Source: Flavobacterium sp. 9
GTDB taxonomy: Bacteria; Bacteroidota; Bacteroidia; Flavobacteriales; Flavobacteriaceae
DNA length: 64,000 nucleotides
Direction: 5' to 3'
Assembly (NCBI RefSeq): GCF_002754195.1
Contig: NZ_PEEU01000001.1
Coordinates: 62,001-126,000, forward strand
Numbering within the stretch: position 1 is the first letter of the stretch; each line of letters begins with the position of its first letter. Both the position numbers and the translations under genes were made by a program. Shown piece after piece: positions 1 through 64,000 of the stretch. Below the pieces are notes generated by a model. That model was given only the letters and a program-made list of their open reading frames with translations, ran no database searches and was not told the origin of the DNA.

Positions 1-1
1 A

Positions 2-832
2 GTACAGCAAATACAAATTCAGAAAGACACCGTAGTAAGATATGTCTTTATAGGAAGTGTTGTCGTTCTAATACTTTTTCTGGCGTTTTTATACAATAGT
101 TTCAGATCCAAAAAGAAAAAGAACGAAGAACTTGAAATTCAGCGACAACAGATTAACGAACAAAACGAGCTGAACAAAAAAATGTTGATCGAGAAAGAAT
201 GGCTTTTAAAAGAAATTCATCATCGTGTCAAAAATAATCTTCAGATCGTTATAAGTTTATTAAACACACAATCGGCTTATTTAGATAATGAAGACGCTTT
301 AATGGCGATACAAAATAGTCAACACAGAATGCATGCGATGTCATTGATTCATCAAAAACTATATCAATCTGATAATCTGGCTAATATAGATATGTCTTGG
401 TATATTTATGAATTAATAAACTACATGAAAGAATGTTTTGATACTGATAGAAATATTCTTTTTGTTTTAGATACAGAGAAAGTATATCTTGATGTTGCTC
501 AAGCAGTTCCGTTAGGATTAATTATAAATGAAGCGATAAATAATACTATTAAATATGCTTTTCCTTCAGGCAGAAAAGGTGAAGTACATGTTTCACTAAA
601 AAACACAGAAGCAAATCAATATCAACTTATTATAGACGATAATGGCGTTGGACTTCCGGCAGATTTTGAAGATACCGAAAGAGATTCGCTTGGCATGAAT
701 TTAATGATTGGTTTAAGCGATCAAATAGATGGAATTTTTGATATGAAAAGTGATAACGGATTGAAAATCAAAATCACGTTTACCCGAAACACAGAATTTG
801 AAGGATCATCTGATAATGCAGAAATTATATAA
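2..832 (+). CDS. Sensor histidine kinase, HisKA_2 type, 5' end outside the window
   Basis: The reading frame is open from base 2, so the start and sensor part lie to the left of the window. The visible protein (about 276 residues) begins with one membrane segment (about residues 14-34), followed by a charged, coiled-coil-like linker (36-60). The phosphoacceptor motif EIHHRVKNNLQ is typical of the HisKA_2 family. The HATPase part shows an N box (INEAINNTIKYAF) and a G box (DDNGVGLP). It should autophosphorylate on the first part of the HH pair and pass phosphate to a response regulator. The next gene, 9 bases downstream on the same strand, is a receiver-domain protein and is the obvious partner. 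The signal sensed cannot be read from this fragment; many relatives carry periplasmic or TPR sensor domains. Confidence 0.93.
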   Translation, partial: VQQIQIQKDTVVRYVFIGSVVVLILFLAFLYNSFRSKKKKNEELEIQRQQINEQNELNKKMLIEKEWLLKEIHHRVKNNLQIVISLLNTQSAYLDNEDALMAIQNSQHRMHAMSLIHQKLYQSDNLANIDMSWYIYELINYMKECFDTDRNILFVLDTEKVYLDVAQAVPLGLIINEAINNTIKYAFPSGRKGEVHVSLKNTEANQYQLIIDDNGVGLPADFEDTERDSLGMNLMIGLSDQIDGIFDMKSDNGLKIKITFTRNTEFEGSSDNAEII

Positions 833-841
833 ATCTAAGAA

Positions 842-2200
842 ATGAAGGAGAAAATTCTAATTGTTGAAGATGAATTTATAGTAGCAAATGACCTAAAAAT
901 CATGCTGCTAAAAGCGGGTTATCAAGTAACTGGTATTGCTTCTTCTGTGGTTCAGGCCCGAAAATTAATCGAAGCCAAAAGACCGGATTGGGTTTTACTG
1001 GATATCATGCTAAAAAATGATCTGACGGGAATTGATCTGGCTTGGGAATTAAGGGAGATGCAATTGCCATTTCTATACATTTCGGCAAATACCAACCAAA
1101 CTACTCTTGAAGCTGTAAAAGAGACGCATCCGTATGGTTTTATGGTAAAACCGTTTAGAGAAAGAGATCTTATTGTAATGCTGGACATTGCAAAATATAG
1201 ATTTGAGCAGGAAAAAGGAACATTTACGGAAATAAAAACGGAAAACGAAAATCAGGAAATCGACGGAATCATCGGCAAAAGTCATCTTTTAAAAGAAGTA
1301 ATCGAAAAAATAAAAATTGTCGCTCCGGCAGAAACTTCTGTATTGATTCTTGGAGAAAGCGGAACAGGAAAAGAAAGAGTTGCGCATGCCATACATGATC
1401 TTTCGGCACATAAATCAAACCCTATTGTCATCGTCAATTGTGCTGCTTTGCCTCATTCTCTTATCGAAAGTGAATTATTCGGACATGAAAAAGGTGCCTT
1501 TACAGGAGCAAATGCTTTACGAATTGGGAAGTTTGAACAAGCAAATAACGGAACTATTTTCCTTGATGAAATTGGCGAATTACCGCTAGATTCTCAGGTA
1601 AAATTATTGCGTGTTTTACAGGAAAAAGAAATTCAGCGACTTGGAGGAAATAAAACCATTAAAATCAATGTTCGTATTGTGGCGGCAACCAACAGATCTC
1701 TGGAAAAAGAAGTTGCCGAAGGACGTTTCAGATTGGATTTGTATTACAGACTAAATGTTTTCCCAATACAATTGCCAACCTTAAAAGAACGTAAAGAAGA
1801 TATTGAATCTTTGGCTAATTATTTTCTAAAGAAATATTCCGCAAGCTCCCGAAAAAATGTCAATAGTATTAGCACCGAAGCTTTAGAGCAATTGATGCAA
1901 TACAACTGGCCGGGAAATATCAGGGAATTAGAACATTTGATAGAACGAAATGTACTACTTGCCAAAACAGATGAAATCAAAAAATTTGATCTTCCGTCTA
2001 ATACAGTAAATTCTGTTTTAGAAAATACAGGAAAAATGAAATCCATGGAAGAAATGGAGAAAGAACATATTATGAACGCTTTACAATCCTGCAACGGTAA
2101 AGTTTCGGGTATTGGAGGCGCAGCAGAACTGCTAAAAATACAACCGCAGACTTTGTATTCAAAAATGAAAAAATTAGGTATAAAACAAGAATATAATTAA
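842..2200 (+). CDS. Sigma-54-dependent response regulator (REC-AAA+-Fis HTH)
   Basis: This 452-residue protein has the full NtrC-type layout. An N-terminal receiver domain carries the phosphorylatable Asp54 (in WVLLDIML) and the conserved Lys in MVKPF. A central AAA+ domain has Walker A GESGTGKE near residue 171 and the sigma-54 contact loop GAFTGA near 218. A C-terminal Fis-type helix-turn-helix lies near residues 410-450. It should activate RNA polymerase holding sigma-54 when phosphorylated by the kinase encoded 9 bases upstream. Target promoters are unknown; I could not identify a convincing sigma-54 -24/-12 site nearby. The AAA+ region closely resembles the activator at 4553-6145, which suggests duplication of the central domain within this chromosome. 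Confidence 0.95.
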
Positions 2201-2271
2201 TCTACATTAAGTAGACTTAACTCCTAGTTTAACGAACTTTGTAATTCTAAACCAAGACATAAAAAATAAAT

Positions 2272-2562
2272 ATGGAAACAATAAAACTAGAATTAGACGA
2301 AAAAAAACATGGAGCTTTTAATCTTTATGTTGATGAAAAAAAACTAGGCGAAATGACCGTAAGCATCAAAGATGATTTACTAACGGTTTACCATACTGGA
2401 GTTGAACCGGAAGCGGAAGGAAAAGGTTATGCAAAGAAACTTCTGGAAGAAATGATTTCTTATGTTCGTGCGAATAACATGATGGTTTTGGCACTTTGTC
2501 CTTATGTACACGCGCAATTCAAAAGACATCTGGATGAATATGCAGATATCTGGAAGAAATAA
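2272..2562 (+). CDS. Small GNAT-like N-acetyltransferase (YjdJ type)
   Basis: This 96-residue protein matches the short acetyltransferase family (Acetyltransf_CG/YjdJ type). It has a beta-rich N half followed by the acetyl-CoA loop region EAEGKGYAKKLLEEMISYVR and a C-terminal LCPYVHAQFKRH segment, which is characteristic of this subgroup. Substrates of this family are mostly unknown. It starts 71 bases after the response regulator and may have its own promoter; a small inverted repeat (TCTAC/GTAGA, about 2201-2215) lies in the gap. A large hairpin repeat follows the gene and may act as its transcript end. Confidence 0.85.
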   Translation: METIKLELDEKKHGAFNLYVDEKKLGEMTVSIKDDLLTVYHTGVEPEAEGKGYAKKLLEEMISYVRANNMMVLALCPYVHAQFKRHLDEYADIWKK

Positions 2563-2583
2563 TTGAATAGTCACAGATTTTAA

Positions 2584-2670
2584 AAACTTTGCGACTTTGC
2601 GTCTTTGCGCGCAAATTTCTCGCCGCTTAGAAAAAAAATAATCTCGCAAAGACGCAAAGTCGCAAAGTTT
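2584..2670. repeat. Large inverted repeat of the CGCAAAG family
   Basis: A perfect 26-base inverted repeat: left arm 2584-2609, right arm 2645-2670, with a 35-base loop. The arms are built of repeated CTTTGCG words. Related CGCAAAG hairpins occur at 3718-3919, 15451-15475, 39629-39692 and 59100-59150, so this is a dispersed intergenic repeat family. It could act as a transcript-end hairpin between the acetyltransferase and the hydrolase. Confidence 0.85.
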
Positions 2671-2734
2671 AATATATAAAGTGAAATAAAAAAATCATGC
2701 TATTCTAACAACATTAATTTAAAAATATAAACTC

Positions 2735-3355
2735 ATGAATACAGACGTTATAACTGAAGGTATTCCCTTAAGCGAAGCAAAAAAAGCCCTAATCATAATA
2801 CATGGACGTGGTGCTGGTGCTGACGATATTCTTTCGATTGCGAAACATCTTAAGGTTGAAGATTTTGCATTAATTGCACCTCAGGCCGAAAACAGAACCT
2901 GGTATCCATATTCGTTTTTAGTTCCTCTTGAAGAAAACGAACCTTCGTTTTCAAAATCATTAGAAGCTATTCATCAGGTTGTGGTTGCTATTCAACAAAA
3001 CGGAATTGAGAAAGAGAATATCTACTTTTTAGGATTTTCGCAAGGAGCTTGTCTAGCTTTGGAATTTACGGCTAGAAATGCTGCAAAATATGGTGGCGTT
3101 GTGGCCTTTACAGGCGGACTTATTGGCGATAAAGTATATGGAAATCATTATGCAGGAAATTTTGAAAACACGCCAATTTTCATCGGAACGAGCGATCCTG
3201 ATTTTCATGTTCCGGTTGAAAGAGTAAATGAAACCGAAGCACTTCTTGAAAAATTAGGCGCAGACGTTACTAAAAAAATCTATCCAAATATGGGACATAC
3301 CATAAGTCAGGATGAAGTCGATTGTGCAAATGCGCTTATTTTTTCTAAGAAATAA
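2735..3355 (+). CDS. Alpha/beta hydrolase, phospholipase/carboxylesterase family (MhqD-like)
   Basis: This 206-residue serine hydrolase has the oxyanion region HGRGAGADD near the N terminus, the nucleophile elbow GFSQG near residue 105, the acid residue in GTSDPDFHVP and the catalytic His in NMGHT. It matches the acyl-protein-thioesterase-like/MhqD group. In Bacillus the mhq genes pair such a hydrolase with a ring-cleaving dioxygenase in resistance to quinones, and a dioxygenase of that kind lies at 6461. The stop codon overlaps the start of the next gene by one base (TAATG), so the two are translationally coupled. Substrate is not known from sequence. Confidence 0.88.
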   Translation: MNTDVITEGIPLSEAKKALIIIHGRGAGADDILSIAKHLKVEDFALIAPQAENRTWYPYSFLVPLEENEPSFSKSLEAIHQVVVAIQQNGIEKENIYFLGFSQGACLALEFTARNAAKYGGVVAFTGGLIGDKVYGNHYAGNFENTPIFIGTSDPDFHVPVERVNETEALLEKLGADVTKKIYPNMGHTISQDEVDCANALIFSKK

Positions 3356-3705
3356 TGATCACGATAACGCGAGTTTACAGCGATGAAAATGGCGAAAGTC
3401 ATTTTGAGGATTTTGAAGTTCCGTTGAAAAACAATGGCGACATCGGATTTTTATCGGATGATGAACCTGTGAAATCAATCGTTTTTAGAGAAGTCAAACC
3501 TTCTTATGATTATGATTTTCATAATGCGCCGGATCGGCAATATATTGTTTTATTAGAAGGCGGCGTAGAAATCGAAACTTCGCTTGGCGAAAAAAGAACT
3601 TTTGAAACCGGTTCTATTTTATTGGTCGAAGACACAACAGGAAAAGGACATAAGACCAAAAATATTGAACCGAAATTGCGAAAATCAATATTTATCAAAT
3701 TATAG
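3355..3705 (+). CDS. Small cupin-fold protein
   Basis: This 116-residue protein starts on the last base of the hydrolase stop codon, so coupling is very likely. The central segment PDRQYIVLLEGGVEIETSLG followed by FETGSILLVEDTTGKGHKT has the pattern of a single cupin barrel. The usual metal-binding histidines of the first cupin motif are not obvious: the expected HxH is replaced by DRQY. It may therefore be a binding or isomerase-type cupin and not a metal dioxygenase. Linked to the hydrolase by position; likely acts in the same detoxification or small-molecule pathway. Confidence 0.8.
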   Translation: MITITRVYSDENGESHFEDFEVPLKNNGDIGFLSDDEPVKSIVFREVKPSYDYDFHNAPDRQYIVLLEGGVEIETSLGEKRTFETGSILLVEDTTGKGHKTKNIEPKLRKSIFIKL

Positions 3706-3717
3706 ATTGAGAAAAAA

Positions 3718-3919
3718 TTTTACCGCAAAGTTCGCTAAGGTTATATTATAGATTGTTTTGAAAAACACAAAGTTCGCAAAGCTTTGTCTTGAAATAGCTT
3801 TGTGAACTTTGCGTAAACCTTAGCGAACTTTGCGGTAAAAATTTAACTGCAAAGTTCGCAAAGCTTTGTCTAAAAACTCTGCGAACTTTGCGTAAACCTT
3901 TGCGAACTTTGCGGTTAAA
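3718..3919. repeat. Cluster of nested AAAGTTCGC/GCGAACTTT hairpins
   Basis: Several inverted repeats follow each other. A perfect 25-base pair lies at 3718-3742 and 3816-3840 (core CCGCAAAGTTCGCTAAGG). An inner pair around 3767-3812 is built of CAAAGTTCGCAAAG, and a third runs from about 3842 to 3919. Between the cupin gene and the channel gene, both on the plus strand, it would fold into a long structured RNA. It is the most elaborate member of the CGCAAAG repeat family in this window. Confidence 0.85.
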
Positions 3920-3933
3920 TAAATAATCATAAA

Positions 3934-4551
3934 ATGGAAAAAGAAACCGTACGAATCGAGAATTTCAGCGATGCTGTTTTTGCCATTGCTATTACGCTTT
4001 TGGTTTTGGATCTTCATGTTCCGGACACAAATATCATCAAAAACGGCACAGATCTTTTGGTTTACTTAAAAGGCGAATGGACATCGTATCTGGCTTTCAC
4101 GCTTTCTTTTTTCAGTATTTTTATCATGTGGGTCAATCATCATAAGATTTTCAAACAAATTTACAGCCGCAATACTGCCATTATGTTTGCCAACGGATTG
4201 ATTCTTTTTTTGGTTTCTGCCGTATCGTTTCCAACCGCTTTATTAGCACGTTTTTTTGATGGAGAAGCTTCAAATATTGCTGTGGCGCTTTATACAGGAA
4301 TCTTTGTACTAATCAATATTTCGTACAATCTTTTGTGGTTTATTGCAAGTAAAAACAAAAAGCTCTTGCGTCCGGGAATTACAAATTCGGCTATTCTGAA
4401 AATTCGAAATAACTATTTATATGGACTTCCAACGTATATAATCGCGTTTGGAATTTCTTTTCAATTTCCGGCAATTGCTTTGGCTATCTGTATGATTTTG
4501 CTTGTTTTCTGGGCTTTTTCTTCCGGAAAAATAAATGTAATACAAGAATAA
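3934..4551 (+). CDS. TMEM175-family (DUF1211) potassium channel-like membrane protein
   Basis: This 205-residue protein opens with the hallmark of the family, RIENFSDAVFAIAITLLVL at residues 7-25, which forms the pore-lining first helix (FSD motif) in bacterial TMEM175 channels. Five further hydrophobic helices follow, giving six membrane segments, the usual bacterial size. Known members conduct K+ as tetramers. The start codon lies 14 bases after the end of the hairpin cluster. The gene converges with the activator at 4553, and the two stop codons are almost adjacent. Confidence 0.9.
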   Translation: MEKETVRIENFSDAVFAIAITLLVLDLHVPDTNIIKNGTDLLVYLKGEWTSYLAFTLSFFSIFIMWVNHHKIFKQIYSRNTAIMFANGLILFLVSAVSFPTALLARFFDGEASNIAVALYTGIFVLINISYNLLWFIASKNKKLLRPGITNSAILKIRNNYLYGLPTYIIAFGISFQFPAIALAICMILLVFWAFSSGKINVIQE

Positions 4552-4552
4552 A

Positions 4553-6145
4553 TCAGCCTAAAAAATGTTCTTTTTTAATGCCTAATTTCTGCATTTTCGA
4601 AATTAAGGTTGTTCCGGGCAAGTCTAATAAAATAGCGGCGCCTTGCGGACCAGAAATTCTTCCGTTGCATTTTTTTACGACTTTCAAAATATGTTCGCGT
4701 TCTACTTCCTGCAATGTTTTTAAGTACAATTCAGTTTCCGTACTATTAGATTCTGTTATAAAAACTGGAGGGAAAATCATTTCACTAATAACATCGTTTT
4801 TAGCAAACAAAACACTTCTTTCGACCATATTTTCTAATTCTCTCACATTTCCCGGCCACGAATTTGCCGTCATACTATTAAGGACTTTTTTAGAAAAGCC
4901 TTTAATCTTTTTACCAATTCTTCCAGCGTGTCTCTCTAAGAAAAAATTCCCTAAAACGGCAATATCTTCCGGACGATCGCGCAAAGCAGGCAAAGGAATC
5001 GGATATACATTTAATCGGTAATATAGATCACTTCTAAAACGATCTTCGGCAACTTCTTTTTCAAGCGATCTGTTTGTGGCCGCAATAACTCTTGCATTTA
5101 CTTTTATGGTTTTATTTCCGCCAATTCTTTCAATCTCTTTTTCCTGCAAAACACGAAGCAGTTTCCCTTGAAGTTCCAAAGGCAACTCTCCTATTTCATC
5201 TAAAAAAATCGTACTGTCTTCGGCTTGTTCAAACTTACCAATTCTTTGTTCTGTTGCTCCCGTAAAAGCGCCTTTTTCATGTCCGAATAATTCACTTTCG
5301 ATAAGATTTACAGGAATCGAAGCACAATTTACTTTAATCATTTTTTTATTCGAAACAAGGGACAAATCATGAATCGCACTTGCCACTAGTTCTTTTCCAG
5401 TTCCGGTTTCGCCAAAAATCAAAACCGTAGATTGCGATGGCGCGACTTGAGCAATTAATTCATAGACAATTTGCATAGCATTGCTGTCACCAACAATTCC
5501 GTAAAAACCTTCCTTATTTAGGTTCGAGACTTCAGCTTTTTTTTCGCCTAAATTTCGTTTCAAAATCTTTAATTCGGCAATGTTATTTTCGTATTCTTCC
5601 GTCATCATAATATTTCTGACCGTAATAGAAAGCTGCATGGCGATTCCACGGATGATTCGGTTGGATTCTCTGCTAAAAGTAGTAGCATTTTTAAAGAAAA
5701 GAAAAAGCACATTCCGATTTCCCTTTATATAAGGAAGACAAATTCCAATTCCGTTTTTAAAACCTTTATTATTTACCGTACTTATATAAGGAGGAAAATT
5801 ATTCTGTTTTTCGTTTATTGTTTTTAGATCGAAAATAACAGCTTCGGCAGAATCCAGACAAACGTCAAAAAAGCCGTCATTAATTATTAGTTTTTGTGAC
5901 GTTAGATTTTTATCTAAAAATTGATAAAAAACATGATATTCGGTTTCTTTTTCATCGGCAGAAGCCAAAATAAAATCATCAAAACTAAAATGTTCTTTTA
6001 ATAAATCACTTACTACATTATTAAATTCTTCTTTGGATAAAGCCTGAGCAAGCGCACTGCAAATAGACAAAATCAGCATTTGTTCTTTTTCTCTTTCCTG
6101 CAATCTATTCATAATAATTGCGGTCTGATCTGTCGGCTTTTCCAT
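4553..6145 (-). CDS. Sigma-54-dependent transcriptional activator with GAF-like N domain
   Basis: This 530-residue activator has no receiver domain. Residues 20-180 look like a GAF-type sensor, and residues about 218-450 form the AAA+ domain with Walker A GETGTGKE (near 245), the GAFTGA loop (near 292) and the conserved [16 protein letters not shown] segment. A Fis-type HTH lies near the C terminus. The layout resembles NorR/FhlA-type regulators that respond to a small molecule. It is divergent from the ring-cleaving dioxygenase at 6461, so it probably controls that gene, but I found no clear -24/-12 sigma-54 promoter in the shared 315-base gap. The ligand is unknown. Confidence 0.93.
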
Positions 6146-6460
6146 AAACGATAATTGGTGTGGTATTTTAATGAGGTAATAGGGTAAATTTAAGAAATAG
6201 CCTTTATTAAAATACTATTGATTTTGTAAATTAAACAATTTCCATCCATAAAATTACGATATATCGTATAATTAAAAATTACTTTACATCATTAAACTAT
6301 TAATAAATAAGCAATTAAACAGAACGGAATATTATTTGGTTAGTACTTTACGAATAAAAAAATAACGGCTTTTTTATTTCTTAATCTAGGTTAATCGATA
6401 GACAGCCATAACCGAAGTAAATTTGTATAAGAAAATCAAAACAAATAAATAAAAAACATC
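6146..6460. promoter_or_regulatory. Divergent promoter region, with -7 box TAAATTTG at 6418-6425 (+)
   Basis: This 315-base, strongly AT-rich gap separates the sigma-54 activator from the dioxygenase. TAAATTTG at 6418-6425 fits the Bacteroidota -7 consensus TAnnTTTG and lies 35 bases before the dioxygenase start. The matching -33 TTG is not convincing (a TTA at 6391). No coding region is seen here. Confidence 0.55.
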
Positions 6461-7399
6461 ATGGAAAATAAAATTTTAGGCTTACACCATATTACTGCAA
6501 TTGCTGGTGACGCAAAACGTAATTTCAACTTTTATTCTAACATATTAGGATTAAGATTCATTAAAAAAACAGTGAATTTTGATGATCCTGGAACGTATCA
6601 TTTTTACTTTGGTGACGAAGTTGGAAGTGCGGGAACAATCTTAACTTTTTTCCCTTGGGGAGAAGGAATTCAACAAGGAAGAAAAGGTTCTGGAATGGCA
6701 ACAGAAATTGGATATTCTGTACCAAAAGGAAGTCTTGATTTCTGGCAAGAACGTTTCGAAAAATACAATGTAATTTATAATAAACCGGCTGAAAAATTCG
6801 GAGAAAAATATCTTACTTTCTTAGATCCGGACGGTTTAAAATTAGAATTAATCGAGTCTAAAACTGGCGATAACAGAAAAGCATGGGAAACTGATGAAGT
6901 AAAAGCTGACGTTGCTACAAAAGGTTTTCATAACATCACTTTGACTTTGAATAGTATCAAAGCTACCGCTACAATTTTAACAGATATATTTGGTTATAAA
7001 TTGATTGACCAAGACGTAAACAGATATCGTTATGCAACAGATGCGGTAGAAAATGCTGCAATTGTTGACTTAGTAGAATTACCGGAAGAAAAACGCGGTT
7101 TAGGAGCAAACGGAACTGTACATCACGTGGCTTTCAGAGTAGAAAATGACGAAATTTTAATGCACTTCCGTGAAAAAATCGAAGAATACGGATTGCAAAT
7201 TACGCAACAGATTGACAGAAATTATTTCCACTCTCTATATTTCAGAGAGCCAGGAGGAGTTTTATTCGAAATCGCTACAGAAAACCCTGGATTTACTGTT
7301 GATGAGCCACTAGAAGAATTAGGTAAAAATCTGAAACTTCCTGCACAATATGAATCTGATAGAGCTGCAATTGAAGCACATTTGGTTAAAATTAATTAA
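6461..7399 (+). CDS. Ring-cleaving dioxygenase, VOC superfamily (MhqO/MhqA-like)
   Basis: This 312-residue protein holds two vicinal-oxygen-chelate modules, residues 5-135 and 150-290. Likely metal ligands are a His in LHHIT at the N terminus, a His in HHVAFRV near 227 and a Glu in LFEIATENPGF near 273. This layout and length match the hydroquinone-type ring-cleaving dioxygenases (MhqO/MhqA family). The predicted role is opening of quinol or catechol rings in the cytoplasm. The divergent sigma-54 activator and the MhqD-like hydrolase 3 kb away support a quinone/electrophile detoxification role. A strong bidirectional terminator follows. Confidence 0.9.
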   Translation: MENKILGLHHITAIAGDAKRNFNFYSNILGLRFIKKTVNFDDPGTYHFYFGDEVGSAGTILTFFPWGEGIQQGRKGSGMATEIGYSVPKGSLDFWQERFEKYNVIYNKPAEKFGEKYLTFLDPDGLKLELIESKTGDNRKAWETDEVKADVATKGFHNITLTLNSIKATATILTDIFGYKLIDQDVNRYRYATDAVENAAIVDLVELPEEKRGLGANGTVHHVAFRVENDEILMHFREKIEEYGLQITQQIDRNYFHSLYFREPGGVLFEIATENPGFTVDEPLEELGKNLKLPAQYESDRAAIEAHLVKIN

Positions 7400-7427
7400 T
7401 TCTAAAAACTGAATTAAATAGCTAAAA

Positions 7428-7462
7428 AAAAGGCGTTAATTTAATATAATTAACGCCTTTTT
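7428..7462. terminator. Bidirectional rho-independent terminator
   Basis: A 15-base perfect stem (7428-7442 with 7448-7462) around a 5-base loop, core AGGCGTTAATT. It has A-runs on the left and T-runs on the right, so it works in both directions between the convergent dioxygenase and PLP-enzyme genes. Confidence 0.92.
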
Positions 7463-7476
7463 ACATTTAAAAAATC

Positions 7477-8976
7477 TTATTCCAAAATAAACCATTGCTT
7501 AACATCTTCGGCAATTGTTTCTTGGTTTATAATACTTTCGAACTCATTGTTTGTTGGATTGTATTTATAAACTTCCTGCCATTGTTTATAGTAAAAAGTT
7601 ATTTTTTGGATGGCATCACAAATAAATAAAAGTTCATCGTTGGTCATTGTTGGATGCAAAGAAATACGAACCCAACCTGGTTTATTGCTTAAGTTTTTCT
7701 GAAGAAGTTCTTTTGTTATTTCTGCAGATTCTTCCCGATTAATACCAAATAAATAATGCGCATACGTACTCGCACAAGACCAACCGCCACGAACCTGAAT
7801 TCCGAAGCGATCATTTAAAATACGGACAATTAAGTTATAATGAATGTTTTCAATATTAAAAGAAACGCATCCAATTCGTTCTGTATTTAAATCACCTAAA
7901 ATAGAAACTCCTTCTATTTTTTGAAGTTTTGAATAACATAAATCCAACAGTTCTTTTTCTCTGTTTTTCATGTTTTCGACGCCCATTTGCTCTTTCAATT
8001 CTAAGCACAAAGCCGTTCGAATTACTTGTAGAAAACCCGGAGTTCCGCCATCTTCCTTTACTTCTATTGTATCATTATAATGATATTCGCCCCACGGATT
8101 CGTACATTTTACATTTCCGCCACCGGGATTATCAGGAAAACTGGATTTGTATAATTTCTCATTAAAAACCAAAACACCGCAAGTTCCTGGTCCACCTAAA
8201 AATTTATGAGGCGAAAAGAAAATCGCATCCAATTGCGCTTCAGGATCTTCGGGATGCATATCGATTGAAACATAAGGTGCCGAAGCAGCAAAATCAACAA
8301 AACAAAAACCTCCGTTTTGATGCATGATTTTGGCTAATTCATAATACGGCGTAATAATTCCTGTAACGTTCGAACAAGCTGTAAACGAACCAATTTTTAA
8401 ACTTCGGTTTTTATATTTCTTAAGTTCTGAAGACAAGATTCTTGGATCAACCAAATTGTTTTCATCTGCGGGCAAAACCACAATATCAGCAATGGTTTCG
8501 TACCACGGAACCTGATTAGAATGATGTTCCATATGTGTAATAAAAACAACTGGTCTTTCGTCATCAAAGTGCAGTTTTACATTATAAATATTATCCTCAG
8601 AACGAAGTCCCATAATGCGTTGCAATTTTGATAAAGCAGCTGTCATTCCGGTTCCAGTCGTTACCAGACAATCTGATTCATTGGCATTTACGTGCTTTTT
8701 GATTATTGTTCGCGCGTGTTGATACGCATATGTAGATGCTTTGCCGGTTTCGCTTGAAAACGAATGCGTATTGGCAATCATCGGACCTATTTTATTGAGC
8801 ATTACCTCTTCAATTGGAAAATACAATCTTCCGCTAGCGATCCAATCTGCGTACAATATTTTCTGTTTTCCGTAAACTGATTCGAAAGAATGATTAACGC
8901 CAATTGTATTTCCTCTGAATTTAGAAAAATAATGTTCTAATTCTGTTGTCGCTGTTTTTTCTATAATAGATTCCAT
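7477..8976 (-). CDS. Class V aminotransferase-fold PLP enzyme, cysteine desulfurase-like (copy 1)
   Basis: This protein of about 499 residues belongs to the class V aminotransferase/cysteine desulfurase fold. The PLP lysine sits in SPHKFLGGPG near residue 258, with the upstream cofactor motif CFVDFAASAP. A Cys in RGGWSCAS near residue 400 falls where SufS-type desulfurases carry their catalytic Cys, supporting but not proving sulfur transfer. I start it at ATG 8976, which aligns with the paralogue at 57439-58911; an upstream TTG at 8997 is less likely. It begins 21 bases after dsbD on the same strand, so it is the last gene of the uptake operon. The paralogue shares long identical blocks. It could instead be an isopenicillin-epimerase-like or amino-acid lyase member of the fold. 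Confidence 0.87.
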   Translation of the reverse strand: MESIIEKTATTELEHYFSKFRGNTIGVNHSFESVYGKQKILYADWIASGRLYFPIEEVMLNKIGPMIANTHSFSSETGKASTYAYQHARTIIKKHVNANESDCLVTTGTGMTAALSKLQRIMGLRSEDNIYNVKLHFDDERPVVFITHMEHHSNQVPWYETIADIVVLPADENNLVDPRILSSELKKYKNRSLKIGSFTACSNVTGIITPYYELAKIMHQNGGFCFVDFAASAPYVSIDMHPEDPEAQLDAIFFSPHKFLGGPGTCGVLVFNEKLYKSSFPDNPGGGNVKCTNPWGEYHYNDTIEVKEDGGTPGFLQVIRTALCLELKEQMGVENMKNREKELLDLCYSKLQKIEGVSILGDLNTERIGCVSFNIENIHYNLIVRILNDRFGIQVRGGWSCASTYAHYLFGINREESAEITKELLQKNLSNKPGWVRISLHPTMTNDELLFICDAIQKITFYYKQWQEVYKYNPTNNEFESIINQETIAEDVKQWFILE

Positions 8977-8997
8977 GACTATTTTTTCTAAAACCAA

Positions 8998-10998
8998 TTA
9001 TGATTTGAAGTTTTTGATTCCTGTATTCAGCCAATTATAATAATCTTCGATATCAGGATTATACGCCGAAGGTTCCGTTAAGTTTACACTATTTTGGTCT
9101 ACAATTACATAAAAAGGCTGTGCGTTTGCTTTGTAGGTTTTGATTTGTAAATCGCTCCATTTATTTCCAACCGTTTTGATCTTTTTGCCTGTTGTTTCAG
9201 AAACATATTGTTCGTTTTCCGGAAGCTCATTTTTGTCGTCTACGTACAATGAAATCAAAACTACTTCATTTTTCAAAACACCTAAAACCTTTGGATCTGA
9301 CCAAACCAATTCTTCCATTTTTCTGCAATTCACGCATGCATAACCTGTAAAATCTAATAAAACTGGTTTCTTGTTTTTCTTCGCGAATTCCATTCCTTTA
9401 TTATAATCATGAAAAGTGATAATATTTTGCGGACCAAATTCAGCTCCTTCCGGTAAAGCCGACTTTACTTCGCTAACACTTTTAGAAGCGCCAAATCCGT
9501 CTGGCGATTCACTGTATTGCATTGGAGGCGCAAATCCGCTGATTAATTTTAAAGGCGCGCCCCAAAGTCCTGGAATCAAATAAATAGTAAACGATAAAAC
9601 AATTAATCCAAAACCTAATCTTCCAACTGAAATATGGTTTAAAGGAGAATCGTGCGGTAATGTTATTTTTCCGAATAAATAGAAAGCCAAAGTTCCAAAA
9701 ACGGCAATCCAAATCGTTAGAAATACTTCTCTTTCCAGCCAATGCAATTGCAAAACCAAATCAGCATTTGATAAAAATTTGAAAGCTAAAGCCAATTCCA
9801 AAAAGCCTAAAACGACTTTTACAGTATTTAGCCATCCGCCCGATTTTGGCAAAGCATTTAACCAACCCGGAAATGCAGCAAACAATGAAAATGGCAATGC
9901 AATTGCAGTCGAAAATCCTAACATTCCAACAATTGGCGCGATACCTCCTTTTGAAGCTGCTTCGACTAATAATGTTCCAACAATTGGACCCGTACAAGAG
10001 AATGAAACAATGGCTAAAGCCAAAGCCATAAAGAAAATCCCGACTAATCCTCCTCTATCCGCTTGCGAATCGACTTTATTGGCCAATGCATTTGGCAGCA
10101 TGATTTCGAAAGCGCCCAAAAAAGAAACTGCAAAAACAACCAATAAAATAAAGAATATAAGATTGAACCAAACATTCGTTGAAAGCGCGTTCAGAGAATC
10201 GGCACCAAAAACAGCTGTTACAATTGAACCCAATAAAACATAAATAATGATGATCGAAAATCCGTAAATCAAAGCGTTTCTAATTCCTGCCGCTTTGGTT
10301 TTGCTTTGTTTGGTAAAATAACTAACCGTCATCGGAATCATCGGAAAAACACAAGGCGTTAATAAAGCTGCAAATCCCGATAAAAAGGCAATAACAAAAA
10401 TGCTTATTAATCCTCTTGTATCTTTCTTTTTAGTTGGATTTTCAATTTGTGTTTCTGCTTTTTCTGTTGCTTTAACCGTCGTTTTTTCTTCAGCAACAGC
10501 TGAATCTTTTACAATTGCTATTTCTTCGGCGGAAGCCAACTTTTTAGAATTCGGAATTTTAAAAGACAATTCTTCTGATGACGGCGGTAAACAATTACTG
10601 TCGTCACAAACCATAAATCCAACTTCGGCTGCAATGTTTGTAATTTGATCTGATTTGAATTTTATTTTCTGCGTAAAAAGCGCTTTATCTTCAAAATATT
10701 TAATTTTCATATTGAAGATTTTATCCACGACTTCATGTCCTTTTCCTTCGGTAGTTTTGCCTGTTAATTCAAAGTTATTCTTTGGATTTTTAAACGAAAA
10801 AGCTGTCGCCGATGGTCCACCTTCTTCGATATATTGTCCGTACAAATGCCAACCGGACTGAATCGCAGCTTCGGCTTTTAAAACATATTCTTTATCTGAT
10901 ATTTTTTCTACAGAAGTAGTCCATTTTACCGGATTGTACATTTGTCCAAACATATTGCAACTCACAAGCAATAGTAAGGTTATGATGAATTTTTTCAT
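8998..10998 (-). CDS. dsbD: Thiol:disulfide interchange protein DsbD
   Basis: This 666-residue protein has the three DsbD parts. A signal peptide precedes a periplasmic alpha domain with the Cys pair in VCDDSNC (near residue 130). A membrane part of about eight helices (195-490) carries the redox cysteines in TPCVFPM and FSCTGPIVG. A C-terminal thioredoxin domain has the CVNC site (near residue 555, in YACVNCRKMEE). DsbD carries electrons from cytoplasmic thioredoxin across the inner membrane to periplasmic reductases. The two TlpA-type proteins encoded upstream in the same direction are natural partners. The PLP enzyme follows at 21 bases. A hairpin terminator ends about 36 bases upstream of its start codon. 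Confidence 0.95.
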   Translation of the reverse strand: MKKFIITLLLLVSCNMFGQMYNPVKWTTSVEKISDKEYVLKAEAAIQSGWHLYGQYIEEGGPSATAFSFKNPKNNFELTGKTTEGKGHEVVDKIFNMKIKYFEDKALFTQKIKFKSDQITNIAAEVGFMVCDDSNCLPPSSEELSFKIPNSKKLASAEEIAIVKDSAVAEEKTTVKATEKAETQIENPTKKKDTRGLISIFVIAFLSGFAALLTPCVFPMIPMTVSYFTKQSKTKAAGIRNALIYGFSIIIIYVLLGSIVTAVFGADSLNALSTNVWFNLIFFILLVVFAVSFLGAFEIMLPNALANKVDSQADRGGLVGIFFMALALAIVSFSCTGPIVGTLLVEAASKGGIAPIVGMLGFSTAIALPFSLFAAFPGWLNALPKSGGWLNTVKVVLGFLELALAFKFLSNADLVLQLHWLEREVFLTIWIAVFGTLAFYLFGKITLPHDSPLNHISVGRLGFGLIVLSFTIYLIPGLWGAPLKLISGFAPPMQYSESPDGFGASKSVSEVKSALPEGAEFGPQNIITFHDYNKGMEFAKKNKKPVLLDFTGYACVNCRKMEELVWSDPKVLGVLKNEVVLISLYVDDKNELPENEQYVSETTGKKIKTVGNKWSDLQIKTYKANAQPFYVIVDQNSVNLTEPSAYNPDIEDYYNWLNTGIKNFKS

Positions 10999-11034
10999 TG
11001 TTTTTTTGTTTTGATATTTTAAGTTTGATTTAAA

Positions 11035-11063
11035 AAAAGAGCTGTCGGCAAAACAGCTCTTTT
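11035..11063 (-). terminator. Rho-independent terminator just upstream of dsbD
   Basis: Stem AAAAGAGCTGT/ACAGCTCTTTT (11035-11045 with 11053-11063), 7-base loop, followed on the minus strand by a T run. It would end transcripts arriving from the M16 peptidase gene, or act as an attenuator in the dsbD leader: only 36 bases separate it from the dsbD start. Confidence 0.75.
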
Positions 11064-11137
11064 GGGTCTTTCACAAAAAATTGCTTACTAATTCAGATTT
11101 AAAAATGAAAGACAACTATTAAAATTGTTTTTTTTTG

Positions 11138-11228
11138 TTTCAGGTTTCAGGTTTCAGGTTTCAGGTTTCAGGTTTCAGGTTTCAGGTTTCAGGTTTCAGG
11201 TTTCAGGTTTCAGGTTTCAGGTTTCAGG
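11138..11228. repeat. Tandem array of 13 perfect TTTCAGG heptamers
   Basis: Bases 11138-11228 are exactly 91 bases, made of 13 uninterrupted copies of the 7-base unit TTTCAGG. The array lies in the 339-base gap between the M16 peptidase stop and the dsbD start. Such perfect arrays change length by slippage. No reading frame uses it. The remaining gap bases hold the terminator at 11035 and the palindrome at 11243. Confidence 0.97.
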
Positions 11229-11242
11229 TTTTGGATTGCGAT

Positions 11243-11275
11243 AACTTTGTCAAAGTTTAAAACTTTGACAAAGTT
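11243..11275. repeat. 33-base palindrome, copy 1
   Basis: AACTTTGTCAAAGTT and its reverse complement are separated by three bases. An identical 33-base copy lies at 14169-14201, so the two flank the M16 peptidase gene. It can fold into a hairpin on either strand and may cap the 3' ends of transcripts. Confidence 0.92.
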
Positions 11276-11337
11276 GAATCACAATCTTGCTTCTAGTATC
11301 TTTATTCTTTATTCTAACTTCTTCCTCCTAAAAAAAA

Positions 11338-14133
11338 TTACTTCAAAGGATTCCCTTCTTTATCTAATGAACCAGCTTTTATAACAATCATTTTGTCTAG
11401 CTGAACATACTTTTTGATCGCGTCGTTTACTTGTTTCAACGTTACTTTTTCGATATCTTTTGGATATTGGTCGATGTAACTTGGCTCTAAACCTCTTTCT
11501 ATAAAGCCTAAAATTGTTCTCGTCATTCCGTTTGTGGTTGCCATTCCAACTTTAAAACTTCCAATTAAATTGGTTTTCTTATTTTCTAACTCTTCCAAAG
11601 TAATTCCGTCGTTTACCCATTTTTTCACCTGAACTATTGTTGCGTCCAGTCCTTTTTGGAATAAAGTTGGATTAAAAGATGCATTTACCATCCAATATCC
11701 GCCAGTTGCAATATTTCCACCTGTTCCAGATGAAATGTTGTACGTTAAACCGTCATTATCTCGAACTGTTTGCATCAAACGACCAGCAAAACCAGCGCCT
11801 AAAGTATAATTACCAATGTAAAACGGAATATAATCTGCATCGGTTCTTTTTAAACCTGTATATTGTCCAATGTACAATTCGGCGCTTGGTTTCTCCGGAA
11901 TTGTAATAACTTCTGTTTTTGAATTTGCTTTTACAGCTTCTTCAAACTTCATATTTTCAATTACACCGCCGTTCCAGTTTTTGAAAGATTTATTTAATGA
12001 AGTGTTCAAATTAGCGCCTTCAGTATCGCCAACAATCACCAAATGCATTGAAGCTGGACCGAAATATTTTTTGTGGAATGCTTTTACTTCTTCCAAAGTT
12101 GCCTTTTTTACATTCGCTAAATCTTCTTCAACGCTTAAATCATGATTCGGATTTGCTTTTGGATAAATCGCCTGAGTTAATGCAATACTTCCTCTTTCTC
12201 CCGGATCATTCAGATTTTGCTGAATACTTCCGGTAAATTGTTGCTTTAAATTTTCAAATTCTTTGGCATCAAATAATGGGTTTCTTAATTCTTCAGCCAA
12301 TAAAGTAATGACTTGATCTAAATCTTTTTTCAGACATTTAAAACCAATATTTACTTTAGTTGTAGAAGCATTTACGTTGATATTTACACCTAATTTTTGG
12401 AGTTTTTCTGAGAATTTAAATTTGTCATTCAACGTTGTTCCTTTTGACAACATTGAAGCTGTTAAAGACGGAATTGCCAGATTTTTGTTTTCATTGGCAT
12501 AATTTCCTAGCGAAATACTTGCTGCAACGGTCACAAAATCTTTAGCCGAAGTTTTTACTGAAACGACATCAATTCCGGCTACTTTTTCTCTTTTGTAAGC
12601 CGAAGCTGTTTTTTCAATTGCATTATTATCTTCTAAAGTAAGTAGTTTTGTAATATTTTTTTCTTCAGATAAATGAACTTCAGAAGCTTCTTTATGATCG
12701 TGTCCATTTTCTGGATGTCTGTAATAAAACGGTCCATTCTCTGGCATAAAATTATTGGCTTGCGCCGATTCCTGATTTTGACCTCCATTTTGCTTCGGAA
12801 CAAAATATCCTGTTGTGCTTTGATCTTCAACCAGATATTTTTTAGCAACACGCAAAACATCTGTTGGCGTTACTTTTTTCAATCGGTCAACTCCTGTAAT
12901 ATAGTCTGTCCAATCTCCCGCTGCAATGGCTTCGTTTAATTGTGAAGCGATTACGCCAGAACCATCACGAGCCAAAATAGTTTGCGCGCTGATATTGGCG
13001 ACAACACGATTTACCTCTTCCTGCGTAACGCCATGTTTCTGAATTTTGGCTACAACTTCACTAATTTTAGCATCGATATCTTCGTGCTTTGAAGTCGTCG
13101 GAAAACCAACTCCAATAGTAAAAAGTCCTACTTCTTTGAAATTTGTTGCGCTTGAATATGTGTAAATTCCTAAACGCGTGTCTACAAAAGTTTTGTTTAA
13201 AATAGCCGATGGACCCGATCCAATAATTTCAGCAAGAATATTCAAAGCAGGTAAATCTTCGTGTAAAGCTCCCGGAATTTTATAAGCTTTGTTTATAACG
13301 CCTAATTCGCCGGGTTTTTTAACTACAATTTTGCGAGGTCCATATTGTTGCGGTTCTTCGGTATATGGCTGAGGCATTGCGTTTGGTGCTTTTGTAATTT
13401 TACCGAAATACTGTTCGATTAAATCAAAAACATTCTCTTTTTTGAAATCGCCAATAATAGTCAAAGTTGCATTATCCGGCCAATAATAAGTGTTGTAGAA
13501 ATTACGTAATACTTCAATTGGTGCTTTTTCGATATCTGATTTCCATCCAATTGTAGAATGATGATACGGATGTGCAATATAAGCCGCTGCCCAAATTTCT
13601 TTGTCTAATAAACTATTTGGATCGTTTTCTCCGCGTTCGAATTCGTTGCGAACAACTGTCATTTCAGCATCTTTATCTTCTTTCAATAATAAAGAATTAC
13701 GCATTCTGTCGGCTTCAATTTGCAATGCCAATGCGATTTTATCACTCGGTAATGTTTCAAAATAATTGGTTCTGTCATACCAAGTCGTTGCGTTAAGTTG
13801 CGCTCCCGTATTTTGAAGAACATCTGTAATTGTTGTTCCATTTTTCTTATTGAAACTTGGCGTACCCTTGAACATTAAATGTTCTAAAAGATGCGTTGAT
13901 CCTGTGTTTCCTAAAACTTCGTTTTTAGAACCAACACGATACACAATTTGCACGGTTGCAACTGGCGAAGCATTGTCTTGCAAGAGTAAAACATTCATAC
14001 CGTTTGGTTGATACAAATACTCTTCAATTCCACCTAATTCTTTGATTTTCTTAAAATTAACTGATTTATTTTGCGCTGAAATAAGCGTACAGAAAGCTAG
14101 TGAGCAATAGCCCACGAAGATGTGTTTTTTCAT
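11338..14133 (-). CDS. M16 family zinc metallopeptidase, two-repeat (insulinase/pitrilysin type)
   Basis: This 931-residue protein has a signal peptide (residues 1-20) and the inverted zinc motif HxxEH as HLLEH at 81-85. The third ligand is probably a Glu in RNEFERGEND about 75 residues on. A second M16-like half follows from about residue 510 without a zinc motif, the standard active/inactive pairing. These enzymes form a closed chamber and cut peptides, not folded proteins. Secreted to the periplasm or outer membrane, it would degrade imported peptides. It lies between the TlpA genes and dsbD, all on the minus strand, and is flanked by two identical palindromes. Confidence 0.94.
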   Translation of the reverse strand: MKKHIFVGYCSLAFCTLISAQNKSVNFKKIKELGGIEEYLYQPNGMNVLLLQDNASPVATVQIVYRVGSKNEVLGNTGSTHLLEHLMFKGTPSFNKKNGTTITDVLQNTGAQLNATTWYDRTNYFETLPSDKIALALQIEADRMRNSLLLKEDKDAEMTVVRNEFERGENDPNSLLDKEIWAAAYIAHPYHHSTIGWKSDIEKAPIEVLRNFYNTYYWPDNATLTIIGDFKKENVFDLIEQYFGKITKAPNAMPQPYTEEPQQYGPRKIVVKKPGELGVINKAYKIPGALHEDLPALNILAEIIGSGPSAILNKTFVDTRLGIYTYSSATNFKEVGLFTIGVGFPTTSKHEDIDAKISEVVAKIQKHGVTQEEVNRVVANISAQTILARDGSGVIASQLNEAIAAGDWTDYITGVDRLKKVTPTDVLRVAKKYLVEDQSTTGYFVPKQNGGQNQESAQANNFMPENGPFYYRHPENGHDHKEASEVHLSEEKNITKLLTLEDNNAIEKTASAYKREKVAGIDVVSVKTSAKDFVTVAASISLGNYANENKNLAIPSLTASMLSKGTTLNDKFKFSEKLQKLGVNINVNASTTKVNIGFKCLKKDLDQVITLLAEELRNPLFDAKEFENLKQQFTGSIQQNLNDPGERGSIALTQAIYPKANPNHDLSVEEDLANVKKATLEEVKAFHKKYFGPASMHLVIVGDTEGANLNTSLNKSFKNWNGGVIENMKFEEAVKANSKTEVITIPEKPSAELYIGQYTGLKRTDADYIPFYIGNYTLGAGFAGRLMQTVRDNDGLTYNISSGTGGNIATGGYWMVNASFNPTLFQKGLDATIVQVKKWVNDGITLEELENKKTNLIGSFKVGMATTNGMTRTILGFIERGLEPSYIDQYPKDIEKVTLKQVNDAIKKYVQLDKMIVIKAGSLDKEGNPLK

Positions 14134-14168
14134 TTTTTGTGATTGAGATGTTTTTTTTAGCGTGAAGT

Positions 14169-14201
14169 AACTTTGTCAAAGTTTAAAACTTTGACAAAGT
14201 T
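14169..14201. repeat. 33-base palindrome, copy 2
   Basis: Identical to 11243-11275. It lies in the 87-base gap between the TlpA-like gene stop (14221) and the M16 peptidase start (14133), so transcripts crossing the operon would contain it as an internal hairpin. Confidence 0.92.
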
Positions 14202-14220
14202 TGACTGCTAATTTTATTGT

Positions 14221-15354
14221 TTATGACTTACTAAAAATCTCTTTTAGTTTAGACTGAAGTGCTTCTTCTCTTAGATTTTTAGCTACTATTTTTCCGTCAG
14301 GTCCAATTAAGTAATTGGTTGGAACTAGTTTTACTCCGTATAAAACGGCAACATCATTTTTCCATCCTTTTAGGTCAGAAACGTGTGTCCAGCTTAAGCC
14401 ATCTTTTTCGATTGCTTTTTGCCAAAGATTCTTTTTATCGTCTAATGAAACGCCTAAAACTTCAAATCCTTTATCGTGATATGCTTTGTAAGCTACGACT
14501 ACGTTTGGATTTTCTTTTCGGCATGGACCGCACCAACTTGCCCAGAAATCAACCAAAACGTACTTTCCTTTATAATCTGATAGTTTTACCACTTTTCCGT
14601 TTACATCTGTTTGAGAAAATTCCGGAGCAGCAACGCCAACAGCGGTTTTATCGTTAAGTGCAATTCCTTCTTTTATTTTTTTACCGAAATAAGATTTCTG
14701 AACTTCAGGGCTTAAAACTGCAAAATATTCTTTTACTTGTTCCGGAGTTCCGTATGTTACCAAACGATCGTCAAGAACTAAAGCTCCGGCAATCTGATCT
14801 TTATGAGATTTAATAAATTTAAAAGTAAGATCATCTGCCAACTTTTGTAAATCTGCCCAACGTTTGTCCATCATTGCTTTTTGCTCCGGAGTTAGTTTTA
14901 CTTTTCCGCTTTGACTTATAGAATCAGATGTTTTGTAAACCGGACCTGCAATTTTCTGGATCTTTGTAAATTCGTTTTTGTAATAAGACATATAAATCGA
15001 ATCCTGAATCGCTCCAGTTAATTTTGCATTAAAAATACTGTCTTTATGACCAACAAGATTTATAGTTTCATTTGATAAAACAAAAACTCTTCCAAATTCC
15101 TGCCCTTTTAATTTGATGCTGTATCTTAAAGGTTCGTCTACCTTTCCTGCAAAAGTAAATTTGCCGTCTACGATTTTAGCAGAATCTTTTACAACATTTT
15201 TATCTCCATCCTGAAATTCCAGATAGACCATTCCGTCTTTTTGTCCGGCAATATTTCCGTTTATTGTAAATCCTTCTTCTTTCTTAGAACAAGAACTAAT
15301 TGTGGCTGTTAGCGCTAAGGCTAACAAACCTGATTTTAAGATTGTACTTTTCAT
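14221..15354 (-). CDS. TlpA-like thiol:disulfide oxidoreductase lipoprotein with DUF4369 domain
   Basis: This 377-residue lipoprotein has a lipobox ending at Cys22 (TISSCSKKEE). Residues 25-125 form a beta-rich DUF4369-type domain, followed by a helical linker and a C-terminal AhpC/TSA-type thioredoxin fold with the redox motif WCGPC in DFWASWCGPCRKENP. A conserved cis-Pro region (KLVPTNYLIG) follows. The protein should sit on the periplasmic face of a membrane and reduce or isomerise disulfides, with electrons from DsbD encoded downstream. It is closely similar to the proteins at 15549 and 59249. Confidence 0.93.
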   Translation of the reverse strand: MKSTILKSGLLALALTATISSCSKKEEGFTINGNIAGQKDGMVYLEFQDGDKNVVKDSAKIVDGKFTFAGKVDEPLRYSIKLKGQEFGRVFVLSNETINLVGHKDSIFNAKLTGAIQDSIYMSYYKNEFTKIQKIAGPVYKTSDSISQSGKVKLTPEQKAMMDKRWADLQKLADDLTFKFIKSHKDQIAGALVLDDRLVTYGTPEQVKEYFAVLSPEVQKSYFGKKIKEGIALNDKTAVGVAAPEFSQTDVNGKVVKLSDYKGKYVLVDFWASWCGPCRKENPNVVVAYKAYHDKGFEVLGVSLDDKKNLWQKAIEKDGLSWTHVSDLKGWKNDVAVLYGVKLVPTNYLIGPDGKIVAKNLREEALQSKLKEIFSKS

Positions 15355-15411
15355 GTTTGATATTTTTTTTATTTTAAGAATGTTTTTGTCTGAATTTTTA
15401 ACACATAGAGC

Positions 15412-15475
15412 AATGTCATTAAGTTAAGATTTTTAGAAAATAAAATTAATCTCGCAAAGGCGCTAAGACGCCAAG
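15412..15475. repeat. Dispersed intergenic repeat (ATTAAGTTAAG / CTCGCAAAG type)
   Basis: Bases 15412-15459 are nearly identical to 39593-39639, differing by about two bases near AAGATTTTTAG versus AAGCTTTTAG. Both end in CTCGCAAAG, joining the CGCAAAG family. It fills the gap between the two TlpA-like genes. Confidence 0.8.
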
Positions 15476-15548
15476 TTTAAACAAACGTAGCTGTGTGACT
15501 ATTTTGATTTTTAATTTTTAATTCTCAATTTTTAATTGAAACTGACAA

Positions 15549-16748
15549 TTATGATTTCAAAAGTTCTTTTAATTTGGCTTCTAATTCTGCACCTCTTAAA
15601 TTATCACCAATAATTACACCTTTGCTATCTACTAAATAGGTTGCCGGAATTGCTTTTACATTAAATGCATTACTTACTTTATTGTCATCCAGAAGATTGT
15701 GCCATTGCATATTTTCTTGTGCTAAAGCTTTTTGCCATGCTTTTTCGTCTTTATCAATTGAAATACTTAAAATTTCAAATCCTTTTCCTGCATATTCTGA
15801 ATAAGCTGTTTTTAAATTTGGAATTTCTTTACGACATGGTCCGCACCAAGATGCCCAAAAATCAATCAGAATGTATTTTTTTCCTGCAACGATATCTTTT
15901 ACATTATAGGCTTTTCCGTCTTTGTCTTTTAGACCGAAGTTGGCAACGCTTGTTCCGATTAATGACTTTGGGTTAAGATCTTTATCTACCAATTGACCAT
16001 AATAACTTTTCTTTGCTGCGGGAGAAAATTGCTCATAAATTGGCTTTTGATCCGGTGTGAAATAACTGTATTGTGTGATCATAAAAAATGGTCCCCACCA
16101 AGTTGCTTTATTTCTTGTAATTAAATCTGCTGTTGTTGTTTCGACTTTCTTAAAAAATGCTTTTTCTTTTGCTTCGAAAGATTTCCATGCTGGAGAATTT
16201 CCAATAGAATCCATCAGTTTTTTGTTTCCTGAAACTCTTGCTTTTCCGTATGCTTCTGCAACTTCTTCGCTTCCTTTATGATATTCTTCGTAATCTTTGT
16301 TTAATTCTTCTCTAAAAGCTGTTTCTTTTTTAAAATAATCGTTCGATTTTGATCCTGAAACGACTTCATTTTTAAAATTGATTTTTCCTTCTTCTTGTTT
16401 TAAAACTTCGGCTTCAGCTGTTAGTTTTATTTTAGAATTTTCTATTAATACCGGAATGTATCCTTTGTTTTTTCCAAACTCCAAATAAAATAAACGAGGT
16501 TCATTTAATTTTCCTGTAAAGGTAAATTTGCCGTCTTTAAGCGTAGTTTCTGCAACTGCAGATTCTGATGAATGTGTTGCTCCGGGAATTAATTTTATGG
16601 TCGTTCCATCTTCAAGTCCTGTTATATTTCCTTCCAGATTATAAGAGGTTGATGCAACTGCTGGCTTTTTCTTTTGCGCTAGAATATTGTTGGAAAATGC
16701 AAATAAACAGATGCATAATCCAATTACTTTAAATTTAATTGTATTCAT
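15549..16748 (-). CDS. TlpA-like thiol:disulfide oxidoreductase with DUF4369 domain
   Basis: This 399-residue exported protein has a signal peptide ending near residue 25 (NNILAQ) with no lipobox, so it is probably soluble in the periplasm. A DUF4369-like domain occupies about residues 35-130, then a long charged helical region, and the C-terminal thioredoxin fold has WCGPC in DFWASWCGPCRKEIP and the cis-Pro segment KAIPATYLVD. It lies between susD and the second TlpA-like gene, same strand, which suggests redox treatment of the imported substrate. One of three such proteins in the window. Confidence 0.93.
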   Translation of the reverse strand: MNTIKFKVIGLCICLFAFSNNILAQKKKPAVASTSYNLEGNITGLEDGTTIKLIPGATHSSESAVAETTLKDGKFTFTGKLNEPRLFYLEFGKNKGYIPVLIENSKIKLTAEAEVLKQEEGKINFKNEVVSGSKSNDYFKKETAFREELNKDYEEYHKGSEEVAEAYGKARVSGNKKLMDSIGNSPAWKSFEAKEKAFFKKVETTTADLITRNKATWWGPFFMITQYSYFTPDQKPIYEQFSPAAKKSYYGQLVDKDLNPKSLIGTSVANFGLKDKDGKAYNVKDIVAGKKYILIDFWASWCGPCRKEIPNLKTAYSEYAGKGFEILSISIDKDEKAWQKALAQENMQWHNLLDDNKVSNAFNVKAIPATYLVDSKGVIIGDNLRGAELEAKLKELLKS

Positions 16749-16769
16749 TTTTGATTGATATTTTAAGTA

Positions 16770-16806
16770 AAAGCTTCCTTTTCGAAAGTCCTAATCAGGA
16801 AGCTTT
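16770..16806 (-). terminator. Hairpin after susD
   Basis: Ten-base stem AAAGCTTCCT/AGGAAGCTTT (16770-16779 with 16797-16806) with a 17-base loop, eight bases beyond the susD stop codon and followed on the minus strand by TTTTACTT. It could be a partial terminator or a stabilising 3' hairpin that sets susCD above the downstream genes in expression. Confidence 0.6.
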
Positions 16807-16813
16807 AAAGTTT

Positions 16814-18220
16814 TTATTTTGCTACATTTTGAGTTATAGTTCCGTTTCCAGGATTTTTTACAGCTCCTTGAGGAAATGGCATTGTCCATAAATGAGAATC
16901 CGGTGCTAATGTGTAGTTTACTCCACCAGAAGTTTTTGATAAACTTAATTTATAAGTACCTTCTGCATTTAGACGACGTGCATCTGCAAAAGGAATAATC
17001 GTCAGGATAAGTTCGTTATACTTCGTTTTGAAAATAGCGTTTAGGGCAACTGTTTTATCTGCAGTTACAATATCCTGATAAGCAGCTGGTTCAATACGAG
17101 TTTTACGTACTTTATTTAAAACGTCCAACGCATCGCTAATTTGTCCTGCACGAGCCAGACATTCTGCTTTAATTAAATATACTTCTACAGTTGTGATTCC
17201 GCCATAATTAAACATTCCTGATAAAGTTCTTCTGTAATAAGTATCTGCACCAACTGTTCTTAATTTCCAACGAGATTTAAAGCGAACATCTCCAGCTTCA
17301 AAACGTTGCGCACGTTCTACGGGAATACTATATTCTGTAGATAAATAGGTTCTTTCGCCATGACGAAATGTGTAATTCTCAACATAGTCAAATCCCATTG
17401 GAGATGGCGTCGCAGTATAAGAATTCGGAATGTCAATAATCGCTTTATTAGCATTATAATAAGCAACCCAATCGTACAGTTTATTATTTTCGGCAAGAGC
17501 CAAATCAGCGTATTTCAAGGCTTCTGTATAATTATTCATTTGCAAATAAACGCGGGAATAAAATGCATAACCTGCTCCTAAATTTGGATGCAAAGCGGTT
17601 TGAGAAACTTTTGGTAAATATGGCAATGCATCTTTTACATCTGCCAAAATAAAATCGTACAATTCCTGAATAGTTACTTGTTTACTTGGCGCATTTATAT
17701 CGGCACTTGTAATTAATGGCACAGATAATTTTGTTTTTGCAGTTGAAGCCACATAAGTATCTGCATAAAAATTAACTAAGTTATAATATGACATTGCACG
17801 TAGAATTTTTGCTTCTGCCCAAATTACTCTTTTTTGATCTTCTGTTGCTTCTGTTGTTGTTAAAGCATTTGCGATAATCAAGTTAAAGGTCGAAATTCCA
17901 GCATATTGTCCGTAATATTGTCTTTCGTCTGCTTGATTTAACTGGATACGATCTGCAGTTTCATCCCACATATAGTTGGCTTTTGTCAAACGTTGCGCTG
18001 CCAGAGTCGCTATATCGATAAACTTATCGTTCAACAAAGTCGAAGCTTGTGCAATATCTACGCTTTGGTTGGTGTATTCATCACGAATAAAAGCTTCATA
18101 ATCTGCCAATGTTGTTGGAATTTTAGATCCTTTTGGCGCATCGTCTAAATAGTTGGAGCAAGATGCTAAAACTAATCCTAGTGCTAAAATGCAAAGTATA
18201 TTTTTATATATATTTTTCAT
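16814..18220 (-). CDS. SusD/RagB-family outer-membrane lipoprotein
   Basis: This 468-residue lipoprotein has its lipid attachment site at Cys21 (VLASCSNYLDD). The N-terminal SusD-like part contains typical TPR-type helices (AEAKILRAMSYYNLVNFYAD, SRVYLQMNNYTEALKYAD). The C-terminal SusD_RagB part has the YLIKAECLARAGQ helix and ends with a typical MPFPQ motif. SusD proteins form the lid over a SusC barrel and bind the substrate outside the cell. The gene follows susC by 17 bases. Slightly short for the family. Its substrate could be peptide or glycan; the neighbouring peptidase and thioredoxins favour peptide. Confidence 0.95.
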   Translation of the reverse strand: MKNIYKNILCILALGLVLASCSNYLDDAPKGSKIPTTLADYEAFIRDEYTNQSVDIAQASTLLNDKFIDIATLAAQRLTKANYMWDETADRIQLNQADERQYYGQYAGISTFNLIIANALTTTEATEDQKRVIWAEAKILRAMSYYNLVNFYADTYVASTAKTKLSVPLITSADINAPSKQVTIQELYDFILADVKDALPYLPKVSQTALHPNLGAGYAFYSRVYLQMNNYTEALKYADLALAENNKLYDWVAYYNANKAIIDIPNSYTATPSPMGFDYVENYTFRHGERTYLSTEYSIPVERAQRFEAGDVRFKSRWKLRTVGADTYYRRTLSGMFNYGGITTVEVYLIKAECLARAGQISDALDVLNKVRKTRIEPAAYQDIVTADKTVALNAIFKTKYNELILTIIPFADARRLNAEGTYKLSLSKTSGGVNYTLAPDSHLWTMPFPQGAVKNPGNGTITQNVAK

Positions 18221-18237
18221 AGTGTAGTTTTTTAAAA

Positions 18238-21200
18238 TTAGAAGTTAATGTTTACACCAAAAACTAAACTTGGAGATTGAAAGCCATTTAAAAGAAATTT
18301 AGCGTCTCTGCTTTTAGCGAAAGTATAGACATTTTCTGCATTCAGATTGAAGCGAACATCTTGTAATTTTACTCTTTTTATAATAGACGAAGGCAAATTA
18401 TAGGCTAGAGAAATATTGCTTAATCTGATATTTGAAGCATCAAGAATATTAATATCTGCATAACGATAAATGTCACGAGAATCTGTAGCAAAATCGGCTT
18501 CGTACTCGTAAACCGCGCGAGGAATATTGGTAAAAGCTTCGTCGCCTGGTTTTTGCCAACGGTTTTCGATATTTTTATTTACAGTTGTAATATCTGTTAC
18601 ATAACTACCAATTCCAGCCGAATAATTATTCTCTAACATTGGTAAAAATGTATTTCTGATTTTATGCCCTAACTCATAAATAAACAATGCCGAAAGTGAA
18701 AAATTCTTATAGTTTACAGCCGTATGAAATGATCCGCTGTGTGTAGGAACAGTTGAGCCATAATCATGAATTGCATTTAAATCTGCGGGATTGTAAATTG
18801 CTTTTTCACCTTTTGCATTATAAACCTGAGGCAAACCTTTATCATTTAAACCTGCCCATTTGTAACCGTAAATAGTGTTGTAATTGTTGCCAACTTTAGG
18901 ATAAGCAGATGGATAATCTAATTGAAGGTAATATACCGGAGCTTCGACTTTTACGTAATCGACTTTGTTTTTATTGTAAGCATATAAAACTGAAGCATCC
19001 CAAGAGAAAGAATCTGTTTTTACGATTGTTCCTCTCAAAGTGGTTTCAATACCTTTGTTTGTCATTTCTCCATTGTTAATTTTATAGGTCGAATAACCAA
19101 ATCCTTCTGTTGGGATTCCGTTACTGTTTGCTAATAAATCTTGTCCTTTTTTGTTGTAAACATCAAAAGTTCCGCTTAATCTATTTTTAAAGAATGAAAA
19201 ATCTACACCAATATTCGTTGTTGTTGTTTTTTCCCAAGACAATTCAGGATTTGGTCTTTGGTTAACATATCCTTGATTTCCGCCAACATTTGGGTTTGCA
19301 TAATAAGAAGCTGTTAAATAAGGCGCTGCATCTTTGGCAACATTTCCTCCAATACCATATGAAGCACGAAGTTTAAGAGAGTTTATCCAATCGACTGCAA
19401 AGAATGATTCTTTATCAATATTCCACGCTGCTCCTGTAGACCAAGTTGGTTTATTTTGATATTTATTATTTGTTCCCCAAAGGTTAGAACGATCCCAACG
19501 CAAACTTCCGGTTAAAGAATATTTTTTATCATAAGTATAACCTCCTGTTGTATAGAAAGAAACGTAACGATTTACCAATTCACGATCTGCTGCGAAATCA
19601 TTTAATCCCATAGAACCTCCAAAAACAGACCCGTAAACTTTAAGTAAATCTGCCTGATTAATTGGTGTGTACGATAAAGTTTGCTCGTCCCAACCGTAAC
19701 GTGTTTTATCTCCGTATTCTATTTTTGAATGGCGGATTTCCATACCTGCAATTGCGGTTACATCGTGTACATTATTAAAAGTCTGATCAAAATTCAATTG
19801 CTGACGGAAATTGTAAGCATTAGAAAATTGGTTGGTTTCTTTTAAGATATCGCCATAAGGCAAATTATAAACGGCTTTGTTATTACCATCAATAGTTACT
19901 AAACCATTTACTTCATTTCTAACATTAAAAGATTCTTTTTCTCTTAATAAACTGCCACGATCAACTCCATATTCGTACTGAAACATTGCATTATATGTAA
20001 GTGCTTTACTGAATTTTACATTAAACTTTGCAAAAGTTCTGTTCAGGAAGTTTTTAGTTTCATTTACATTTCGCCCTAATTCATCCATTGGCGTAATATC
20101 CATATTATAAAGACCGTAAGTCTTCATGGATTGAAGCGTAAAATTATTGTATCGTGATGCTGCTGTAGAAGTAAAATTTGATCCGTCGTCATTTACCAAT
20201 TGGTTGTACATCTGAGTCTTATAATCTTGCTGAGTTAGAGGATTATAAGTTTGTGTATTGCTTTCGCCATAATTGATATAGGTTCCTAAATCTAAAGTCA
20301 ACCAGCTTGTAATATCAGTAGAGTTTTTTAGATTTAAACCAACAGATTGATTATCAGAATATCTATCTTCAAATTTGTTTCCTTTATAAGTCAACGAAGC
20401 ATTAAATGTGTTTGATTCTGTTGCTTTGCCTAAACTTACGTTATGCTGAATAAAATATTGATCGCGTTTTGCATATTTCGCAACATCATCATAATATTTA
20501 TAACCTTGAGAACCCAATTGAGTCAAACGATTATTCATATCTGTTTGCGAAATATTTCCGGCATAACCGTTTAACAAAGTCTGCATTCCCTGACTAGTAA
20601 ATACGGCATTGTTCAATAAAGATTGTGCGTACGTACTTGCATTTGCGCCTTTTAAACTTGGATTTGCATCTGCCCAGCCTTTTTCAAGACTTATAATATC
20701 GCCTGCGTCCGTAAGATTTCCGGTGTAATTTCTATATGGAGTTACGGTTAAATTGCTTGAAAACGAAATATTAGTTTTTCCGGCTTTGGCTTTTTTAGTA
20801 GTAATTACAACAACTCCATTTGCTGCACGTGCACCATAAATAGACGAAGCTGCTGCATCCTTTAGAACTGTAATAGTTTCAATATCTTCTAAATTCAGAT
20901 TCGGAAGATTTTCTTCCAGACCAAAATTCTCCGTAAATTTTGTGTTTTCTATCGGAAAACCGTCAATTACATACAATGGAGTCGTTAAACCATTCATAGT
21001 CGTTGTTCCACGAATTTTACCGTCCTGATAACCAACGATACGTCCTTCTAAAATTTTGTTTAAACTGCTCAAACGCTGTTCTTGAAAATCTTTTGCTTTT
21101 AAACTAGAGAAAGATCCAGTCGCTTGTTCAGATGAAATATTTTGATAACCTGTAGTCAATACAACTTCGCCTAATTCAAGTGTATCTTCTTTAAGGACAA

Positions 21201-21816
21201 CATTAATAACGCTTCTTCCGGCAACTTTAATTTCCTGTCTCACAAATCCTAAATAAGCAAATGCTAAAGTAGTTTCCTTTCCTACAGTAATAATCTGATA
21301 TTCACCATTAAAGTCAGTCTGAACACCGTTTCCAGAACCATTATCGGAAACTGCTGCACCAGCCAAAGGATTCCCTTTTTCGTCTGTAACTTTACCTTTT
21401 ACAATAAAATCTTCGGCTGCTTTTTGTACTGTAACAGCTTTTTCTGCAGGAGCTTTTTTAGGTGTTAAAATAATATGAGTTCCTGAAATTTTAAAATCAG
21501 TTCCTGTATTATTAAAAATTGTACCCAGAATCGCTTCAATAGATACATCATTGAGACTGACATCTATTTTGCGCTCTAAATCAACTGATCTTACATTATA
21601 AACAAATCTGTAATTTGTGGTGTACTCAATCTTTTCAATTATTTTTCCAACGGTCATGTCGCTGGCATTAAATGACATTTTTGCCTTTTGGGAATAAGTA
21701 ACTCCCGCCTGCATCACTGTCAAAGTGGTCAATAAAAATAATGTAGTCAATTTCATCTTCAAATCAAATTTCAAAAAAGGCTTGTCGAACCTGATTTTGT
21801 TCAATAGTTTTTTCAT
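18238..21816 (-). CDS. SusC/RagA-type TonB-dependent outer-membrane importer with STN domain
   Basis: This 1192-residue receptor has a signal region (an alternative start is the Met at residue 21), then an STN domain (about 50-115) that transmits signal to FecR. A carboxypeptidase-like domain (about 138-210, GKVTDEKGNPLAGAAVSDN) is followed by the plug with the SusC signature LYVIDGFPIEN, and a beta barrel ending in a C-terminal aromatic strand (LVFGVNINF). The STN domain, the FecR gene upstream and the ECF sigma factor mark a receptor that senses its own substrate. It is the import channel for the SusD lid encoded next. A hairpin lies in its leader. Confidence 0.96.
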   Translation of the reverse strand: MKKLLNKIRFDKPFLKFDLKMKLTTLFLLTTLTVMQAGVTYSQKAKMSFNASDMTVGKIIEKIEYTTNYRFVYNVRSVDLERKIDVSLNDVSIEAILGTIFNNTGTDFKISGTHIILTPKKAPAEKAVTVQKAAEDFIVKGKVTDEKGNPLAGAAVSDNGSGNGVQTDFNGEYQIITVGKETTLAFAYLGFVRQEIKVAGRSVINVVLKEDTLELGEVVLTTGYQNISSEQATGSFSSLKAKDFQEQRLSSLNKILEGRIVGYQDGKIRGTTTMNGLTTPLYVIDGFPIENTKFTENFGLEENLPNLNLEDIETITVLKDAAASSIYGARAANGVVVITTKKAKAGKTNISFSSNLTVTPYRNYTGNLTDAGDIISLEKGWADANPSLKGANASTYAQSLLNNAVFTSQGMQTLLNGYAGNISQTDMNNRLTQLGSQGYKYYDDVAKYAKRDQYFIQHNVSLGKATESNTFNASLTYKGNKFEDRYSDNQSVGLNLKNSTDITSWLTLDLGTYINYGESNTQTYNPLTQQDYKTQMYNQLVNDDGSNFTSTAASRYNNFTLQSMKTYGLYNMDITPMDELGRNVNETKNFLNRTFAKFNVKFSKALTYNAMFQYEYGVDRGSLLREKESFNVRNEVNGLVTIDGNNKAVYNLPYGDILKETNQFSNAYNFRQQLNFDQTFNNVHDVTAIAGMEIRHSKIEYGDKTRYGWDEQTLSYTPINQADLLKVYGSVFGGSMGLNDFAADRELVNRYVSFYTTGGYTYDKKYSLTGSLRWDRSNLWGTNNKYQNKPTWSTGAAWNIDKESFFAVDWINSLKLRASYGIGGNVAKDAAPYLTASYYANPNVGGNQGYVNQRPNPELSWEKTTTTNIGVDFSFFKNRLSGTFDVYNKKGQDLLANSNGIPTEGFGYSTYKINNGEMTNKGIETTLRGTIVKTDSFSWDASVLYAYNKNKVDYVKVEAPVYYLQLDYPSAYPKVGNNYNTIYGYKWAGLNDKGLPQVYNAKGEKAIYNPADLNAIHDYGSTVPTHSGSFHTAVNYKNFSLSALFIYELGHKIRNTFLPMLENNYSAGIGSYVTDITTVNKNIENRWQKPGDEAFTNIPRAVYEYEADFATDSRDIYRYADINILDASNIRLSNISLAYNLPSSIIKRVKLQDVRFNLNAENVYTFAKSRDAKFLLNGFQSPSLVFGVNINF

Positions 21817-21870
21817 ACTTTTAAATGTTTTTAATTGTGGTTGGTTAGTTTACCGATCGCATCTTATCCT

Positions 21871-21905
21871 ACCGGAAAATGTTGGCGCATTTTCCGGTTT
21901 TTTTT
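21871..21905 (+). terminator. Plus-strand intrinsic terminator inside the susC leader
   Basis: Stem ACCGGAAAATG/CATTTTCCGGT (21871-21881 with 21888-21898), six-base loop, then a run of T on the plus strand. Both flanking genes are on the minus strand. It would therefore either terminate an antisense RNA covering the susC start, or simply form a hairpin in the susC 5' leader about 55 bases upstream of the start codon. Confidence 0.7.
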
Positions 21906-22095
21906 ATAAAATAACGATCCATTTTTCGTGGAACTTTTTGTTACATAGGCTTCTTTTTTATTTTAGATTTATGATTTTAGATTCCTTGTTATTTCATCTT
22001 AATTCTTAATTATAAACTTTAGTCTACAAAATATAATCTTGCTTCTTGTTTCTATAATCTATTCTTTTTATTCTATACTCTATTCTCTTTCCAGG

Positions 22096-23247
22096 CTACT
22101 TTATAGTAATCACATCTTCATCAATCTTATAATCAATGGCATAACTGTCACTAAAATATTTCAGTACAACTTCGATAGGTTCATTATCAAAACGGGCGTT
22201 GAAAATTTCTTTACCCAGTTTTTTGTTTTTATTGATGAAAGTCACATTATAATGACGTTCTAACTTTTTAATAATTGACTCAAAAGAAGCGTTTTTAAAT
22301 ACTAAACTTCCTTGTACCCAAGCCGTATAATAATCAGTATTGACACTTTCTGTCGTGATTTTCTGTTGTCCGCGTGTGTTTGAGCCTTTTAATCCCGGAG
22401 TCAGATACACTTGATTTTCGGTTGTCTTTTTGTCTTTATAAAGCGAAACTTTTCCTTCGACCAAAACTACATCTGTACTTACATCTTCAGTATACGAATT
22501 GACGTTGAACTTAGTTCCTAAAACTTCAACATCAACTTCTTGCGTATTTACGATAAACGGATGCGCTTTGTCTTTTGCAACTTCAAAATATGCTTCACCG
22601 GTTAAATAAACTTGTCGGTTTTGATTCTTTAAAAACTGAACTGGATATCGCAATGATGTTCCGGCATTTAAATGAATCACTGTTCCGTCTGATAATTGAA
22701 CTTCGAACTTTTTCCCGTACGGAATTTTCAATGTATTGTAAACCAGTTTTCCATTATAAGAAGTATTAGAATATACTAATCTGTTTTTTTCTTGTTTTCC
22801 AATTATTCTACCTTCTTTATCCGTTAAATTTTTTGATTCTGATGTATCAATTGTTTCTGATGATTCATTTTCTGATTGAAGTACAATTTCATCTTGTCTC
22901 GGAACTACAACATTTCCTTTCGAATGAAATAAATTTGAATTCTTATAGAAATAGAAACATCCTAAAGCTACAATCAAAATAGCTGCATATTTGTAATAAG
23001 ATGAAAATCTTCTTTTCTGAAAAACATTATTTTCTTTCTGAATTCTTTCTGATAATTGTTTTCTCACTTCAGTTGAATCAAAAGTATTTACAACAGAATC
23101 TATTGCATAATTGGTTTTTACAAAATCCTTAAATACAATTTGATTCTCTTCTTCCTTAAGCCATTCCGTCAAGGTTTCTATTTCTTCCTGACTGGCTTGA
23201 TTCGTGATGAATTTCACGATTAATCGCTCTGACTTTTTCACTGTCAT
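22096..23247 (-). CDS. FecR-family anti-sigma/sigma regulator
   Basis: About 383 residues, started at the Met at 23247 because it opens the usual cytoplasmic domain (VKKSERLIVKFITNQAS); a start at 23286 is possible. A single membrane helix lies near residues 90-105 (YAAILIVALGCFYFY). The periplasmic FecR domain contains LSDGTVIHLNAGTSLRYP and KAHPFIVNTQEVDVEVLGT, and a C-terminal DUF4974-type domain contacts the STN domain. It binds and controls the ECF sigma factor encoded divergently at 23539, and receives the signal from the SusC receptor encoded downstream. Confidence 0.95.
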   Translation of the reverse strand: MTVKKSERLIVKFITNQASQEEIETLTEWLKEEENQIVFKDFVKTNYAIDSVVNTFDSTEVRKQLSERIQKENNVFQKRRFSSYYKYAAILIVALGCFYFYKNSNLFHSKGNVVVPRQDEIVLQSENESSETIDTSESKNLTDKEGRIIGKQEKNRLVYSNTSYNGKLVYNTLKIPYGKKFEVQLSDGTVIHLNAGTSLRYPVQFLKNQNRQVYLTGEAYFEVAKDKAHPFIVNTQEVDVEVLGTKFNVNSYTEDVSTDVVLVEGKVSLYKDKKTTENQVYLTPGLKGSNTRGQQKITTESVNTDYYTAWVQGSLVFKNASFESIIKKLERHYNVTFINKNKKLGKEIFNARFDNEPIEVVLKYFSDSYAIDYKIDEDVITIK

Positions 23248-23525
23248 TTTACTCTTTTTAAATATTATTACGAAGCTAAAAAACAAAACCCTAACAATTT
23301 GATAATCTTTTTTTCATTTTAGTGATTTTTTTATTATTTGAAGTCTTTTTCTTTCAATATAAATTTTTAAAAACTCTATTAATCACATAGAATTAATAAA
23401 CAATTTAATATACCTTTGCATTTTCAAGTGATTTTCTATTTGTAATAAAATTCAATAGAAAATAGAAAAACGCAATGTTTTTGGCAAAAAAACTATCGTT
23501 TTGGGTCATAAAAATTATAAATTTA

Positions 23526-23533
23526 TATATTTG
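23526..23533 (+). promoter_or_regulatory. -7 promoter box TATATTTG of the ECF sigma gene
   Basis: TATATTTG fits the TAnnTTTG consensus, with TTTTG at 23499-23503 as a possible -33 element (spacing 22, a little long). The box ends five bases before the sigma start codon, which predicts a leaderless or nearly leaderless mRNA. Confidence 0.55.
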
Positions 23534-23538
23534 TTTCT

Positions 23539-24144
23539 ATGAAAAGCGAAGATTACAACGATAACGATATATTAATCGAATCTCTAAAAAACGGAGACGA
23601 GAAAGCATATACTTATTTGATCGACACGTATCATCACAAACTTTGTGTTTATGCCAATAGTCTGGTAAAAAATGTTTACAGTGCCGAAGATATCGTGCAA
23701 AATGTATTTATAAAAGTTTGGGAACAACGTACTCGCTTAAAAACAAATCATGCAATTAAGAGCTTTCTTTATAAATTAGTTTACAATGAGTTTATTGATT
23801 TGTATCGAAAAAATCAGTCTTTATTTTCATTAGAAAAATCATATTACGACGCCTTAAATTCAATTGTTCTGGAAGATGATTCAGAATCTTTGCAACATGT
23901 TATAAATGTCGTTAATAAAGAAATTCAAAACCTTCCGCCAAAATGCAAAGAAGTTTTTATTCTGAGCAAAAAAGAAGGTTTAACCAATATTGAAATTGCA
24001 GAACATCTTGACGTTTCGATCAAAACTGTTGAAGCTCAAATAACCAAAGCGTTTTCGATTTTACGATCTTCGCTTGACGAGAAAATAAAAAACTTCTTGT
24101 TTTTACTGTTCTCCATAAAGAAAAATTTACGCTTAAATACTTAA
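23539..24144 (+). CDS. ECF RNA polymerase sigma factor (sigma-70 family, FecI-like)
   Basis: This 201-residue protein has region 2 (YTYLIDTYHHKLCVYANSLV, AEDIVQNVFIKVWEQR) and region 4 with the HTH (LTNIEIAEHLDVSIKTVEAQ), the Bacteroidota ECF pattern. It is divergent from FecR at 22096-23247, which should hold it inactive until the SusC STN domain signals that substrate is bound. Its likely target is the susC promoter. It is probably translated from a leaderless message. The C-terminal tail (SIKKNLRLNT) is basic and hydrophobic, as is common in this group. Confidence 0.95.
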   Translation: MKSEDYNDNDILIESLKNGDEKAYTYLIDTYHHKLCVYANSLVKNVYSAEDIVQNVFIKVWEQRTRLKTNHAIKSFLYKLVYNEFIDLYRKNQSLFSLEKSYYDALNSIVLEDDSESLQHVINVVNKEIQNLPPKCKEVFILSKKEGLTNIEIAEHLDVSIKTVEAQITKAFSILRSSLDEKIKNFLFLLFSIKKNLRLNT

Positions 24145-24196
24145 AGCGTTATTAATTCCTTCATCCGGAAATTATTGAAGTTTTTGATGTATTTGC

Positions 24197-24655
24197 TTAA
24201 GATCTTGGTTTTGGCAAGTTTCTGTCGTACATAATAATAGTTCCTGCAACAGCCACATTCAAGCTTTTTATAGATTTAAATTTCACTAAATGATGGCATT
24301 TTTCCATAGCTTTTAAGGACAAGCCATGATCTTCTGCTCCTAATAAATAAACGCAACGTCTTGGATGTTCAAAGGTTTCTAAATCTGAAGCTTTGTCATT
24401 TAATTCAACGCCAACCAATCGCGCTCCTTTTGGTAAATTTTCATAGAAAGCTTCAAAATTTTCATAATGAAAATAAGGTATAGCTTTTACTGCATCGTGA
24501 GTATCACAAGCTTGTTTGGCATATCGATTACCAATGGTAAATATAAAAGTAGCGCCCAGGTTTTGAGCTGATCGCCACAAAACACCCAAATTTTCAGGCG
24601 TTTTACCATTTTGTATTCCTATACCAAAGTATTCGTTTATAAAATTATCATTCAT
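24197..24655 (-). CDS. SpoU/TrmH-family RNA methyltransferase
   Basis: I start at Met 24655 (MNDNFINEYFGIGIQNGKTP); an upstream Met at 24691 adds a hydrophobic stretch that does not fit. The 152-residue protein shows the SPOUT knotted fold motifs: GVLWRSAQNLGATFIFTIG at the N side, CVYLLGAEDHGLS (motif 2) and SLNVAVAGTIIMYDR (motif 3, AdoMet knot). It should methylate a 2'-hydroxyl in tRNA or rRNA; the target base is not predictable. It converges with the sigma gene. Short for the family because it lacks an N-terminal substrate-binding domain. Confidence 0.9.
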   Translation of the reverse strand: MNDNFINEYFGIGIQNGKTPENLGVLWRSAQNLGATFIFTIGNRYAKQACDTHDAVKAIPYFHYENFEAFYENLPKGARLVGVELNDKASDLETFEHPRRCVYLLGAEDHGLSLKAMEKCHHLVKFKSIKSLNVAVAGTIIMYDRNLPKPRS

Positions 24656-24727
24656 AAGTGCAAAAATACAAACTGCAAGCACATAAATCAATTTTAATTG
24701 AGATCAAACGAAGAACATAGAATTGAA

Positions 24728-24783
24728 ATTTTACCAATTTCTTTGGTTTCCAATATTTAGGACTACCAAAGAAATGGTAAATA
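24728..24783 (-). repeat. Imperfect 18-base inverted repeat after the small gene
   Basis: Arms TTTACCAATTTCTTTGG and CCAAAGAAATGGTAAAT (24728-24746 with 24766-24783), with one unpaired base. It lies just beyond the stop of the small gene at 24792 and may end its transcript. Confidence 0.6.
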
Positions 24784-24791
24784 ATATCTAG

Positions 24792-24986
24792 CTATTTCTG
24801 TAAAACATAAACGATGCTAAATGAAAATAATGATTGTGAAGGTTGCACAATATCTGTTTTATAAATCTTCCAACCATCTGCCAAATGCTGATTTAATTCG
24901 GTCGGTTCAAATTCAAGAGTATGGTTATTATCTCTTAATGCCTCTTTCAGTTCTGAATTTACATTTACTACTAATACTTTTTGCAT
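24792..24986 (-). CDS. Small hypothetical protein
   Basis: A 64-residue acidic protein of unknown function. It begins MQKVLVVNVNSELKEAL, has a DGWKIYKTDIVQPS middle and ends SFSIVYVLQK, a pattern (WKI, then a strand) seen in short DUF-type Flavobacterium proteins with a ferredoxin-like fold. It is flanked by AT-rich gaps and an inverted repeat on its downstream side. No partner gene is evident. I keep it because codon use is even, and its start is preceded by an AT-rich leader; it could still be spurious. Confidence 0.55.
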   Translation of the reverse strand: MQKVLVVNVNSELKEALRDNNHTLEFEPTELNQHLADGWKIYKTDIVQPSQSLFSFSIVYVLQK

Positions 24987-25179
24987 TTTTAATTTATTAT
25001 TAAGATTTTTAATTATTTTTTCACATCCTCTTTTTACTTAGAACTATGCTAAATTGGAAACTAACTTTTTATTGCAATTAAAAATTTTGAACCCAACCGC
25101 TTTCCGCTAAACGTAAACATGATAAAAAACGTTAATTCCACTAAATACCAAATCTGGTCAACCATCATAAACGGCCTAA

Positions 25180-26271
25180 TTACAACTTAAATGGTTTTAT
25201 TTCAACTTTTTTGATTTCAACCTCAGTAGTACTTATATCAGAAAATTGCAAAATATTCTCTTCTTTTAATTTAGAGAATAAATTATTGAATGAATGGTTG
25301 TCTTGGTCATCCTTAAGGTCTAATATATCAATACCTGCTATTGCTAATGGAGCTATAGTTTCTCTTTTAGATGTACCAAACGAAGCGAAAATATATTTAT
25401 TTTTATTCTTTTTCATGTCCTCAAGAATAATTTTAAATTCTGTACCAACACCGCCCTCGAACTTATCAGCTCTTTTTTTATATTGCTCAGAAAGAATAAT
25501 AATAATTTTGTCATTATTTGAAATACCTTCAACCATCATTTGATTAAAATTAATTGCAGTCTCTCCTTGACTTTTCATTCTGTCCATTGAGGCGTCAAAG
25601 TTATTTTGTCTCAAAAAGTCTACAAAAGAAATCACCAATGAATTAAACGCATCATCATTCCAAGCATATGTAACAAAAACAGATTTAACAGGAGTCTTGA
25701 TTAAAGAATCTTCATTTTCTAATAAAATAGTTTCTACAGAGGTATCAGTTTTACGATTGAGCTTTTGGAATGCTTGAATTAGATCTTGTCTGACTTTTAC
25801 CAGTACATATTCAATTGTCGCTGTTGGGAGTTTATGATATGCCGCATCTAAATGCAAACTTTTATTATTGTGATGAAAAGTTTTATCAAGCATTTTTACT
25901 AATTCTTTCGGAATTGGTTTTATACTTGTATTTTGAGTTAAATTTTTTAATGTTGTTTCTAAAAATGAAATTCCATCGGGTAAATAAGCAACTTCTAAAT
26001 CGAATCCTATTCTATCCGATAAAGGCTTAAAATCTATTGTCTTTTCTCTAAATACTAATTGTCCATAAATATCTTTTATGTCACAAACAATTTCAGCCTT
26101 GACTTTTCTATATTCAGGTATTCCATCTTCTATTTTGTAGCCTTCAATTTCTTTTTCTATGTAGCTCAAAAGCTCTTTATCCTCTTTTTGTTCAGCAATA
26201 ACTTTAGCTTCTAATAATAATAAACTTAAAGTATTTTCAGTATTATATAATTTTTTTAAAAAATCTTCCAT
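25180..26271 (-). CDS. AbiTii-SEFIR fusion protein, candidate phage defence effector
   Basis: About 363 residues; I start at Met 26271 (MEDFLKKLYNTEN), with Met 26301 possible. Residues 1-90 match the AbiTii domain pattern: helices with LLLEAKVIAEQKEDKELL, then IEKEIEGY and IPEYRKVKAEI. Residues about 205-330 match a SEFIR domain, the TIR-like fold: KSVFVTYAWNDD, then SMDRMKSQGETAINFNQMM and KIIIILSEQYKKRAD. In TIR/SEFIR proteins such a domain signals or degrades NAD. The AbiTii domain is known from abortive-infection contexts. It stands alone, with no operon partner, in a very AT-rich stretch, which suggests acquisition. Its role as defence is inferred from domains. Confidence 0.85.
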   Translation of the reverse strand: MEDFLKKLYNTENTLSLLLLEAKVIAEQKEDKELLSYIEKEIEGYKIEDGIPEYRKVKAEIVCDIKDIYGQLVFREKTIDFKPLSDRIGFDLEVAYLPDGISFLETTLKNLTQNTSIKPIPKELVKMLDKTFHHNNKSLHLDAAYHKLPTATIEYVLVKVRQDLIQAFQKLNRKTDTSVETILLENEDSLIKTPVKSVFVTYAWNDDAFNSLVISFVDFLRQNNFDASMDRMKSQGETAINFNQMMVEGISNNDKIIIILSEQYKKRADKFEGGVGTEFKIILEDMKKNKNKYIFASFGTSKRETIAPLAIAGIDILDLKDDQDNHSFNNLFSKLKEENILQFSDISTTEVEIKKVEIKPFKL

Positions 26272-26695
26272 TTTTTTATTTTTTAATCTTTTTAAAATCA
26301 CCCATAAAATATTTAAAAATTCAAGAAAACTTAATATAAATATGAAGTTTCTATATGAAATTTAAAAATTTGTTTTACTTTATTTTTGTCTCAAATATAT
26401 TAAATTTTTTCTTACAAACATCTAAATGATTCTCTTTCAAAAACATTTTTTTTATATTTTCTCATAATTAAGTTGTTTCAATAATACTTAAAATGATTAT
26501 TTTAAAAAAAGCTGTTAAAATTCTCAAATACGACAAACTATACTCTCCTAAATCCCTTTAAACCAAAGGGATTTTCTTTTTTCAAAAAAAACATAAAAAA
26601 AGTCAAAAGCTACATAGGGGTAAAATGTGATTCGATTGTATTACTTCTATAACAATGTCAAATCGCATAAATCAATCAATCAAAAATCAATCATC
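26272..26695. other. AT-rich gap between defence-type gene and sterol desaturase
   Basis: A 424-base gap with a terminator-like hairpin at 26550-26574 and no gene I can support. Much of 26300-26520 is nearly pure A and T. Promoters for both flanking, divergent genes must lie here, but no clear TAnnTTTG/TTG pair stands out. Confidence 0.6.
26550..26580 (+). terminator. Plus-strand terminator hairpin without an upstream plus-strand gene
   Basis: Ten-base stem AAATCCCTTT/AAAGGGATTT (26550-26559 with 26565-26574), five-base loop, then TTCTTTTTT. It points along the plus strand, yet the gene to its left is on the minus strand. Confidence 0.72.
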
Positions 26696-27736
26696 ATGTT
26701 ACCAATCATCACTAAAATATTTATTAAGCTATCCCTCTTTGGCGCAGACCCAATTGCGATAGAAAAAATTCATGAAGTCGAAAAAAGTGCACCAAACTTA
26801 ATCGTTTATGCCTTGCCAATTGTATTGATTTTTACTTTGGTCGAATTTGTTGTTTTTTATTATTTAGAAAAAAAAGAACATGACAAGAAAGAAACGATGG
26901 GATCTGTGTTAATTGGTTTTGGTAATCTAACAGTCAATCTCTTAATGAAAACCGGTTTGTTGTATGTTGTAGTAGGAATTTATAATATACTCCCGTATCG
27001 CATGGAATTGAATTGGTGGACTTTGATTCCGTGTTTTATTCTGTATGATTTTAGTTCGTATTGGACACACCGAATCTCTCATTATTGCCGTTTTTTCTGG
27101 GCGACTCATGTGGTTCATCATTCTGCAGAGCATTACAATCTTACGGTAAGTTTTAGGCAAAGCTGGTTTCAATATGCCAAAATTGTATTTTTTATTCCGC
27201 TGATTTTTGCCGGTTTTCATCCTGCTGTATTTTTTATCGCCAATCAGCTTAGCGTATTGTATCAGTTTTGGGTACATACCGAAGCCATTGGAAAACTGCA
27301 TCCTTTTATCGAAAAATATTTTGGAACTCCGTCTAATCATCGCGTACATCACGGAAGTCAGGAAAAATATCTGGATAAAAACTTTGGCGCAACTTTTATG
27401 ATTTGGGATCATTTATTTGGTTCTTTTCAATACGAAGAAGAAAAACCTAAATATGGAATTACAAGTCTTCTCAAAAGTAAATTGAACCCGTTATATCTTA
27501 ATATTCATGAATTTCAGGATATTATTACTGATGTAAAAAAGGCGAATGGTTTTCGGAAAAAGATGCATTACATTTTTGCCAGTCCGGATGCTATTGCAAA
27601 ACAAAAATTAGTTAAAGAAACTGCTCAACCAATCAAATTATCCACATCATGCGAACAAGTCAAAAAAAGCAACAAGAATTTCAATACCAACTTTTCAAAT
27701 ACTTTAGCCGAAAAGATAATTGTGCAACAGCCTTAA
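26696..27736 (+). CDS. Sterol desaturase / fatty acid hydroxylase family membrane protein
   Basis: About 346 residues from Met 26696, which gives a sensible N terminus; a start at 26627 would add a cationic stretch. Membrane helices occur near residues 35-55, 72-92 and 110-130, and near 160-190. The diiron His boxes of the family are present: HRISH, HVVHHSAEHYN and HRVHHGSQ, with a further His in the C-terminal part (WDHLFG). The reaction should be O2-dependent hydroxylation or desaturation of a lipid; substrate cannot be read. Its C terminus overlaps the next reading frame by 88 bases. Confidence 0.93.
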   Translation: MLPIITKIFIKLSLFGADPIAIEKIHEVEKSAPNLIVYALPIVLIFTLVEFVVFYYLEKKEHDKKETMGSVLIGFGNLTVNLLMKTGLLYVVVGIYNILPYRMELNWWTLIPCFILYDFSSYWTHRISHYCRFFWATHVVHHSAEHYNLTVSFRQSWFQYAKIVFFIPLIFAGFHPAVFFIANQLSVLYQFWVHTEAIGKLHPFIEKYFGTPSNHRVHHGSQEKYLDKNFGATFMIWDHLFGSFQYEEEKPKYGITSLLKSKLNPLYLNIHEFQDIITDVKKANGFRKKMHYIFASPDAIAKQKLVKETAQPIKLSTSCEQVKKSNKNFNTNFSNTLAEKIIVQQP

Positions 27737-27933
27737 ATAATGAAATAATTCATGCCGAAGAAACAGATCAAGCGCTGTCTTTTACCTATCTCACAGATCA
27801 TATTTGTATTATTCATAGTTACGAATTTGGTTTGAATACTGAACTTGATATCGATACTACAATTGAAGCTTTTATTACCCTGTTAACCAATCATAACAGG
27901 ATGCATTATCAATCGAATGCATCTTACAATTAA
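27649..27933 (+). CDS. Small hypothetical protein overlapping the sterol desaturase 3' end
   Basis: A 94-residue frame with an ordinary amino-acid make-up (FTYLTDHICIIHSYEFGLNT). It begins 88 bases before the end of the desaturase gene in another frame and ends 17 bases into the ECF sigma gene. I do not recognise it, but the overlap with both neighbours and even composition fit translational coupling. It could instead be accidental. No signal peptide or membrane segment is seen. Confidence 0.4.
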   Translation: MRTSQKKQQEFQYQLFKYFSRKDNCATALNNEIIHAEETDQALSFTYLTDHICIIHSYEFGLNTELDIDTTIEAFITLLTNHNRMHYQSNASYN

Positions 27934-28576
27934 TCAAAAAAATAATATTAAATATAAAAAGTATCTATCTTTGATTGAATGTCAAAACGTATTTGTGGAG
28001 TATAGCAATATCGAGCATATCAGTTTTATAAAGAACGGAAATGAAGCTGCTTTTGAAAAGATTTTTAAAATGTATTTTAGAAATCTTCATGCTTTTGCCT
28101 ACACTTTTATGAAAGATGATGTTATTGCCGAAGAAATTGTCCAAAATGTATTTTTTAAGATTTGGGAAAAAAGAAATCAATTGCAAATTGATGATTCATT
28201 AAAGGCTTATCTCTACAGAGCGGTTCATAATGAGAGTCTTAATCACCTTAAACACGTAAAAATTAAATCTTCTTTTCAAATTCAATATTCAGGTCATATG
28301 GAATCCTCAAATGAAGATGCATCCAATCAAATGATGGCATCTGAACTCGAAGACAAAATTCAAAAGGCAATTAGCGAATTGCCACCGCAATGTCGTACTA
28401 TTTTTCAGCTGAGTCGTTTCGAGCAGCTTAAATATCAGCAAATAGCCGATCAATTGAATATTTCGATTAAAACTGTCGAAAATCAAATGGGAAAAGCACT
28501 TAAAGTATTACGCTTAAAACTGGTTGAATATCTTCCGTTTCTACTGCAATTATTATATTTAATTAGAAGATCATGA
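27917..28576 (+). CDS. ECF RNA polymerase sigma factor (second system)
   Basis: This 219-residue protein shows region 2 (FEKIFKMYFRNLHAFAYTF, AEEIVQNVFFKIWEKR) and region 4 with the HTH (LKYQQIADQLNISIKTVENQ). The first about 35 residues are unlike the family, so translation may start later, perhaps at a GTG near 27995. It overlaps the following FecR gene by four bases (ATGA), so the pair is coupled. It should drive the STN-repeat protein gene at 29566. Divergent from no receptor; this gene order (sigma, FecR, effector in one direction) differs from the first system. Confidence 0.93.
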   Translation: MHLTINQKNNIKYKKYLSLIECQNVFVEYSNIEHISFIKNGNEAAFEKIFKMYFRNLHAFAYTFMKDDVIAEEIVQNVFFKIWEKRNQLQIDDSLKAYLYRAVHNESLNHLKHVKIKSSFQIQYSGHMESSNEDASNQMMASELEDKIQKAISELPPQCRTIFQLSRFEQLKYQQIADQLNISIKTVENQMGKALKVLRLKLVEYLPFLLQLLYLIRRS

Positions 28577-29553
28577 GCCAAAACAATATGAATATGAACG
28601 ATGATTTACTAGTGAAATATCTAGTTGGCGAAACTGATGCAAACGAAAGTGCAACAGTAGAAATTTGGCTTAAAGCCGATGAAAAAAACCAAAACTATTA
28701 CAATGGTTTTAAGAAAATATGGGAAGACAGTCTTGTACTTGCCCAAAATACAACCGTGGATGAAAATGCAGCCTGGAAACGATTACAGAATCGCATTCAC
28801 GAGAAGGATATTCCGGTACATAACCTGAAAAAAAACTCTTTCAATTGGTTACACATTGCCGCTTCTGTTCTCTTAATTAGCACTTTGGGATGGCTAAGTT
28901 ATTCTTATTTCGAAAATAAATCAGCTAATACTTTAATTGCAATACATGCAACAAACACTACTCTAAATGATACTTTACCTGATGGAACAACCATCACTTT
29001 AAACAAAAATTCATCATTGACTTTTACTCAAAAGTTCAAGGGAAATACTCGTCCGGTTACCTTAAAAGGGGAAGCTTTTTTTGATGTTTCTCACGATAAA
29101 ACAAAGCCTTTTATTATTACAATTAATGATGTTACAGTACAAGTTGTAGGAACTTCTTTTAATGTGAAAAACAAAAATGGAAAAACTACTGTAGATGTCG
29201 AAACGGGAATTGTAAAAGTGAGCAAAAACAAGGATCAGGTAGAATTAAGAGATGGTGAAAAAGTAATCATTTCTGATCAGGATTTAAAGTTGTTAAAAAG
29301 CATTAGCAAAGGCAGATTATATAATTATTACCGAAATAAGGAACTCGTTTGTGATCAGACACCTTTACAGGAATTGGTTGAAGCGTTAAACGAAATTTAT
29401 AATGTCAATATCGTTATTAAAAACCCTGAATTGCAGGAAAAACCAATAACTACAATATTTAAGGATCAATCACTGGATCAGATTTTAGAAGTAATTCAGG
29501 AAACATTTTTGATTAAAATCGAACGTAAAAACAACCAAATTCTATTAAAGTAA
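28573..29553 (+). CDS. FecR-family regulator (second system)
   Basis: A 326-residue protein overlapping the sigma stop by four bases. The cytoplasmic part includes LLVKYLVGETDANESATVEI, followed by a membrane helix (about 95-112, WLHIAASVLLISTLGWLSYS). The periplasmic FecR domain has LPDGTTITLNKNSSLTF, GEAFFDVSHDKTKPFIITIN and VQVVGTSFNVK. A C-terminal DUF4974-like segment follows. It should hold the sigma factor of the same operon until a signal arrives from the STN domain encoded 12 bases downstream. Confidence 0.95.
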   Translation: MSQNNMNMNDDLLVKYLVGETDANESATVEIWLKADEKNQNYYNGFKKIWEDSLVLAQNTTVDENAAWKRLQNRIHEKDIPVHNLKKNSFNWLHIAASVLLISTLGWLSYSYFENKSANTLIAIHATNTTLNDTLPDGTTITLNKNSSLTFTQKFKGNTRPVTLKGEAFFDVSHDKTKPFIITINDVTVQVVGTSFNVKNKNGKTTVDVETGIVKVSKNKDQVELRDGEKVIISDQDLKLLKSISKGRLYNYYRNKELVCDQTPLQELVEALNEIYNVNIVIKNPELQEKPITTIFKDQSLDQILEVIQETFLIKIERKNNQILLK

Positions 29554-29565
29554 TTCCTTTTTTAT

Positions 29566-31329
29566 ATGCTGATTAATTCAAGGTCTATTTTCGTTTGGAT
29601 TTTATTTCTGTTTCTTTCAGGTGTTTTTTTTAATGCCAATGCTCAATCTGTATTAGGTAACGAAATGTCTATCGATGGCGATAAAAAACCATTGGGTACT
29701 ATTTTAGAGGAAATGGAACAAAAAGGCAGTTTTAGGTTTGCTTATTATAGCAAACTGGTTCCAAAAGATAGTATTGTTACTATTCATTCTGAGCAATCTA
29801 CTGTAAAAGACATCTTAGATCAATTGCTAAATAATAAGTATGAATATAAAGAATCTCCGGGTTTTATTATTCTCAGATATGCGCCTTTAGAACTCAATCT
29901 CGAATTGGAAAAAAACACTGTTTCTGGTGATTTCAATATAGTAAGCGGCTACATTATTGATGTTCAAACCAACAAACGTCTTCAGAATGTCAGTGTATAT
30001 GAAAAGAATGCACTGCAATCGACATTAACAAATAAGGACGGTTATTTTGAACTAAAGCTAAAAAATCTACAACAACCTGTCGAGTTGACTGTTACAAAGG
30101 AAAATTACAAAAGCATCACTATGATGTTGCTCTCGGAAATTACAATTCAGAAGGATTCACAAAAAAATGGTTCCGATTATTTCACGGATAATTTATCAGA
30201 AGTGGAACGTACAGGAATTGGACGTTTCTTTATTTCTTCTAAACAAAAAATACAATCACTAAATCTTGGCGGACTTATTGCCAAAGCGCCAGTTCAGGCT
30301 TCTTTAATTCCGAGTATCAGCACACGCGGTATGATGAATTCGCAAATTAACAGCAGTTTCTCTTTGAACTTATTGGGAGGATATACCGGAGGAGTTCGCG
30401 GAATAGAAATGGCCGGACTTTACAACATCAACCGAATGAATGTTTATGCGCTACAAATGGCTGGTTTGTTCAACACCGTTGGAGGATCTGTCAAAGGAGT
30501 TCAACTCGCCGGAATCTACAATAATGTATTTGGTGATTTAAGAGGTCTTCAAATGAGTTGTATTCACAATAGTGTAAAAGGTTCGCAAATTGGACTTCAG
30601 ATAACGGGAATTTACAATAATGTAAAAAAAGATTCTAAAGGGCTTCAAGTTTCAGGTATTCAAAATACGGTGAATGGTACTCAAAACGGATTACAACTTT
30701 CGGGTATTTATAATATTGGAAAAGATACCGTTCGTGGCGCCCAAATTACAGGTATTTTTAATTATGCCAAAGAATTAAAAGGAGTTCAAATTGGATTAAT
30801 TAACGTTACAGATTCAGAATCAGGTTATAGTTTTGGTTTATTGAATTTTAAAAAGAATGGTTACAAAAAAATAAGTATTACAAGTAATGAAATTTCGGAT
30901 CTAAATCTTGCCATAAAAACGGGCGATAATAAACTCTATACTATTTTGATGGCGGGAAGAAGCGAACGAAGTAACGAGGAAAAACTAACTTCTTTCGGGA
31001 TTGGATTGGGAAAAAATATCAAATTAGGAAAGCGTTTTACATACAATCCGGAAATCAGTACTCAATATCTTTATTTAGGCAATTGGGATCAATATAATTC
31101 GTTAGGTAAATTTGATTCTCCTTTTACATTCCGAATATTCAAAGGTGTTGCGATATCAGCCGGACCTTCCTTTAATTTGTATTGGAATGGAAAAAATGAT
31201 AAAGATCCTGCCATTATCACTACTTCTACTTTTGTCCAAGATCGAACAAAACGCTATAATGTCTTAAAAGATAATGACAAAGGATTAAGCGCATGGATTG
31301 GATGGAGTTTTGGATTAACGCTTTTTTAA
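29566..31329 (+). CDS. STN-domain protein with LA_2272-type surface repeats
   Basis: This 587-residue exported protein starts 12 bases after fecR. A signal peptide (residues 1-27) precedes an STN domain (about 30-110, TILEEMEQKGSFRFAYYSK). A carboxypeptidase-regulatory-like domain (about 130-190, VSGYIIDVQTNKRLQNVSVY) follows. Residues about 255-420 hold repeats of the form G(L/V)Q-(x)2-GIYN, such as GLQLSGIYNIGKD, matching LA_2272-type surface repeats. The C-terminal third is beta-rich. STN plus FecR plus sigma is the usual signalling set for TonB receptors, yet no plug or long barrel is present. It may be an outer-membrane or surface sensor that signals without importing. Confidence 0.85.
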   Translation: MLINSRSIFVWILFLFLSGVFFNANAQSVLGNEMSIDGDKKPLGTILEEMEQKGSFRFAYYSKLVPKDSIVTIHSEQSTVKDILDQLLNNKYEYKESPGFIILRYAPLELNLELEKNTVSGDFNIVSGYIIDVQTNKRLQNVSVYEKNALQSTLTNKDGYFELKLKNLQQPVELTVTKENYKSITMMLLSEITIQKDSQKNGSDYFTDNLSEVERTGIGRFFISSKQKIQSLNLGGLIAKAPVQASLIPSISTRGMMNSQINSSFSLNLLGGYTGGVRGIEMAGLYNINRMNVYALQMAGLFNTVGGSVKGVQLAGIYNNVFGDLRGLQMSCIHNSVKGSQIGLQITGIYNNVKKDSKGLQVSGIQNTVNGTQNGLQLSGIYNIGKDTVRGAQITGIFNYAKELKGVQIGLINVTDSESGYSFGLLNFKKNGYKKISITSNEISDLNLAIKTGDNKLYTILMAGRSERSNEEKLTSFGIGLGKNIKLGKRFTYNPEISTQYLYLGNWDQYNSLGKFDSPFTFRIFKGVAISAGPSFNLYWNGKNDKDPAIITTSTFVQDRTKRYNVLKDNDKGLSAWIGWSFGLTLF

Positions 31330-31388
31330 GACAAATACGTTTCAAAAAACTGCGTAAAGACGCCGCTTTTTTGAGTATTAAATTTATT

Positions 31389-31516
31389 GAATAGGCTCCA
31401 GCTTTAGCTGGAGAAACCCATTACGCAAACAACAAGGCTTTAGCCAAATTACGCATTTTGGCTAAAGCCATTCAGATTGATTTTATAAAAACTCCAGCTA
31501 AAGCTGGAGCCTATTC
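31389..31516. repeat. Nested inverted repeat (GGCTCCAGCTTTAGCTGGAG type)
   Basis: Outer arms of 25 bases are exact reverse complements (31389-31413 and 31492-31516). Inside is a second stem GGCTTTAGCCAAA/TTTGGCTAAAGCC (31436-31448 with 31457-31469). The remaining bases of the 314-base gap show no gene. It looks like a dispersed flavobacterial palindromic repeat and could be a transcript-end hairpin. Confidence 0.85.
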
Positions 31517-31643
31517 AAAAATGGTTTACGAGAGATTCTTGCAGCTCCGTTAAGAGTTAAATATTGGTAGTAGAATAATAAAATTTACCCGAAAAAATAT
31601 CACGTTTTGCCTTATTTTGCTCAAATTTGCATCAAAAAAATAA

Positions 31644-32003
31644 ATGATTATAGAAGAACTAATCGGGAGTTATGCGATTTCCGGAAGTAATCAGGATGAA
31701 AGTCTTGAAATGACGTACAAAGGTATTTTGAGCTTATCATTAGACAATGACAAACGTGTTATTGCTAAATGGCTTATTAACAATACTCAGGAACAAAAAG
31801 GCTACGGTTTCTTCAAAGACAATATTCTTGTTATTAATTTCAGCTATAAAGGCGAAAATAATAAAACTTATAAAGGCGTCGCTGTTTACAGATGCATCAC
31901 CAAAGATGTTCTGGAAGGTTTTTGGTCTGAAAAACATGGAAATCCCCTATTTCTTGGAACTGAACATTGCCTGAGAATGGAAAGCACCGAGAAACTAAAC
32001 TAG
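31644..32003 (+). CDS. Conserved-type hypothetical protein
   Basis: A 119-residue soluble protein without signal peptide. It begins MIIEELIGSYAISGSNQDES and has a long beta-rich middle with repeated VY/IF strands and the phrase GFWSEKHGNPLFLGTEH near the end. The pattern suggests a small lipocalin-like or avidin-like barrel, but I cannot place it in a family. AT-rich leader with CAAATTTGC 20 bases upstream, close to a -7 box. It stands alone. Confidence 0.72.
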   Translation: MIIEELIGSYAISGSNQDESLEMTYKGILSLSLDNDKRVIAKWLINNTQEQKGYGFFKDNILVINFSYKGENNKTYKGVAVYRCITKDVLEGFWSEKHGNPLFLGTEHCLRMESTEKLN

Positions 32004-32064
32004 ATTTTGTCTTTAAATTTTCAACTGGATTTTATTGCAAATTCAAAGACAATCCTCCAAAATA

Positions 32065-32313
32065 TTATTTGTAAAGTGTAATTGTATCGGCAAGATTTTC
32101 TTTGCTAATAAATGCTGTAATATATTCCTGCACTTCATTAGTAGTTTCAACTGGCGTCTCGAAGGAATTGATGTGAAATTCATCATCCTGATCCAGAATA
32201 TGTATTATTTCTGTATAACCAAGGGAAATTAAACTTCCTTTTAATTTAATGATATTAAACTGCTGTTTGCCATCTAATTCCTTGCGTACTTTTAGTTTTA
32301 TAGCTTTGTCCAT
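32065..32313 (-). CDS. Small hypothetical protein
   Basis: An 82-residue protein with KLKVRKELDGKQQFNIIKLK followed by SLGYTEIIHILDQDDEFHIN and ending ADTITLYK. Its alternating strands suggest a small alpha/beta protein. It is convergent with the gene at 31644. Like the protein at 24792 it is short, acidic and without a recognised domain. Confidence 0.6.
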   Translation of the reverse strand: MDKAIKLKVRKELDGKQQFNIIKLKGSLISLGYTEIIHILDQDDEFHINSFETPVETTNEVQEYITAFISKENLADTITLYK

Positions 32314-32505
32314 AGTAAAATATTTTAAATTAATAAGTCAGTTACTTATTCCAAATATAAAAATTAATTCTTTGAAACCACTGTTAAAAAAGACGCTTTA
32401 ACACATTATTTATCAACACATTAATAACAATTTCATAAGATAAAATCAACATTTATTTCCTGAAAATTTACGCTTATCAAAATGAAATTCGTTGCGAAAT
32501 TTTAG

Positions 32506-33468
32506 TTAATTCAGCCATTTTTTTCGTTTAAACCATATCAACGGTACAACAAAACATAAAAGTATTAGCGTAATCGCAAAAACATATCCGTATTCCCAAT
32601 CCAATTCCGGCATGTTTTTGAAGTTCATTCCGTAAATTCCCGCAACAAGCATTGGCAAAGAAATGCACATTGTTATTATCGTCAGGGTTTTAAAAATCTT
32701 ATTTTGCTGAAGATCTATTCTCGTTGACACATAATCTTTAAGATCTTCCAGACGCTCAAAATTATTCTGAACATATTCATTGATTACCGTTAAATCTGTT
32801 AATTCTAATAAAATTGCGTCTTTAACTTCAGCTTCCAGTTTTTCGCTTTTTCTAAGCATGAGTAAAATTCGCCTAAACTCATTAAGAGATTCTTTAATTA
32901 TAAAATTATTGAACTTTAAAGCGGTTATTTCATTTAATCCCTGTTCAGAAAAGTCATTTTCCTTTTGTAATCTTAAGTAAATAGTTTTGATATTCTTTGA
33001 AATAATCTCCGTTAAATCAGCAAAATAATCGGGAACAATCCCAATCATCATCTGCAGAAATGTATCAATTGTAAAAGGCAGATTTTTTATTTTATCAAAA
33101 TGTTCCTGTTTTTTATTTTCAGGAATAAACTTCTCGAAATTAATATCCATAAACGAAAACATGATTTTCTCTTTAAGAATAAAGGAAACAATCACTTCTT
33201 CGACTTTATTTTGTGGCGTAAAATAAGGAAATGAAAAATTAAATGCCAGCTGATTTTCTTTTTCTAAATAATGCGAACTAATTTCAATATCCTCACTATT
33301 ATTAAGAATTGTGGTATCGATATCAAAAAGTTTTTCAAAAACCGGAACGTCTTTCTTAGCATAATTCACAACCTGAACACTATTTATTCCTTTCAGGTCT
33401 TTAGGAATTTCATCAATGCTTTTTACTCTTGTAATATTTTTATCAGTATCTAAAAGTTCAATAATCAT
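32506..33468 (-). CDS. corA: CorA-family divalent metal ion transporter
   Basis: This 320-residue protein has a large cytoplasmic N part and two C-terminal membrane helices. The signature sequence is present as YGMNFKNMPELDW at about residues 278-290, between the helices. CorA proteins form pentamers that import Mg2+, and sometimes Co2+ or Ni2+. The N part is shorter and more acidic than in E. coli, as is normal in Bacteroidota. No operon partner; the gene symbol is by family, because other CorA-like proteins differ in ion choice. Confidence 0.92.
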   Translation of the reverse strand: MIIELLDTDKNITRVKSIDEIPKDLKGINSVQVVNYAKKDVPVFEKLFDIDTTILNNSEDIEISSHYLEKENQLAFNFSFPYFTPQNKVEEVIVSFILKEKIMFSFMDINFEKFIPENKKQEHFDKIKNLPFTIDTFLQMMIGIVPDYFADLTEIISKNIKTIYLRLQKENDFSEQGLNEITALKFNNFIIKESLNEFRRILLMLRKSEKLEAEVKDAILLELTDLTVINEYVQNNFERLEDLKDYVSTRIDLQQNKIFKTLTIITMCISLPMLVAGIYGMNFKNMPELDWEYGYVFAITLILLCFVVPLIWFKRKKWLN

Positions 33469-33571
33469 AGATGAAGTTTTATGTTGTAGCTTGGTTTTAG
33501 TCCCTTTTACTACTATTGGTTTTGAACTAATTTAAGTTCAATTTATGGATTATCCTAAATTTATGAGCTTC

Positions 33572-34210
33572 TTAAAAACTGAATATTTCTTTCAGTTCAA
33601 TAATAGACTTTCCTTTTGGTAATTTTTTCGGTGCTTTTACCAATTTCTCCGCTAATAAAGCCGTTGGTAAAGGTTTGTATTTTTTCAGAATTCCAATTGA
33701 ATTAAGGACATTTAGAACTGGTACCATTATTTTTTCGCCCAAACGATCTGTTCCGGTTCTTAAAAGTAATCCCGGTCTGAAAATAATATATTGTTCGAAA
33801 TTTAGTTCAGCAATTTTGTCTTCAAGTTTTCCTTTTATCTGAGAATAAAAAATCTTGCTTTGCGCAGAAGCTCCATAAGCAGATAACAACACAACCGAAG
33901 AAACTCCATTTTCTTTGGCTAAACTGGCAAACTTTGCCGGAATATCAAAGTCTATTTTCAATTGATTTTCTTCTGAACCCGCAGCTTTTAAAGTTGTTCC
34001 TAAACAAGAGAAAAAAACATCGCCAACTATCAGATCTTTAAACGATTCAATATTAGAGAAATCGACAATTTGTTCTACCAATTTAGGATGTTGTTTCTCT
34101 ATTGATCTCCTTACAAAAACTGTAACTGTTGTATAATCTTTGTCTTCTAAAAGTTGGTTAACCAGAAATTCTCCCGTTGCACCTGTTGCGCCAATAACTA
34201 TTGCTTTCAT
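33572..34210 (-). CDS. NAD(P)-binding oxidoreductase, atypical SDR (TIP30/HTATIP2-like)
   Basis: A 212-residue protein starting with the Rossmann motif GATGATGEFLVNQLL. It has LIVGDVFFSCLGTT and SVVLLSAYGASAQSKIFYSQIKGKLED, with the YxxxK-like arrangement (YSQIK) typical of this group. The family binds NADPH and includes nucleoside-diphosphate-sugar epimerase-like proteins; activity is unknown. It stands between corA and the cyclase gene, all minus strand, with separate gaps of about 40-100 bases. Confidence 0.88.
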   Translation of the reverse strand: MKAIVIGATGATGEFLVNQLLEDKDYTTVTVFVRRSIEKQHPKLVEQIVDFSNIESFKDLIVGDVFFSCLGTTLKAAGSEENQLKIDFDIPAKFASLAKENGVSSVVLLSAYGASAQSKIFYSQIKGKLEDKIAELNFEQYIIFRPGLLLRTGTDRLGEKIMVPVLNVLNSIGILKKYKPLPTALLAEKLVKAPKKLPKGKSIIELKEIFSF

Positions 34211-34249
34211 GTTATAAATTTATAAATATTCCTTGTAATACAGCCGACT

Positions 34250-35290
34250 TTAAAAATTAAAATCTACTGTATAAAGTTTCATTGGTTTTGCTTTTCCCCT
34301 CAAAAGTATTTCTCCCTGATGACTATAATTTACCCGAGAATCTTGTGGTAATACCTCTTTTATTGCTTCTGAAACCACAAAATCATGATTAAAATCATTA
34401 CACTTACATTGAATTCTGGAAGTTGTATTAAGAAGATCGCCATGATAAACGATCTCTTTTTTTATTTTTCCAACCCAAGTTGTTATTGCCGTACCAATAT
34501 GCATTCCTGCCTTAAATTTTGGAACAATATTATAATGTTCCAGATAATATTCCTTTTTGCTTTCTATACTTTGCCTTAAAAGATAAAAACAATACAGACA
34601 ACGTTTGTCTTTTAATCCGGATTTTGTTTTCCAGGTTAGTATGATTTCATCTCCTGCATATTGATAGATTTCTGCGCGCGAAGCCATAATAGCATCGGTA
34701 AAATCGTTGAACAAATCCTGCAACATTTTACTATAAAGAAGATCTCCCAATTGTTCCGCCAATGTTGTGGACGATTTTACATCGACAAACATGAAAATTC
34801 GTTCTTCCTGCATTGGACGATGATATTGGCCTGTAAAATAATTATAGAAAAATCGGCTGTTTAGTAAACTACTGACTTCCAGAAAAAGAATTAAAAATAT
34901 AGATGCTCCAAACGAAAATATAAAATCTTCGGCCAAACGATCTTTAATATAACTTTTGATTACTTCCTGATAAGTCAGTTTGCCCAATATTTCTTCAAAA
35001 AGTACGATACAAAGAAGCAAAAAAAGCAATATAGCAAAGCTGTAAAGAAATGCTTTAAGAATAACGGTTTTCAAAAAAGAGTATTTATTCAGCTTGACGG
35101 ATCTTTCGAAAGTTATAATGATAATGCTAATGAAAACTCCAATCATTGTTCCTGGTAAAAACCTTAAATAAGCATAACCGGAACCAGCATCTGTAAAAAC
35201 GGCATAAAGTAAACCTAATATTCCGACTACAATGATTGCTTTAAAAGTTAGGCTGTACTTTCTATAAAAAGGTATTTTGGGCAATTCCAT
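34250..35290 (-). CDS. Membrane-bound class III adenylate/guanylate cyclase
   Basis: A 346-residue protein with about four membrane segments in residues 15-150 and a C-terminal class III cyclase domain (about 175-330). The first metal Asp lies in RIFMFVDVKSSTTL, and the second metal-binding region is QYAGDEIILTW. A substrate-type Lys and other determinants cannot be assigned safely, so cAMP versus cGMP is undecided. A Crp-family regulator lies 3 kb upstream at 38097, but no direct link is shown. It probably reports a membrane signal. Confidence 0.9.
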   Translation of the reverse strand: MELPKIPFYRKYSLTFKAIIVVGILGLLYAVFTDAGSGYAYLRFLPGTMIGVFISIIIITFERSVKLNKYSFLKTVILKAFLYSFAILLFLLLCIVLFEEILGKLTYQEVIKSYIKDRLAEDFIFSFGASIFLILFLEVSSLLNSRFFYNYFTGQYHRPMQEERIFMFVDVKSSTTLAEQLGDLLYSKMLQDLFNDFTDAIMASRAEIYQYAGDEIILTWKTKSGLKDKRCLYCFYLLRQSIESKKEYYLEHYNIVPKFKAGMHIGTAITTWVGKIKKEIVYHGDLLNTTSRIQCKCNDFNHDFVVSEAIKEVLPQDSRVNYSHQGEILLRGKAKPMKLYTVDFNF

Positions 35291-35397
35291 AACAACATTA
35301 GCTTTAGTTTGAGACAGGCTAAAAATGCAAAAAAAGTATTCTAATCAAAAGTAATACAGAACATTAAGGATAAAAAATTATTCTTTACTATTATAAT

Positions 35398-35438
35398 GTT
35401 CTGATAGCGAAGAAAGTGCACTTCTCCACTATCAGAAC
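35398..35438. terminator. Hairpin terminator after the DJ-1 family gene
   Basis: Ten-base stem GTTCTGATAG/CTATCAGAAC (35398-35407 with 35429-35438), loop of 21 bases. A T-run lies on each side, so it can end the minus-strand DJ-1 gene transcript and possibly work in reverse. Confidence 0.65.
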
Positions 35439-35447
35439 TTTTTATAA

Positions 35448-36272
35448 TTATTTTTTAACTAACCAGTTTTCAACGGCTCTCGAAAAATCGGCTACATCGA
35501 TTGGATGTCTGCTTGTTACTATGTTTCCATCTGTTACAACAATTTCTTCAAGTACGATTCCTCCGGCGTTTTTCAAATCTGATTGAATATTCCAATATCC
35601 GGTTAATTTTCTTCCTTTCAAAATATCTGCCGATGCCAATACAACTGGCGCATGACAAATTGCAGCTATTAGTTTTCCTGATTTATTGAAATCCTGAACA
35701 AATTTAATAACGTCTTTATCATATCGAAGATTGTCCGGATTCCAAGCTCCACCCGGAATAAACACGGCATCATAATCACTTACTTTTATTTGATCTGCTG
35801 TTCTGTCAAATTTTATCCAGCCAACCGGTTGCAAATACTGAATTGCCATTACGTGCGTTTTTGCCATTTCAGGAAATGCAAGCCCGTATCTTTCCGGAGC
35901 AGGATTGTATTTTGGAGCGACAATTTCTACCTCTGCTCCTAGTTCTCTAAAATACCAAACCGGACCAGTTAATTCAATTTCTTCAAAACCATCTGCTACA
36001 AGAACAGCGATTTTCTTTCCTTTTAAAACGGTTTTGTCTTTTACGGGAGTAAAAAAGAATGCTTTTAAAGCTTCATTTCCCGGTGCGTCTAATAATTTTG
36101 TTACTGGCATATTTACCACTGCGGATTGAGTAGATAATTGATTTACAACTGCTAACTCATTACTGTAATTTGTTTTCATTTCTTTAGTTTTTACTTTTAC
36201 CTGACTTTCTACATTTGCTACAGCAAGTACACTTGTTATACCTGCAATGATCATTTTATTAATTGTTTTCAT
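35448..36272 (-). CDS. DJ-1/PfpI family protein, exported
   Basis: This 274-residue protein carries a signal peptide (residues 1-23, ITSVLAVANVESQ) followed by a DJ-1/PfpI domain from about residue 80. KIAVLVADGFEEIEL is the first strand region, and the nucleophile elbow is AAICHAPVVLASAD, with Cys as the nucleophile and a following His. The family includes proteases, chaperones and glyoxalases. A secreted member is unusual; most are cytoplasmic. It starts 45 bases after the monooxygenase-like gene at 36318 on the same strand. Confidence 0.9.
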   Translation of the reverse strand: MKTINKMIIAGITSVLAVANVESQVKVKTKEMKTNYSNELAVVNQLSTQSAVVNMPVTKLLDAPGNEALKAFFFTPVKDKTVLKGKKIAVLVADGFEEIELTGPVWYFRELGAEVEIVAPKYNPAPERYGLAFPEMAKTHVMAIQYLQPVGWIKFDRTADQIKVSDYDAVFIPGGAWNPDNLRYDKDVIKFVQDFNKSGKLIAAICHAPVVLASADILKGRKLTGYWNIQSDLKNAGGIVLEEIVVTDGNIVTSRHPIDVADFSRAVENWLVKK

Positions 36273-36317
36273 TTTTTTTTAGATTTAATTGTTTGTGAGG
36301 ATTGCTTTTAATTTTCG

Positions 36318-37079
36318 TTATTCTCGAGTAAGCGGTGCAAACTCAATTAGATTGTGAATTCCGTCCTGAAATGGTTGTTTTTTAATGCTTGTATTCAAAT
36401 AATCAATCACAGGCTGAATGGGCGGAAAATTCAAATGATACTCAAAAGCATTTTTGCTTCGGAATTTCTCGAAAGTCACAAATTGGGTTTTATCTGCTTC
36501 TAATTGTGATAATTGATACGTTACAACTCCTGGTTCGCTTCTAAATTTTTGCATTGCCGTGTGATAGACATCTTTGAAGTTTTCTTCGGTTCCTGATTTT
36601 GCATCCACAAAAAGCATGATTGTTAATTGATTGTCTTCTTTTTTGCTGACTTTTCTCCATTCTTGTTTAGAAATAGGTTCTAAATCTTTTATATCAATTA
36701 TTTTTTCAGGTTTAACCAAAGCCGTTTTTCCGAGTTTTATTACTGCTTTGGATTTTGAATTGCTTCTAAAATTCTTCATTGCTTTTTTATTCGACCAACG
36801 TTCAAATAACCAAAGCACTGATGGATTATCTTGTTCGAAATACGCTTCTGACATAATATTATTTTCATCAGAAAGCGATTCTAATACATAATCACTCAAT
36901 ATCTTACGGAACTTCTCCTGATATTCTTCTTTAACTTCATAACGAGTGATTGTAGCGGCTATTTCTTCGCTTTTAAATTCTTCAGCTAGAGTTTTATGTG
37001 CAGCTTTGGCTGATGCAGATAATGAAAACGCTGAAAAAGCTACTACTGCTGTGAGCATTTTAGGGATTCTTTTTTTCAT
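36318..37079 (-). CDS. Exported antibiotic-biosynthesis-monooxygenase (ABM)-like protein, two domains
   Basis: A 253-residue protein with a signal peptide (about 1-25, FSAFSLSASAKA) and two dimeric alpha-beta-barrel (ABM) units, residues 45-130 and 150-240. Typical stretches are ATITRYEVKEEYQEKFRKIL and VVTYQLSQLEADKTQFVTFE. Such domains act on quinols or are heme-degrading monooxygenases that need no metal cofactor. Periplasmic location is inferred. It lies in a run of redox genes (DJ-1, 2TM protein, quinone-type reductase) and may be part of one stress-response unit. Confidence 0.8.
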   Translation of the reverse strand: MKKRIPKMLTAVVAFSAFSLSASAKAAHKTLAEEFKSEEIAATITRYEVKEEYQEKFRKILSDYVLESLSDENNIMSEAYFEQDNPSVLWLFERWSNKKAMKNFRSNSKSKAVIKLGKTALVKPEKIIDIKDLEPISKQEWRKVSKKEDNQLTIMLFVDAKSGTEENFKDVYHTAMQKFRSEPGVVTYQLSQLEADKTQFVTFEKFRSKNAFEYHLNFPPIQPVIDYLNTSIKKQPFQDGIHNLIEFAPLTRE

Positions 37080-37138
37080 ATCATTTCGTTTTATAATTAG
37101 TGCTTACTTTTTTTACGGTGTTCAGCTTTTCCGTTTTT

Positions 37139-37363
37139 TTAGCTTGTTTTTTTACTTCTGAAAACAAAAACTCCCAGATAGTGAAACAATAAACCGGTTC
37201 CCCATGCAGCGGTTTGCCACAAAGGCCATAAATAAGTTCTGTCTGTAAAAAACCAGATTAACCAAATCGCTGGAATAGTTAATGCAAATACTAATAAGTG
37301 AATTCTGAAACCTTTTTCCGGATTGATTTGAGCAACTTTTTGCTCGTTTGCTAAATGTCTCAT
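37139..37363 (-). CDS. Small 2TM-domain membrane protein
   Basis: A 74-residue protein with two hydrophobic segments separated by a short charged turn: LLVFALTIPAIWLIWFF and AAWGTGLLFHYLGVFVF. It matches the 2TM domain family, common in Bacteroidota as small membrane proteins, sometimes fused to histidine kinases or LytTR regulators. Function unknown. It precedes the ABM-like gene by 59 bases. Confidence 0.82.
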   Translation of the reverse strand: MRHLANEQKVAQINPEKGFRIHLLVFALTIPAIWLIWFFTDRTYLWPLWQTAAWGTGLLFHYLGVFVFRSKKTS

Positions 37364-37433
37364 GATGTTTGATTTTATTATTTTTTGTTCCCGATCTTTA
37401 AATCCTAGCGGATTATCTTTTTTGCAATTCTAT

Positions 37434-38021
37434 TTATTTAAGTTGTTTTCCTAATTTCTCTACTTTTTTCAGCCATTTATTTCGTTGGCTTTCAGTTGAT
37501 TTTCGCATAAATCCAAATGTTGAAAATCTGATTGGGTCAAATCCTACGTAACCAAAAACAATGTTTTTAAGGATCTGATATTGTGAGGCTCGATAAATGA
37601 GATAGAACCACCATTTTGGCGTATCCATCGTAACCAGAAGCCTTAAGCTTTTTCCTTTTAAAAGTTTTTCGGGGAATATTTTTCCGGAATGGTGTTTGAA
37701 TGCAAAGTCAGGAAGTAGGATTCTGTCGATGTATCCTTTGGTGATTGCTAGCATAAAACCCCACCAGTTTGGGTAGCATAAAACAACGTGATCTGCCCAT
37801 TTTATAAGTTCTTGCGAATGGACTAAATCTTGTTCGAGTTCTAGAGTTTCTCCGTTTTTATATCCGTCAGAAAGATTTACATTAAAATCAAGTCTGGAGA
37901 TATAAATCGTTTTACAATTTGCTCCTGTACTTTCTACTCCTTTTCTGTAAGCGTCTAATAATGCGTTACAAAAAGAATTTTCAGATGGATGCCCAAGTAT
38001 AAGTAAGATATTCGTTTTCAT
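37434..38021 (-). CDS. NAD(P)H-dependent oxidoreductase, flavodoxin-2 fold
   Basis: A 195-residue protein with the flavodoxin-like start NILLILGHPSENSFCNALLDAY and the FMN/FAD contact segment HVVLCYPNWWGFMLAITKGYI, matching the NAD(P)H quinone reductase/MdaB group. It should reduce quinones or other electrophiles by two electrons. It is downstream of the Crp-family regulator gene (75 bases between), which may control it. The flavin choice cannot be read. A WWFYLIYRAS segment near residue 137 is a less usual insertion. Confidence 0.88.
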   Translation of the reverse strand: MKTNILLILGHPSENSFCNALLDAYRKGVESTGANCKTIYISRLDFNVNLSDGYKNGETLELEQDLVHSQELIKWADHVVLCYPNWWGFMLAITKGYIDRILLPDFAFKHHSGKIFPEKLLKGKSLRLLVTMDTPKWWFYLIYRASQYQILKNIVFGYVGFDPIRFSTFGFMRKSTESQRNKWLKKVEKLGKQLK

Positions 38022-38096
38022 TGCAGTTCATTTAATTTGACACTGCAAAGATTTTAAATAATAGAAAGGGGTTCGTGACACAAATGTGTCAAAATA

Positions 38097-38687
38097 TTAT
38101 TGATGCGCTAATTTTTGCCTAATTCTGGTAAGTGATTGTCTTTCAATACCCAGAAAGCTGCAAAGATGAGAAACAGATATTCTGTTAAACAGATCTGAAT
38201 GGTGTTTTATAAAATCAATATATCGCTCTTCGGCAGTTTGAAATATGAAGTTTTCAATACGCGATTGTTGTCGTTTTAGGATTTCTTCGGCAACTAAACG
38301 TCCGTATTTTTCAAAGCTGGGCAAATTTTTGTAGACCCATTGCAAATCTTCGTAGGAAAGACAAACCATTGTAGTTGGTTCTAAACACTGAATCGAATAT
38401 TTACTGGGTTGTTGTGTTATAAAAGCAGGATAATGTGTGGCATAATCGCCTTCAGAATAAAAACCGACCGTTATTTCGTTGCCTTCGTTATCTACAAATG
38501 AAGAACGAACTAATCCGCTTGCAATAAAACCTATCGATTTTTGAACTTTACCAACTTGTAGAAAAAAGTCTTTTTTATGAAGTTCTTCAAATGTCAATCT
38601 TGAAGCATATTGTGACAATTCAGCATCAGTTATCTCAGGACAAATTTTCCTAACCGATTTTAAAAGTATCTCTGCTCCCAATTCCAT
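38097..38687 (-). CDS. Crp/Fnr-family transcriptional regulator
   Basis: This 196-residue regulator has an N-terminal cyclic-nucleotide-binding-like barrel (about 20-120) and a C-terminal winged helix with RISVSHLCSFLGIERQSLTRIRQKL. It lacks the arginine cluster of a true cAMP site, so another ligand or none may be used. It sits between the methyltransferase gene (26 bases) and the oxidoreductase gene (75 bases) on the minus strand, and may regulate the latter. Confidence 0.9.
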   Translation of the reverse strand: MELGAEILLKSVRKICPEITDAELSQYASRLTFEELHKKDFFLQVGKVQKSIGFIASGLVRSSFVDNEGNEITVGFYSEGDYATHYPAFITQQPSKYSIQCLEPTTMVCLSYEDLQWVYKNLPSFEKYGRLVAEEILKRQQSRIENFIFQTAEERYIDFIKHHSDLFNRISVSHLCSFLGIERQSLTRIRQKLAHQ

Positions 38688-38713
38688 CTTAAGACTTGTT
38701 TTTAATGATGTAT

Positions 38714-39481
38714 TTAAGCCTTTCTTCCGTAAAGTAAAATTCTTTTAAAAGCATAAATCGCAGGAAGTTTTGGGAAATGTTCTGCAATTCTCTCTTTAAA
38801 TGTGCTGACAAAATGTTTCTGTTGTTCTTTATCAAGACGTTCTATATACGGAATCAGGGCTGAACCGGAAATAAAATTATAAAGCGCTTCATGATCCTGA
38901 GCAATTATAGGATAAATTTTCTGCATCACCTGAATATCTTCAAGTTCCCCATCAAACATAATTTGTGCATATTGATCGATACTTAAAACTGGGGAATATC
39001 TTCTCCAATCGTTCAAATAGGTTTTAAATGGTTCTTCGCCTGCTAATTGATATAAAATCTTGTTTAGTATATTTTCATTCTGAACAGGCATTTGAACTGC
39101 AAATTGACCTTTTGGATTAATCAAATCGATCAGTTTAGGAAACAATACTTCATGATTATCTGACCATTGTAATGCTGCATTACTAAAAATCAAATCCCAT
39201 TTTTGGTTTGATTCTGCTATATCTTCTACGGTTCCGCGCTCAAAACGAAGATTATTTGCGTCTAAAGTTTTTGATTTGTCCAGCATTTCTACAGATGAAT
39301 CAATGCCCAGAAAATCAGTTTTGCTAAATTTCTTTGCTAATATTGCGGTTTGTTCTCCTGTGCCACATCCTAAATCGATTGCCTTTGTAGCTTCTGACTC
39401 TTTTATAAAATCCATCAGATCATAAAACGGTTTATATCTTAGGTCTTTAAACTCATTATATATTTCGGGATTCCAAGGCAT
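38714..39481 (-). CDS. Class I SAM-dependent methyltransferase (Tam-like)
   Basis: A 255-residue protein with the AdoMet-binding motif AIDLGCGTGEQTAIL at about residue 36 and the acidic loop DFLGIDSSVEML. The N-terminal start MPWNPEIYNEFKDLRYKPF and the length match trans-aconitate 2-methyltransferase, although related methyltransferases of other specificity share the pattern. It is followed at 26 bases by the Crp regulator gene. No acceptor substrate is indicated by neighbours. Confidence 0.85.
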   Translation of the reverse strand: MPWNPEIYNEFKDLRYKPFYDLMDFIKESEATKAIDLGCGTGEQTAILAKKFSKTDFLGIDSSVEMLDKSKTLDANNLRFERGTVEDIAESNQKWDLIFSNAALQWSDNHEVLFPKLIDLINPKGQFAVQMPVQNENILNKILYQLAGEEPFKTYLNDWRRYSPVLSIDQYAQIMFDGELEDIQVMQKIYPIIAQDHEALYNFISGSALIPYIERLDKEQQKHFVSTFKERIAEHFPKLPAIYAFKRILLYGRKA

Positions 39482-39592
39482 AAAAGTCAGTTTTAAAATT
39501 TTATTTGCTTCTGAAAGTAATTAAAATGTAATTCAGCTAATTTACAATATAATTTTAAATTATAAACTTTTGAAATTAATGTCCTCGTTTCC

Positions 39593-39700
39593 AATGTCAT
39601 TAAGTTAAGCTTTTAGAAAATAAAATTAATCTCGCAAAGACGCGAAGTCGCAAAGAAAGTTTTTAAACTTGGCGCCTTTGCACCTTTGCGAGATTTTTTT
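39593..39700. repeat. Dispersed repeat with CTCGCAAAG hairpin
   Basis: Bases 39593-39639 nearly match 15412-15459, and the following sequence forms a hairpin AATCTCGCAAAG/CTTTGCGAGATT (39629-39640 with 39684-39695). The 297-base gap from 39482 to 39778 contains no gene besides this repeat and the terminator at 39721. Confidence 0.8.
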
Positions 39701-39720
39701 TAGTCATACTTATCAAAAAA

Positions 39721-39750
39721 AACCTCCAAAATCAAATGACTTTGGAGGTT
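39721..39750 (-). terminator. Terminator of the gene at 39779
   Basis: Perfect 10-base stem AACCTCCAAA/TTTGGAGGTT (39721-39730 with 39741-39750), 10-base loop, then a long T run on the minus strand. Confidence 0.9.
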
Positions 39751-39778
39751 CTAAATTTTATATTTTACTGTCTTACAA

Positions 39779-40231
39779 TTAGTTCAAGTCGTTGAACTCA
39801 TGTAATGATTTCAATGTACCTTCGTAGAACAAAATTGCAGCAATTAAATTTCCTTTATCTGAGTAAGGCATCATTTTTCTTTGAAACTCTACTGTAGTAT
39901 CCAAAAATGCTGTTGTTCCAATTGCTTGGTTGTCTAATACTTTTTTGTGCTCACTATCGTCCGGAATACCTAAATCTCCCATAGTAACTCCTGGCTTAGT
40001 AACCAAAGCGATGTAAGGAAGAGTTTTTACAAGAACTTTGATACGCTCGATGTATAATTCTAAAAGTTCTCCTTTTTGCATACCACTTAGTTCTTTTTGA
40101 TCATGATACTTACGAATTAACGCTGTTGTACTGATGATACTTCTTGGTGCATTTTTTGCCTGTGCTGAGATCGCTCCTGTAGTCAAAAAGAAAAGGATAC
40201 TTAGTATAAAAATCTTGCTCTTCATTTTCAT
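39779..40231 (-). CDS. Exported hypothetical protein
   Basis: A 150-residue protein with a signal peptide (residues 1-25, LTTGAISAQAK). The mature part is mainly helical: IISTTALIRKYHDQKELSGM, LLELYIERIKVLVKTLPYIA, and a C-terminal helix KGNLIAAILFYEGTLKSLHEF. I do not recognise the family. A strong terminator follows. It is monocistronic and should be periplasmic or secreted. Confidence 0.85.
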   Translation of the reverse strand: MKMKSKIFILSILFFLTTGAISAQAKNAPRSIISTTALIRKYHDQKELSGMQKGELLELYIERIKVLVKTLPYIALVTKPGVTMGDLGIPDDSEHKKVLDNQAIGTTAFLDTTVEFQRKMMPYSDKGNLIAAILFYEGTLKSLHEFNDLN

Positions 40232-40447
40232 AATGTAATTGGTTGTTAATGAAACAAAAATATATAATTAAACTTAAACTGCAACTTTATTGATTTCTTT
40301 TTTTTTAATAAAATTTTAACTTTTCGTAATATGCTATTGCAGACACTTATAGAGGCTATTTTAGTCTGTTTGAAATGCTTTGCCAAGACAAAAATTTATT
40401 AAGAAATCAATTTTAATACTGTTTTGCAACGTAATAATAAGTGTAAT

Positions 40448-41089
40448 TTATGACTTTATTACTCTAAAACGGCCTGGATATTTTATCCATATACTTTTTT
40501 TGTTGCCGTAATAATCCATAAACTCTTCGCAAACAAAAACGGCATGTGCAGATGACCAAGCGACAACTCCACAAAATTCACTTCCGGATTGTCTTTTTAG
40601 TTTTTGCACTTGCTTTCCTAGTTTAAATCCTAAATACTTGTAGATTGTTGGCGTATAAACCGCACCGTCTTCTAAATCTTCTAACGCTCTGTCAAAAGTT
40701 GATTCTTTGTCTATAATCTGCTTATATTTTGCCATCACGGCATAAGTCAATACAGCATAATCGGTTATTTTTTCGCTGTCGCAATTGTCTTTGATAAACA
40801 CAAAACCTGCAGATTCTTTGGCTTTGCTTAATTCGTCATTATTAATATTAAACGACGCGCCGTTTTTCAGTGTTATTTTATGCAGATTATCGTTTATCTG
40901 TTCATATTCAAAAAGATTATCTAATCCGTAAATATTTAAAGAAGCTTTGATAAAAGCAATCGATGAACAATTTGTTCGTTCTCCTTGTTTAAAGCTCTCG
41001 AATATTTTATCTGCACTTAATTGTGAATAAGAATTAGAACACACTAACAATAAGAACAAAAATATTGAAGTAACAGATTTCATCGGCAT
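40448..41089 (-). CDS. Exported hypothetical protein with papain-like-fold hints
   Basis: A 213-residue protein with a signal peptide (1-23, VCSNSYSQ). Two segments suggest a Cys-peptidase-like fold: a Cys at the start of a helix (RTNCSSIAFIKASLNIYG, near residue 42) and a His in a strand (WSSAHAVFVCEEF, near residue 185) followed by an Asp/Asn-rich turn (DYYGNKK). This order matches papain-like and calpain-type folds, but spacing and domain are not proven. It could equally be a binding protein. No partner gene is seen nearby. Confidence 0.75.
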   Translation of the reverse strand: MPMKSVTSIFLFLLLVCSNSYSQLSADKIFESFKQGERTNCSSIAFIKASLNIYGLDNLFEYEQINDNLHKITLKNGASFNINNDELSKAKESAGFVFIKDNCDSEKITDYAVLTYAVMAKYKQIIDKESTFDRALEDLEDGAVYTPTIYKYLGFKLGKQVQKLKRQSGSEFCGVVAWSSAHAVFVCEEFMDYYGNKKSIWIKYPGRFRVIKS

Positions 41090-41366
41090 TAGATTTTATA
41101 ATTGTATCCCAACTCATTTTTGGGAATAATACATTATACAAATCTATAAAAATCAAGTTATAATTGCTTTTTTACTTCTTAACTTTTATTATTTTTTTAA
41201 AGACAACTCTATTTCAGATATTTAGAAAGCATTATCTTTTTGATGCGATGTTATATCCTTAAAAAAACTCAAATAAATCGAGATTATTTGTGAGTTATTT
41301 CATGAATTATGACTTAAACTGAGATTTTACTAATTCTAAAATTAGTTTGGAAGCGAAGTTTTTGTT

Positions 41367-41560
41367 ATTTCGAGGAACGAGACCCGAGCGATAGCGAACA
41401 GACGAAGTAAATCTCCGCGAGAAGCTCGACAAAGACTGGATTCTCGTTGCGGAGTTACTTGCGGAGATTTCTCGTTCCTCGAAATGACAAGATTGAGCTG
41501 ATAAAATCCGTTTTAATCTGTGTTTTCGCAAAGCGAATCCGCGTCATCCGCGTTCTATAT
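41367..41560. repeat. Composite palindromic repeat, GAGGAACGAGA type, copy 1
   Basis: Inverted arms ATTTCGAGGAACGAGA and its complement (41367-41382 with 41470-41485), inner stem AATCTCCGC/GCGGAGATT. It is followed by a second repeat unit (41500-41560) holding TTTTCGCAAAGCGAATCCGCG. The same two-part order recurs at 52428-52650. The rest of the 549-base gap 41090-41638 is AT-rich and shows no gene. Confidence 0.88.
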
Positions 41561-41638
41561 TGCCGCCAATCTTTATCGAGTTACAAGTGTGATTTCTCCT
41601 TCGTCGAAATGACAGTATTGTGTTTAAGCCTTACATCT

Positions 41639-41908
41639 TTAAATAAAAACAGGCGTTAGTTTTCTTAAGCTTTTATTGATGATGCTTCGGGTCGATTTCT
41701 TTTTGATTTCATAATCTTCGCTGCACTTTTTTAGCTCCACAAATAATACCTGAAATCTATCGTAGAGCGCATCAAGTTCTTGCATGGCTCTTCGTGTGTT
41801 AGCATCTTCGCTTTCCTCTATTTTATTCTTGGAAATCATAGCCATATATTCAAATTTTCGAAATGCAGCCAACAAAATACGATGTTCTGAAGAATTTATT
41901 CCTTGCAT
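41639..41908 (-). CDS. Small hypothetical protein
   Basis: An 89-residue, mostly helical, basic protein (FRKFEYMAMISKNKIEES, MQELDALYDRFQVLFVELKK). No signal peptide and no recognised domain. It stops just inside the repeat cluster to its left and starts close to the S41 peptidase gene's stop, 41 bases away. Reasonable codon use supports it; the function is open. Confidence 0.5.
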   Translation of the reverse strand: MQGINSSEHRILLAAFRKFEYMAMISKNKIEESEDANTRRAMQELDALYDRFQVLFVELKKCSEDYEIKKKSTRSIINKSLRKLTPVFI

Positions 41909-41949
41909 AATAAGATACTCTAATATAAATAATATTTAAAAATTTGAAT

Positions 41950-43302
41950 TTAAGGCTTAACCAATAACGGATCAGCATCGATATAAATTTTTGATAATGG
42001 TAATGATCTTGCCGTCGTCGTTTTTACTTTTTTGGTATTTCCGGATTGCATATTTATTGCAGTATTTAACAAAAGTTCTGAACGATTGCCTAACGGAAAT
42101 ATCTCAGGTTCCTGCAATTCGTCAACGGCAATCGATGGATTTATTCCGCTTGAATAATCGCCTTCGTGTTTTGCGTTGAATAATTTATAGATCGAAGGAT
42201 ATAAAATCCAGCCTTTAGTATTTGGATTTCTGTCATCTTCTATTGGAAAACCTGCTACATCTTTGCCAACCGTTTTTTCGCCTATTGTAATAACATCCAT
42301 AAAAGGCCGAAGATTATTGATCATTATTTCTGAAGCAGAAGCGGTTCGTTTTCCGCATAGAATATATACTTTCTTAATATCCGGATGTACATTTTTAAGC
42401 AGATCAAAACTCACATTTCGTTCATTGCTTTCCAGGGCTTGCTGAAAAGATTGTTTTACAAGTCCGCCGTTTTTATTTCCTTCGAATTGTATAAAAAGAT
42501 CACTCGCAATTATATTTGGTGCAATAATTATACTTAAAGCTGTTGCTGATGATACGTCTCCTCCTCCATTATATCTGAGATCCAAAACTAATTCGGTTAT
42601 ATTCTGATCTTTTAATTCCTGAAAAATCTGCTGGAATAATTTGGCTTGACCAACATCAAAATGCGGAATTTCTACATATCCAATTTTAGTATTATTGTTT
42701 GTAAATACTTTCGGAAAAATAGGCTGAGAAAACGAAAACCCCTGTAATAAAGAAACTGATTCCGGTTTAGAAAAACCCGTTTCTTTTGAATATGAAACTA
42801 CTTTTAAATCTAAATGATTAGCCGATATTATACTTTTGTAAATCTTCTCATAATTACTCAAATTCAGTTCTTCTCCATTAATTTCAGTTATTAATTGTCC
42901 TCTTAATAATCCGTTATTTTTAGCCGGAGAATCTTCTAAAGCATATAAAATCACGCCATAAATTTTGCTTTGATATTCTACAAACGAAATATCAAACCCA
43001 AAATTTCTTCGTAAACTCTGCGGAACGGTTTCAGGTAAATTTGGATTCACAGCATACGAATACACATCAGATTTATTTAATAATCTATTGAAATATTCCT
43101 TTGGATTTACAGCTAAATCTCCCTTATCAGGCATTGTTTCATTCCATTTATAATACTTTTTCATTTGATTGTAGATCCAATCATTTGTGTATTTATTGGA
43201 CCCTTCTTCATAAACTTCCGGTTTGTCATCGACTTCGCAGGAAATTAAAAATATGCCGAAAAAAAGAAAAAAAAGGATTCTGATAAGAGAAGAATATTTC
43301 AT
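41950..43302 (-). CDS. S41-family (C-terminal processing type) peptidase lipoprotein
   Basis: A 450-residue lipoprotein with a lipobox ending at Cys22 (IFLISCEVDD). A PDZ-like region (GVILYALEDSPAKNNGLLRG) lies near residues 115-165. The S41 core contains LVLDLRYNGGGDVSSATALS and the catalytic Ser in KRTASASEIMINN near residue 320, followed by the expected Lys region (EKTVGKDVAGF). It should cut extracytoplasmic peptides or protein C termini. It ends the third sigma/FecR/TonB locus and lies 46 bases after the lipoprotein gene at 43349, consistent with processing of imported peptide or of the surface lipoproteins. Confidence 0.93.
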   Translation of the reverse strand: MKYSSLIRILFFLFFGIFLISCEVDDKPEVYEEGSNKYTNDWIYNQMKKYYKWNETMPDKGDLAVNPKEYFNRLLNKSDVYSYAVNPNLPETVPQSLRRNFGFDISFVEYQSKIYGVILYALEDSPAKNNGLLRGQLITEINGEELNLSNYEKIYKSIISANHLDLKVVSYSKETGFSKPESVSLLQGFSFSQPIFPKVFTNNNTKIGYVEIPHFDVGQAKLFQQIFQELKDQNITELVLDLRYNGGGDVSSATALSIIIAPNIIASDLFIQFEGNKNGGLVKQSFQQALESNERNVSFDLLKNVHPDIKKVYILCGKRTASASEIMINNLRPFMDVITIGEKTVGKDVAGFPIEDDRNPNTKGWILYPSIYKLFNAKHEGDYSSGINPSIAVDELQEPEIFPLGNRSELLLNTAINMQSGNTKKVKTTTARSLPLSKIYIDADPLLVKP

Positions 43303-43348
43303 TTTAAACTTTTAAAATTATGGAACCTAAACTCTTAAAATAATAGTA

Positions 43349-44122
43349 TTACAAATCAAAAAAGTCCAATAAACTCAAGCTTCCGTCTACACCAGAAAAT
43401 TGACCATTATCCCCCTTTTTTTCATCCAATACAATCAATCTTGATTTGTCTTTAGTCATTAACATCACAACAAAAACCTGTTTTCCTGGTATATAAGATT
43501 CGCTTGTGCCGTGTTTTACTAATTCCATTTTAATAATTGGAGGCAATGTAGCAGGAAATTCAACGAAAGTACTGTATTGATTTTGTCCAATATTTTGTGC
43601 TACAGCAACAGTTTCTCCGTCTAATTTTCGTATTATTCCGTCCAGATTTCCTTTATATCCAGTATTTGAATACTTATTGAATGTTGGAAAAATAAATTTG
43701 AATCCCGCATTTCCAGCCTTTGTTAATGCTCCGGGTTTTGTTGCTAAAACATTGTCAACCCATAAATCTTTCTTGTGATAAAACGAAATTGTATCAATGC
43801 TTTTATTGTCTGTTATGTGATAGGAATGCAAAATTTCTTTGCTTCTTTTGTTTGTAATCACAACATCTTTGGGCGCGTTTTCATAGATTACAAAATCATA
43901 ATCTTTGACAATATTTTTGACGAATGCATTCTTATTTCCAATTTTTATTATTTTGCCATTAACAGCAATCTGAATAGAATCTGCCCTTGCATTATAACCT
44001 CTAATAACCAACTTTCCCGCTTTTTGTTCCGGATAATAAGGAACCAATTCGTCATTTGTACAAGACTCTAAAAAGAGAAGTGCTATTAAAAAAAAAAGTG
44101 CGTTTACAATCTTGTTTTTCAT
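43349..44122 (-). CDS. Surface/periplasmic lipoprotein, unknown function
   Basis: A 257-residue lipoprotein, lipobox ending at Cys21 (LLFLESCTNDELVPYYPE). The mature part is beta-rich with a DUF4397-like start (KLVIRGYNARADSIQIAVNG). It lies between the S41 protease gene and the choice-of-anchor lipoprotein, same strand, and may be part of the receptor-linked lipoprotein set. I do not recognise a catalytic site. Confidence 0.82.
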   Translation of the reverse strand: MKNKIVNALFFLIALLFLESCTNDELVPYYPEQKAGKLVIRGYNARADSIQIAVNGKIIKIGNKNAFVKNIVKDYDFVIYENAPKDVVITNKRSKEILHSYHITDNKSIDTISFYHKKDLWVDNVLATKPGALTKAGNAGFKFIFPTFNKYSNTGYKGNLDGIIRKLDGETVAVAQNIGQNQYSTFVEFPATLPPIIKMELVKHGTSESYIPGKQVFVVMLMTKDKSRLIVLDEKKGDNGQFSGVDGSLSLLDFFDL

Positions 44123-44221
44123 TTTATATATGTAATTAGTAACTGTTTTTGTTCTTCGATAAAAACAATTACTTATTTATTTTTAGTTTTTGATAAATTT
44201 TATTTTTTAGAAATATCTGTT

Positions 44222-44926
44222 TTAGTTTAACTTAAGTGCTTTTTTCGAAACGTTTTCTAAAAGTGTTTCAGCAGTAATCCATACTTTGTCAATTTCATAG
44301 CCTACAAAGCTTGTGTTTTCGTTTAAGAACGAAATATAAACATTATGACTGCCTTTAAATTCTGAAATATCTAATGTGTAATCTGCAAAATATGCTGCAT
44401 CTACAGAGGGTCCTCTAGTCAACAATATTGTTCCTAAAAGTTTGGCTGTGGCCGGATCTGATGATGTAGATCCATAAACTAAAAGATTGTAATTTCCACT
44501 GTAAACAGAAGGTTGTGCTGTAAAATTGAGTTCAATTTTTCCGCCGTAATAAGATAAATCTATTGCAGGCATAATGGCCCAATTTTGTTCTATTTGGTCA
44601 AGAGGTGCGCCATTATTAAGATCTACATTATATGTCCCTAAAATATTTATATCCCCTCCGACTATACCACCGGTATTTAGGTCTAATTGAATATTTTTTC
44701 TGGCAATCCAATTACTGTTATTTCCATCTTTATCGAGCAAAACCCAATCAGAAACATCTCCATCTTCAAAATCGTCTTCCCATATTGTGAATTTACCACT
44801 TACAGGTTCTTCAGGAGACTCAGGTTCCGGTTCTACCACCACAGGAGGAGAAGAAACAATGGGATCATCATTTTGGCAAGAAATCGCAATCAGAGCTATA
44901 ATTGCCAATAAAAAAAAGTTTTTCAT
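44222..44926 (-). CDS. Lipoprotein with choice-of-anchor J/cleaved-adhesin-like domain
   Basis: A 234-residue lipoprotein: lipobox ends at Cys17 (IALIAISCQNDD), then a Pro/Glu linker and a beta-sandwich from about residue 48 (TIWEDDFEDGDVSDWVLLDK), typical of the choice-of-anchor J domain in Bacteroidota surface proteins. Such domains bind extracellular polymers or tether other domains. Its 5' leader closely matches that of the lipoprotein gene at 45224, and a decayed partial copy of this gene lies just upstream at 45045. Confidence 0.85.
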   Translation of the reverse strand: MKNFFLLAIIALIAISCQNDDPIVSSPPVVVEPEPESPEEPVSGKFTIWEDDFEDGDVSDWVLLDKDGNNSNWIARKNIQLDLNTGGIVGGDINILGTYNVDLNNGAPLDQIEQNWAIMPAIDLSYYGGKIELNFTAQPSVYSGNYNLLVYGSTSSDPATAKLLGTILLTRGPSVDAAYFADYTLDISEFKGSHNVYISFLNENTSFVGYEIDKVWITAETLLENVSKKALKLN

Positions 44927-44940
44927 AATAAATTAATTAG

Positions 44941-45050
44941 TGCGTATTTGCTGCTGTTATACCAAGTAATTAGAAAGGGCAACAAAATTCCTTTCCTTAG
45001 CTATTTATTGTATTTGGTAAATACTTTTTTATAAACTATTCTGCTTTAAA
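44941..45050 (-). promoter_or_regulatory. Leader shared with the lipoprotein gene at 45224
   Basis: On the minus strand this stretch aligns with 46555-46670. Matching words include TTTGCTGCTxTTAxAC, CTTTCCTTAGxTxTTT and TTTGGTAAAT, spaced the same way. It implies a duplicated promoter/leader segment upstream of each lipoprotein gene. Confidence 0.7.
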
Positions 45051-45155
45051 ACCCAATCAGAAACGTCACTATCCTCAAAATCATCTTCCCATATTAAATT
45101 GAGCAGATGAAGCAGTTATAATTATTAGTAAAATGAATAGTATCGTTTTTTTCAA
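45045..45155 (-). pseudogene. Decayed partial copy of the choice-of-anchor lipoprotein gene
   Basis: On the minus strand bases 45095-45045 encode IWEDDFEDSDVSDWVL, nearly identical to IWEDDFEDGDVSDWVL in the intact gene at 44222. Upstream, in a different frame from a TTG at 45155, the sequence reads like a signal peptide (KKTILFILLIIITASSAQFN). The two parts are joined by a frameshift, and a stop follows a few codons later. Best read as a remnant, not a gene. Confidence 0.75.
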
Positions 45156-45223
45156 TTTTTGTTTTTAAAAAGCATGGGCAAAAATGCTGCCCATGCTGAA
45201 TTAAATATTTATTAACCTGACAA

Positions 45224-46540
45224 TTAGAAATTTGTAAACTTAGTCCAAGTGTTAGTCCAGTTAGCTTCTGTTTTGAAAGCTCCTGTAGCACCTGTAAAGT
45301 CTAATGTACCATTGTTGAAGAATGGTTGAGTAAGTGCCCAAGCTGTAGCTGGATTTACTGTTGAAGTTGTGTTTCCAAGACCTAAACTTGTTGTTGTAGG
45401 CAATACTGGATTAACAAATCCGTGAATAGATAATCCTGACCAAGTAGAGTTACTTGACAATGAAGGAGCTTCCCAGTAGATTCCTTTATTGTATCCTGTA
45501 ACAGTAACATTAGTAAGACTGATTTGTCCTAATCTACGAACGTGGATTGCATTTTCGTATAAATTAGCTGTTGTAGCAGAGCTAACTCCAATGATAGACA
45601 ATTGATTAATTACTGGACGAGTGATTAATGTAGTTGTAGTACCTCCAGCGTTGTTATCTAATTCGATACCGTTTGAATCCGGGCTTAATGTAGATCCACT
45701 ACCTGAAGTACTGTGAGTAGAATTACTGTCTGCAATTGCGATAGCTTTTGTAACTGTTCCTGTGTAACCAAGATCAAAATCAAAGTTATCATCATCTGGA
45801 GCAAAAGAAACTAAGTGATTTACATTTACTGTTCCTCCAAAAAATTCGAATGAATCATCTCTTCCGTAAGAAACCTGAACGTGATCAACAACTGTAGCAG
45901 AACCAGCTCCACCAAAAGTTAATCCGTTGATTTCAACTCCTGTTGCAGCATCAAGAATACGTCCTGCAAATTCGATACGTACATAGTTTATAGCTCCACC
46001 ATTGTGAACTGAATTTGTTCCTCCGTAGTAGAAATCAGAAACATTAGGCTGATCTCCTAATCCTTCGATAACGTTAGTAGTTAAACCATTGTTTACCGGA
46101 GCGTCTCCTAAAACAACAACTCCACCAAAATCTCCAGGAGTTGCTTTTGTAGTTGCGTTACCATCTAATAAATTGTAACTTGTAAAGATAACCGGAGATG
46201 CAGCAGTTCCTTGTGCGTCGATTTTACCTGTTTTAGTAATTACAAGAACTCCAGTTGCAACACCTGCAGCAAGAGGTTTTGCTTTAATATAAGTACCTGC
46301 CTGAATTGTTAATGTAGCACCAGATTTTACTCTTACTACTCCGTTGATTTCCCAAACTTTGTCACTTGTCCAAGTTGTGTTTACAGTAATATCACCACTT
46401 ACAGTTTGAACAGTTGCTGGATATCCTGTGTAATCAGCACCAGCAGCTTTCATAGAAAAAGAAGAATCAGCAGAAGAATCATCATTTTGGCAAGAAGTCA
46501 CAGCCAGAGCTATCATTGCACATAGAAAAATTTTTTTCAT
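45224..46540 (-). CDS. Surface lipoprotein with parallel beta-helix-like repeats
   Basis: A 438-residue lipoprotein with Cys17 as lipid site (LAVTSCQNDDSSADSS). The mature part begins with TWTSDKVWEINGVVRVKSGATL and continues with beta-helix-like turns (GGVVVLGDAPVNN, VVDHVQVSYGRDDSFEFFGG). This kind of protein is often found beside TonB receptors in Bacteroidota. It may bind substrate at the surface. It lies 556 bases after the TonB receptor stop, and shares its leader with the lipoprotein gene at 44222. Confidence 0.83.
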   Translation of the reverse strand: MKKIFLCAMIALAVTSCQNDDSSADSSFSMKAAGADYTGYPATVQTVSGDITVNTTWTSDKVWEINGVVRVKSGATLTIQAGTYIKAKPLAAGVATGVLVITKTGKIDAQGTAASPVIFTSYNLLDGNATTKATPGDFGGVVVLGDAPVNNGLTTNVIEGLGDQPNVSDFYYGGTNSVHNGGAINYVRIEFAGRILDAATGVEINGLTFGGAGSATVVDHVQVSYGRDDSFEFFGGTVNVNHLVSFAPDDDNFDFDLGYTGTVTKAIAIADSNSTHSTSGSGSTLSPDSNGIELDNNAGGTTTTLITRPVINQLSIIGVSSATTANLYENAIHVRRLGQISLTNVTVTGYNKGIYWEAPSLSSNSTWSGLSIHGFVNPVLPTTTSLGLGNTTSTVNPATAWALTQPFFNNGTLDFTGATGAFKTEANWTNTWTKFTNF

Positions 46541-47096
46541 AATAATTGGAATTATTGCTATATTTGCTGCTATTAAACTAGGCCTTTGGAGAGAGCAGCA
46601 AAATATCTTTCCTTAGGTCTTTCTCTTTTTTGGTAAATTCTTTTTCTTCAATAAACGATTCCGCTTTACCGCCGGAGGTTTACGCCTACTTCCATCTTTC
46701 ATTATAGGATTAATCTAATGAAAGGGTCAGGGTCAAATTCTCATTTAAATTTTAGAATAAATAAAAAGTTAGATGTTTATGGATATGATAAACCTAATGC
46801 CGCTTTATGGTGATTTGGCTTTGTATGAAGATTCCGAATATCTGCAACCTTTACTATTTTATTTATTTAAAATTTATCAAAGAACTTTTTTTATAAAAAC
46901 TCTCCCTCAAAAATGAGTCTTTACAGAAAAACAAATAAGCATCGTGTTGTAAAATCTCCCCTACACAATCACAGTACTTACTAAGTATTAGATTTCAAAA
47001 AAGCAAAATATCATGCCTGATTTTATTGTTAACGGTTTCTTAATATTCAGAGAGAAAATACTTATAATTATCACTCTTTTCATTAAGTAAGTGTTC
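46541..47096. other. 556-base gap, shared leader in first part, otherwise nothing seen
   Basis: The part next to the lipoprotein gene (46541-46670) holds the leader that is duplicated at 44941-45050. The remainder is AT-rich; no gene, tRNA or hairpin stands out. A transcript from the receptor would need to cross it or end within it. Confidence 0.6.
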
Positions 47097-50000
47097 TTAA
47101 AATGAGTAATTAAGAGAGACACTTATTGTCCTTCCGCTCCAGGCTTTAAATACAACCTGATCAATATCTTCATCGTACTTATTTGTTGCTCCTGCTCCCA
47201 GACTATATCTTTCTCTTGGATTCACTCCATAGGGAACATCCGTAGTTTTACTATAACTATTAGTGTTATTATAAGTTTCTATACCTGTATCAAATATGTT
47301 TTTCATACTGCATTTTAATTCCAGATTTCTCTCTTTAAAAAATTTGTAACTTACCTGAGCATCCGTTATAGCGTATGGCATACGAATTTCTTCGGCCCTG
47401 TATTCAAATCCTACCAATATATATTGATCTCCAATAGCATTGCGTCTAAGACTAAAACCTAAACGATCACCTACATAGTCTAAACCAAGATTATAAGTAT
47501 AAGGCGACTGCCCGTACAAAGGTCTGTTGGCTTCATAAAGTCCTCCCGTTCCATCTATATTAACATAAGAAGTTACTTTTGTATCATTGAAAGAAGCATT
47601 GCCATAAACAAACAAATCTTTCAAAATTTCGCCTTCACCTAAGAAAGAAAGGCTTTTATAAAACTCAAATTCAACTCCCCATAGTTTGGCATTGTTGGAG
47701 TTCAAAACGTAGATATCTCTTCCATCTGAAGGATTACGAAAACCAACTGATTCTATTGGATTATCAATGTCTTTATGATAAATACCAAAAGACAAAATTT
47801 CACCACCGGATGGAAACCATTCTACTTTTAAATCATAATTATTAGCTACACTTGAAACCAATCCATTTGAGTAATTGTAGACTTTAGCCGAACGAATTGG
47901 ATCGTAATAAGGAATACCCAAACGCTCTGCAAATTGTGGACGCAAAACAGATTTATTATATCCCAATCTAACATTCATTTTATTAGTTGGACTAATTATT
48001 AAACTTGCCGATGGCAGAAATTGCCACATTTTATCATTACCTTGGTCTTTTGCTAAACCATCAGGATATTCAGACTGACTTTGTATTTCGGTATAAATGT
48101 AACTTTCTGCTCTTACTCCCCAAACCAACCTTACGTAACGGCCAATTTTATCATCGAGCATTAAAAATGGAGAATGTATTTTTACGTCGCCTTCATATTT
48201 ATTACCGTATACGCCATAATCCTGCCATCCAAAACCTCCCCAATAATAATTTGATCCGTCTAAGAATTTAGAAAGCGGTTCATAAATAACAGCGCGGTCA
48301 GTTGGCTGACCAACCGTTATTAACTTAGCTGATTCTTGTTGATTTGTTGCTCTTTTGTAAGTCCCAAAATAACCTCCTTTAAGATCATTTGTAAAAGAAT
48401 CTCCAAAATTAAAAGTGTATTTAAAATTAATCGCCCAGTTATAATCAGCCTCATCATTAGTAAAATTGCTTCGGCTAAACGGAAATCTCGTCTCAGCGTT
48501 ATAAACACTATAAGATCTCAATATATCATCACCAACTTTTTCCTCGCCAATAGTTACAAATGTTGCGTCCTTGGTATCTTTTGCTACATTTCCATAAGCT
48601 CCATACCAATTAACTTCAAGGTTATCGAATTTGTGATTTCCTTCAATTTTATTCTGAATAAAAGTGGTGTAAACAGGATAATTAGACTCTGTAGTAGTTG
48701 GGAGTTTGCTACCGTCTAAAATCCCTTCTATAGAATCTTCATTTCCCCAACCTGTAATTTGGGTTAATTGATTGTTATAAATATGCATAACAGTATTGCG
48801 CATTGTAATTTTATGATTACCCAACTGAATACCCGCATTAAACATACCGCCCAAAGTCGAATTATAAGTATAATTGGCTCCTGAATTTTTAAAGCCATAT
48901 TTTGCAAAAGTGGAGTACAATACTTTATCACTCTCCGGCGAAAAATCAGTATTACTTCTAAAATTTCTTTCTGTATGCTCAATTTCTAGTTTTTCCTGTG
49001 TATTCTTAAAAATTGCTGAACCAACAAATCCCCATTTGTTATTGTCTTTTAATTTATAAGTTCTTCCTATACCAAATTGCAATGTTGTTCCCGGAGCGCC
49101 ATAGGTTTTATAGGTAGAAAAATTATCCTGAGTAAATAGTCTGCTATAATCCAAAAACGGACCTGATTGTGCCTCCGTTGTTGGTGGATCTATTGTGGCG
49201 CGGTTAGATGGATAATCACGTCGACCGTCATCAAATCCCCAATAATCATAATCACCTTCCTGTTTTGTCAATCGCTCTTTAAAAGCACTTTTGCTGTTAT
49301 AAGAATTACTAATAGAAAAATTGGTGAAATTTTCTTTAGGAATATCCATCGTCTTAACTTCTACATATCCACCGGCAAAATTGGCGTACATATCCGGTGT
49401 TGCAGATTTGCTCACCACAATACTTTCGACAATAGCAGTTGGAATGATATCGAAAGAGAAATTTTGCTGATAAGCATCTGTACTTGGTAAAGCGATTCCG
49501 TCCATAACCGCCTGATTCCATCTTTCGCCCATAGAACGTACCACAACATATTTATCGCCAATTGTCGTTACACCCGTAATACGTTTTAATGAACTCGCTA
49601 CATCTCTGTCAGGAGTTCTCGCAATTTGCTCTGCCGAAATACCGTCAGAAAACTGAGCCGCTTTTTTCTGTTGCAGCAACATACCTCCAACCGAAGCTGT
49701 GGCTTTTTTATAATCCTGAATAATAACAACTTCATTCAGTGATTGAGCATCTTCTTTTAAAGAAACTACAAGCGGAGTTTCTCCATTTTCAAGAACTTTA
49801 ACTCCTGTAATTTTTTGCGTTTGAAACGAAATTGCGCTAATTTCAATCGTATATTCTCCTGGTTCTAATTCCAAAACATAATTACCATCAATATCTGATT
49901 GTGCGCCAATACTCAGTTCAGCTACTTTTATATTTACACCAGGTAACGAAAGTCCGTTGACATCTACGACTTTACCTGTAATTTTTCCCTTCTTTTTTTT

Positions 50001-50333
50001 TTTGTCACCGTCTTTACTATTTACGGCTATATTATTTTCGTTTCTTCTGAAATTTAAGTTGGTCATGTTTTGCAAATCACTCAAAATTTCATCTATCGAA
50101 ACATTATCTTTTTTTAGTGTAACCAATGGCAAATCCAGATCTAAATCTTTTTGATAAACAAATTGATAAGGTGTGCGGGATTTTAGATTATCTATAATTT
50201 TTTGTGGTGAAGAATTTTTAAAATCAACCGATACAGTTCCGGTTTGTGCATAAATTGAATTTGTTCCGAAGAAAACCCCGAAAAATAAAATCCATAAGGC
50301 AACGACAAATCGCCTCGAAAATTCATTGTTCAT
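47097..50333 (-). CDS. TonB-dependent outer-membrane receptor with STN domain
   Basis: A 1078-residue receptor: signal peptide to about residue 29 (FGTNSIYAQTG), STN domain (32-105, FKNSSPQKIIDNLKSRTPYQ), carboxypeptidase-like domain (116-195, GKVVDVNGLSLPGVNIKVAE), plug (about 230-340, RSMGERWNQAVMDGIALPS) and a barrel ending with a C-terminal aromatic residue (ISVSLNYSF). Unlike the first locus there is no SusD next to it. It lies downstream of sigma and FecR genes, so substrate binding should switch on its own expression. Substrate unknown; adjacent lipoproteins and an S41 protease suggest peptides or proteins. Confidence 0.95.
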   Translation of the reverse strand: MNNEFSRRFVVALWILFFGVFFGTNSIYAQTGTVSVDFKNSSPQKIIDNLKSRTPYQFVYQKDLDLDLPLVTLKKDNVSIDEILSDLQNMTNLNFRRNENNIAVNSKDGDKKKKKGKITGKVVDVNGLSLPGVNIKVAELSIGAQSDIDGNYVLELEPGEYTIEISAISFQTQKITGVKVLENGETPLVVSLKEDAQSLNEVVIIQDYKKATASVGGMLLQQKKAAQFSDGISAEQIARTPDRDVASSLKRITGVTTIGDKYVVVRSMGERWNQAVMDGIALPSTDAYQQNFSFDIIPTAIVESIVVSKSATPDMYANFAGGYVEVKTMDIPKENFTNFSISNSYNSKSAFKERLTKQEGDYDYWGFDDGRRDYPSNRATIDPPTTEAQSGPFLDYSRLFTQDNFSTYKTYGAPGTTLQFGIGRTYKLKDNNKWGFVGSAIFKNTQEKLEIEHTERNFRSNTDFSPESDKVLYSTFAKYGFKNSGANYTYNSTLGGMFNAGIQLGNHKITMRNTVMHIYNNQLTQITGWGNEDSIEGILDGSKLPTTTESNYPVYTTFIQNKIEGNHKFDNLEVNWYGAYGNVAKDTKDATFVTIGEEKVGDDILRSYSVYNAETRFPFSRSNFTNDEADYNWAINFKYTFNFGDSFTNDLKGGYFGTYKRATNQQESAKLITVGQPTDRAVIYEPLSKFLDGSNYYWGGFGWQDYGVYGNKYEGDVKIHSPFLMLDDKIGRYVRLVWGVRAESYIYTEIQSQSEYPDGLAKDQGNDKMWQFLPSASLIISPTNKMNVRLGYNKSVLRPQFAERLGIPYYDPIRSAKVYNYSNGLVSSVANNYDLKVEWFPSGGEILSFGIYHKDIDNPIESVGFRNPSDGRDIYVLNSNNAKLWGVEFEFYKSLSFLGEGEILKDLFVYGNASFNDTKVTSYVNIDGTGGLYEANRPLYGQSPYTYNLGLDYVGDRLGFSLRRNAIGDQYILVGFEYRAEEIRMPYAITDAQVSYKFFKERNLELKCSMKNIFDTGIETYNNTNSYSKTTDVPYGVNPRERYSLGAGATNKYDEDIDQVVFKAWSGRTISVSLNYSF

Positions 50334-50490
50334 AATTGATGATTGTTAGTTTATTAGAATTCTTTTTTTAATATGATTGTGGGCAAATATTTTCAGTTTA
50401 AAGCGAGCGATTCCTGACAACTTCTCTTAAATCATTTTTTTTTAGATTTAATTCCGTCGTAAATTATTGTTTCAAAATTTTTATAAACTT

Positions 50491-51339
50491 TTACCTGCTA
50501 ATGAGAAAAGTACTGTTTCCGGTAGTTTGAATCTTGATTTCCAAAGCAAAAGCAATAGTCTGAAGCATTTCATACAAACCTTGTCTCGTATCAAGAGTTC
50601 CCTGAATTTTAAGATTCTTTAAATCTTCGTCTAAATACATTACCGAAAAATGATTATTTACTTTTAGCTTTTCCAGAACTTGGGCCAATGTTAATCCGTC
50701 AACATAGATTAAGACCTTTTTCCATTCCGGTTCAAGAACAAGAGATTTTTGTTTATTCAGCATCGAAGTTTCCGCTTCATAAATTGCCTTATCACCTCTT
50801 TCCAGCAATACAGTATTTTGTGTACTTTCGACTTTTACTTTTCCTGTTCTTACGTTTACTTCAGGTTGTTTATCGGCATAAGCTTTAATATTAAATGAAG
50901 TTCCAAGAACAGTCGTTTTTATAGCTCCGGAACTAATCACAAACGGATGTGACGGATCACGTTTTACTTCAAAAAAAGCTTCCCCTTTTAAAGTAACCGT
51001 TCTTTCTTTTCCAATAAAACTCTTAGGATATTCGATTTCAGAATTTTCATTTAACCAAACTCTCGTTCCATCAGGCAAATTTAAAAGTCGCACATCTTTA
51101 CTAAATGTTATCGTTGAAGTAATTTCAGGTTTAACAAAACCAGACCTATTAAAAGCCTGATAAGCGCTAAAAGAAAGGATAATTACAGCACTTGCAGCAG
51201 CGGTCCAGTTATAAAAACTTCTATACTTATCAACTGTAGTCTTACGTATCGTATTCCACATACGAGTTGTGCTTTCATTTGGCAAAATACCTCTGTTGGG
51301 TATTGCGTCCCACTCTTCTCTTAATTTTCTGGATTTCAT
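50491..51339 (-). CDS. FecR-family regulator (third system)
   Basis: About 282 residues from Met 51339 (MKSRKLREEWDAIPNRGIL); Met 51369 is possible. The usual long cytoplasmic anti-sigma domain is reduced to about 45 residues. One membrane helix (about 48-63, AAASAVIILSFSAYQ) precedes the FecR domain with LPDGTRVWLNENSEIEYPKS and HPFVISSGAIKTTVLGTSFN, and a DUF4974-type end (LDEDLKNLKIQGTLDTRQG). It should control the ECF sigma at 51559 and hear the TonB receptor encoded downstream. Confidence 0.93.
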   Translation of the reverse strand: MKSRKLREEWDAIPNRGILPNESTTRMWNTIRKTTVDKYRSFYNWTAAASAVIILSFSAYQAFNRSGFVKPEITSTITFSKDVRLLNLPDGTRVWLNENSEIEYPKSFIGKERTVTLKGEAFFEVKRDPSHPFVISSGAIKTTVLGTSFNIKAYADKQPEVNVRTGKVKVESTQNTVLLERGDKAIYEAETSMLNKQKSLVLEPEWKKVLIYVDGLTLAQVLEKLKVNNHFSVMYLDEDLKNLKIQGTLDTRQGLYEMLQTIAFALEIKIQTTGNSTFLISR

Positions 51340-51558
51340 TAAAATCAACTTTAGTGTTTGGAAAATCATACATTAATCTCCACGATTCAACTACATTAGA
51401 TTTCCAATGATTTAAATATCACGGGTAGTTGCATCTATTAATGTTTTCTTAATGTAGAAGAACATTTACTTAACTTTGACTTCAATGCAAAAAATGGATT
51501 ATTGGCGCTAAAACAGGAGAAATCAGCCTAATTAAAAGGCTAAAAACACAAGTTAGTT

Positions 51559-52137
51559 TTAAGAGATAAATTCGGCCTGACTCACAAAAAAAAGCGCAAA
51601 CCAATACAATTCGTGATTCTTAATCGAATTCTTTTTGAGAAATTGCAATGTCTTAGAAATTTGGTTTGCAACGGCGCTTGGAGACATATCCATTTCTGCC
51701 GCAATTTCTTTGTAACTGCGGTCTTCAAACTTATGAAGATTGAAAATTTTTCTTCTTTTAGCAGGGATTTTATTCAGCAGATATTCTATTTTTTCCAGTT
51801 TAAAACTAATATCATCATCGACTTCAGCGACATAATCTACTTCCTTAATCAACTGATCATTCTCTACAGAAAAAATTCTGTTTTGTTTCTTATACCATTT
51901 TGAGATTTCCTGCTTTGAGCTTTTAAACAAAATGGCTTCCAACTCAACATTCGGATCTAATTTTGTTCTGTACTTCCAAAGATGGATAAAAACATTTTGT
52001 GTCACATCTTCTGAATCTGCTAGCTGTGCAGTATATTTTTTTACAAAACAAAATATTTTAAAATGATATAAATCGTAGATTTCTTTAAAAGAGGAATCAT
52101 CTCCATTTCGTAACCTTACTACCAAATTAGAACTCAT
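51559..52137 (-). CDS. ECF RNA polymerase sigma factor (third system)
   Basis: A 192-residue sigma factor: region 2 (SFKEIYDLYHFKIFCFVKKY, SEDVTQNVFIHLWKYR) and region 4 (DRSYKEIAAEMDMSPSAVANQ). It lies upstream of fecR (219 bases between), fecR being followed by the receptor gene, all on the minus strand. It is the third ECF/FecR/STN set in the window. Its hydrophobic end (LYWFALFFVSQAEF) is typical of the group. Confidence 0.94.
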   Translation of the reverse strand: MSSNLVVRLRNGDDSSFKEIYDLYHFKIFCFVKKYTAQLADSEDVTQNVFIHLWKYRTKLDPNVELEAILFKSSKQEISKWYKKQNRIFSVENDQLIKEVDYVAEVDDDISFKLEKIEYLLNKIPAKRRKIFNLHKFEDRSYKEIAAEMDMSPSAVANQISKTLQFLKKNSIKNHELYWFALFFVSQAEFIS

Positions 52138-52342
52138 AATGCAATTTTAAATTGTTAAAGAAGACCCTTACAAAAGTAAGACAAACCGCAATCGATATTT
52201 TTTGCGATTCGCTCATTTAATAATTTATTAATATTACCCTGTTGGCATATCAAGAAGATGCACCTTAGCCACAATATTGTCATTTCGATTTCTATGATAA
52301 AACCTTTTTTTTTCAGGAGCTAATCCCGCTATTCATTTCAAT

Positions 52343-52369
52343 CTTTTGTGGCGAACCCCGCCACAAAAG
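52343..52369. repeat. Short hairpin CTTTTGTGGCG/CGCCACAAAAG
   Basis: Perfect 11-base stem (52343-52353 with 52359-52369) around AACCC, in the 529-base gap between the sigma gene and the serine hydrolase gene. It is probably another flavobacterial intergenic repeat. Confidence 0.75.
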
Positions 52370-52427
52370 GATTTCCACTTCTATCGGGGCTAGGTCAATC
52401 ATTTTTCATAACAATATTTTCGTTTAG

Positions 52428-52650
52428 TTTGTCATTTCGAGGAACGAGACCCGAGCGATAGCGAACAGACGAAGTAAATCCCCACGAGTAGCTCGACAAA
52501 GATTAGATTCTCGTTGTGGAGTTACTCGTGGGGATTTCTCGTTCCTCGAAATGACAAAAATGAGAGTGAGTTTCTCGCAGATTCAGCAGATTACGCTAAT
52601 AAAATCCATTTTAATCTGTGTTTTCGCAAAGCGAATCCGCGTCATCCGCG
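52428..52650. repeat. Composite palindromic repeat, GAGGAACGAGA type, copy 2
   Basis: Outer arms of 22 bases match exactly as inverted repeats (52428-52449 with 52537-52558, core TTTCGAGGAACGAGA). Bases 52587-52650 then repeat the second unit of the copy at 41367-41560 (TTTTCGCAAAGCGAATCCGCG). Both copies keep the same order. Confidence 0.88.
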
Positions 52651-52666
52651 TGCAATTTTGAGCTTT

Positions 52667-53725
52667 TTATTGCAGAACTTTCTCAGTAATAGTATCTAAC
52701 AAATTCGATCTCATTTTTGAATTTCTTTTATCAAGAAGAATTATAATTCCCCAATTTTTAGCTCTGTTATAACAGATAATAGAAGATTGTCCCATTGAAT
52801 CACCAGATTTCATATAAAGCGTGTTTTTATCATCTGAATCAATATTTACAGCCAATCCTAATTCTCTGTTATCAACTTTATAGAACGTTTGTTCAGTAAT
52901 TAATGCCGCTTTACCAACTGTAGTTTCTTTATTCAAAACCGCTTTAAGATATTTAACCATATCCGTAGCATTCGATTTTACTAATCCCGCAGGCGCAGTA
53001 ACATTCCATTTGAAAAACTCCTGAATTCCTCCTTCAGGATTGTGACCAGTTGTTCTGTTTTTTACATCAAAATCTTTCGTTAGCGTATTATTCATATGTA
53101 ACGGATTTATTATTTTTTCTCTAATAATTTCATCGTAACTCTTGTTATACGCTTTCTCTAGTATTTGTCCCAATAAAGTAATTCCAATTGTAGAATAACG
53201 GTATTTGCCATAATCTTTAAGTTCTGTACAATTATTGATAATGTCTGCCAATGTTTTTTCGGTCACATTATTTATTGGTTGTTGCGGATCTAGTGCAATT
53301 AATTTTCCGAAATCTATATCAGGCAAACCAGATTGATGAGAAGCTAAATCAGAAATTTTGATTTTGTTTTTTAAATTTTCATTCAAAACATATTGTTTAG
53401 GAAGATAATTGTCGATATAATCATCAAGCTTTATTTTGTTCTCCAAAACGGCTTGTGCAACTAAATTTGCAGTTAAAATCTTGGTAATAGAAGCAATTTC
53501 GAAAATAGAATTTTTATTAATTTCTGTTTTACTTTCTGCATTCAATTTTCCGTAAGAACTATAGAATTCTTTATTATTCTGAATAAAACCAACACTAATA
53601 CCTACATCAGGATTCTTTTGATAATTGTCTTTAATTATGGAATCAATTTTTCTTGTAATGTCTTGTCCAAAAGAAAAAGTGCTTACTAATAATACTGCTG
53701 CTAATAATTTTAGGGAAGTTTTCAT
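52667..53725 (-). CDS. Serine hydrolase, beta-lactamase-like/class C family
   Basis: About 352 residues from Met 53725, where the signal peptide begins (KLLAAVLLVSTFSFGQ). The SxxK nucleophile is in FEIASITKILTANL near residue 75, with the second motif Y-S-T in YRYSTIGITLLGQIL and a later G-rich segment. Members are D-aminopeptidases, esterases or beta-lactamases. Exported. A cluster of GTACGA-type repeats lies upstream at 53805. Function beyond peptidoglycan or ester cleavage cannot be read. Confidence 0.88.
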   Translation of the reverse strand: MKTSLKLLAAVLLVSTFSFGQDITRKIDSIIKDNYQKNPDVGISVGFIQNNKEFYSSYGKLNAESKTEINKNSIFEIASITKILTANLVAQAVLENKIKLDDYIDNYLPKQYVLNENLKNKIKISDLASHQSGLPDIDFGKLIALDPQQPINNVTEKTLADIINNCTELKDYGKYRYSTIGITLLGQILEKAYNKSYDEIIREKIINPLHMNNTLTKDFDVKNRTTGHNPEGGIQEFFKWNVTAPAGLVKSNATDMVKYLKAVLNKETTVGKAALITEQTFYKVDNRELGLAVNIDSDDKNTLYMKSGDSMGQSSIICYNRAKNWGIIILLDKRNSKMRSNLLDTITEKVLQ

Positions 53726-53804
53726 GGTATCGTTTTTTAAGGTTAGAAATTTATTCTGATACAAATCTCAGAAAGAAACCAGTCCTGCGCGACCGAATAA
53801 AAAC

Positions 53805-53862
53805 ACTCGTACTCATTTGTTTCAAAAAATAGGTACGAATAATAAAAACAAGAAGTACGAGT
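53805..53862. promoter_or_regulatory. Repeated GTACGA-type motif upstream of the serine hydrolase
   Basis: ACTCGTACT (53805-53813), GGTACGAAT (about 53832-53840) and AGTACGAGT (53854-53862) share a TACGA core, the first being the inverse of the third. A weaker ATACGAAT lies near 53975. Together they look like binding sites for one regulator in this 386-base divergent gap, which contains no gene. Confidence 0.45.
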
Positions 53863-54111
53863 AATTACAAAGCGCTATTTTACAACATCTTAAAAACAAA
53901 ATTCCAAAGCAAATTACAAAATATTGACAATATATAATCAAGAAAACAAAGCTGAATTTATTTAAAAAATTTACTCATACGAATTAAAAAACTTTGTTTT
54001 AACTTCTTCATTTAATTTTTCCGATTGCTTTTTTATCCAAAAATTAAAGCGCAACACCTCTATTTTATTTATTTTAATTAGGCATATTTGCATCTTCAAA
54101 ATAAAATTTTA

Positions 54112-54699
54112 ATGATAAAGATTAACAACGAGCAATCCTTTGCTTTAGAGAATGTACTTTTTTCGTTTGCTTTAGCAGTTGAAGCTGCCGATGTTTTTGA
54201 TGGACAAAACACATTAATTACCGGAATTGGAAAAGTAAATGCTGCTTATGAACTTACCAAAGCTATACAGTCCAAAAAGCCGTCTCTTATTGTTAATCTT
54301 GGATCAGCCGGAAGTAGTCATTTCAAAAAAGGCGATGTTATTTGTTGTACCAAATTTGTACAAAGAGATATGGATGTTCGCGGATTAGGATATGCGTTAT
54401 ACGAAACGCCACTTTCTGATTTACCGGTAATTTTAGAATATGGTTTGACAATGCCGGAACTACAAATCGGGATTTGCGGAACCGGCGATAATTTTGAAAT
54501 GGGACACGACACAAAAATATATGACGTCGTAGATATGGAAGCTTACGCACTTGCTATGATTGCGATGAAAGAGAATATTCCGTTTTTATGTCTAAAATAT
54601 ATTTCAGACGGCGCAGATGATAATGCTGCCGACGACTGGATGATTCAGGTTCATAAAGCCGCTGAAGCTTATGGGAAAATTTTAAATTTAAAAAAGTAA
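54112..54699 (+). CDS. Nucleosidase, MTA/SAH-nucleosidase-like phosphorylase fold
   Basis: About 195 residues from Met 54112 (MIKINNEQSFALENVLF). It contains TGIGKVNAAYELTKAIQ, VNLGSAGSSHFKKGDVICC and VVDMEAYALAMIAMKENIPF, the purine-nucleoside/MTAN fold with catalytic Glu and the Asp at the end (KYISDGADDNA). MTAN members are usually about 230 residues; this is shorter. It could recycle methylthioadenosine, SAH or another nucleoside. A SAM riboswitch at 60515 indicates that the genome monitors SAM, but no direct link is seen. Confidence 0.82.
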   Translation: MIKINNEQSFALENVLFSFALAVEAADVFDGQNTLITGIGKVNAAYELTKAIQSKKPSLIVNLGSAGSSHFKKGDVICCTKFVQRDMDVRGLGYALYETPLSDLPVILEYGLTMPELQIGICGTGDNFEMGHDTKIYDVVDMEAYALAMIAMKENIPFLCLKYISDGADDNAADDWMIQVHKAAEAYGKILNLKK

Positions 54700-54768
54700 C
54701 AATTCTTCTATTTAGAGATTTAGAATTTCCTGTTACTTTGTTTAATTAATTCCAGCTGCTAGCTTAAT

Positions 54769-54885
54769 AAATCCGTTTTTATCCGCGTTTTTACGAAGTA
54801 AATCTGTTTTATCCGCGTCAAAATTAGACGCTGATTTTACTGATTCGCTAAAGCGAAAACGCTGATAAAAACGGATTTTTCTAAT
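54769..54885. repeat. Dispersed repeat, AATCCGTTTTTATCCGCG type, copy 1
   Basis: Inverted arms AAATCCGTTTTTATC and its complement (54769-54783 with 54864-54878). The core is almost identical to 55561-55665 over about 105 bases (two differences seen). Both copies are in the same orientation, one on each side of the cupin gene at 54948-55385. Confidence 0.88.
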
Positions 54886-54947
54886 TATTAACCAATAACT
54901 TTAATTAATTAAATCATTTATTTGGAAGCATCCAAAAGTATCGCCAA

Positions 54948-55385
54948 TTATATACAAGGCAAATCAGAGCGATTGCTCCAGGCATGATTTGTTCCTCTTT
55001 GTACGACAATATCTCCCGCTTGCAATAAAGTTTCGCCTTCGTCTACAATTAAATAAATTTCCCCAGAAAGAATAATGATATAATCCAGAGTTTCTGTTTG
55101 ATGCATTAACGGATGTGGCTGATTTTCTGGCGCTACAATCCCTAAATCTTTATCAGGCGGAATCTGTACATATCTAAAATAACTTCCGTTTAAAGGTGTA
55201 TTAGGAAAAGCTGTATTCTCAATAATTTTCTCTTCAAATTTCGCCGGAGCACTATCTGTTGACCAAATATCCGAAATTATCAGACCCGGAAAATGTTCTG
55301 AAACATTGGTTACTATAGAATCTTCTTCGATTATTGATTTTCCGTTGTGTAAACCCGTGACAACTCTTCTTGGAATTGTTTTCAT
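54948..55385 (-). CDS. Cupin-domain protein with a shortened C terminus
   Basis: A 145-residue cupin: PHPLMHQTETLDYIIILSGE and the later VQRGTNHAWSNRS segment contain the two cupin motifs with His ligands. Close family members normally end with PC-(x)-A-(x)2-LIDA. Here translation stops at PCI, and reading on through the stop codon at 54948-54950 in the same frame gives LAILLDASK and then a natural stop. So an in-frame stop removes about nine residues. The protein may still fold. Near-identical direct repeats flank the gene. Confidence 0.84.
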   Translation of the reverse strand: MKTIPRRVVTGLHNGKSIIEEDSIVTNVSEHFPGLIISDIWSTDSAPAKFEEKIIENTAFPNTPLNGSYFRYVQIPPDKDLGIVAPENQPHPLMHQTETLDYIIILSGEIYLIVDEGETLLQAGDIVVQRGTNHAWSNRSDLPCI

Positions 55386-55546
55386 ATTGTATTGATTTTA
55401 TTTTTTGAATCTTATCAAGTTTTTATTTGTCATTTCGACTGAAAAGAGAAATCACACAAGTAATTCGACAAAGATTGGCGATTTTGATTGTATTACGAAG
55501 CTAAATATCATTAAGTTAAACTTTATAAAATAAAATCATTGCAAAT

Positions 55547-55665
55547 CAAATCCGTGTTTATCCGCGTTTTTACGAAGTAAATCTGTTTTATCCGCGTCAA
55601 AATTAGACGCTGGTTTTACTGATTCGCTAAAGCGAAAACGCTGATAAAAACGGATTTTCCTAATT
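55547..55665. repeat. Dispersed repeat, AATCCGTTTTTATCCGCG type, copy 2
   Basis: Near-identical to 54769-54885 in the same orientation (mainly GCTGATTTT versus GCTGGTTTT). Forms a hairpin with its own arms. The gap 55386-55691 holds this repeat and a short stretch resembling TATCATTAAGTTAAA of the 39593 family. Confidence 0.88.
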
Positions 55666-55691
55666 ACTTTCTTGACTAATTCGTTTATAAT

Positions 55692-56690
55692 TTATCTTTC
55701 GCCTATTTGCATTACTAATTTCTTTCCTTGTGTTTTATTCTCGCGTAATATTGAATGTGCAGTTGTAACTGTAGAAACCTCTAAACCTCCAACTACTTGA
55801 ATTTCTGGCGGTGAGATTATTCCGTTTTGCAAAAATAATCTTAACTCATTTAATCCGTTTTTGTAATAATCATAACGTTTTTCAAGTCCGTAAACGTAGT
55901 TCGAGATATTTAAGATTGTAGCGCCTTTTGTAAAAAGAATTCCCCGCGATTCTGGTGTCGAAAAATTAGTTACATCTACATAAACTCCGTTTGTTTTTAG
56001 GAGTCTCGCGCCAATTTCTGCTGTGTTGTTTCCTACCAAATCCACAACAAAATCAAAGTTTTTATTTTCATTTAAAGAAAGTGCGGTTTCGTAGATCTCC
56101 TCTTTTTTATAGTTGATGATTTTTTCTGGCTTAACACCAAGCCCAAGTAAGGCATTGATACTATTTTCATTTCCAGCCGTAACAATAAAATTCTCATAGT
56201 TATTTGCAATAAGTAATTTCACGAGCATATTGCCCACTCCGCCCGCAGCGCCTGTAATTAAAACCGAATCCGAAAGAGAAGCGTTCATGCGGTTAAACGA
56301 TTGCAAAGCCGTTAAACCCGCAGACGGAATTGCCGCAGCTTCTTCGAAAGAAATGTTCGAAGGTTTATGTACCGCAATGGCTTCAGGAATAGAAATATAT
56401 TCGGCATAAGTCCCATTAGATCCCATACTTCCTGATCCGCATAAAACAGCATCTCCTATTTTAAAATCGGTTACGTTTGTGCCAATTGCTGAGACAATTC
56501 CGGAAAACTCACGACCGAGAATTGGAGAACGCAAAAGCTTTCTTTCTGATCCGTCTTCGGTCATTTGATAATCAATCGGATTAAAACCTGAAGCTATAAT
56601 TTTTACCTGAATTTGATTGTTTTCAGGTTGCGGAATTTCTATTTCTTCCAGAAGAAACTCTCTGTTTTCTTGTAGTACAATTGCTTTCAT
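55692..56690 (-). CDS. Zinc-independent alcohol dehydrogenase/NADPH:quinone reductase
   Basis: About 332 residues from Met 56690 (MKAIVLQENREFLLEEIEIP). It has the medium-chain dehydrogenase layout: N-terminal catalytic domain (LGREFSGIVSAIGTNV) and Rossmann domain with GAAGGVGNMLVKLL near residue 153. The structural zinc Cys cluster is absent, so it falls in the quinone-oxidoreductase branch. It is divergent from an HxlR regulator (92 bases between start codons), the classic qorA/qorR arrangement, and should reduce quinones with NADPH. Confidence 0.9.
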   Translation of the reverse strand: MKAIVLQENREFLLEEIEIPQPENNQIQVKIIASGFNPIDYQMTEDGSERKLLRSPILGREFSGIVSAIGTNVTDFKIGDAVLCGSGSMGSNGTYAEYISIPEAIAVHKPSNISFEEAAAIPSAGLTALQSFNRMNASLSDSVLITGAAGGVGNMLVKLLIANNYENFIVTAGNENSINALLGLGVKPEKIINYKKEEIYETALSLNENKNFDFVVDLVGNNTAEIGARLLKTNGVYVDVTNFSTPESRGILFTKGATILNISNYVYGLEKRYDYYKNGLNELRLFLQNGIISPPEIQVVGGLEVSTVTTAHSILRENKTQGKKLVMQIGER

Positions 56691-56708
56691 TTTTATTGTT
56701 TTATTATA

Positions 56709-56716
56709 CAAAAATA
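56709..56716 (-). promoter_or_regulatory. -7 box TATTTTTG of the quinone reductase gene
   Basis: The minus strand reads TATTTTTG, which fits TAnnTTTG, about 19 bases upstream of the start codon at 56690. It overlaps the regulatory gap that also holds the palindromes at 56744-56768. Confidence 0.5.
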
Positions 56717-56730
56717 TAGTGCTAAAGCTT

Positions 56731-56738
56731 TATTTTTG
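56731..56738 (+). promoter_or_regulatory. -7 box TATTTTTG of the HxlR gene
   Basis: TATTTTTG on the plus strand fits TAnnTTTG. The predicted start of transcription falls within GGTTAACC (56744-56751), suggesting that the palindromes act as operator for autoregulation. Confidence 0.5.
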
Positions 56739-56743
56739 TTATA

Positions 56744-56768
56744 GGTTAACCCGAGGTAACCGGTTACC
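56744..56768. promoter_or_regulatory. Palindromic operator between quinone reductase and HxlR genes
   Basis: GGTTAACC (56744-56751) is followed by the perfect 14-base palindrome GGTAACCGGTTACC (56755-56768). They lie between the two divergent start codons. HxlR-type regulators bind such palindromes, so this is the natural binding site of the regulator encoded at 56783. Confidence 0.7.
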
Positions 56769-56782
56769 AAATAGAAACTAGT

Positions 56783-57160
56783 ATGGCAAAAATTAATGAT
56801 AACGGAATACTTCGTGAAGCCAATTGTTCAGAAGAACTTATGGCAATGCGCGACAGTTTGGATGTATTGGGTGGAAAATGGAAACTTATGATTCTGCGTT
56901 TCTTAACGAATCGAACGCATCAAACGATTCATTTTAAGAAAATGCAACGTGAAATTGGAGGAATCTCGGCTAAAATGCTCAGTAAGGAATTAAAAGAACT
57001 GGAGACAAATTTACTCGTAAGCCGAACGGAACAAGATACTAAACCCGCAACTGTTGCTTATGCAATTACAGAATATGGAAAATCTGTGCTTCCCGTAACC
57101 GAAACATTGGTAAATTGGGGAATTACACACAGAGAGAAAATTATCGAATCTCTAAAGTAA
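56783..57160 (+). CDS. HxlR-family transcriptional regulator
   Basis: A 125-residue winged-helix regulator: MRDSLDVLGGKWKLMILRFL is the family signature, and a Cys (ANCSEEL) near residue 14 lies where redox-sensing HxlR proteins often have theirs. It should repress the divergent quinone reductase and itself through the palindromes in the gap, and be released by quinones or other electrophiles. Direct evidence for the ligand is absent. Confidence 0.92.
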   Translation: MAKINDNGILREANCSEELMAMRDSLDVLGGKWKLMILRFLTNRTHQTIHFKKMQREIGGISAKMLSKELKELETNLLVSRTEQDTKPATVAYAITEYGKSVLPVTETLVNWGITHREKIIESLK

Positions 57161-57175
57161 TTCTTTTTTTTTCGG

Positions 57176-57412
57176 AAACCAATTTCATTCCGTTAGGAAT
57201 GTTTGGTCGGTTGAACCAAATTTGAATTGCGATTTATACGCTCCGTAGGAACGTTTGGTAAATGCTCCATAATCTATTCTTGTGTCAGATGTCCTTACAG
57301 GACATAACTCCAATCAATATCATTTTTTTTCTACCGACGAGATATTCCTACGGAATATTATCAATAAGAAACCCAACAGGTTTTAATCCCGAGGCTTCGG
57401 GACTATCGGGTT
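57176..57412. repeat. Dispersed repeat mixture (CCGTTAGGAATG / CCCGAGGCTTCGGGA)
   Basis: Several flavobacterial intergenic words: ATTCCGTTAGGAATGTTTGG, CCGTAGGAACGTTTGG and the hairpin TCCCGAAGCCTCGGGA (minus strand, about 57390-57405). It fills the gap between the HxlR gene and the PLP-enzyme stop codon and may act as a transcript end. Confidence 0.7.
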
Positions 57413-57438
57413 TATGTTATCAATGTTTATCTCATGTA

Positions 57439-58911
57439 TTACTCGAAGTTAAACCATTCATTTACTTCTTCGGCTATAGTTTCTTTAATTTCAGGATTTT
57501 CAAATTCATTTGTAACCGAATTATACTCGTAATCTTTCTGCCATTTTTTAGAATGTAAAGCAACTTGTTCAATTGCATCGCAGATAAACGAAAGTTCATC
57601 ATTTGTCATAATTGGATGCAGTGATAAACGAACCCAACCAGGTTTATTGGTTTGGTTTTTCTCTAAAAGTTCACTTGTAATTATTGCTGATTTTTTCTCA
57701 TTTATATTAAAAAGATAATGCGCATAAGTACTCGCACAAGACCAACCGCCACGAACCTGAATTCCGAAACGGTCATTTAAAAGTCGTACAATAAGATTAT
57801 AATGAATGTCTTCGATTACGAAAGAAACACAACCTATTCGATCCGTTTTAAGGTCTCCTAAAATAGACAAACCTTTTATTTTTTGAAGTCTGGAAAAACA
57901 AAGATCAAGTAATTCTTTTTCTCTGTTTTTAATATTTGAAACTCCCATTTTATCTTTTAATTCTAAAGCTAAGGCAGTTCTTATTACTTGTAGAAAGCCT
58001 GGCGTCCCACCATCTTCTCTAACTTCTATGACCTCGCTATAACAATATTTTCCTAACGGATTTGTCCATTTTACATTTCCTCCGCCGGGATTATCCGGAA
58101 AATCAGATTTGTATAATTGCTCATTAAAAACCAAAACACCACAAGTTCCTGGTCCGCCTAAGAATTTATGAGGCGAAAAGAAAATAGCATCTAATTGCTG
58201 TTTCGGATCTTTTGGATGCATATCGATTTTGACATATGGCGCCGAAGCAGCAAAATCAACAAAACAAAGTCCGCCGTTTTCATGCATAATTTTAGCTAAT
58301 TCATGATAAGGCGTAATAATTCCTGTTACATTTGAACAAGCCGTAAATGAACCAATTTTTATACTTCTGTCAGCATATTTTTTAATTTCTTCCGAAAGAA
58401 TATTCGGGTCGACCAAATTGTTTTCATCAGGAGGCAAAATCACAACTTCGGCATTGGTTTCATACCACGAAACCTGATTAGAATGGTGCTCCATGTGCGT
58501 GATAAAAACAACAGGTTTATCATTATCATCATTTGCTCGCAAGCCCATTATTCTTTGCAGTTTTGATAAAGCGGCCGTCATTCCGGTTCCGGTCGTAACC
58601 AAAACATCAGATTGGCTGGCATTAACAGATTTTTTTATGACATCTCTGGCATATTGATAAGCATAAGTCGAAGTTTTTCCGGTTTGACTTGAAAGTGAAT
58701 GCGTATTGGCAATCATTGGACCAATTTTATTAAGCATAATATCCTCGATCGGAACGTATAATCTTCCGCTGGCAACCCAATCTGCATACAGCAAATTTTG
58801 TTTTCCATAAACCGATTTAAAAGTGTGATCTACGCCTACTGTGTTTTCTCTGAATTTAGAAAAATAACACTCCAATTCAATTGGTTTCGTTTCTGTCTCA
58901 ATAGCATTCAT
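57439..58911 (-). CDS. Class V aminotransferase-fold PLP enzyme, cysteine desulfurase-like (copy 2)
   Basis: About 490 residues from Met 58911 (MNAIETETKPIELECYF); an earlier Met at 58962 adds 17 residues unlike the paralogue. It shares long identical blocks with the protein at 7477, including SPHKFLGGPGTCGVLVFNE with the PLP Lys and IQVRGGWSCASTYAHYLF with the candidate catalytic Cys. It lacks about eight residues present in copy 1 in the middle. Together with the TlpA-like gene upstream it forms a pair that repeats the arrangement of the main uptake locus. A SAM riboswitch lies in the leader of that TlpA-like gene. Confidence 0.87.
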   Translation of the reverse strand: MNAIETETKPIELECYFSKFRENTVGVDHTFKSVYGKQNLLYADWVASGRLYVPIEDIMLNKIGPMIANTHSLSSQTGKTSTYAYQYARDVIKKSVNASQSDVLVTTGTGMTAALSKLQRIMGLRANDDNDKPVVFITHMEHHSNQVSWYETNAEVVILPPDENNLVDPNILSEEIKKYADRSIKIGSFTACSNVTGIITPYHELAKIMHENGGLCFVDFAASAPYVKIDMHPKDPKQQLDAIFFSPHKFLGGPGTCGVLVFNEQLYKSDFPDNPGGGNVKWTNPLGKYCYSEVIEVREDGGTPGFLQVIRTALALELKDKMGVSNIKNREKELLDLCFSRLQKIKGLSILGDLKTDRIGCVSFVIEDIHYNLIVRLLNDRFGIQVRGGWSCASTYAHYLFNINEKKSAIITSELLEKNQTNKPGWVRLSLHPIMTNDELSFICDAIEQVALHSKKWQKDYEYNSVTNEFENPEIKETIAEEVNEWFNFE

Positions 58912-59034
58912 TTCCTTATCATTTAAATTAACTAAATTTATTATTGTTTGTATTTTAAACACATAGAAACATAGATTCTATTCTAAATAAAAGATGTTTG
59001 AAAAAATCTAGATTTTCACACATAATCCCAAAGC

Positions 59035-59150
59035 TCGATATCATTAAATTAAGCTTTAAACACAATCCCTTTGTGATCTTAAAGCAAAGCGTAATTCTCA
59101 AAACTTTGCGAACTTTGCGTAATCCTTTGTGAACTTTGCGGTAAAATTTT
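59035..59150. repeat. Repeat arm of the CGCAAAG family
   Basis: CATTAAATTAAGCTTTAAA (about 59042-59060) and AACTTTGCGAACTTTGCG (59102-59119) resemble the 39593 and 3718 repeats. It lies in the 337-base gap between the TlpA-like stop and the PLP-enzyme start. The gap also contains CACATAGAAACATAGATT (about 58960-58977). No gene is seen. Confidence 0.65.
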
Positions 59151-59248
59151 CTTTGTCGAGTTAGATACAAGGCTTCTCCCGAAGTTTCAGGATTTGTTAA
59201 AACGCCTATCTATATAAAGAGAAACTATGTTTCTATGCGTTTAAAAAA

Positions 59249-60241
59249 TTAATTTGCTTGTCCTAAAAGTGCTTTAAGCGTAGTTTGTAATTCTTCTCCG
59301 TGAAGATTTTTTGCTACGATAATTCCTTTTGAATCCACTAAATAATTCCCCGGAATTGCTCTTACACCATATAATTTAGCAACGGCGCTGTTCCAGAAAA
59401 GTAAATCAGAAACGTGTGTCCAGGTCAAATTATCATCCTGAATACCTTTGATCCAGTTTTCTTTCTTTTTATCCAAAGAGATTCCGATAATGTTGAATCC
59501 TTTATCATGAAATTCTTTGTAAGCCGCTACGATATTTGGGTTTTCTTTTCGGCAAGGTCCACACCATGAAGCCCAGAAATCCACTAAAGTGTAACCGCCT
59601 TTTAAATTTTCATAAAAGCGAACTGGTTTTCCTTCTGGATTAGTGCTGGTAAAATCAGGGGCTTTTTTTCCAACCGCCAATCCGTTCAAAACGGTAACCA
59701 GTTCTTTTAATTCTTTCACGTAAGTGGTACTTTGAAGGCTTTTATCAAGCAAAGCAATATTTTGAGTGATTTGCTCCGGCGTTAATCTGTACGACCAGTT
59801 TCTGTATAAAACATAAGCCGAAACGATAGATTTTGGATTTTCTGTAATGAATTTACTGATTTCTACATCTTTCGATTTTCTGTAGGTTTCGAATAAATTC
59901 TGAGTTTCAGAACCTTCAACTACAGATCCGCTATAGTATTTTTTTGGATTTAATTTTACAGTTATTGGACCTTTTTCAAGGAAAATATATAATGGACTGT
60001 CTTCTGTATTTACGCTTAAACCGTATAATTCAGGCGTTTTTACTTTGGTTTTAAAACTAAAATTTCCGTCTTTTACTTTTACCGAATCAATTGTGGTAAA
60101 CATTTTATTGTGGAATTTCTGGAGATAAACATATTGCGCAACTGTATCTACAACAGTTCCTTTTAATTGCAAGCTGGTGTCTTGCGCCTGAGTTTGTGTA
60201 ACTCCAAGAAATAAAGCGAAACCTAATAGTATTTTCTTCAT
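59249..60241 (-). CDS. TlpA-like thiol:disulfide oxidoreductase with DUF4369 domain (SAM-linked)
   Basis: A 330-residue exported protein with a signal peptide (about 1-19, FLGVTQTQAQ), a DUF4369-like N domain (25-125) and a C-terminal thioredoxin fold with WCGPC in DFWASWCGPCRKENP and cis-Pro RAIPGNYLVD. It is the closest relative of the proteins at 14221 and 15549. Its leader, from 60250 to about 60650, carries a SAM-I riboswitch, a short ORF and a promoter. Downstream on the same strand lies the PLP enzyme copy. Confidence 0.93.
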   Translation of the reverse strand: MKKILLGFALFLGVTQTQAQDTSLQLKGTVVDTVAQYVYLQKFHNKMFTTIDSVKVKDGNFSFKTKVKTPELYGLSVNTEDSPLYIFLEKGPITVKLNPKKYYSGSVVEGSETQNLFETYRKSKDVEISKFITENPKSIVSAYVLYRNWSYRLTPEQITQNIALLDKSLQSTTYVKELKELVTVLNGLAVGKKAPDFTSTNPEGKPVRFYENLKGGYTLVDFWASWCGPCRKENPNIVAAYKEFHDKGFNIIGISLDKKKENWIKGIQDDNLTWTHVSDLLFWNSAVAKLYGVRAIPGNYLVDSKGIIVAKNLHGEELQTTLKALLGQAN

Positions 60242-60364
60242 TTTGTTTTGATTTTTAAGTGATAATATGATTTTTATTTTAGTTGAAATTAGACAACAGA
60301 ATTCCTTTAACCCAATGCAAAATGGATTTTAGCAAATGCTATTTAAAGGGAAATTGGATAGAGT

Positions 60365-60490
60365 TTAATGCTTTCGCATTCGGAAAACAGCAATACTATT
60401 TGCATCAAAAATTGAATTCAAAAATTCATAAGCCGCGTATAAAGTTGAGTCTGTTTTCATTTTAAAAAATAAATAATTTCTAACATTCAT
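60365..60490 (-). CDS. 41-codon small ORF directly downstream of the SAM-I riboswitch
   Basis: From ATG 60490 to TAA at 60365: 41 codons, reading MNVRNYLFFKMKTDSTLYAA at the start and NSIAVFRMRKH at the end. A second Met at codon 11 follows an A/T-rich stretch. The start codon lies about 30 bases after the riboswitch P1 stem, the right position for translational control. No family is recognised. It could be a leader peptide or regulated microprotein, or chance. Confidence 0.4.
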   Translation of the reverse strand: MNVRNYLFFKMKTDSTLYAAYEFLNSIFDANSIAVFRMRKH

Positions 60491-60514
60491 GATCTTATTC
60501 AGATTTTGAGGAAA

Positions 60515-60620
60515 TCTTTCTTATCTGTCCCGCAAGGCAGGAAGGATTTAGCACCTTATTCGGTAACAGGTTGCTAAGACATCATTGGGCCTATTCCCTC
60601 AGTCTTTCTGGATAAGTATC
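60515..60620 (-). ncRNA. SAM-I (S-box) riboswitch
   Basis: On the minus strand the sequence reads CTTATCCAGAAAGACTGAGG, GGCCCAATGATGTCTTAGCA, ACC, then GGTGCTAAATCCTTCCTGC and GATAAG. The P1 stem pairs 60611-60616 with 60520-60525. These are the conserved blocks of the SAM-I aptamer: GAGGGA, GGCCC-(N)-ATGA, GCAACC and GGTGC-AA-TCC. SAM binding should change the fold and cut expression. The next genes on this strand are the 41-codon ORF (60365) and the TlpA-like gene (59249). No strong terminator is seen between them. Confidence 0.93.
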
Positions 60621-60641
60621 ATACAGAAGTTTTCTGTGATA

Positions 60642-60649
60642 CAAATATA
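60642..60649 (-). promoter_or_regulatory. -7 box TATATTTG upstream of the riboswitch
   Basis: On the minus strand TATATTTG fits the TAnnTTTG consensus, and it lies about 22 bases before the aptamer, the correct place for a riboswitch leader. A 9-base inverted repeat abuts it upstream (60651-60674). Confidence 0.65.
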
Positions 60650-60650
60650 T

Positions 60651-60674
60651 ATACTAATTCTATAAAATTAGTAT
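60651..60674. promoter_or_regulatory. Inverted repeat at the riboswitch promoter
   Basis: ATACTAATT and AATTAGTAT (60651-60659 with 60666-60674), six bases between, immediately upstream of the -7 box. In this position a bound regulator would block or aid RNA polymerase. It could be an operator, possibly for a sulfur or methionine regulator. Confidence 0.55.
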
Positions 60675-60858
60675 AGTTTAAGAATATTTTTTCAGAAATT
60701 ATTCAAACAGCCTATTTTCTATATCATAAATGACTGTAAAATAAATATTTATCTATAAAAAATTCTTTTGAAGTTTTCTTATTTTATAACATAAATTCAT
60801 ACACTTGATTGATGAAAAACATCAAATATCATTTTTATGTTGTAGAAAAAGCATAAAA

Positions 60859-60886
60859 AAACTCATTCCGTTTTTGAAATGAGTTT
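60859..60886 (-). terminator. Terminator of the nitronate monooxygenase operon
   Basis: Nine-base stem AAACTCATT/AATGAGTTT (60859-60867 with 60878-60886), 10-base loop, then a T run on the minus strand. It lies about 280 bases after the operon's last stop codon at 61168, with repeats in between. Confidence 0.6.
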
Positions 60887-60904
60887 GCTTATTTTTATCG
60901 TAAC

Positions 60905-61145
60905 TATATATCGCCCTGATGGGGCTCCACTTAAATTAATAAATTCTTTTCTATAAATATTACATTCCTAACGGAATTTTATTCAGCCCTGGAGGGGCAT
61001 CATATTTATAGCACGAACAATTGCTATATGTTAAAAAAGCTTCAGAGAAGCGACATAGCATCAGCCTTACATTAAGCCCTGAAAGACATCATATTTACAG
61101 AAAAAAACAATTATAATATATTAAAAAGCTTCAGAGAAGCGACAT
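60905..61145. repeat. Direct repeat cluster (GCCCTGGAGGGGCATCATAT type)
   Basis: Two tandem units of about 70 bases, 60986-61056 and 61076-61145, both starting GCCCTG and ending AAGCTTCAGAGAAGCGACAT. Upstream, 60910-60980 holds related words (CCTGATGGGG, CCTAACGGAATTTT). Another dispersed flavobacterial repeat family. No gene in this stretch. Confidence 0.8.
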
Positions 61146-61167
61146 GAAATTTTATACAAAAACCAGA

Positions 61168-62253
61168 TTACAACCTCAAATCCTCAAAATAAGCTGTCGT
61201 TTCTTCAATTAAGGAATGCATTAATGCTGTCGCCTTTGTGTGTTTTAAAATTGGCGAAATTTGTCCTCCCCAGAATAATATCATATACCATTTTTGTTGA
61301 TCTAGCGCTGCTTTTCGCAATGGCGAAATAAAAGTCGTTTGTAACGGAAAAGGCAGGACATCTAATTCTTTCCCTATTATATCTTTTGCGATTCGGCTTG
61401 TGATGCCGCGTCCTAGTCTTCCTGTGTAAGCTCGTGAAAGTGTTGTGTATTTTGCTGCATCCGAAAACAGCATTTCTCTGTGAATTGGTAATGCATTCGA
61501 TTCATCGGTGGCTAAAAATGCTGTCCCAATTTGGGCTGCGCTTGCGCCTAATGTTAAAGCTGCGGCAATTCCTTTTCCGTCCGCGATTCCTCCAGCGGCA
61601 ATAATAGGAGTTTTAATTTTTTCGCGCATTAACTGTAGTAAAACAAAAGTTCCGGTTACAGATGATTCGGCTGAAGCCAAAAAAGAAGGTCGGTGTCCTC
61701 CTGCTTCAAAACCCGAAGCGATAATCATATCAACACCTTTGCTTTCGAGAAAAATAGCTTCGTCAAGTGTTGTAGCTGCTCCTACGGTTACAATTCCTAA
61801 TTTTCGGCATTGTTCTAAAACATCATCCGAAGGAACGCCAAACATAAAGCTGAAAACTTTTGGTTTAACATCTAAAATAACTTGCAATTGATTATCAAAT
61901 CTCGATTGAAACGGCGCTGCTTTTTCCGGTAACGGAATCCCAACTTCGTCATAATAAGGTTTGAAAAGCGCTTTTGTTTTCTCGAATTGTTCATCGGTTA
62001 AACCGCCATCTGGAATATCATGATCCGAAACCCAAAGATTAATATTATAGGGTTTATTCGTTGCTGCTTTTATTTGCTTGTCGGCTTCATAAATTTCCTG
62101 CGGAGTTAAAGTATAAGCTCCGTAACCGCCTAATCCGCCAAGATTAGAAACCGTTGCTGTTAATTCTACGGTTGATAAATTACCGCCAAAAGGTCCTTGC
62201 AATATCGGATAATCAATTCCTAACAGTTCCTTCGCTTTTGTATTGTACCACAT
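61168..62253 (-). CDS. Nitronate monooxygenase (2-nitropropane dioxygenase family)
   Basis: A 361-residue TIM-barrel flavoprotein: PILQGPFGGNLSTVELTATV at the N terminus, the FMN region GFEAGGHRPSFL and IIAAGGIADGKGIAAALTLG, and ASAAQIGTAFLAT. The family oxidises nitronates such as propionate-3-nitronate to the corresponding aldehyde or acid and nitrite. It is the last gene of a tight operon: 16 bases separate it from the NTF2-like gene. Together with the reductase, SDR and tautomerase it suggests handling of nitro or other reactive small molecules. Confidence 0.9.
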   Translation of the reverse strand: MWYNTKAKELLGIDYPILQGPFGGNLSTVELTATVSNLGGLGGYGAYTLTPQEIYEADKQIKAATNKPYNINLWVSDHDIPDGGLTDEQFEKTKALFKPYYDEVGIPLPEKAAPFQSRFDNQLQVILDVKPKVFSFMFGVPSDDVLEQCRKLGIVTVGAATTLDEAIFLESKGVDMIIASGFEAGGHRPSFLASAESSVTGTFVLLQLMREKIKTPIIAAGGIADGKGIAAALTLGASAAQIGTAFLATDESNALPIHREMLFSDAAKYTTLSRAYTGRLGRGITSRIAKDIIGKELDVLPFPLQTTFISPLRKAALDQQKWYMILFWGGQISPILKHTKATALMHSLIEETTAYFEDLRL

Positions 62254-62269
62254 CGCTTTAGAGTTTAAA

Positions 62270-62725
62270 TTATTCGCTAACGTCTGTCAACATTTTATTG
62301 ACAATAATCCATTTGCCGTCAATCTTATGGAAAGATAAAAAATCCCGATAATTAAAGTTGTACATTTTAACATTAATCTCTGCAATCGCTATTGAATTCA
62401 CGACTTTTATGTTCAGAATTTCACCTTTAAAAGGTTTTCCGGAATCTTTTGGACTTTGTCTGTTTTTTACGCCATCCAAATAAAGATCTACAGTTTTGAA
62501 GTAAGCTTGTCCTTTAACATCACCAAAAAGTAACGATCCGGGATGAAAAATACTTCCCAGCAACATTTCGTCTCCTTCATAAATTCCTTTGAAATAATAG
62601 TTTTCTACTACCTCAGTAATTGCTTTTATTTCTACTTGTTGATTTTCCATTTTAATTTTATTTTGTGCTTTAAGTCCTGCCGTTAAGCAGGACATCAAAG
62701 CTATTAGTATTGCAAAAGTTTTCAA
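62270..62725 (-). CDS. Exported NTF2-like (SnoaL/DUF4440 type) protein
   Basis: A 151-residue protein with a signal peptide (1-20, LMSCLTAGLKAQ). The mature part shows the NTF2 fold: a helix with AITEVVENYYFKGIYEGDEM, a LFHPGSLLF strand with His, and FHKIDGKWIIVNKMLT at the end. This group (lumazine-binding-like/nuclear transport factor 2) includes isomerases and binding proteins. It lies one base after the SDR stop and is coupled to it. Function unknown; it may bind the small molecule handled by its neighbours. Confidence 0.85.
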   Translation of the reverse strand: MKTFAILIALMSCLTAGLKAQNKIKMENQQVEIKAITEVVENYYFKGIYEGDEMLLGSIFHPGSLLFGDVKGQAYFKTVDLYLDGVKNRQSPKDSGKPFKGEILNIKVVNSIAIAEINVKMYNFNYRDFLSFHKIDGKWIIVNKMLTDVSE

Positions 62726-62726
62726 C

Positions 62727-63461
62727 TTAATTCAAATTATGTCCAGCTGCTTTACCTCCGTCAACATTGATAATTGATCCGGTAATAAAGTTGCTTTTTG
62801 CCACGGTATAAACCATTTCGGCAACATCGTCGATCTCTCCTACTCGGTTTAATAAATGTAAACCTGCACTTTGATCTGCGTTATCGCCATGCATTGGAGT
62901 TCTGATAACGCCTGGCGCAACGGTATTTATGCGGATATTTTGTTTTCCAAATTCTGCTGCCAATTGAATCGTCAATGCGTGAATTGCACCTTTACTCGAA
63001 ACCGGAGCCGAAGCTGGCCATCCGCCCAATCCGTGGTTTACTAGCGGTGTTCCTATATTGATTACGACACCGCCTTTTTGTTCTAACATTTGCGGAATTA
63101 CGGCTTGTGTAGTGAAGAAAGTTCCTTTTAGGTTTGTTGTTAGAAATTTATCCAAATATGCTTCGTCAACTTCCAAAAATGGTTTGCTGTCAAAAATTCC
63201 GGCATTATTTACCAATACATCTGCTGATCCAAATTTTTGAATTGCTAAAGCAACTAATTGTTTTCCGGTTTCTACATTACTCACATCGCCTGCAAACATT
63301 GCAAGATTATCTCCTGCTCCAAATTCATTAAAAGCGTTTTCTAATGCGCTTGGCGTTAATGAATTGATGACAACATTATCTCCTCTGTCCAAAAAGTATT
63401 TGGCGATTCCTTTTCCTATTCCAGATGCTGCTCCGGTCACTATTATGGTTTGTTTTTTCAT
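62727..63461 (-). CDS. Short-chain dehydrogenase/reductase, catalytic Tyr missing
   Basis: A 244-residue SDR: NAD(P) motif TGAASGIGKGIAKYF and NNAG in VLVNNAGIFDS. The usual YxxxK catalytic pair is not intact: the Lys is in SSKGA near residue 155, but the position four before is Pro (APVSSK), not Tyr. The catalytic Ser is likewise unclear. The ASAPxxSKGA form occurs in a divergent SDR group. It ends one base before the NTF2-like gene and starts five bases after the tautomerase gene, so all are coupled. Activity could be lost, altered or use another base. Confidence 0.88.
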   Translation of the reverse strand: MKKQTIIVTGAASGIGKGIAKYFLDRGDNVVINSLTPSALENAFNEFGAGDNLAMFAGDVSNVETGKQLVALAIQKFGSADVLVNNAGIFDSKPFLEVDEAYLDKFLTTNLKGTFFTTQAVIPQMLEQKGGVVINIGTPLVNHGLGGWPASAPVSSKGAIHALTIQLAAEFGKQNIRINTVAPGVIRTPMHGDNADQSAGLHLLNRVGEIDDVAEMVYTVAKSNFITGSIINVDGGKAAGHNLN

Positions 63462-63466
63462 GATAT

Positions 63467-63685
63467 TTATTTTTTATCGGCTGTAATGCCTTTTTCTCTT
63501 AATACTGATACTTGTTCTCCTGCGTAACCCCAATCGTCCAATTCAATTTCCTGAATTACAACGTGAGTTAAGTGCGGATCTTTGTTTAAAACGTCTGTAA
63601 TCAAATTGGTTATTCCGCTTATTAATTCCTGTTTTTGCTCGCGAGTTACTCCTTCGCGGGTCAATTCTATTTTTACGTAAGGCAT
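63467..63685 (-). CDS. 4-oxalocrotonate tautomerase-family enzyme
   Basis: A 72-residue protein with the canonical N-terminal catalytic Pro after the initiator (MPYVKIELTREGVTREQKQE). It contains the VVIQEIELDDWGYAGEQVSV block found in tautomerase-family members. It should act on an alpha,beta-unsaturated or keto acid, or a haloacrylate. Encoded five bases before the SDR gene in the same operon, probably part of the same detoxification path. Confidence 0.9.
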   Translation of the reverse strand: MPYVKIELTREGVTREQKQELISGITNLITDVLNKDPHLTHVVIQEIELDDWGYAGEQVSVLREKGITADKK

Positions 63686-63711
63686 GACTTTAGTTTTTAG
63701 ATTATTCTAAA

Positions 63712-64000
63712 TTAGATTGCTTGTGCAGTAATATTGAAATCCAATTCAAAATCATTGTAAATCAATGTATCACCCAAATCTTTGAAGAAATTCCCTGAAC
63801 GGAATCTAATATCATATTTGGTACGATCAATAACCAATTTACCAGAAAGTGTAATTGCATTTTCAGCATTTTCTAAACTCGCTTCAAAACCAACAACATG
63901 CGAAATATCTTTTATAGTAAGATTGCCTTCAAGATAATAAGTGTTGTCTGCTACTTCTTTCACAGAAAGAATATCAAAAGATGCGGTTGGAAATTTTTCG
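63712..64000 (-). CDS. YceI-family protein, 5' end outside the window
   Basis: The frame is open past the right edge, so only the C-terminal part (about 96 residues) is visible. EKFPTASFDILS, then NLTIKDISHVVGFEASLE and KLVIDRTKYDIRFRS match the YceI lipid-binding-type beta barrel; a GTG at 63963 is not its true start. YceI proteins bind isoprenoid-like molecules and respond to stress. It precedes the tautomerase gene by 26 bases and begins the operon. Confidence 0.9.
   Translation of the reverse strand, partial: EKFPTASFDILSVKEVADNTYYLEGNLTIKDISHVVGFEASLENAENAITLSGKLVIDRTKYDIRFRSGNFFKDLGDTLIYNDFELDFNITAQAI

Follow-up and report, generated by a model that had tools for sequence, protein, structure and literature searches.

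A conserved Flavobacterium cassette of SusCD, TlpA, M16 and DsbD genes: a candidate peptide or protein importer with its own reducing arm

SusCD systems are by default read as sugar importers. The question raised here is what such a system would take up when its genes are followed by those of two thiol-disulfide proteins, a peptidase, a DsbD and a class V PLP enzyme, as they are at positions 7477–24144 of the Flavobacterium sp. 9 window (the whole 64-kb stretch of DNA that was analyzed).

Gene content and conservation of the cassette

Profile searches of the window genes confirmed, with named domains throughout, the nine-gene content, order and strands described in a previous sequence-only reading of this DNA. 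The sigma factor gene lies on the forward strand, and the genes for FecR, SusC, SusD, two TlpA proteins, M16, DsbD and the PLP enzyme follow in that order on the reverse strand:

23539–24144 (+), ECF sigma factor, divergent from FecR (TIGR02985 over cut-off)
22096–23247 (−), FecR-type anti-sigma factor (FecR and FecR_C domains; ATG start taken at 23247)
18238–21816 (−), SusC-type TonB-dependent channel with STN signalling domain (profile matches; best solved matches 8ypu/8ypt)
16814–18220 (−), SusD-type lipoprotein lid
15549–16748 (−), TlpA-like thiol-disulfide protein 1 (DUF4369 and TlpA, CGPC)
14221–15354 (−), TlpA-like thiol-disulfide protein 2 (DUF4369 and TlpA, CGPC; lipoprotein-like start)
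11338–14133 (−), two-half M16 peptidase (signal peptide-like start; HLLEH zinc motif at residue 81)
11033–11114 (−), conserved structured RNA (P1, loop with UGAAUUAGUAAGC, then a terminator-like hairpin and U run)
8998–10998 (−), DsbD (N domain, membrane domain and C-terminal CVNC thioredoxin domain; motifs CDDSNC and CVNC)
7477–8976 (−), class V PLP enzyme, SufS-like, subfamily A (RGGWSCA)

The PLP gene probably starts with the ATG at 8976 and not with the listed TTG at 8997. Three DsbD domains scored over cut-off, namely PF11412 (N domain), PF02683 (DsbD_TM) and PF13899 (C-terminal thioredoxin), and against NCBI PRK00293 the protein reached 147.2 bits, below the cut-off of 330. The M16 peptidase matched PqqL (6ofs) with an E value of 1.8e-12, in a comparison where shorter, single-half M16 chains score higher.

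The sequence-only reading had also proposed searching other Flavobacteria for the conserved gene set. Among 63 M16 loci from other genomes (L009–L071), 47 kept the canonical order, divergent sigma gene included. DsbD was found downstream in 42 of these 47 loci, and the PLP gene was present in 26, making it a facultative member. In the Flavobacterium sp. 9 genome itself three DsbD genes were found; two directly follow an M16 gene, and the remaining one sits after a TilS-like gene. Conservation in these 47 loci, together with the position of two of the three genomic DsbD genes, places the gene order beyond chance.

The 16 non-canonical M16 loci carried TlpA in 15 cases, a full DsbD in 11, the PLP gene in seven, and SusC and/or SusD in 11; where their SusC or SusD proteins were seen at all, likeness to either reference stayed at 32% or below. 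As judged by sequence comparison, the importer appears to be swapped in these loci and the processing genes kept. The M16 gene by itself was rejected as a marker of the system, as all eight relatives examined by BLAST outside the genus (43–47% identity) had no adjacent SusCD, TlpA or DsbD. One of these extra-genus relatives, at L227, had a weak sigma match nearby.

Importer, peptidases and PLP enzyme

The channel belongs firmly to the SusC family (TIGR04056, 557.7 bits against a cut-off of 368.25; TIGR04057, 59.2 against 46.2), and its partner, encoded 17 nt away, has a SusD fold (SusD-like_3, 116.5 bits). For both proteins alike the best solved match was ButCD, in the BfUbb–ButCD complex (8ypt, 8ypu). 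Putative sugar-binding entries also match the SusD fold well, and for this reason the fold was discarded as proof of the ligand. No glycoside hydrolase domain was detected among the cassette genes run against Pfam. Related TlpA units contained other peptidases, aspartyl and M16 in L116 and M14 and S9 in L196, and in L195 a pyridine-nucleotide disulfide reductase follows the DsbD–PLP pair. Taken together, the ButCD match, the association of M16, aspartyl, M14 and S9 peptidases with TlpA, and the absence of a glycoside hydrolase domain make peptide or protein import coupled to thiol reduction the reading best supported by these comparisons.

The PLP enzyme carries a cysteine at the desulfurase position, as the earlier reading had noticed: it aligns with the Cys region of SufS, and all 95 of the distinct homologues compared retain RGGxSCA, together with SPHK (the Schiff-base motif) and EHHSN. 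The enzyme resembles SufS-type cysteine desulfurases over most of the chain, including SPHK, EHHSN and the catalytic Cys region, whereas it falls below the NCBI curated SufS cut-off (156.1 vs 475.1 bits) and has a longer C-terminus. No Suf genes were found among the window genes scanned near it. Elsewhere in the window, a paralogue of this enzyme lies in a sister operon:

60518–60618 (−), predicted SAM-I riboswitch preceding the sister operon (RF00162, 79.8 bits; gathering cut-off 44.4)
59249–60241 (−), TlpA-like protein (DUF4369 and TlpA; found in 21 of the 121 genus genomes, this one among them)
57439–58962 (−), PLP paralogue, 77% identical to the cassette PLP enzyme

In 19 of the 21 genus genomes carrying it, this TlpA gene was flanked by a SAM riboswitch and a PLP gene. 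A survey of subfamily A PLP genes (121-genome draw, E 1e-225) placed 32 of 32 within a TlpA or DsbD unit: 19 were SAM–TlpA units, 10 M16-type DsbD units (counting L191, in which the M16 gene would lie beyond the contig end), one a second-type M16–DsbD unit (L195) and two SusCD–TlpA–peptidase units (L196, L197). The notion that the PLP gene is always linked in this way was nevertheless dropped, given that subfamily B was mostly unlinked (17 neighborhoods) and that one copy of subfamily A, at L126, also stands unlinked.

The SAM–TlpA–PLP paralogue operon gives independent support to sulfur recovery. The cassette itself has no SAM riboswitch, the only one in the window being that at 60518–60618, and a core-pattern search of the 63 M16 loci found none. 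In addition, since the PLP gene is facultative, sulfur release would not be the whole purpose of the cassette. Of the original proposal, that disulfide-containing peptides are imported and degraded and their sulfur recovered, import and reduction thus gain support from the ButCD match and the TlpA-associated peptidases, and a sulfur role of the cassette is plausible from the gene arrangement of the paralogue. Breakdown of RiPPs or toxins, which the proposal also named, would be a hypothetical further role.

The structured RNA preceding dsbD

The gap between the M16 gene and dsbD measures 339 nt and holds a terminator-like hairpin, so that simple co-transcription of dsbD and the PLP gene with susC cannot be assumed; the idea of one plain operon for all genes is weakened accordingly. 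The structured RNA that includes this hairpin ends 34 nt before dsbD. It was present in 57 of the 63 M16 loci; wherever a close DsbD lies downstream (43 loci), the M16–dsbD gap contains it. A hairpin search detected a hairpin in 41 of 43 gaps, and in 39 of them the distance to the end of the searched stretch, dsbD start codon included, was 21–42 nt. A consensus scanner did not list the M16–dsbD hairpin, probably because the stem takes up part of the U run. Covariation was strong in alignment A4, where 15 of 16 pairs had changed on both sides (60 cells vs 8.9 in shuffles); this alignment was fitted to the model structure, and its counts are biased in favor of it. The MAFFT alignment A2 pointed the same way, with a smaller covariation signal (5 pairs vs 1.3). 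No Rfam 15 family reached its gathering score, the matches being sub-threshold.

In the Flavobacterium sp. 9 genome the RNA model hit twice (E 0.01 or better), each time at an M16–DsbD pair, and it gave no hit up to E 1 in 18 sources of other kinds, which included further M16 genes, the third DsbD gene and SAM–TlpA–PLP loci. These results speak against a general terminator, and that explanation was set aside. Taken by itself, the short loop string discriminates less well than the model: with one mismatch allowed, it occurred at eight genomic places, six of them outside the two cassettes (reversed string: one). Three of these six stray strings were inspected, and none is a model hit: one sits between an ilv/leu operon and an acetyl-CoA synthetase-like gene, another is next to a PepSY-like gene, and the third precedes an M1 peptidase gene. 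A family-wide search returned 18 hits. Six of these had no cassette match within 1.5 kb and may be false, and the hits in other genera were weak (E 6.5e-4 to 0.0099). The resulting count of 14 of 299 genomes is a rough figure, shaped by strict filters and these weak hits.

It could well be, at somewhat less than even chances, that the RNA is the 3′ end of the SusCD–M16 transcript rather than a regulator of dsbD, possibly released as a small RNA that acts by loop pairing. Consistent with a transcript end, the RNA follows M16 in L026, L030, L043 and L232, in which the search for a downstream DsbD found none, and it is present twice in L045, L051, L052 and L195. However, four of the other-genus hits lie again between M16 and a DsbD match (L249, L250, L251, L263), and loop pairing with the start regions of 11 window genes never exceeded 7 nt, which disfavors the small RNA. 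We regard the RNA before dsbD as a candidate new RNA family and a well-supported candidate regulator. The gene set, the SAM–TlpA–PLP unit and the RNA were undescribed in the titles and abstract openings among the matches listed by a literature search that ran without subscription journals and preprints.

Proposed mechanism, alternatives and known systems

From gene content, order, conservation and catalytic motifs, the predicted riboswitch of the paralogue and the covarying RNA fold, we infer a mechanism that extends to the class of substrate, to signalling and electron flow, to proteolysis on site and sulfur release, and to a role for the RNA. SusC–SusD would capture an extracellular peptide or small protein, and the STN domain would report ligand binding to FecR and to the sigma factor encoded divergently from it. 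The two TlpA proteins would break disulfides in the periplasm with cytoplasmic electrons supplied by DsbD, and M16 would cut the reduced chain. The fragments might then reach the cytoplasm via unlinked transporters, and the PLP enzyme, where present, would take sulfur off cysteine or a related compound. The structured terminator before dsbD may set or gate the amount of the reducing arm. As a whole, a protein or peptide importer with its own reducing arm seems to us evenly poised between right and wrong.

Several other explanations were considered. DsbD and TlpA proteins have roles in cytochrome c maturation and stress, so the TlpA, DsbD, M16 and PLP genes might serve envelope redox housekeeping against oxidative or thiol stress next to an unrelated nutrient importer; the occurrence of the TlpA–PLP pair behind SAM riboswitches in 19 loci (1.5 kb flanks read) also fits. 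This is improbable, however, as the order with SusCD is kept in the canonical loci and other SusCD pairs fill the same place elsewhere, and the genome retains another DsbD, that after the TilS-like gene. An ordinary glycan locus, with an oligosaccharide as the substrate of SusCD and the remaining genes beside it by accident, appears very improbable.

BfUbb is a ubiquitin-like antibacterial protein, and the ButCD match could also mean that SusCD admits a peptide or protein toxin, which TlpA, DsbD and M16 then disarm. We hold this to be a slim chance, since no cassette gene was recognized as an immunity gene by Pfam or NCBIfam and the riboswitch in front of the paralogue operon speaks for nutrition. 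Metal piracy is unlikely as well. In that case an intact metal or cofactor protein would be imported, reduced and cut by M16 for its iron or iron–sulfur cluster, with the PLP enzyme serving cluster building. FecR–sigma control and a SufS-like PLP enzyme agree with it, as does the Fus arrangement of a TonB-dependent channel and a periplasmic M16 (PMC6793856, PMC6071955). Nevertheless, Pfam and NCBIfam found in the window cassette neither a Fus-like gene beyond channel and M16 nor a siderophore or ferric reduction gene, and the PLP paralogue sits behind a SAM riboswitch.

If peptide or protein import with reduction is correct, a SusCD with a built-in disulfide-reducing, peptide-cutting arm would widen the SusCD diet. 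Soil flavobacteria would gain access to the sulfur of proteins, and the substrates that this predicts could be checked in growth assays. The sulfur claim can be tested directly through the SAM riboswitch of the sister operon. A broader generalization is doubtful but worth stating: flavobacterial sulfur scavenging might be exchangeable, with varied SusCD doors that deliver cysteine-rich proteins to a constant periplasmic TlpA/DsbD/M16 module, a dedicated sulfur-releasing PLP enzyme linked with the methionine regulon, and a new RNA class with loop UUUUGAAUUAGUNA gating dsbD transcription.

Among known systems, protease-associated import by Fus in Pectobacterium and YddB–PqqL in E. coli links, like the cassette, a TonB-dependent channel to a periplasmic M16, the location of the cassette M16 being predicted from its protein start. 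Where Fus systems have the FusA channel, the cassette has SusC–SusD, and in addition the TlpA pair, DsbD and the PLP enzyme. Its channel lies outside the FusA/YddB clade, with SusC family scores over cut-off, and PMC6793856 sets SusC apart from FusA in a figure legend; its main text does not use the words SusD, thioredoxin or disulfide. ButCD is the nearest importer of solved structure, with a SusD about 23% identical to that of the cassette, and a shared ligand class is a lead at that distance. The RagAB peptide transporter of Porphyromonas gingivalis is a weaker match than ButCD. THC0290_2100/2101 of F. psychrophilum is likewise a Flavobacterium SusCD proposed for oligopeptide (collagen-peptide) import; unlike the cassette, it is named with a collagenase and a dipeptidase, and the passage that describes it mentions no reducing arm (PMC9723704).

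Genes of the locus and their conservation

The nine genes that the sequence-only reading had described at 7477-24144 were all recovered by gene listing and domain profile searches, in a window that spans positions 62001-126000 of the single 6.33 Mb contig of this genome. The sigma gene and FecR form a divergent pair, and a domain search placed an STN domain, a trait of channels signalling via FecR, in SusC. The starts of SusD and TlpA2 are read as lipoprotein-like, and that of M16 as resembling a secreted protein. Both TlpA proteins carry CGPC, DsbD CVNC together with a CDDSNC pair, M16 an HLLEH in its first half, and the class V PLP enzyme SPHK and EHHSN. Its proposed cysteine in the desulfurase position held up, aligning to the Cys region of SufS. 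RGGxSCA, SPHK and EHHSN are kept in all 95 distinct PLP homologues compared, which the variable place of RGGxSCA divides into subfamily A (W, 58/95) and subfamily B (C, 37/95). Adjoining the locus is a defence-like gene with AbiTii and SEFIR/TIR domains (25180-26301, minus strand), and a 12-pair hairpin upstream of susC (21871-21898) is terminator-like for the plus strand.

The gene set was followed through 63 loci with an M16 relative, which are near relatives by construction because they were retrieved with peptides of the window M16; nearly all named loci retrieved by this protein are from Flavobacterium, which places the genome in that genus. Sigma, FecR, SusC, SusD, TlpA2 and M16 occur together in 47 of them. 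TlpA1 is present in 46 of these 47 canonical loci, DsbD lies downstream in 42 and PLP is found in 26, a contig end cutting three of the 47. When PLP comes after DsbD, the two matches are separated by 29-53 bp in 24 of 29 cases. The remaining 16 loci (M16 identity 59-86%) have TlpA in 15, a full DsbD in 11 and PLP in seven. SusC and/or SusD occur in 11 of the 16 and there resemble neither reference by more than 32%; in some of the 16, importer genes may sit past the 10 kb fetched. The processing genes are therefore common to different importers. Four M16 loci (L046, L047, L049 and L061) carry a 171-residue gene followed by a gene for a protein of ~500 residues; in L047 the former is DsbD_N-like and the latter has no Pfam match.

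Three DsbD genes were found in the genome itself, two directly after an M16 gene and the third after a TilS-like gene. The second M16-DsbD system runs sigma, FecR, SusC, SusD, DUF4843, PKD_2, thioredoxin, aspartyl protease, TlpA, M16, DsbD. An M16 locus of a second type (L195:12741-17746) has a short DsbD-like frame and a 650-residue DsbD, followed by PLP and a pyridine-nucleotide disulfide reductase.

A structured RNA between M16 and dsbD

The gap between M16 and dsbD contains one further element:

11033-11114, minus strand: structured RNA with terminator-like hairpin, upstream of dsbD; no Rfam family

A stem (GUCUUUCA/UGAAAGAC) encloses a loop with UGAAUUAGUAAGC and is followed by a GC-rich hairpin and a U run. 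A covariance model built on 31 copies matched (E 0.01 or better) in 57 of the 63 M16 loci, in some twice, and at this threshold not in L010, L041, L062, L065, L068 and L070. The RNA lies in the M16-dsbD gap of all 43 loci whose downstream DsbD is at least 75% identical, and in 39 of these gaps its hairpin and U run stand some 20-40 nt upstream of the dsbD start. Matches in the whole genome are confined to the two M16-DsbD loci, the second copy having an unchanged loop and different stem letters. Across the family, 14 of 299 genomes (own included) gave 18 matches, 12 with an M16, TlpA or SusD-like match within 1.5 kb and six without; 18 sources of other kinds gave none up to E 1, and an Rfam search of the RNA returned no family at threshold.

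In an alignment of 58 distinct copies fitted to the structure, 15 of 16 pairs changed on both sides, and 60 cells were counted where shuffles gave 8.9 (sd 2.6). Pairing stood at 96.9% and did not exceed 60.8% once the partner strand was slid. A MAFFT alignment gave 5 pairs vs 1.3. The window copy has a folding z of -4.59, its strongest part being the terminator hairpin. Because the RNA stands after M16 even in loci in which no downstream DsbD was found (L026, L030, L043 and L232), our reading is that of a structured terminator, gating read-through when dsbD comes next. Nearly as likely is its release as a 3' RNA.

The same gap holds a tandem run of the 7-base repeat AAACCTG (about 11137-11232, within a site of about 11137-11279) and beside it the palindrome ACTTTGTCAAAGTTTTAAACTTTGACAAAGT, seen again in the TlpA2-M16 gap near 14185. 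Elsewhere in the window lies a Flavo-1 RNA (RF01705, 76.1 bits; 52318-52395, minus strand).

The PLP paralogue, SAM riboswitches and sulfur

A second PLP gene in the window, 77% identical to that of the locus, belongs to a sister operon:

57439-60618, minus strand: unit of riboswitch, TlpA and PLP paralogue, the PLP gene downstream of TlpA and the SAM riboswitch
60518-60618, minus strand: SAM riboswitch of this operon, from the Rfam search

It is one of three SAM riboswitches in the genome; the second precedes an alpha/beta hydrolase gene, read as metX, and then aspartokinase-like sequence, and the third precedes genes for homocysteine methyltransferase and B12-dependent methionine synthase. 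The sister-operon TlpA occurs in 21 of 121 genus genomes, own included (E 1e-120 or better). In 19 of the 21 loci this TlpA gene has a riboswitch core 294-552 nt ahead of it and a PLP gene 20-297 nt behind it, the riboswitches being called by core pattern, and by Rfam in the window, L123, L124, L125 and L127; the other two read SusC-SusD-TlpA-peptidase-peptidase-PLP. All 32 subfamily A genes in the 121-genome draw fall within a TlpA or DsbD unit, and one from a wider, separate PLP draw (L126) lies outside any. Subfamily B is mostly unlinked among 17 neighbourhoods examined. Taken together, the PLP family is present in 83 of 296 genomes from the phylum. Just past the window riboswitch is a short open frame of 31 codons (60365-60460, minus strand); MK-starting frames of 23-32 codons lie 81-93 nt past the core in all 19 riboswitch-bearing loci, with FRM near the frame end in 11.

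The sister operon places the PLP family beside methionine control, which by paralogy favours a sulfur role for the locus enzyme. Against such a role count the Rfam search of the window, which found no SAM riboswitch at the locus itself, and the core pattern, which found none at the 63 M16 loci. Of the proposed import and breakdown of disulfide-containing peptides with recovery of their sulfur, import and reduction is the best-supported reading; sulfur recovery is plausible, with the sister-operon riboswitch counted as an independent clue.

Comparison with known systems

Among the matches listed in a literature search, titles and abstract openings held no description of this gene set or RNA. 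For F. psychrophilum, one article proposes oligopeptide import by SusCD and describes structured 5' elements that match nothing in Rfam, among them one upstream of acsA (PMC9723704). In Fus-like systems, M16 is paired with a TonB-dependent channel (PMC6793856; PMC6071955).
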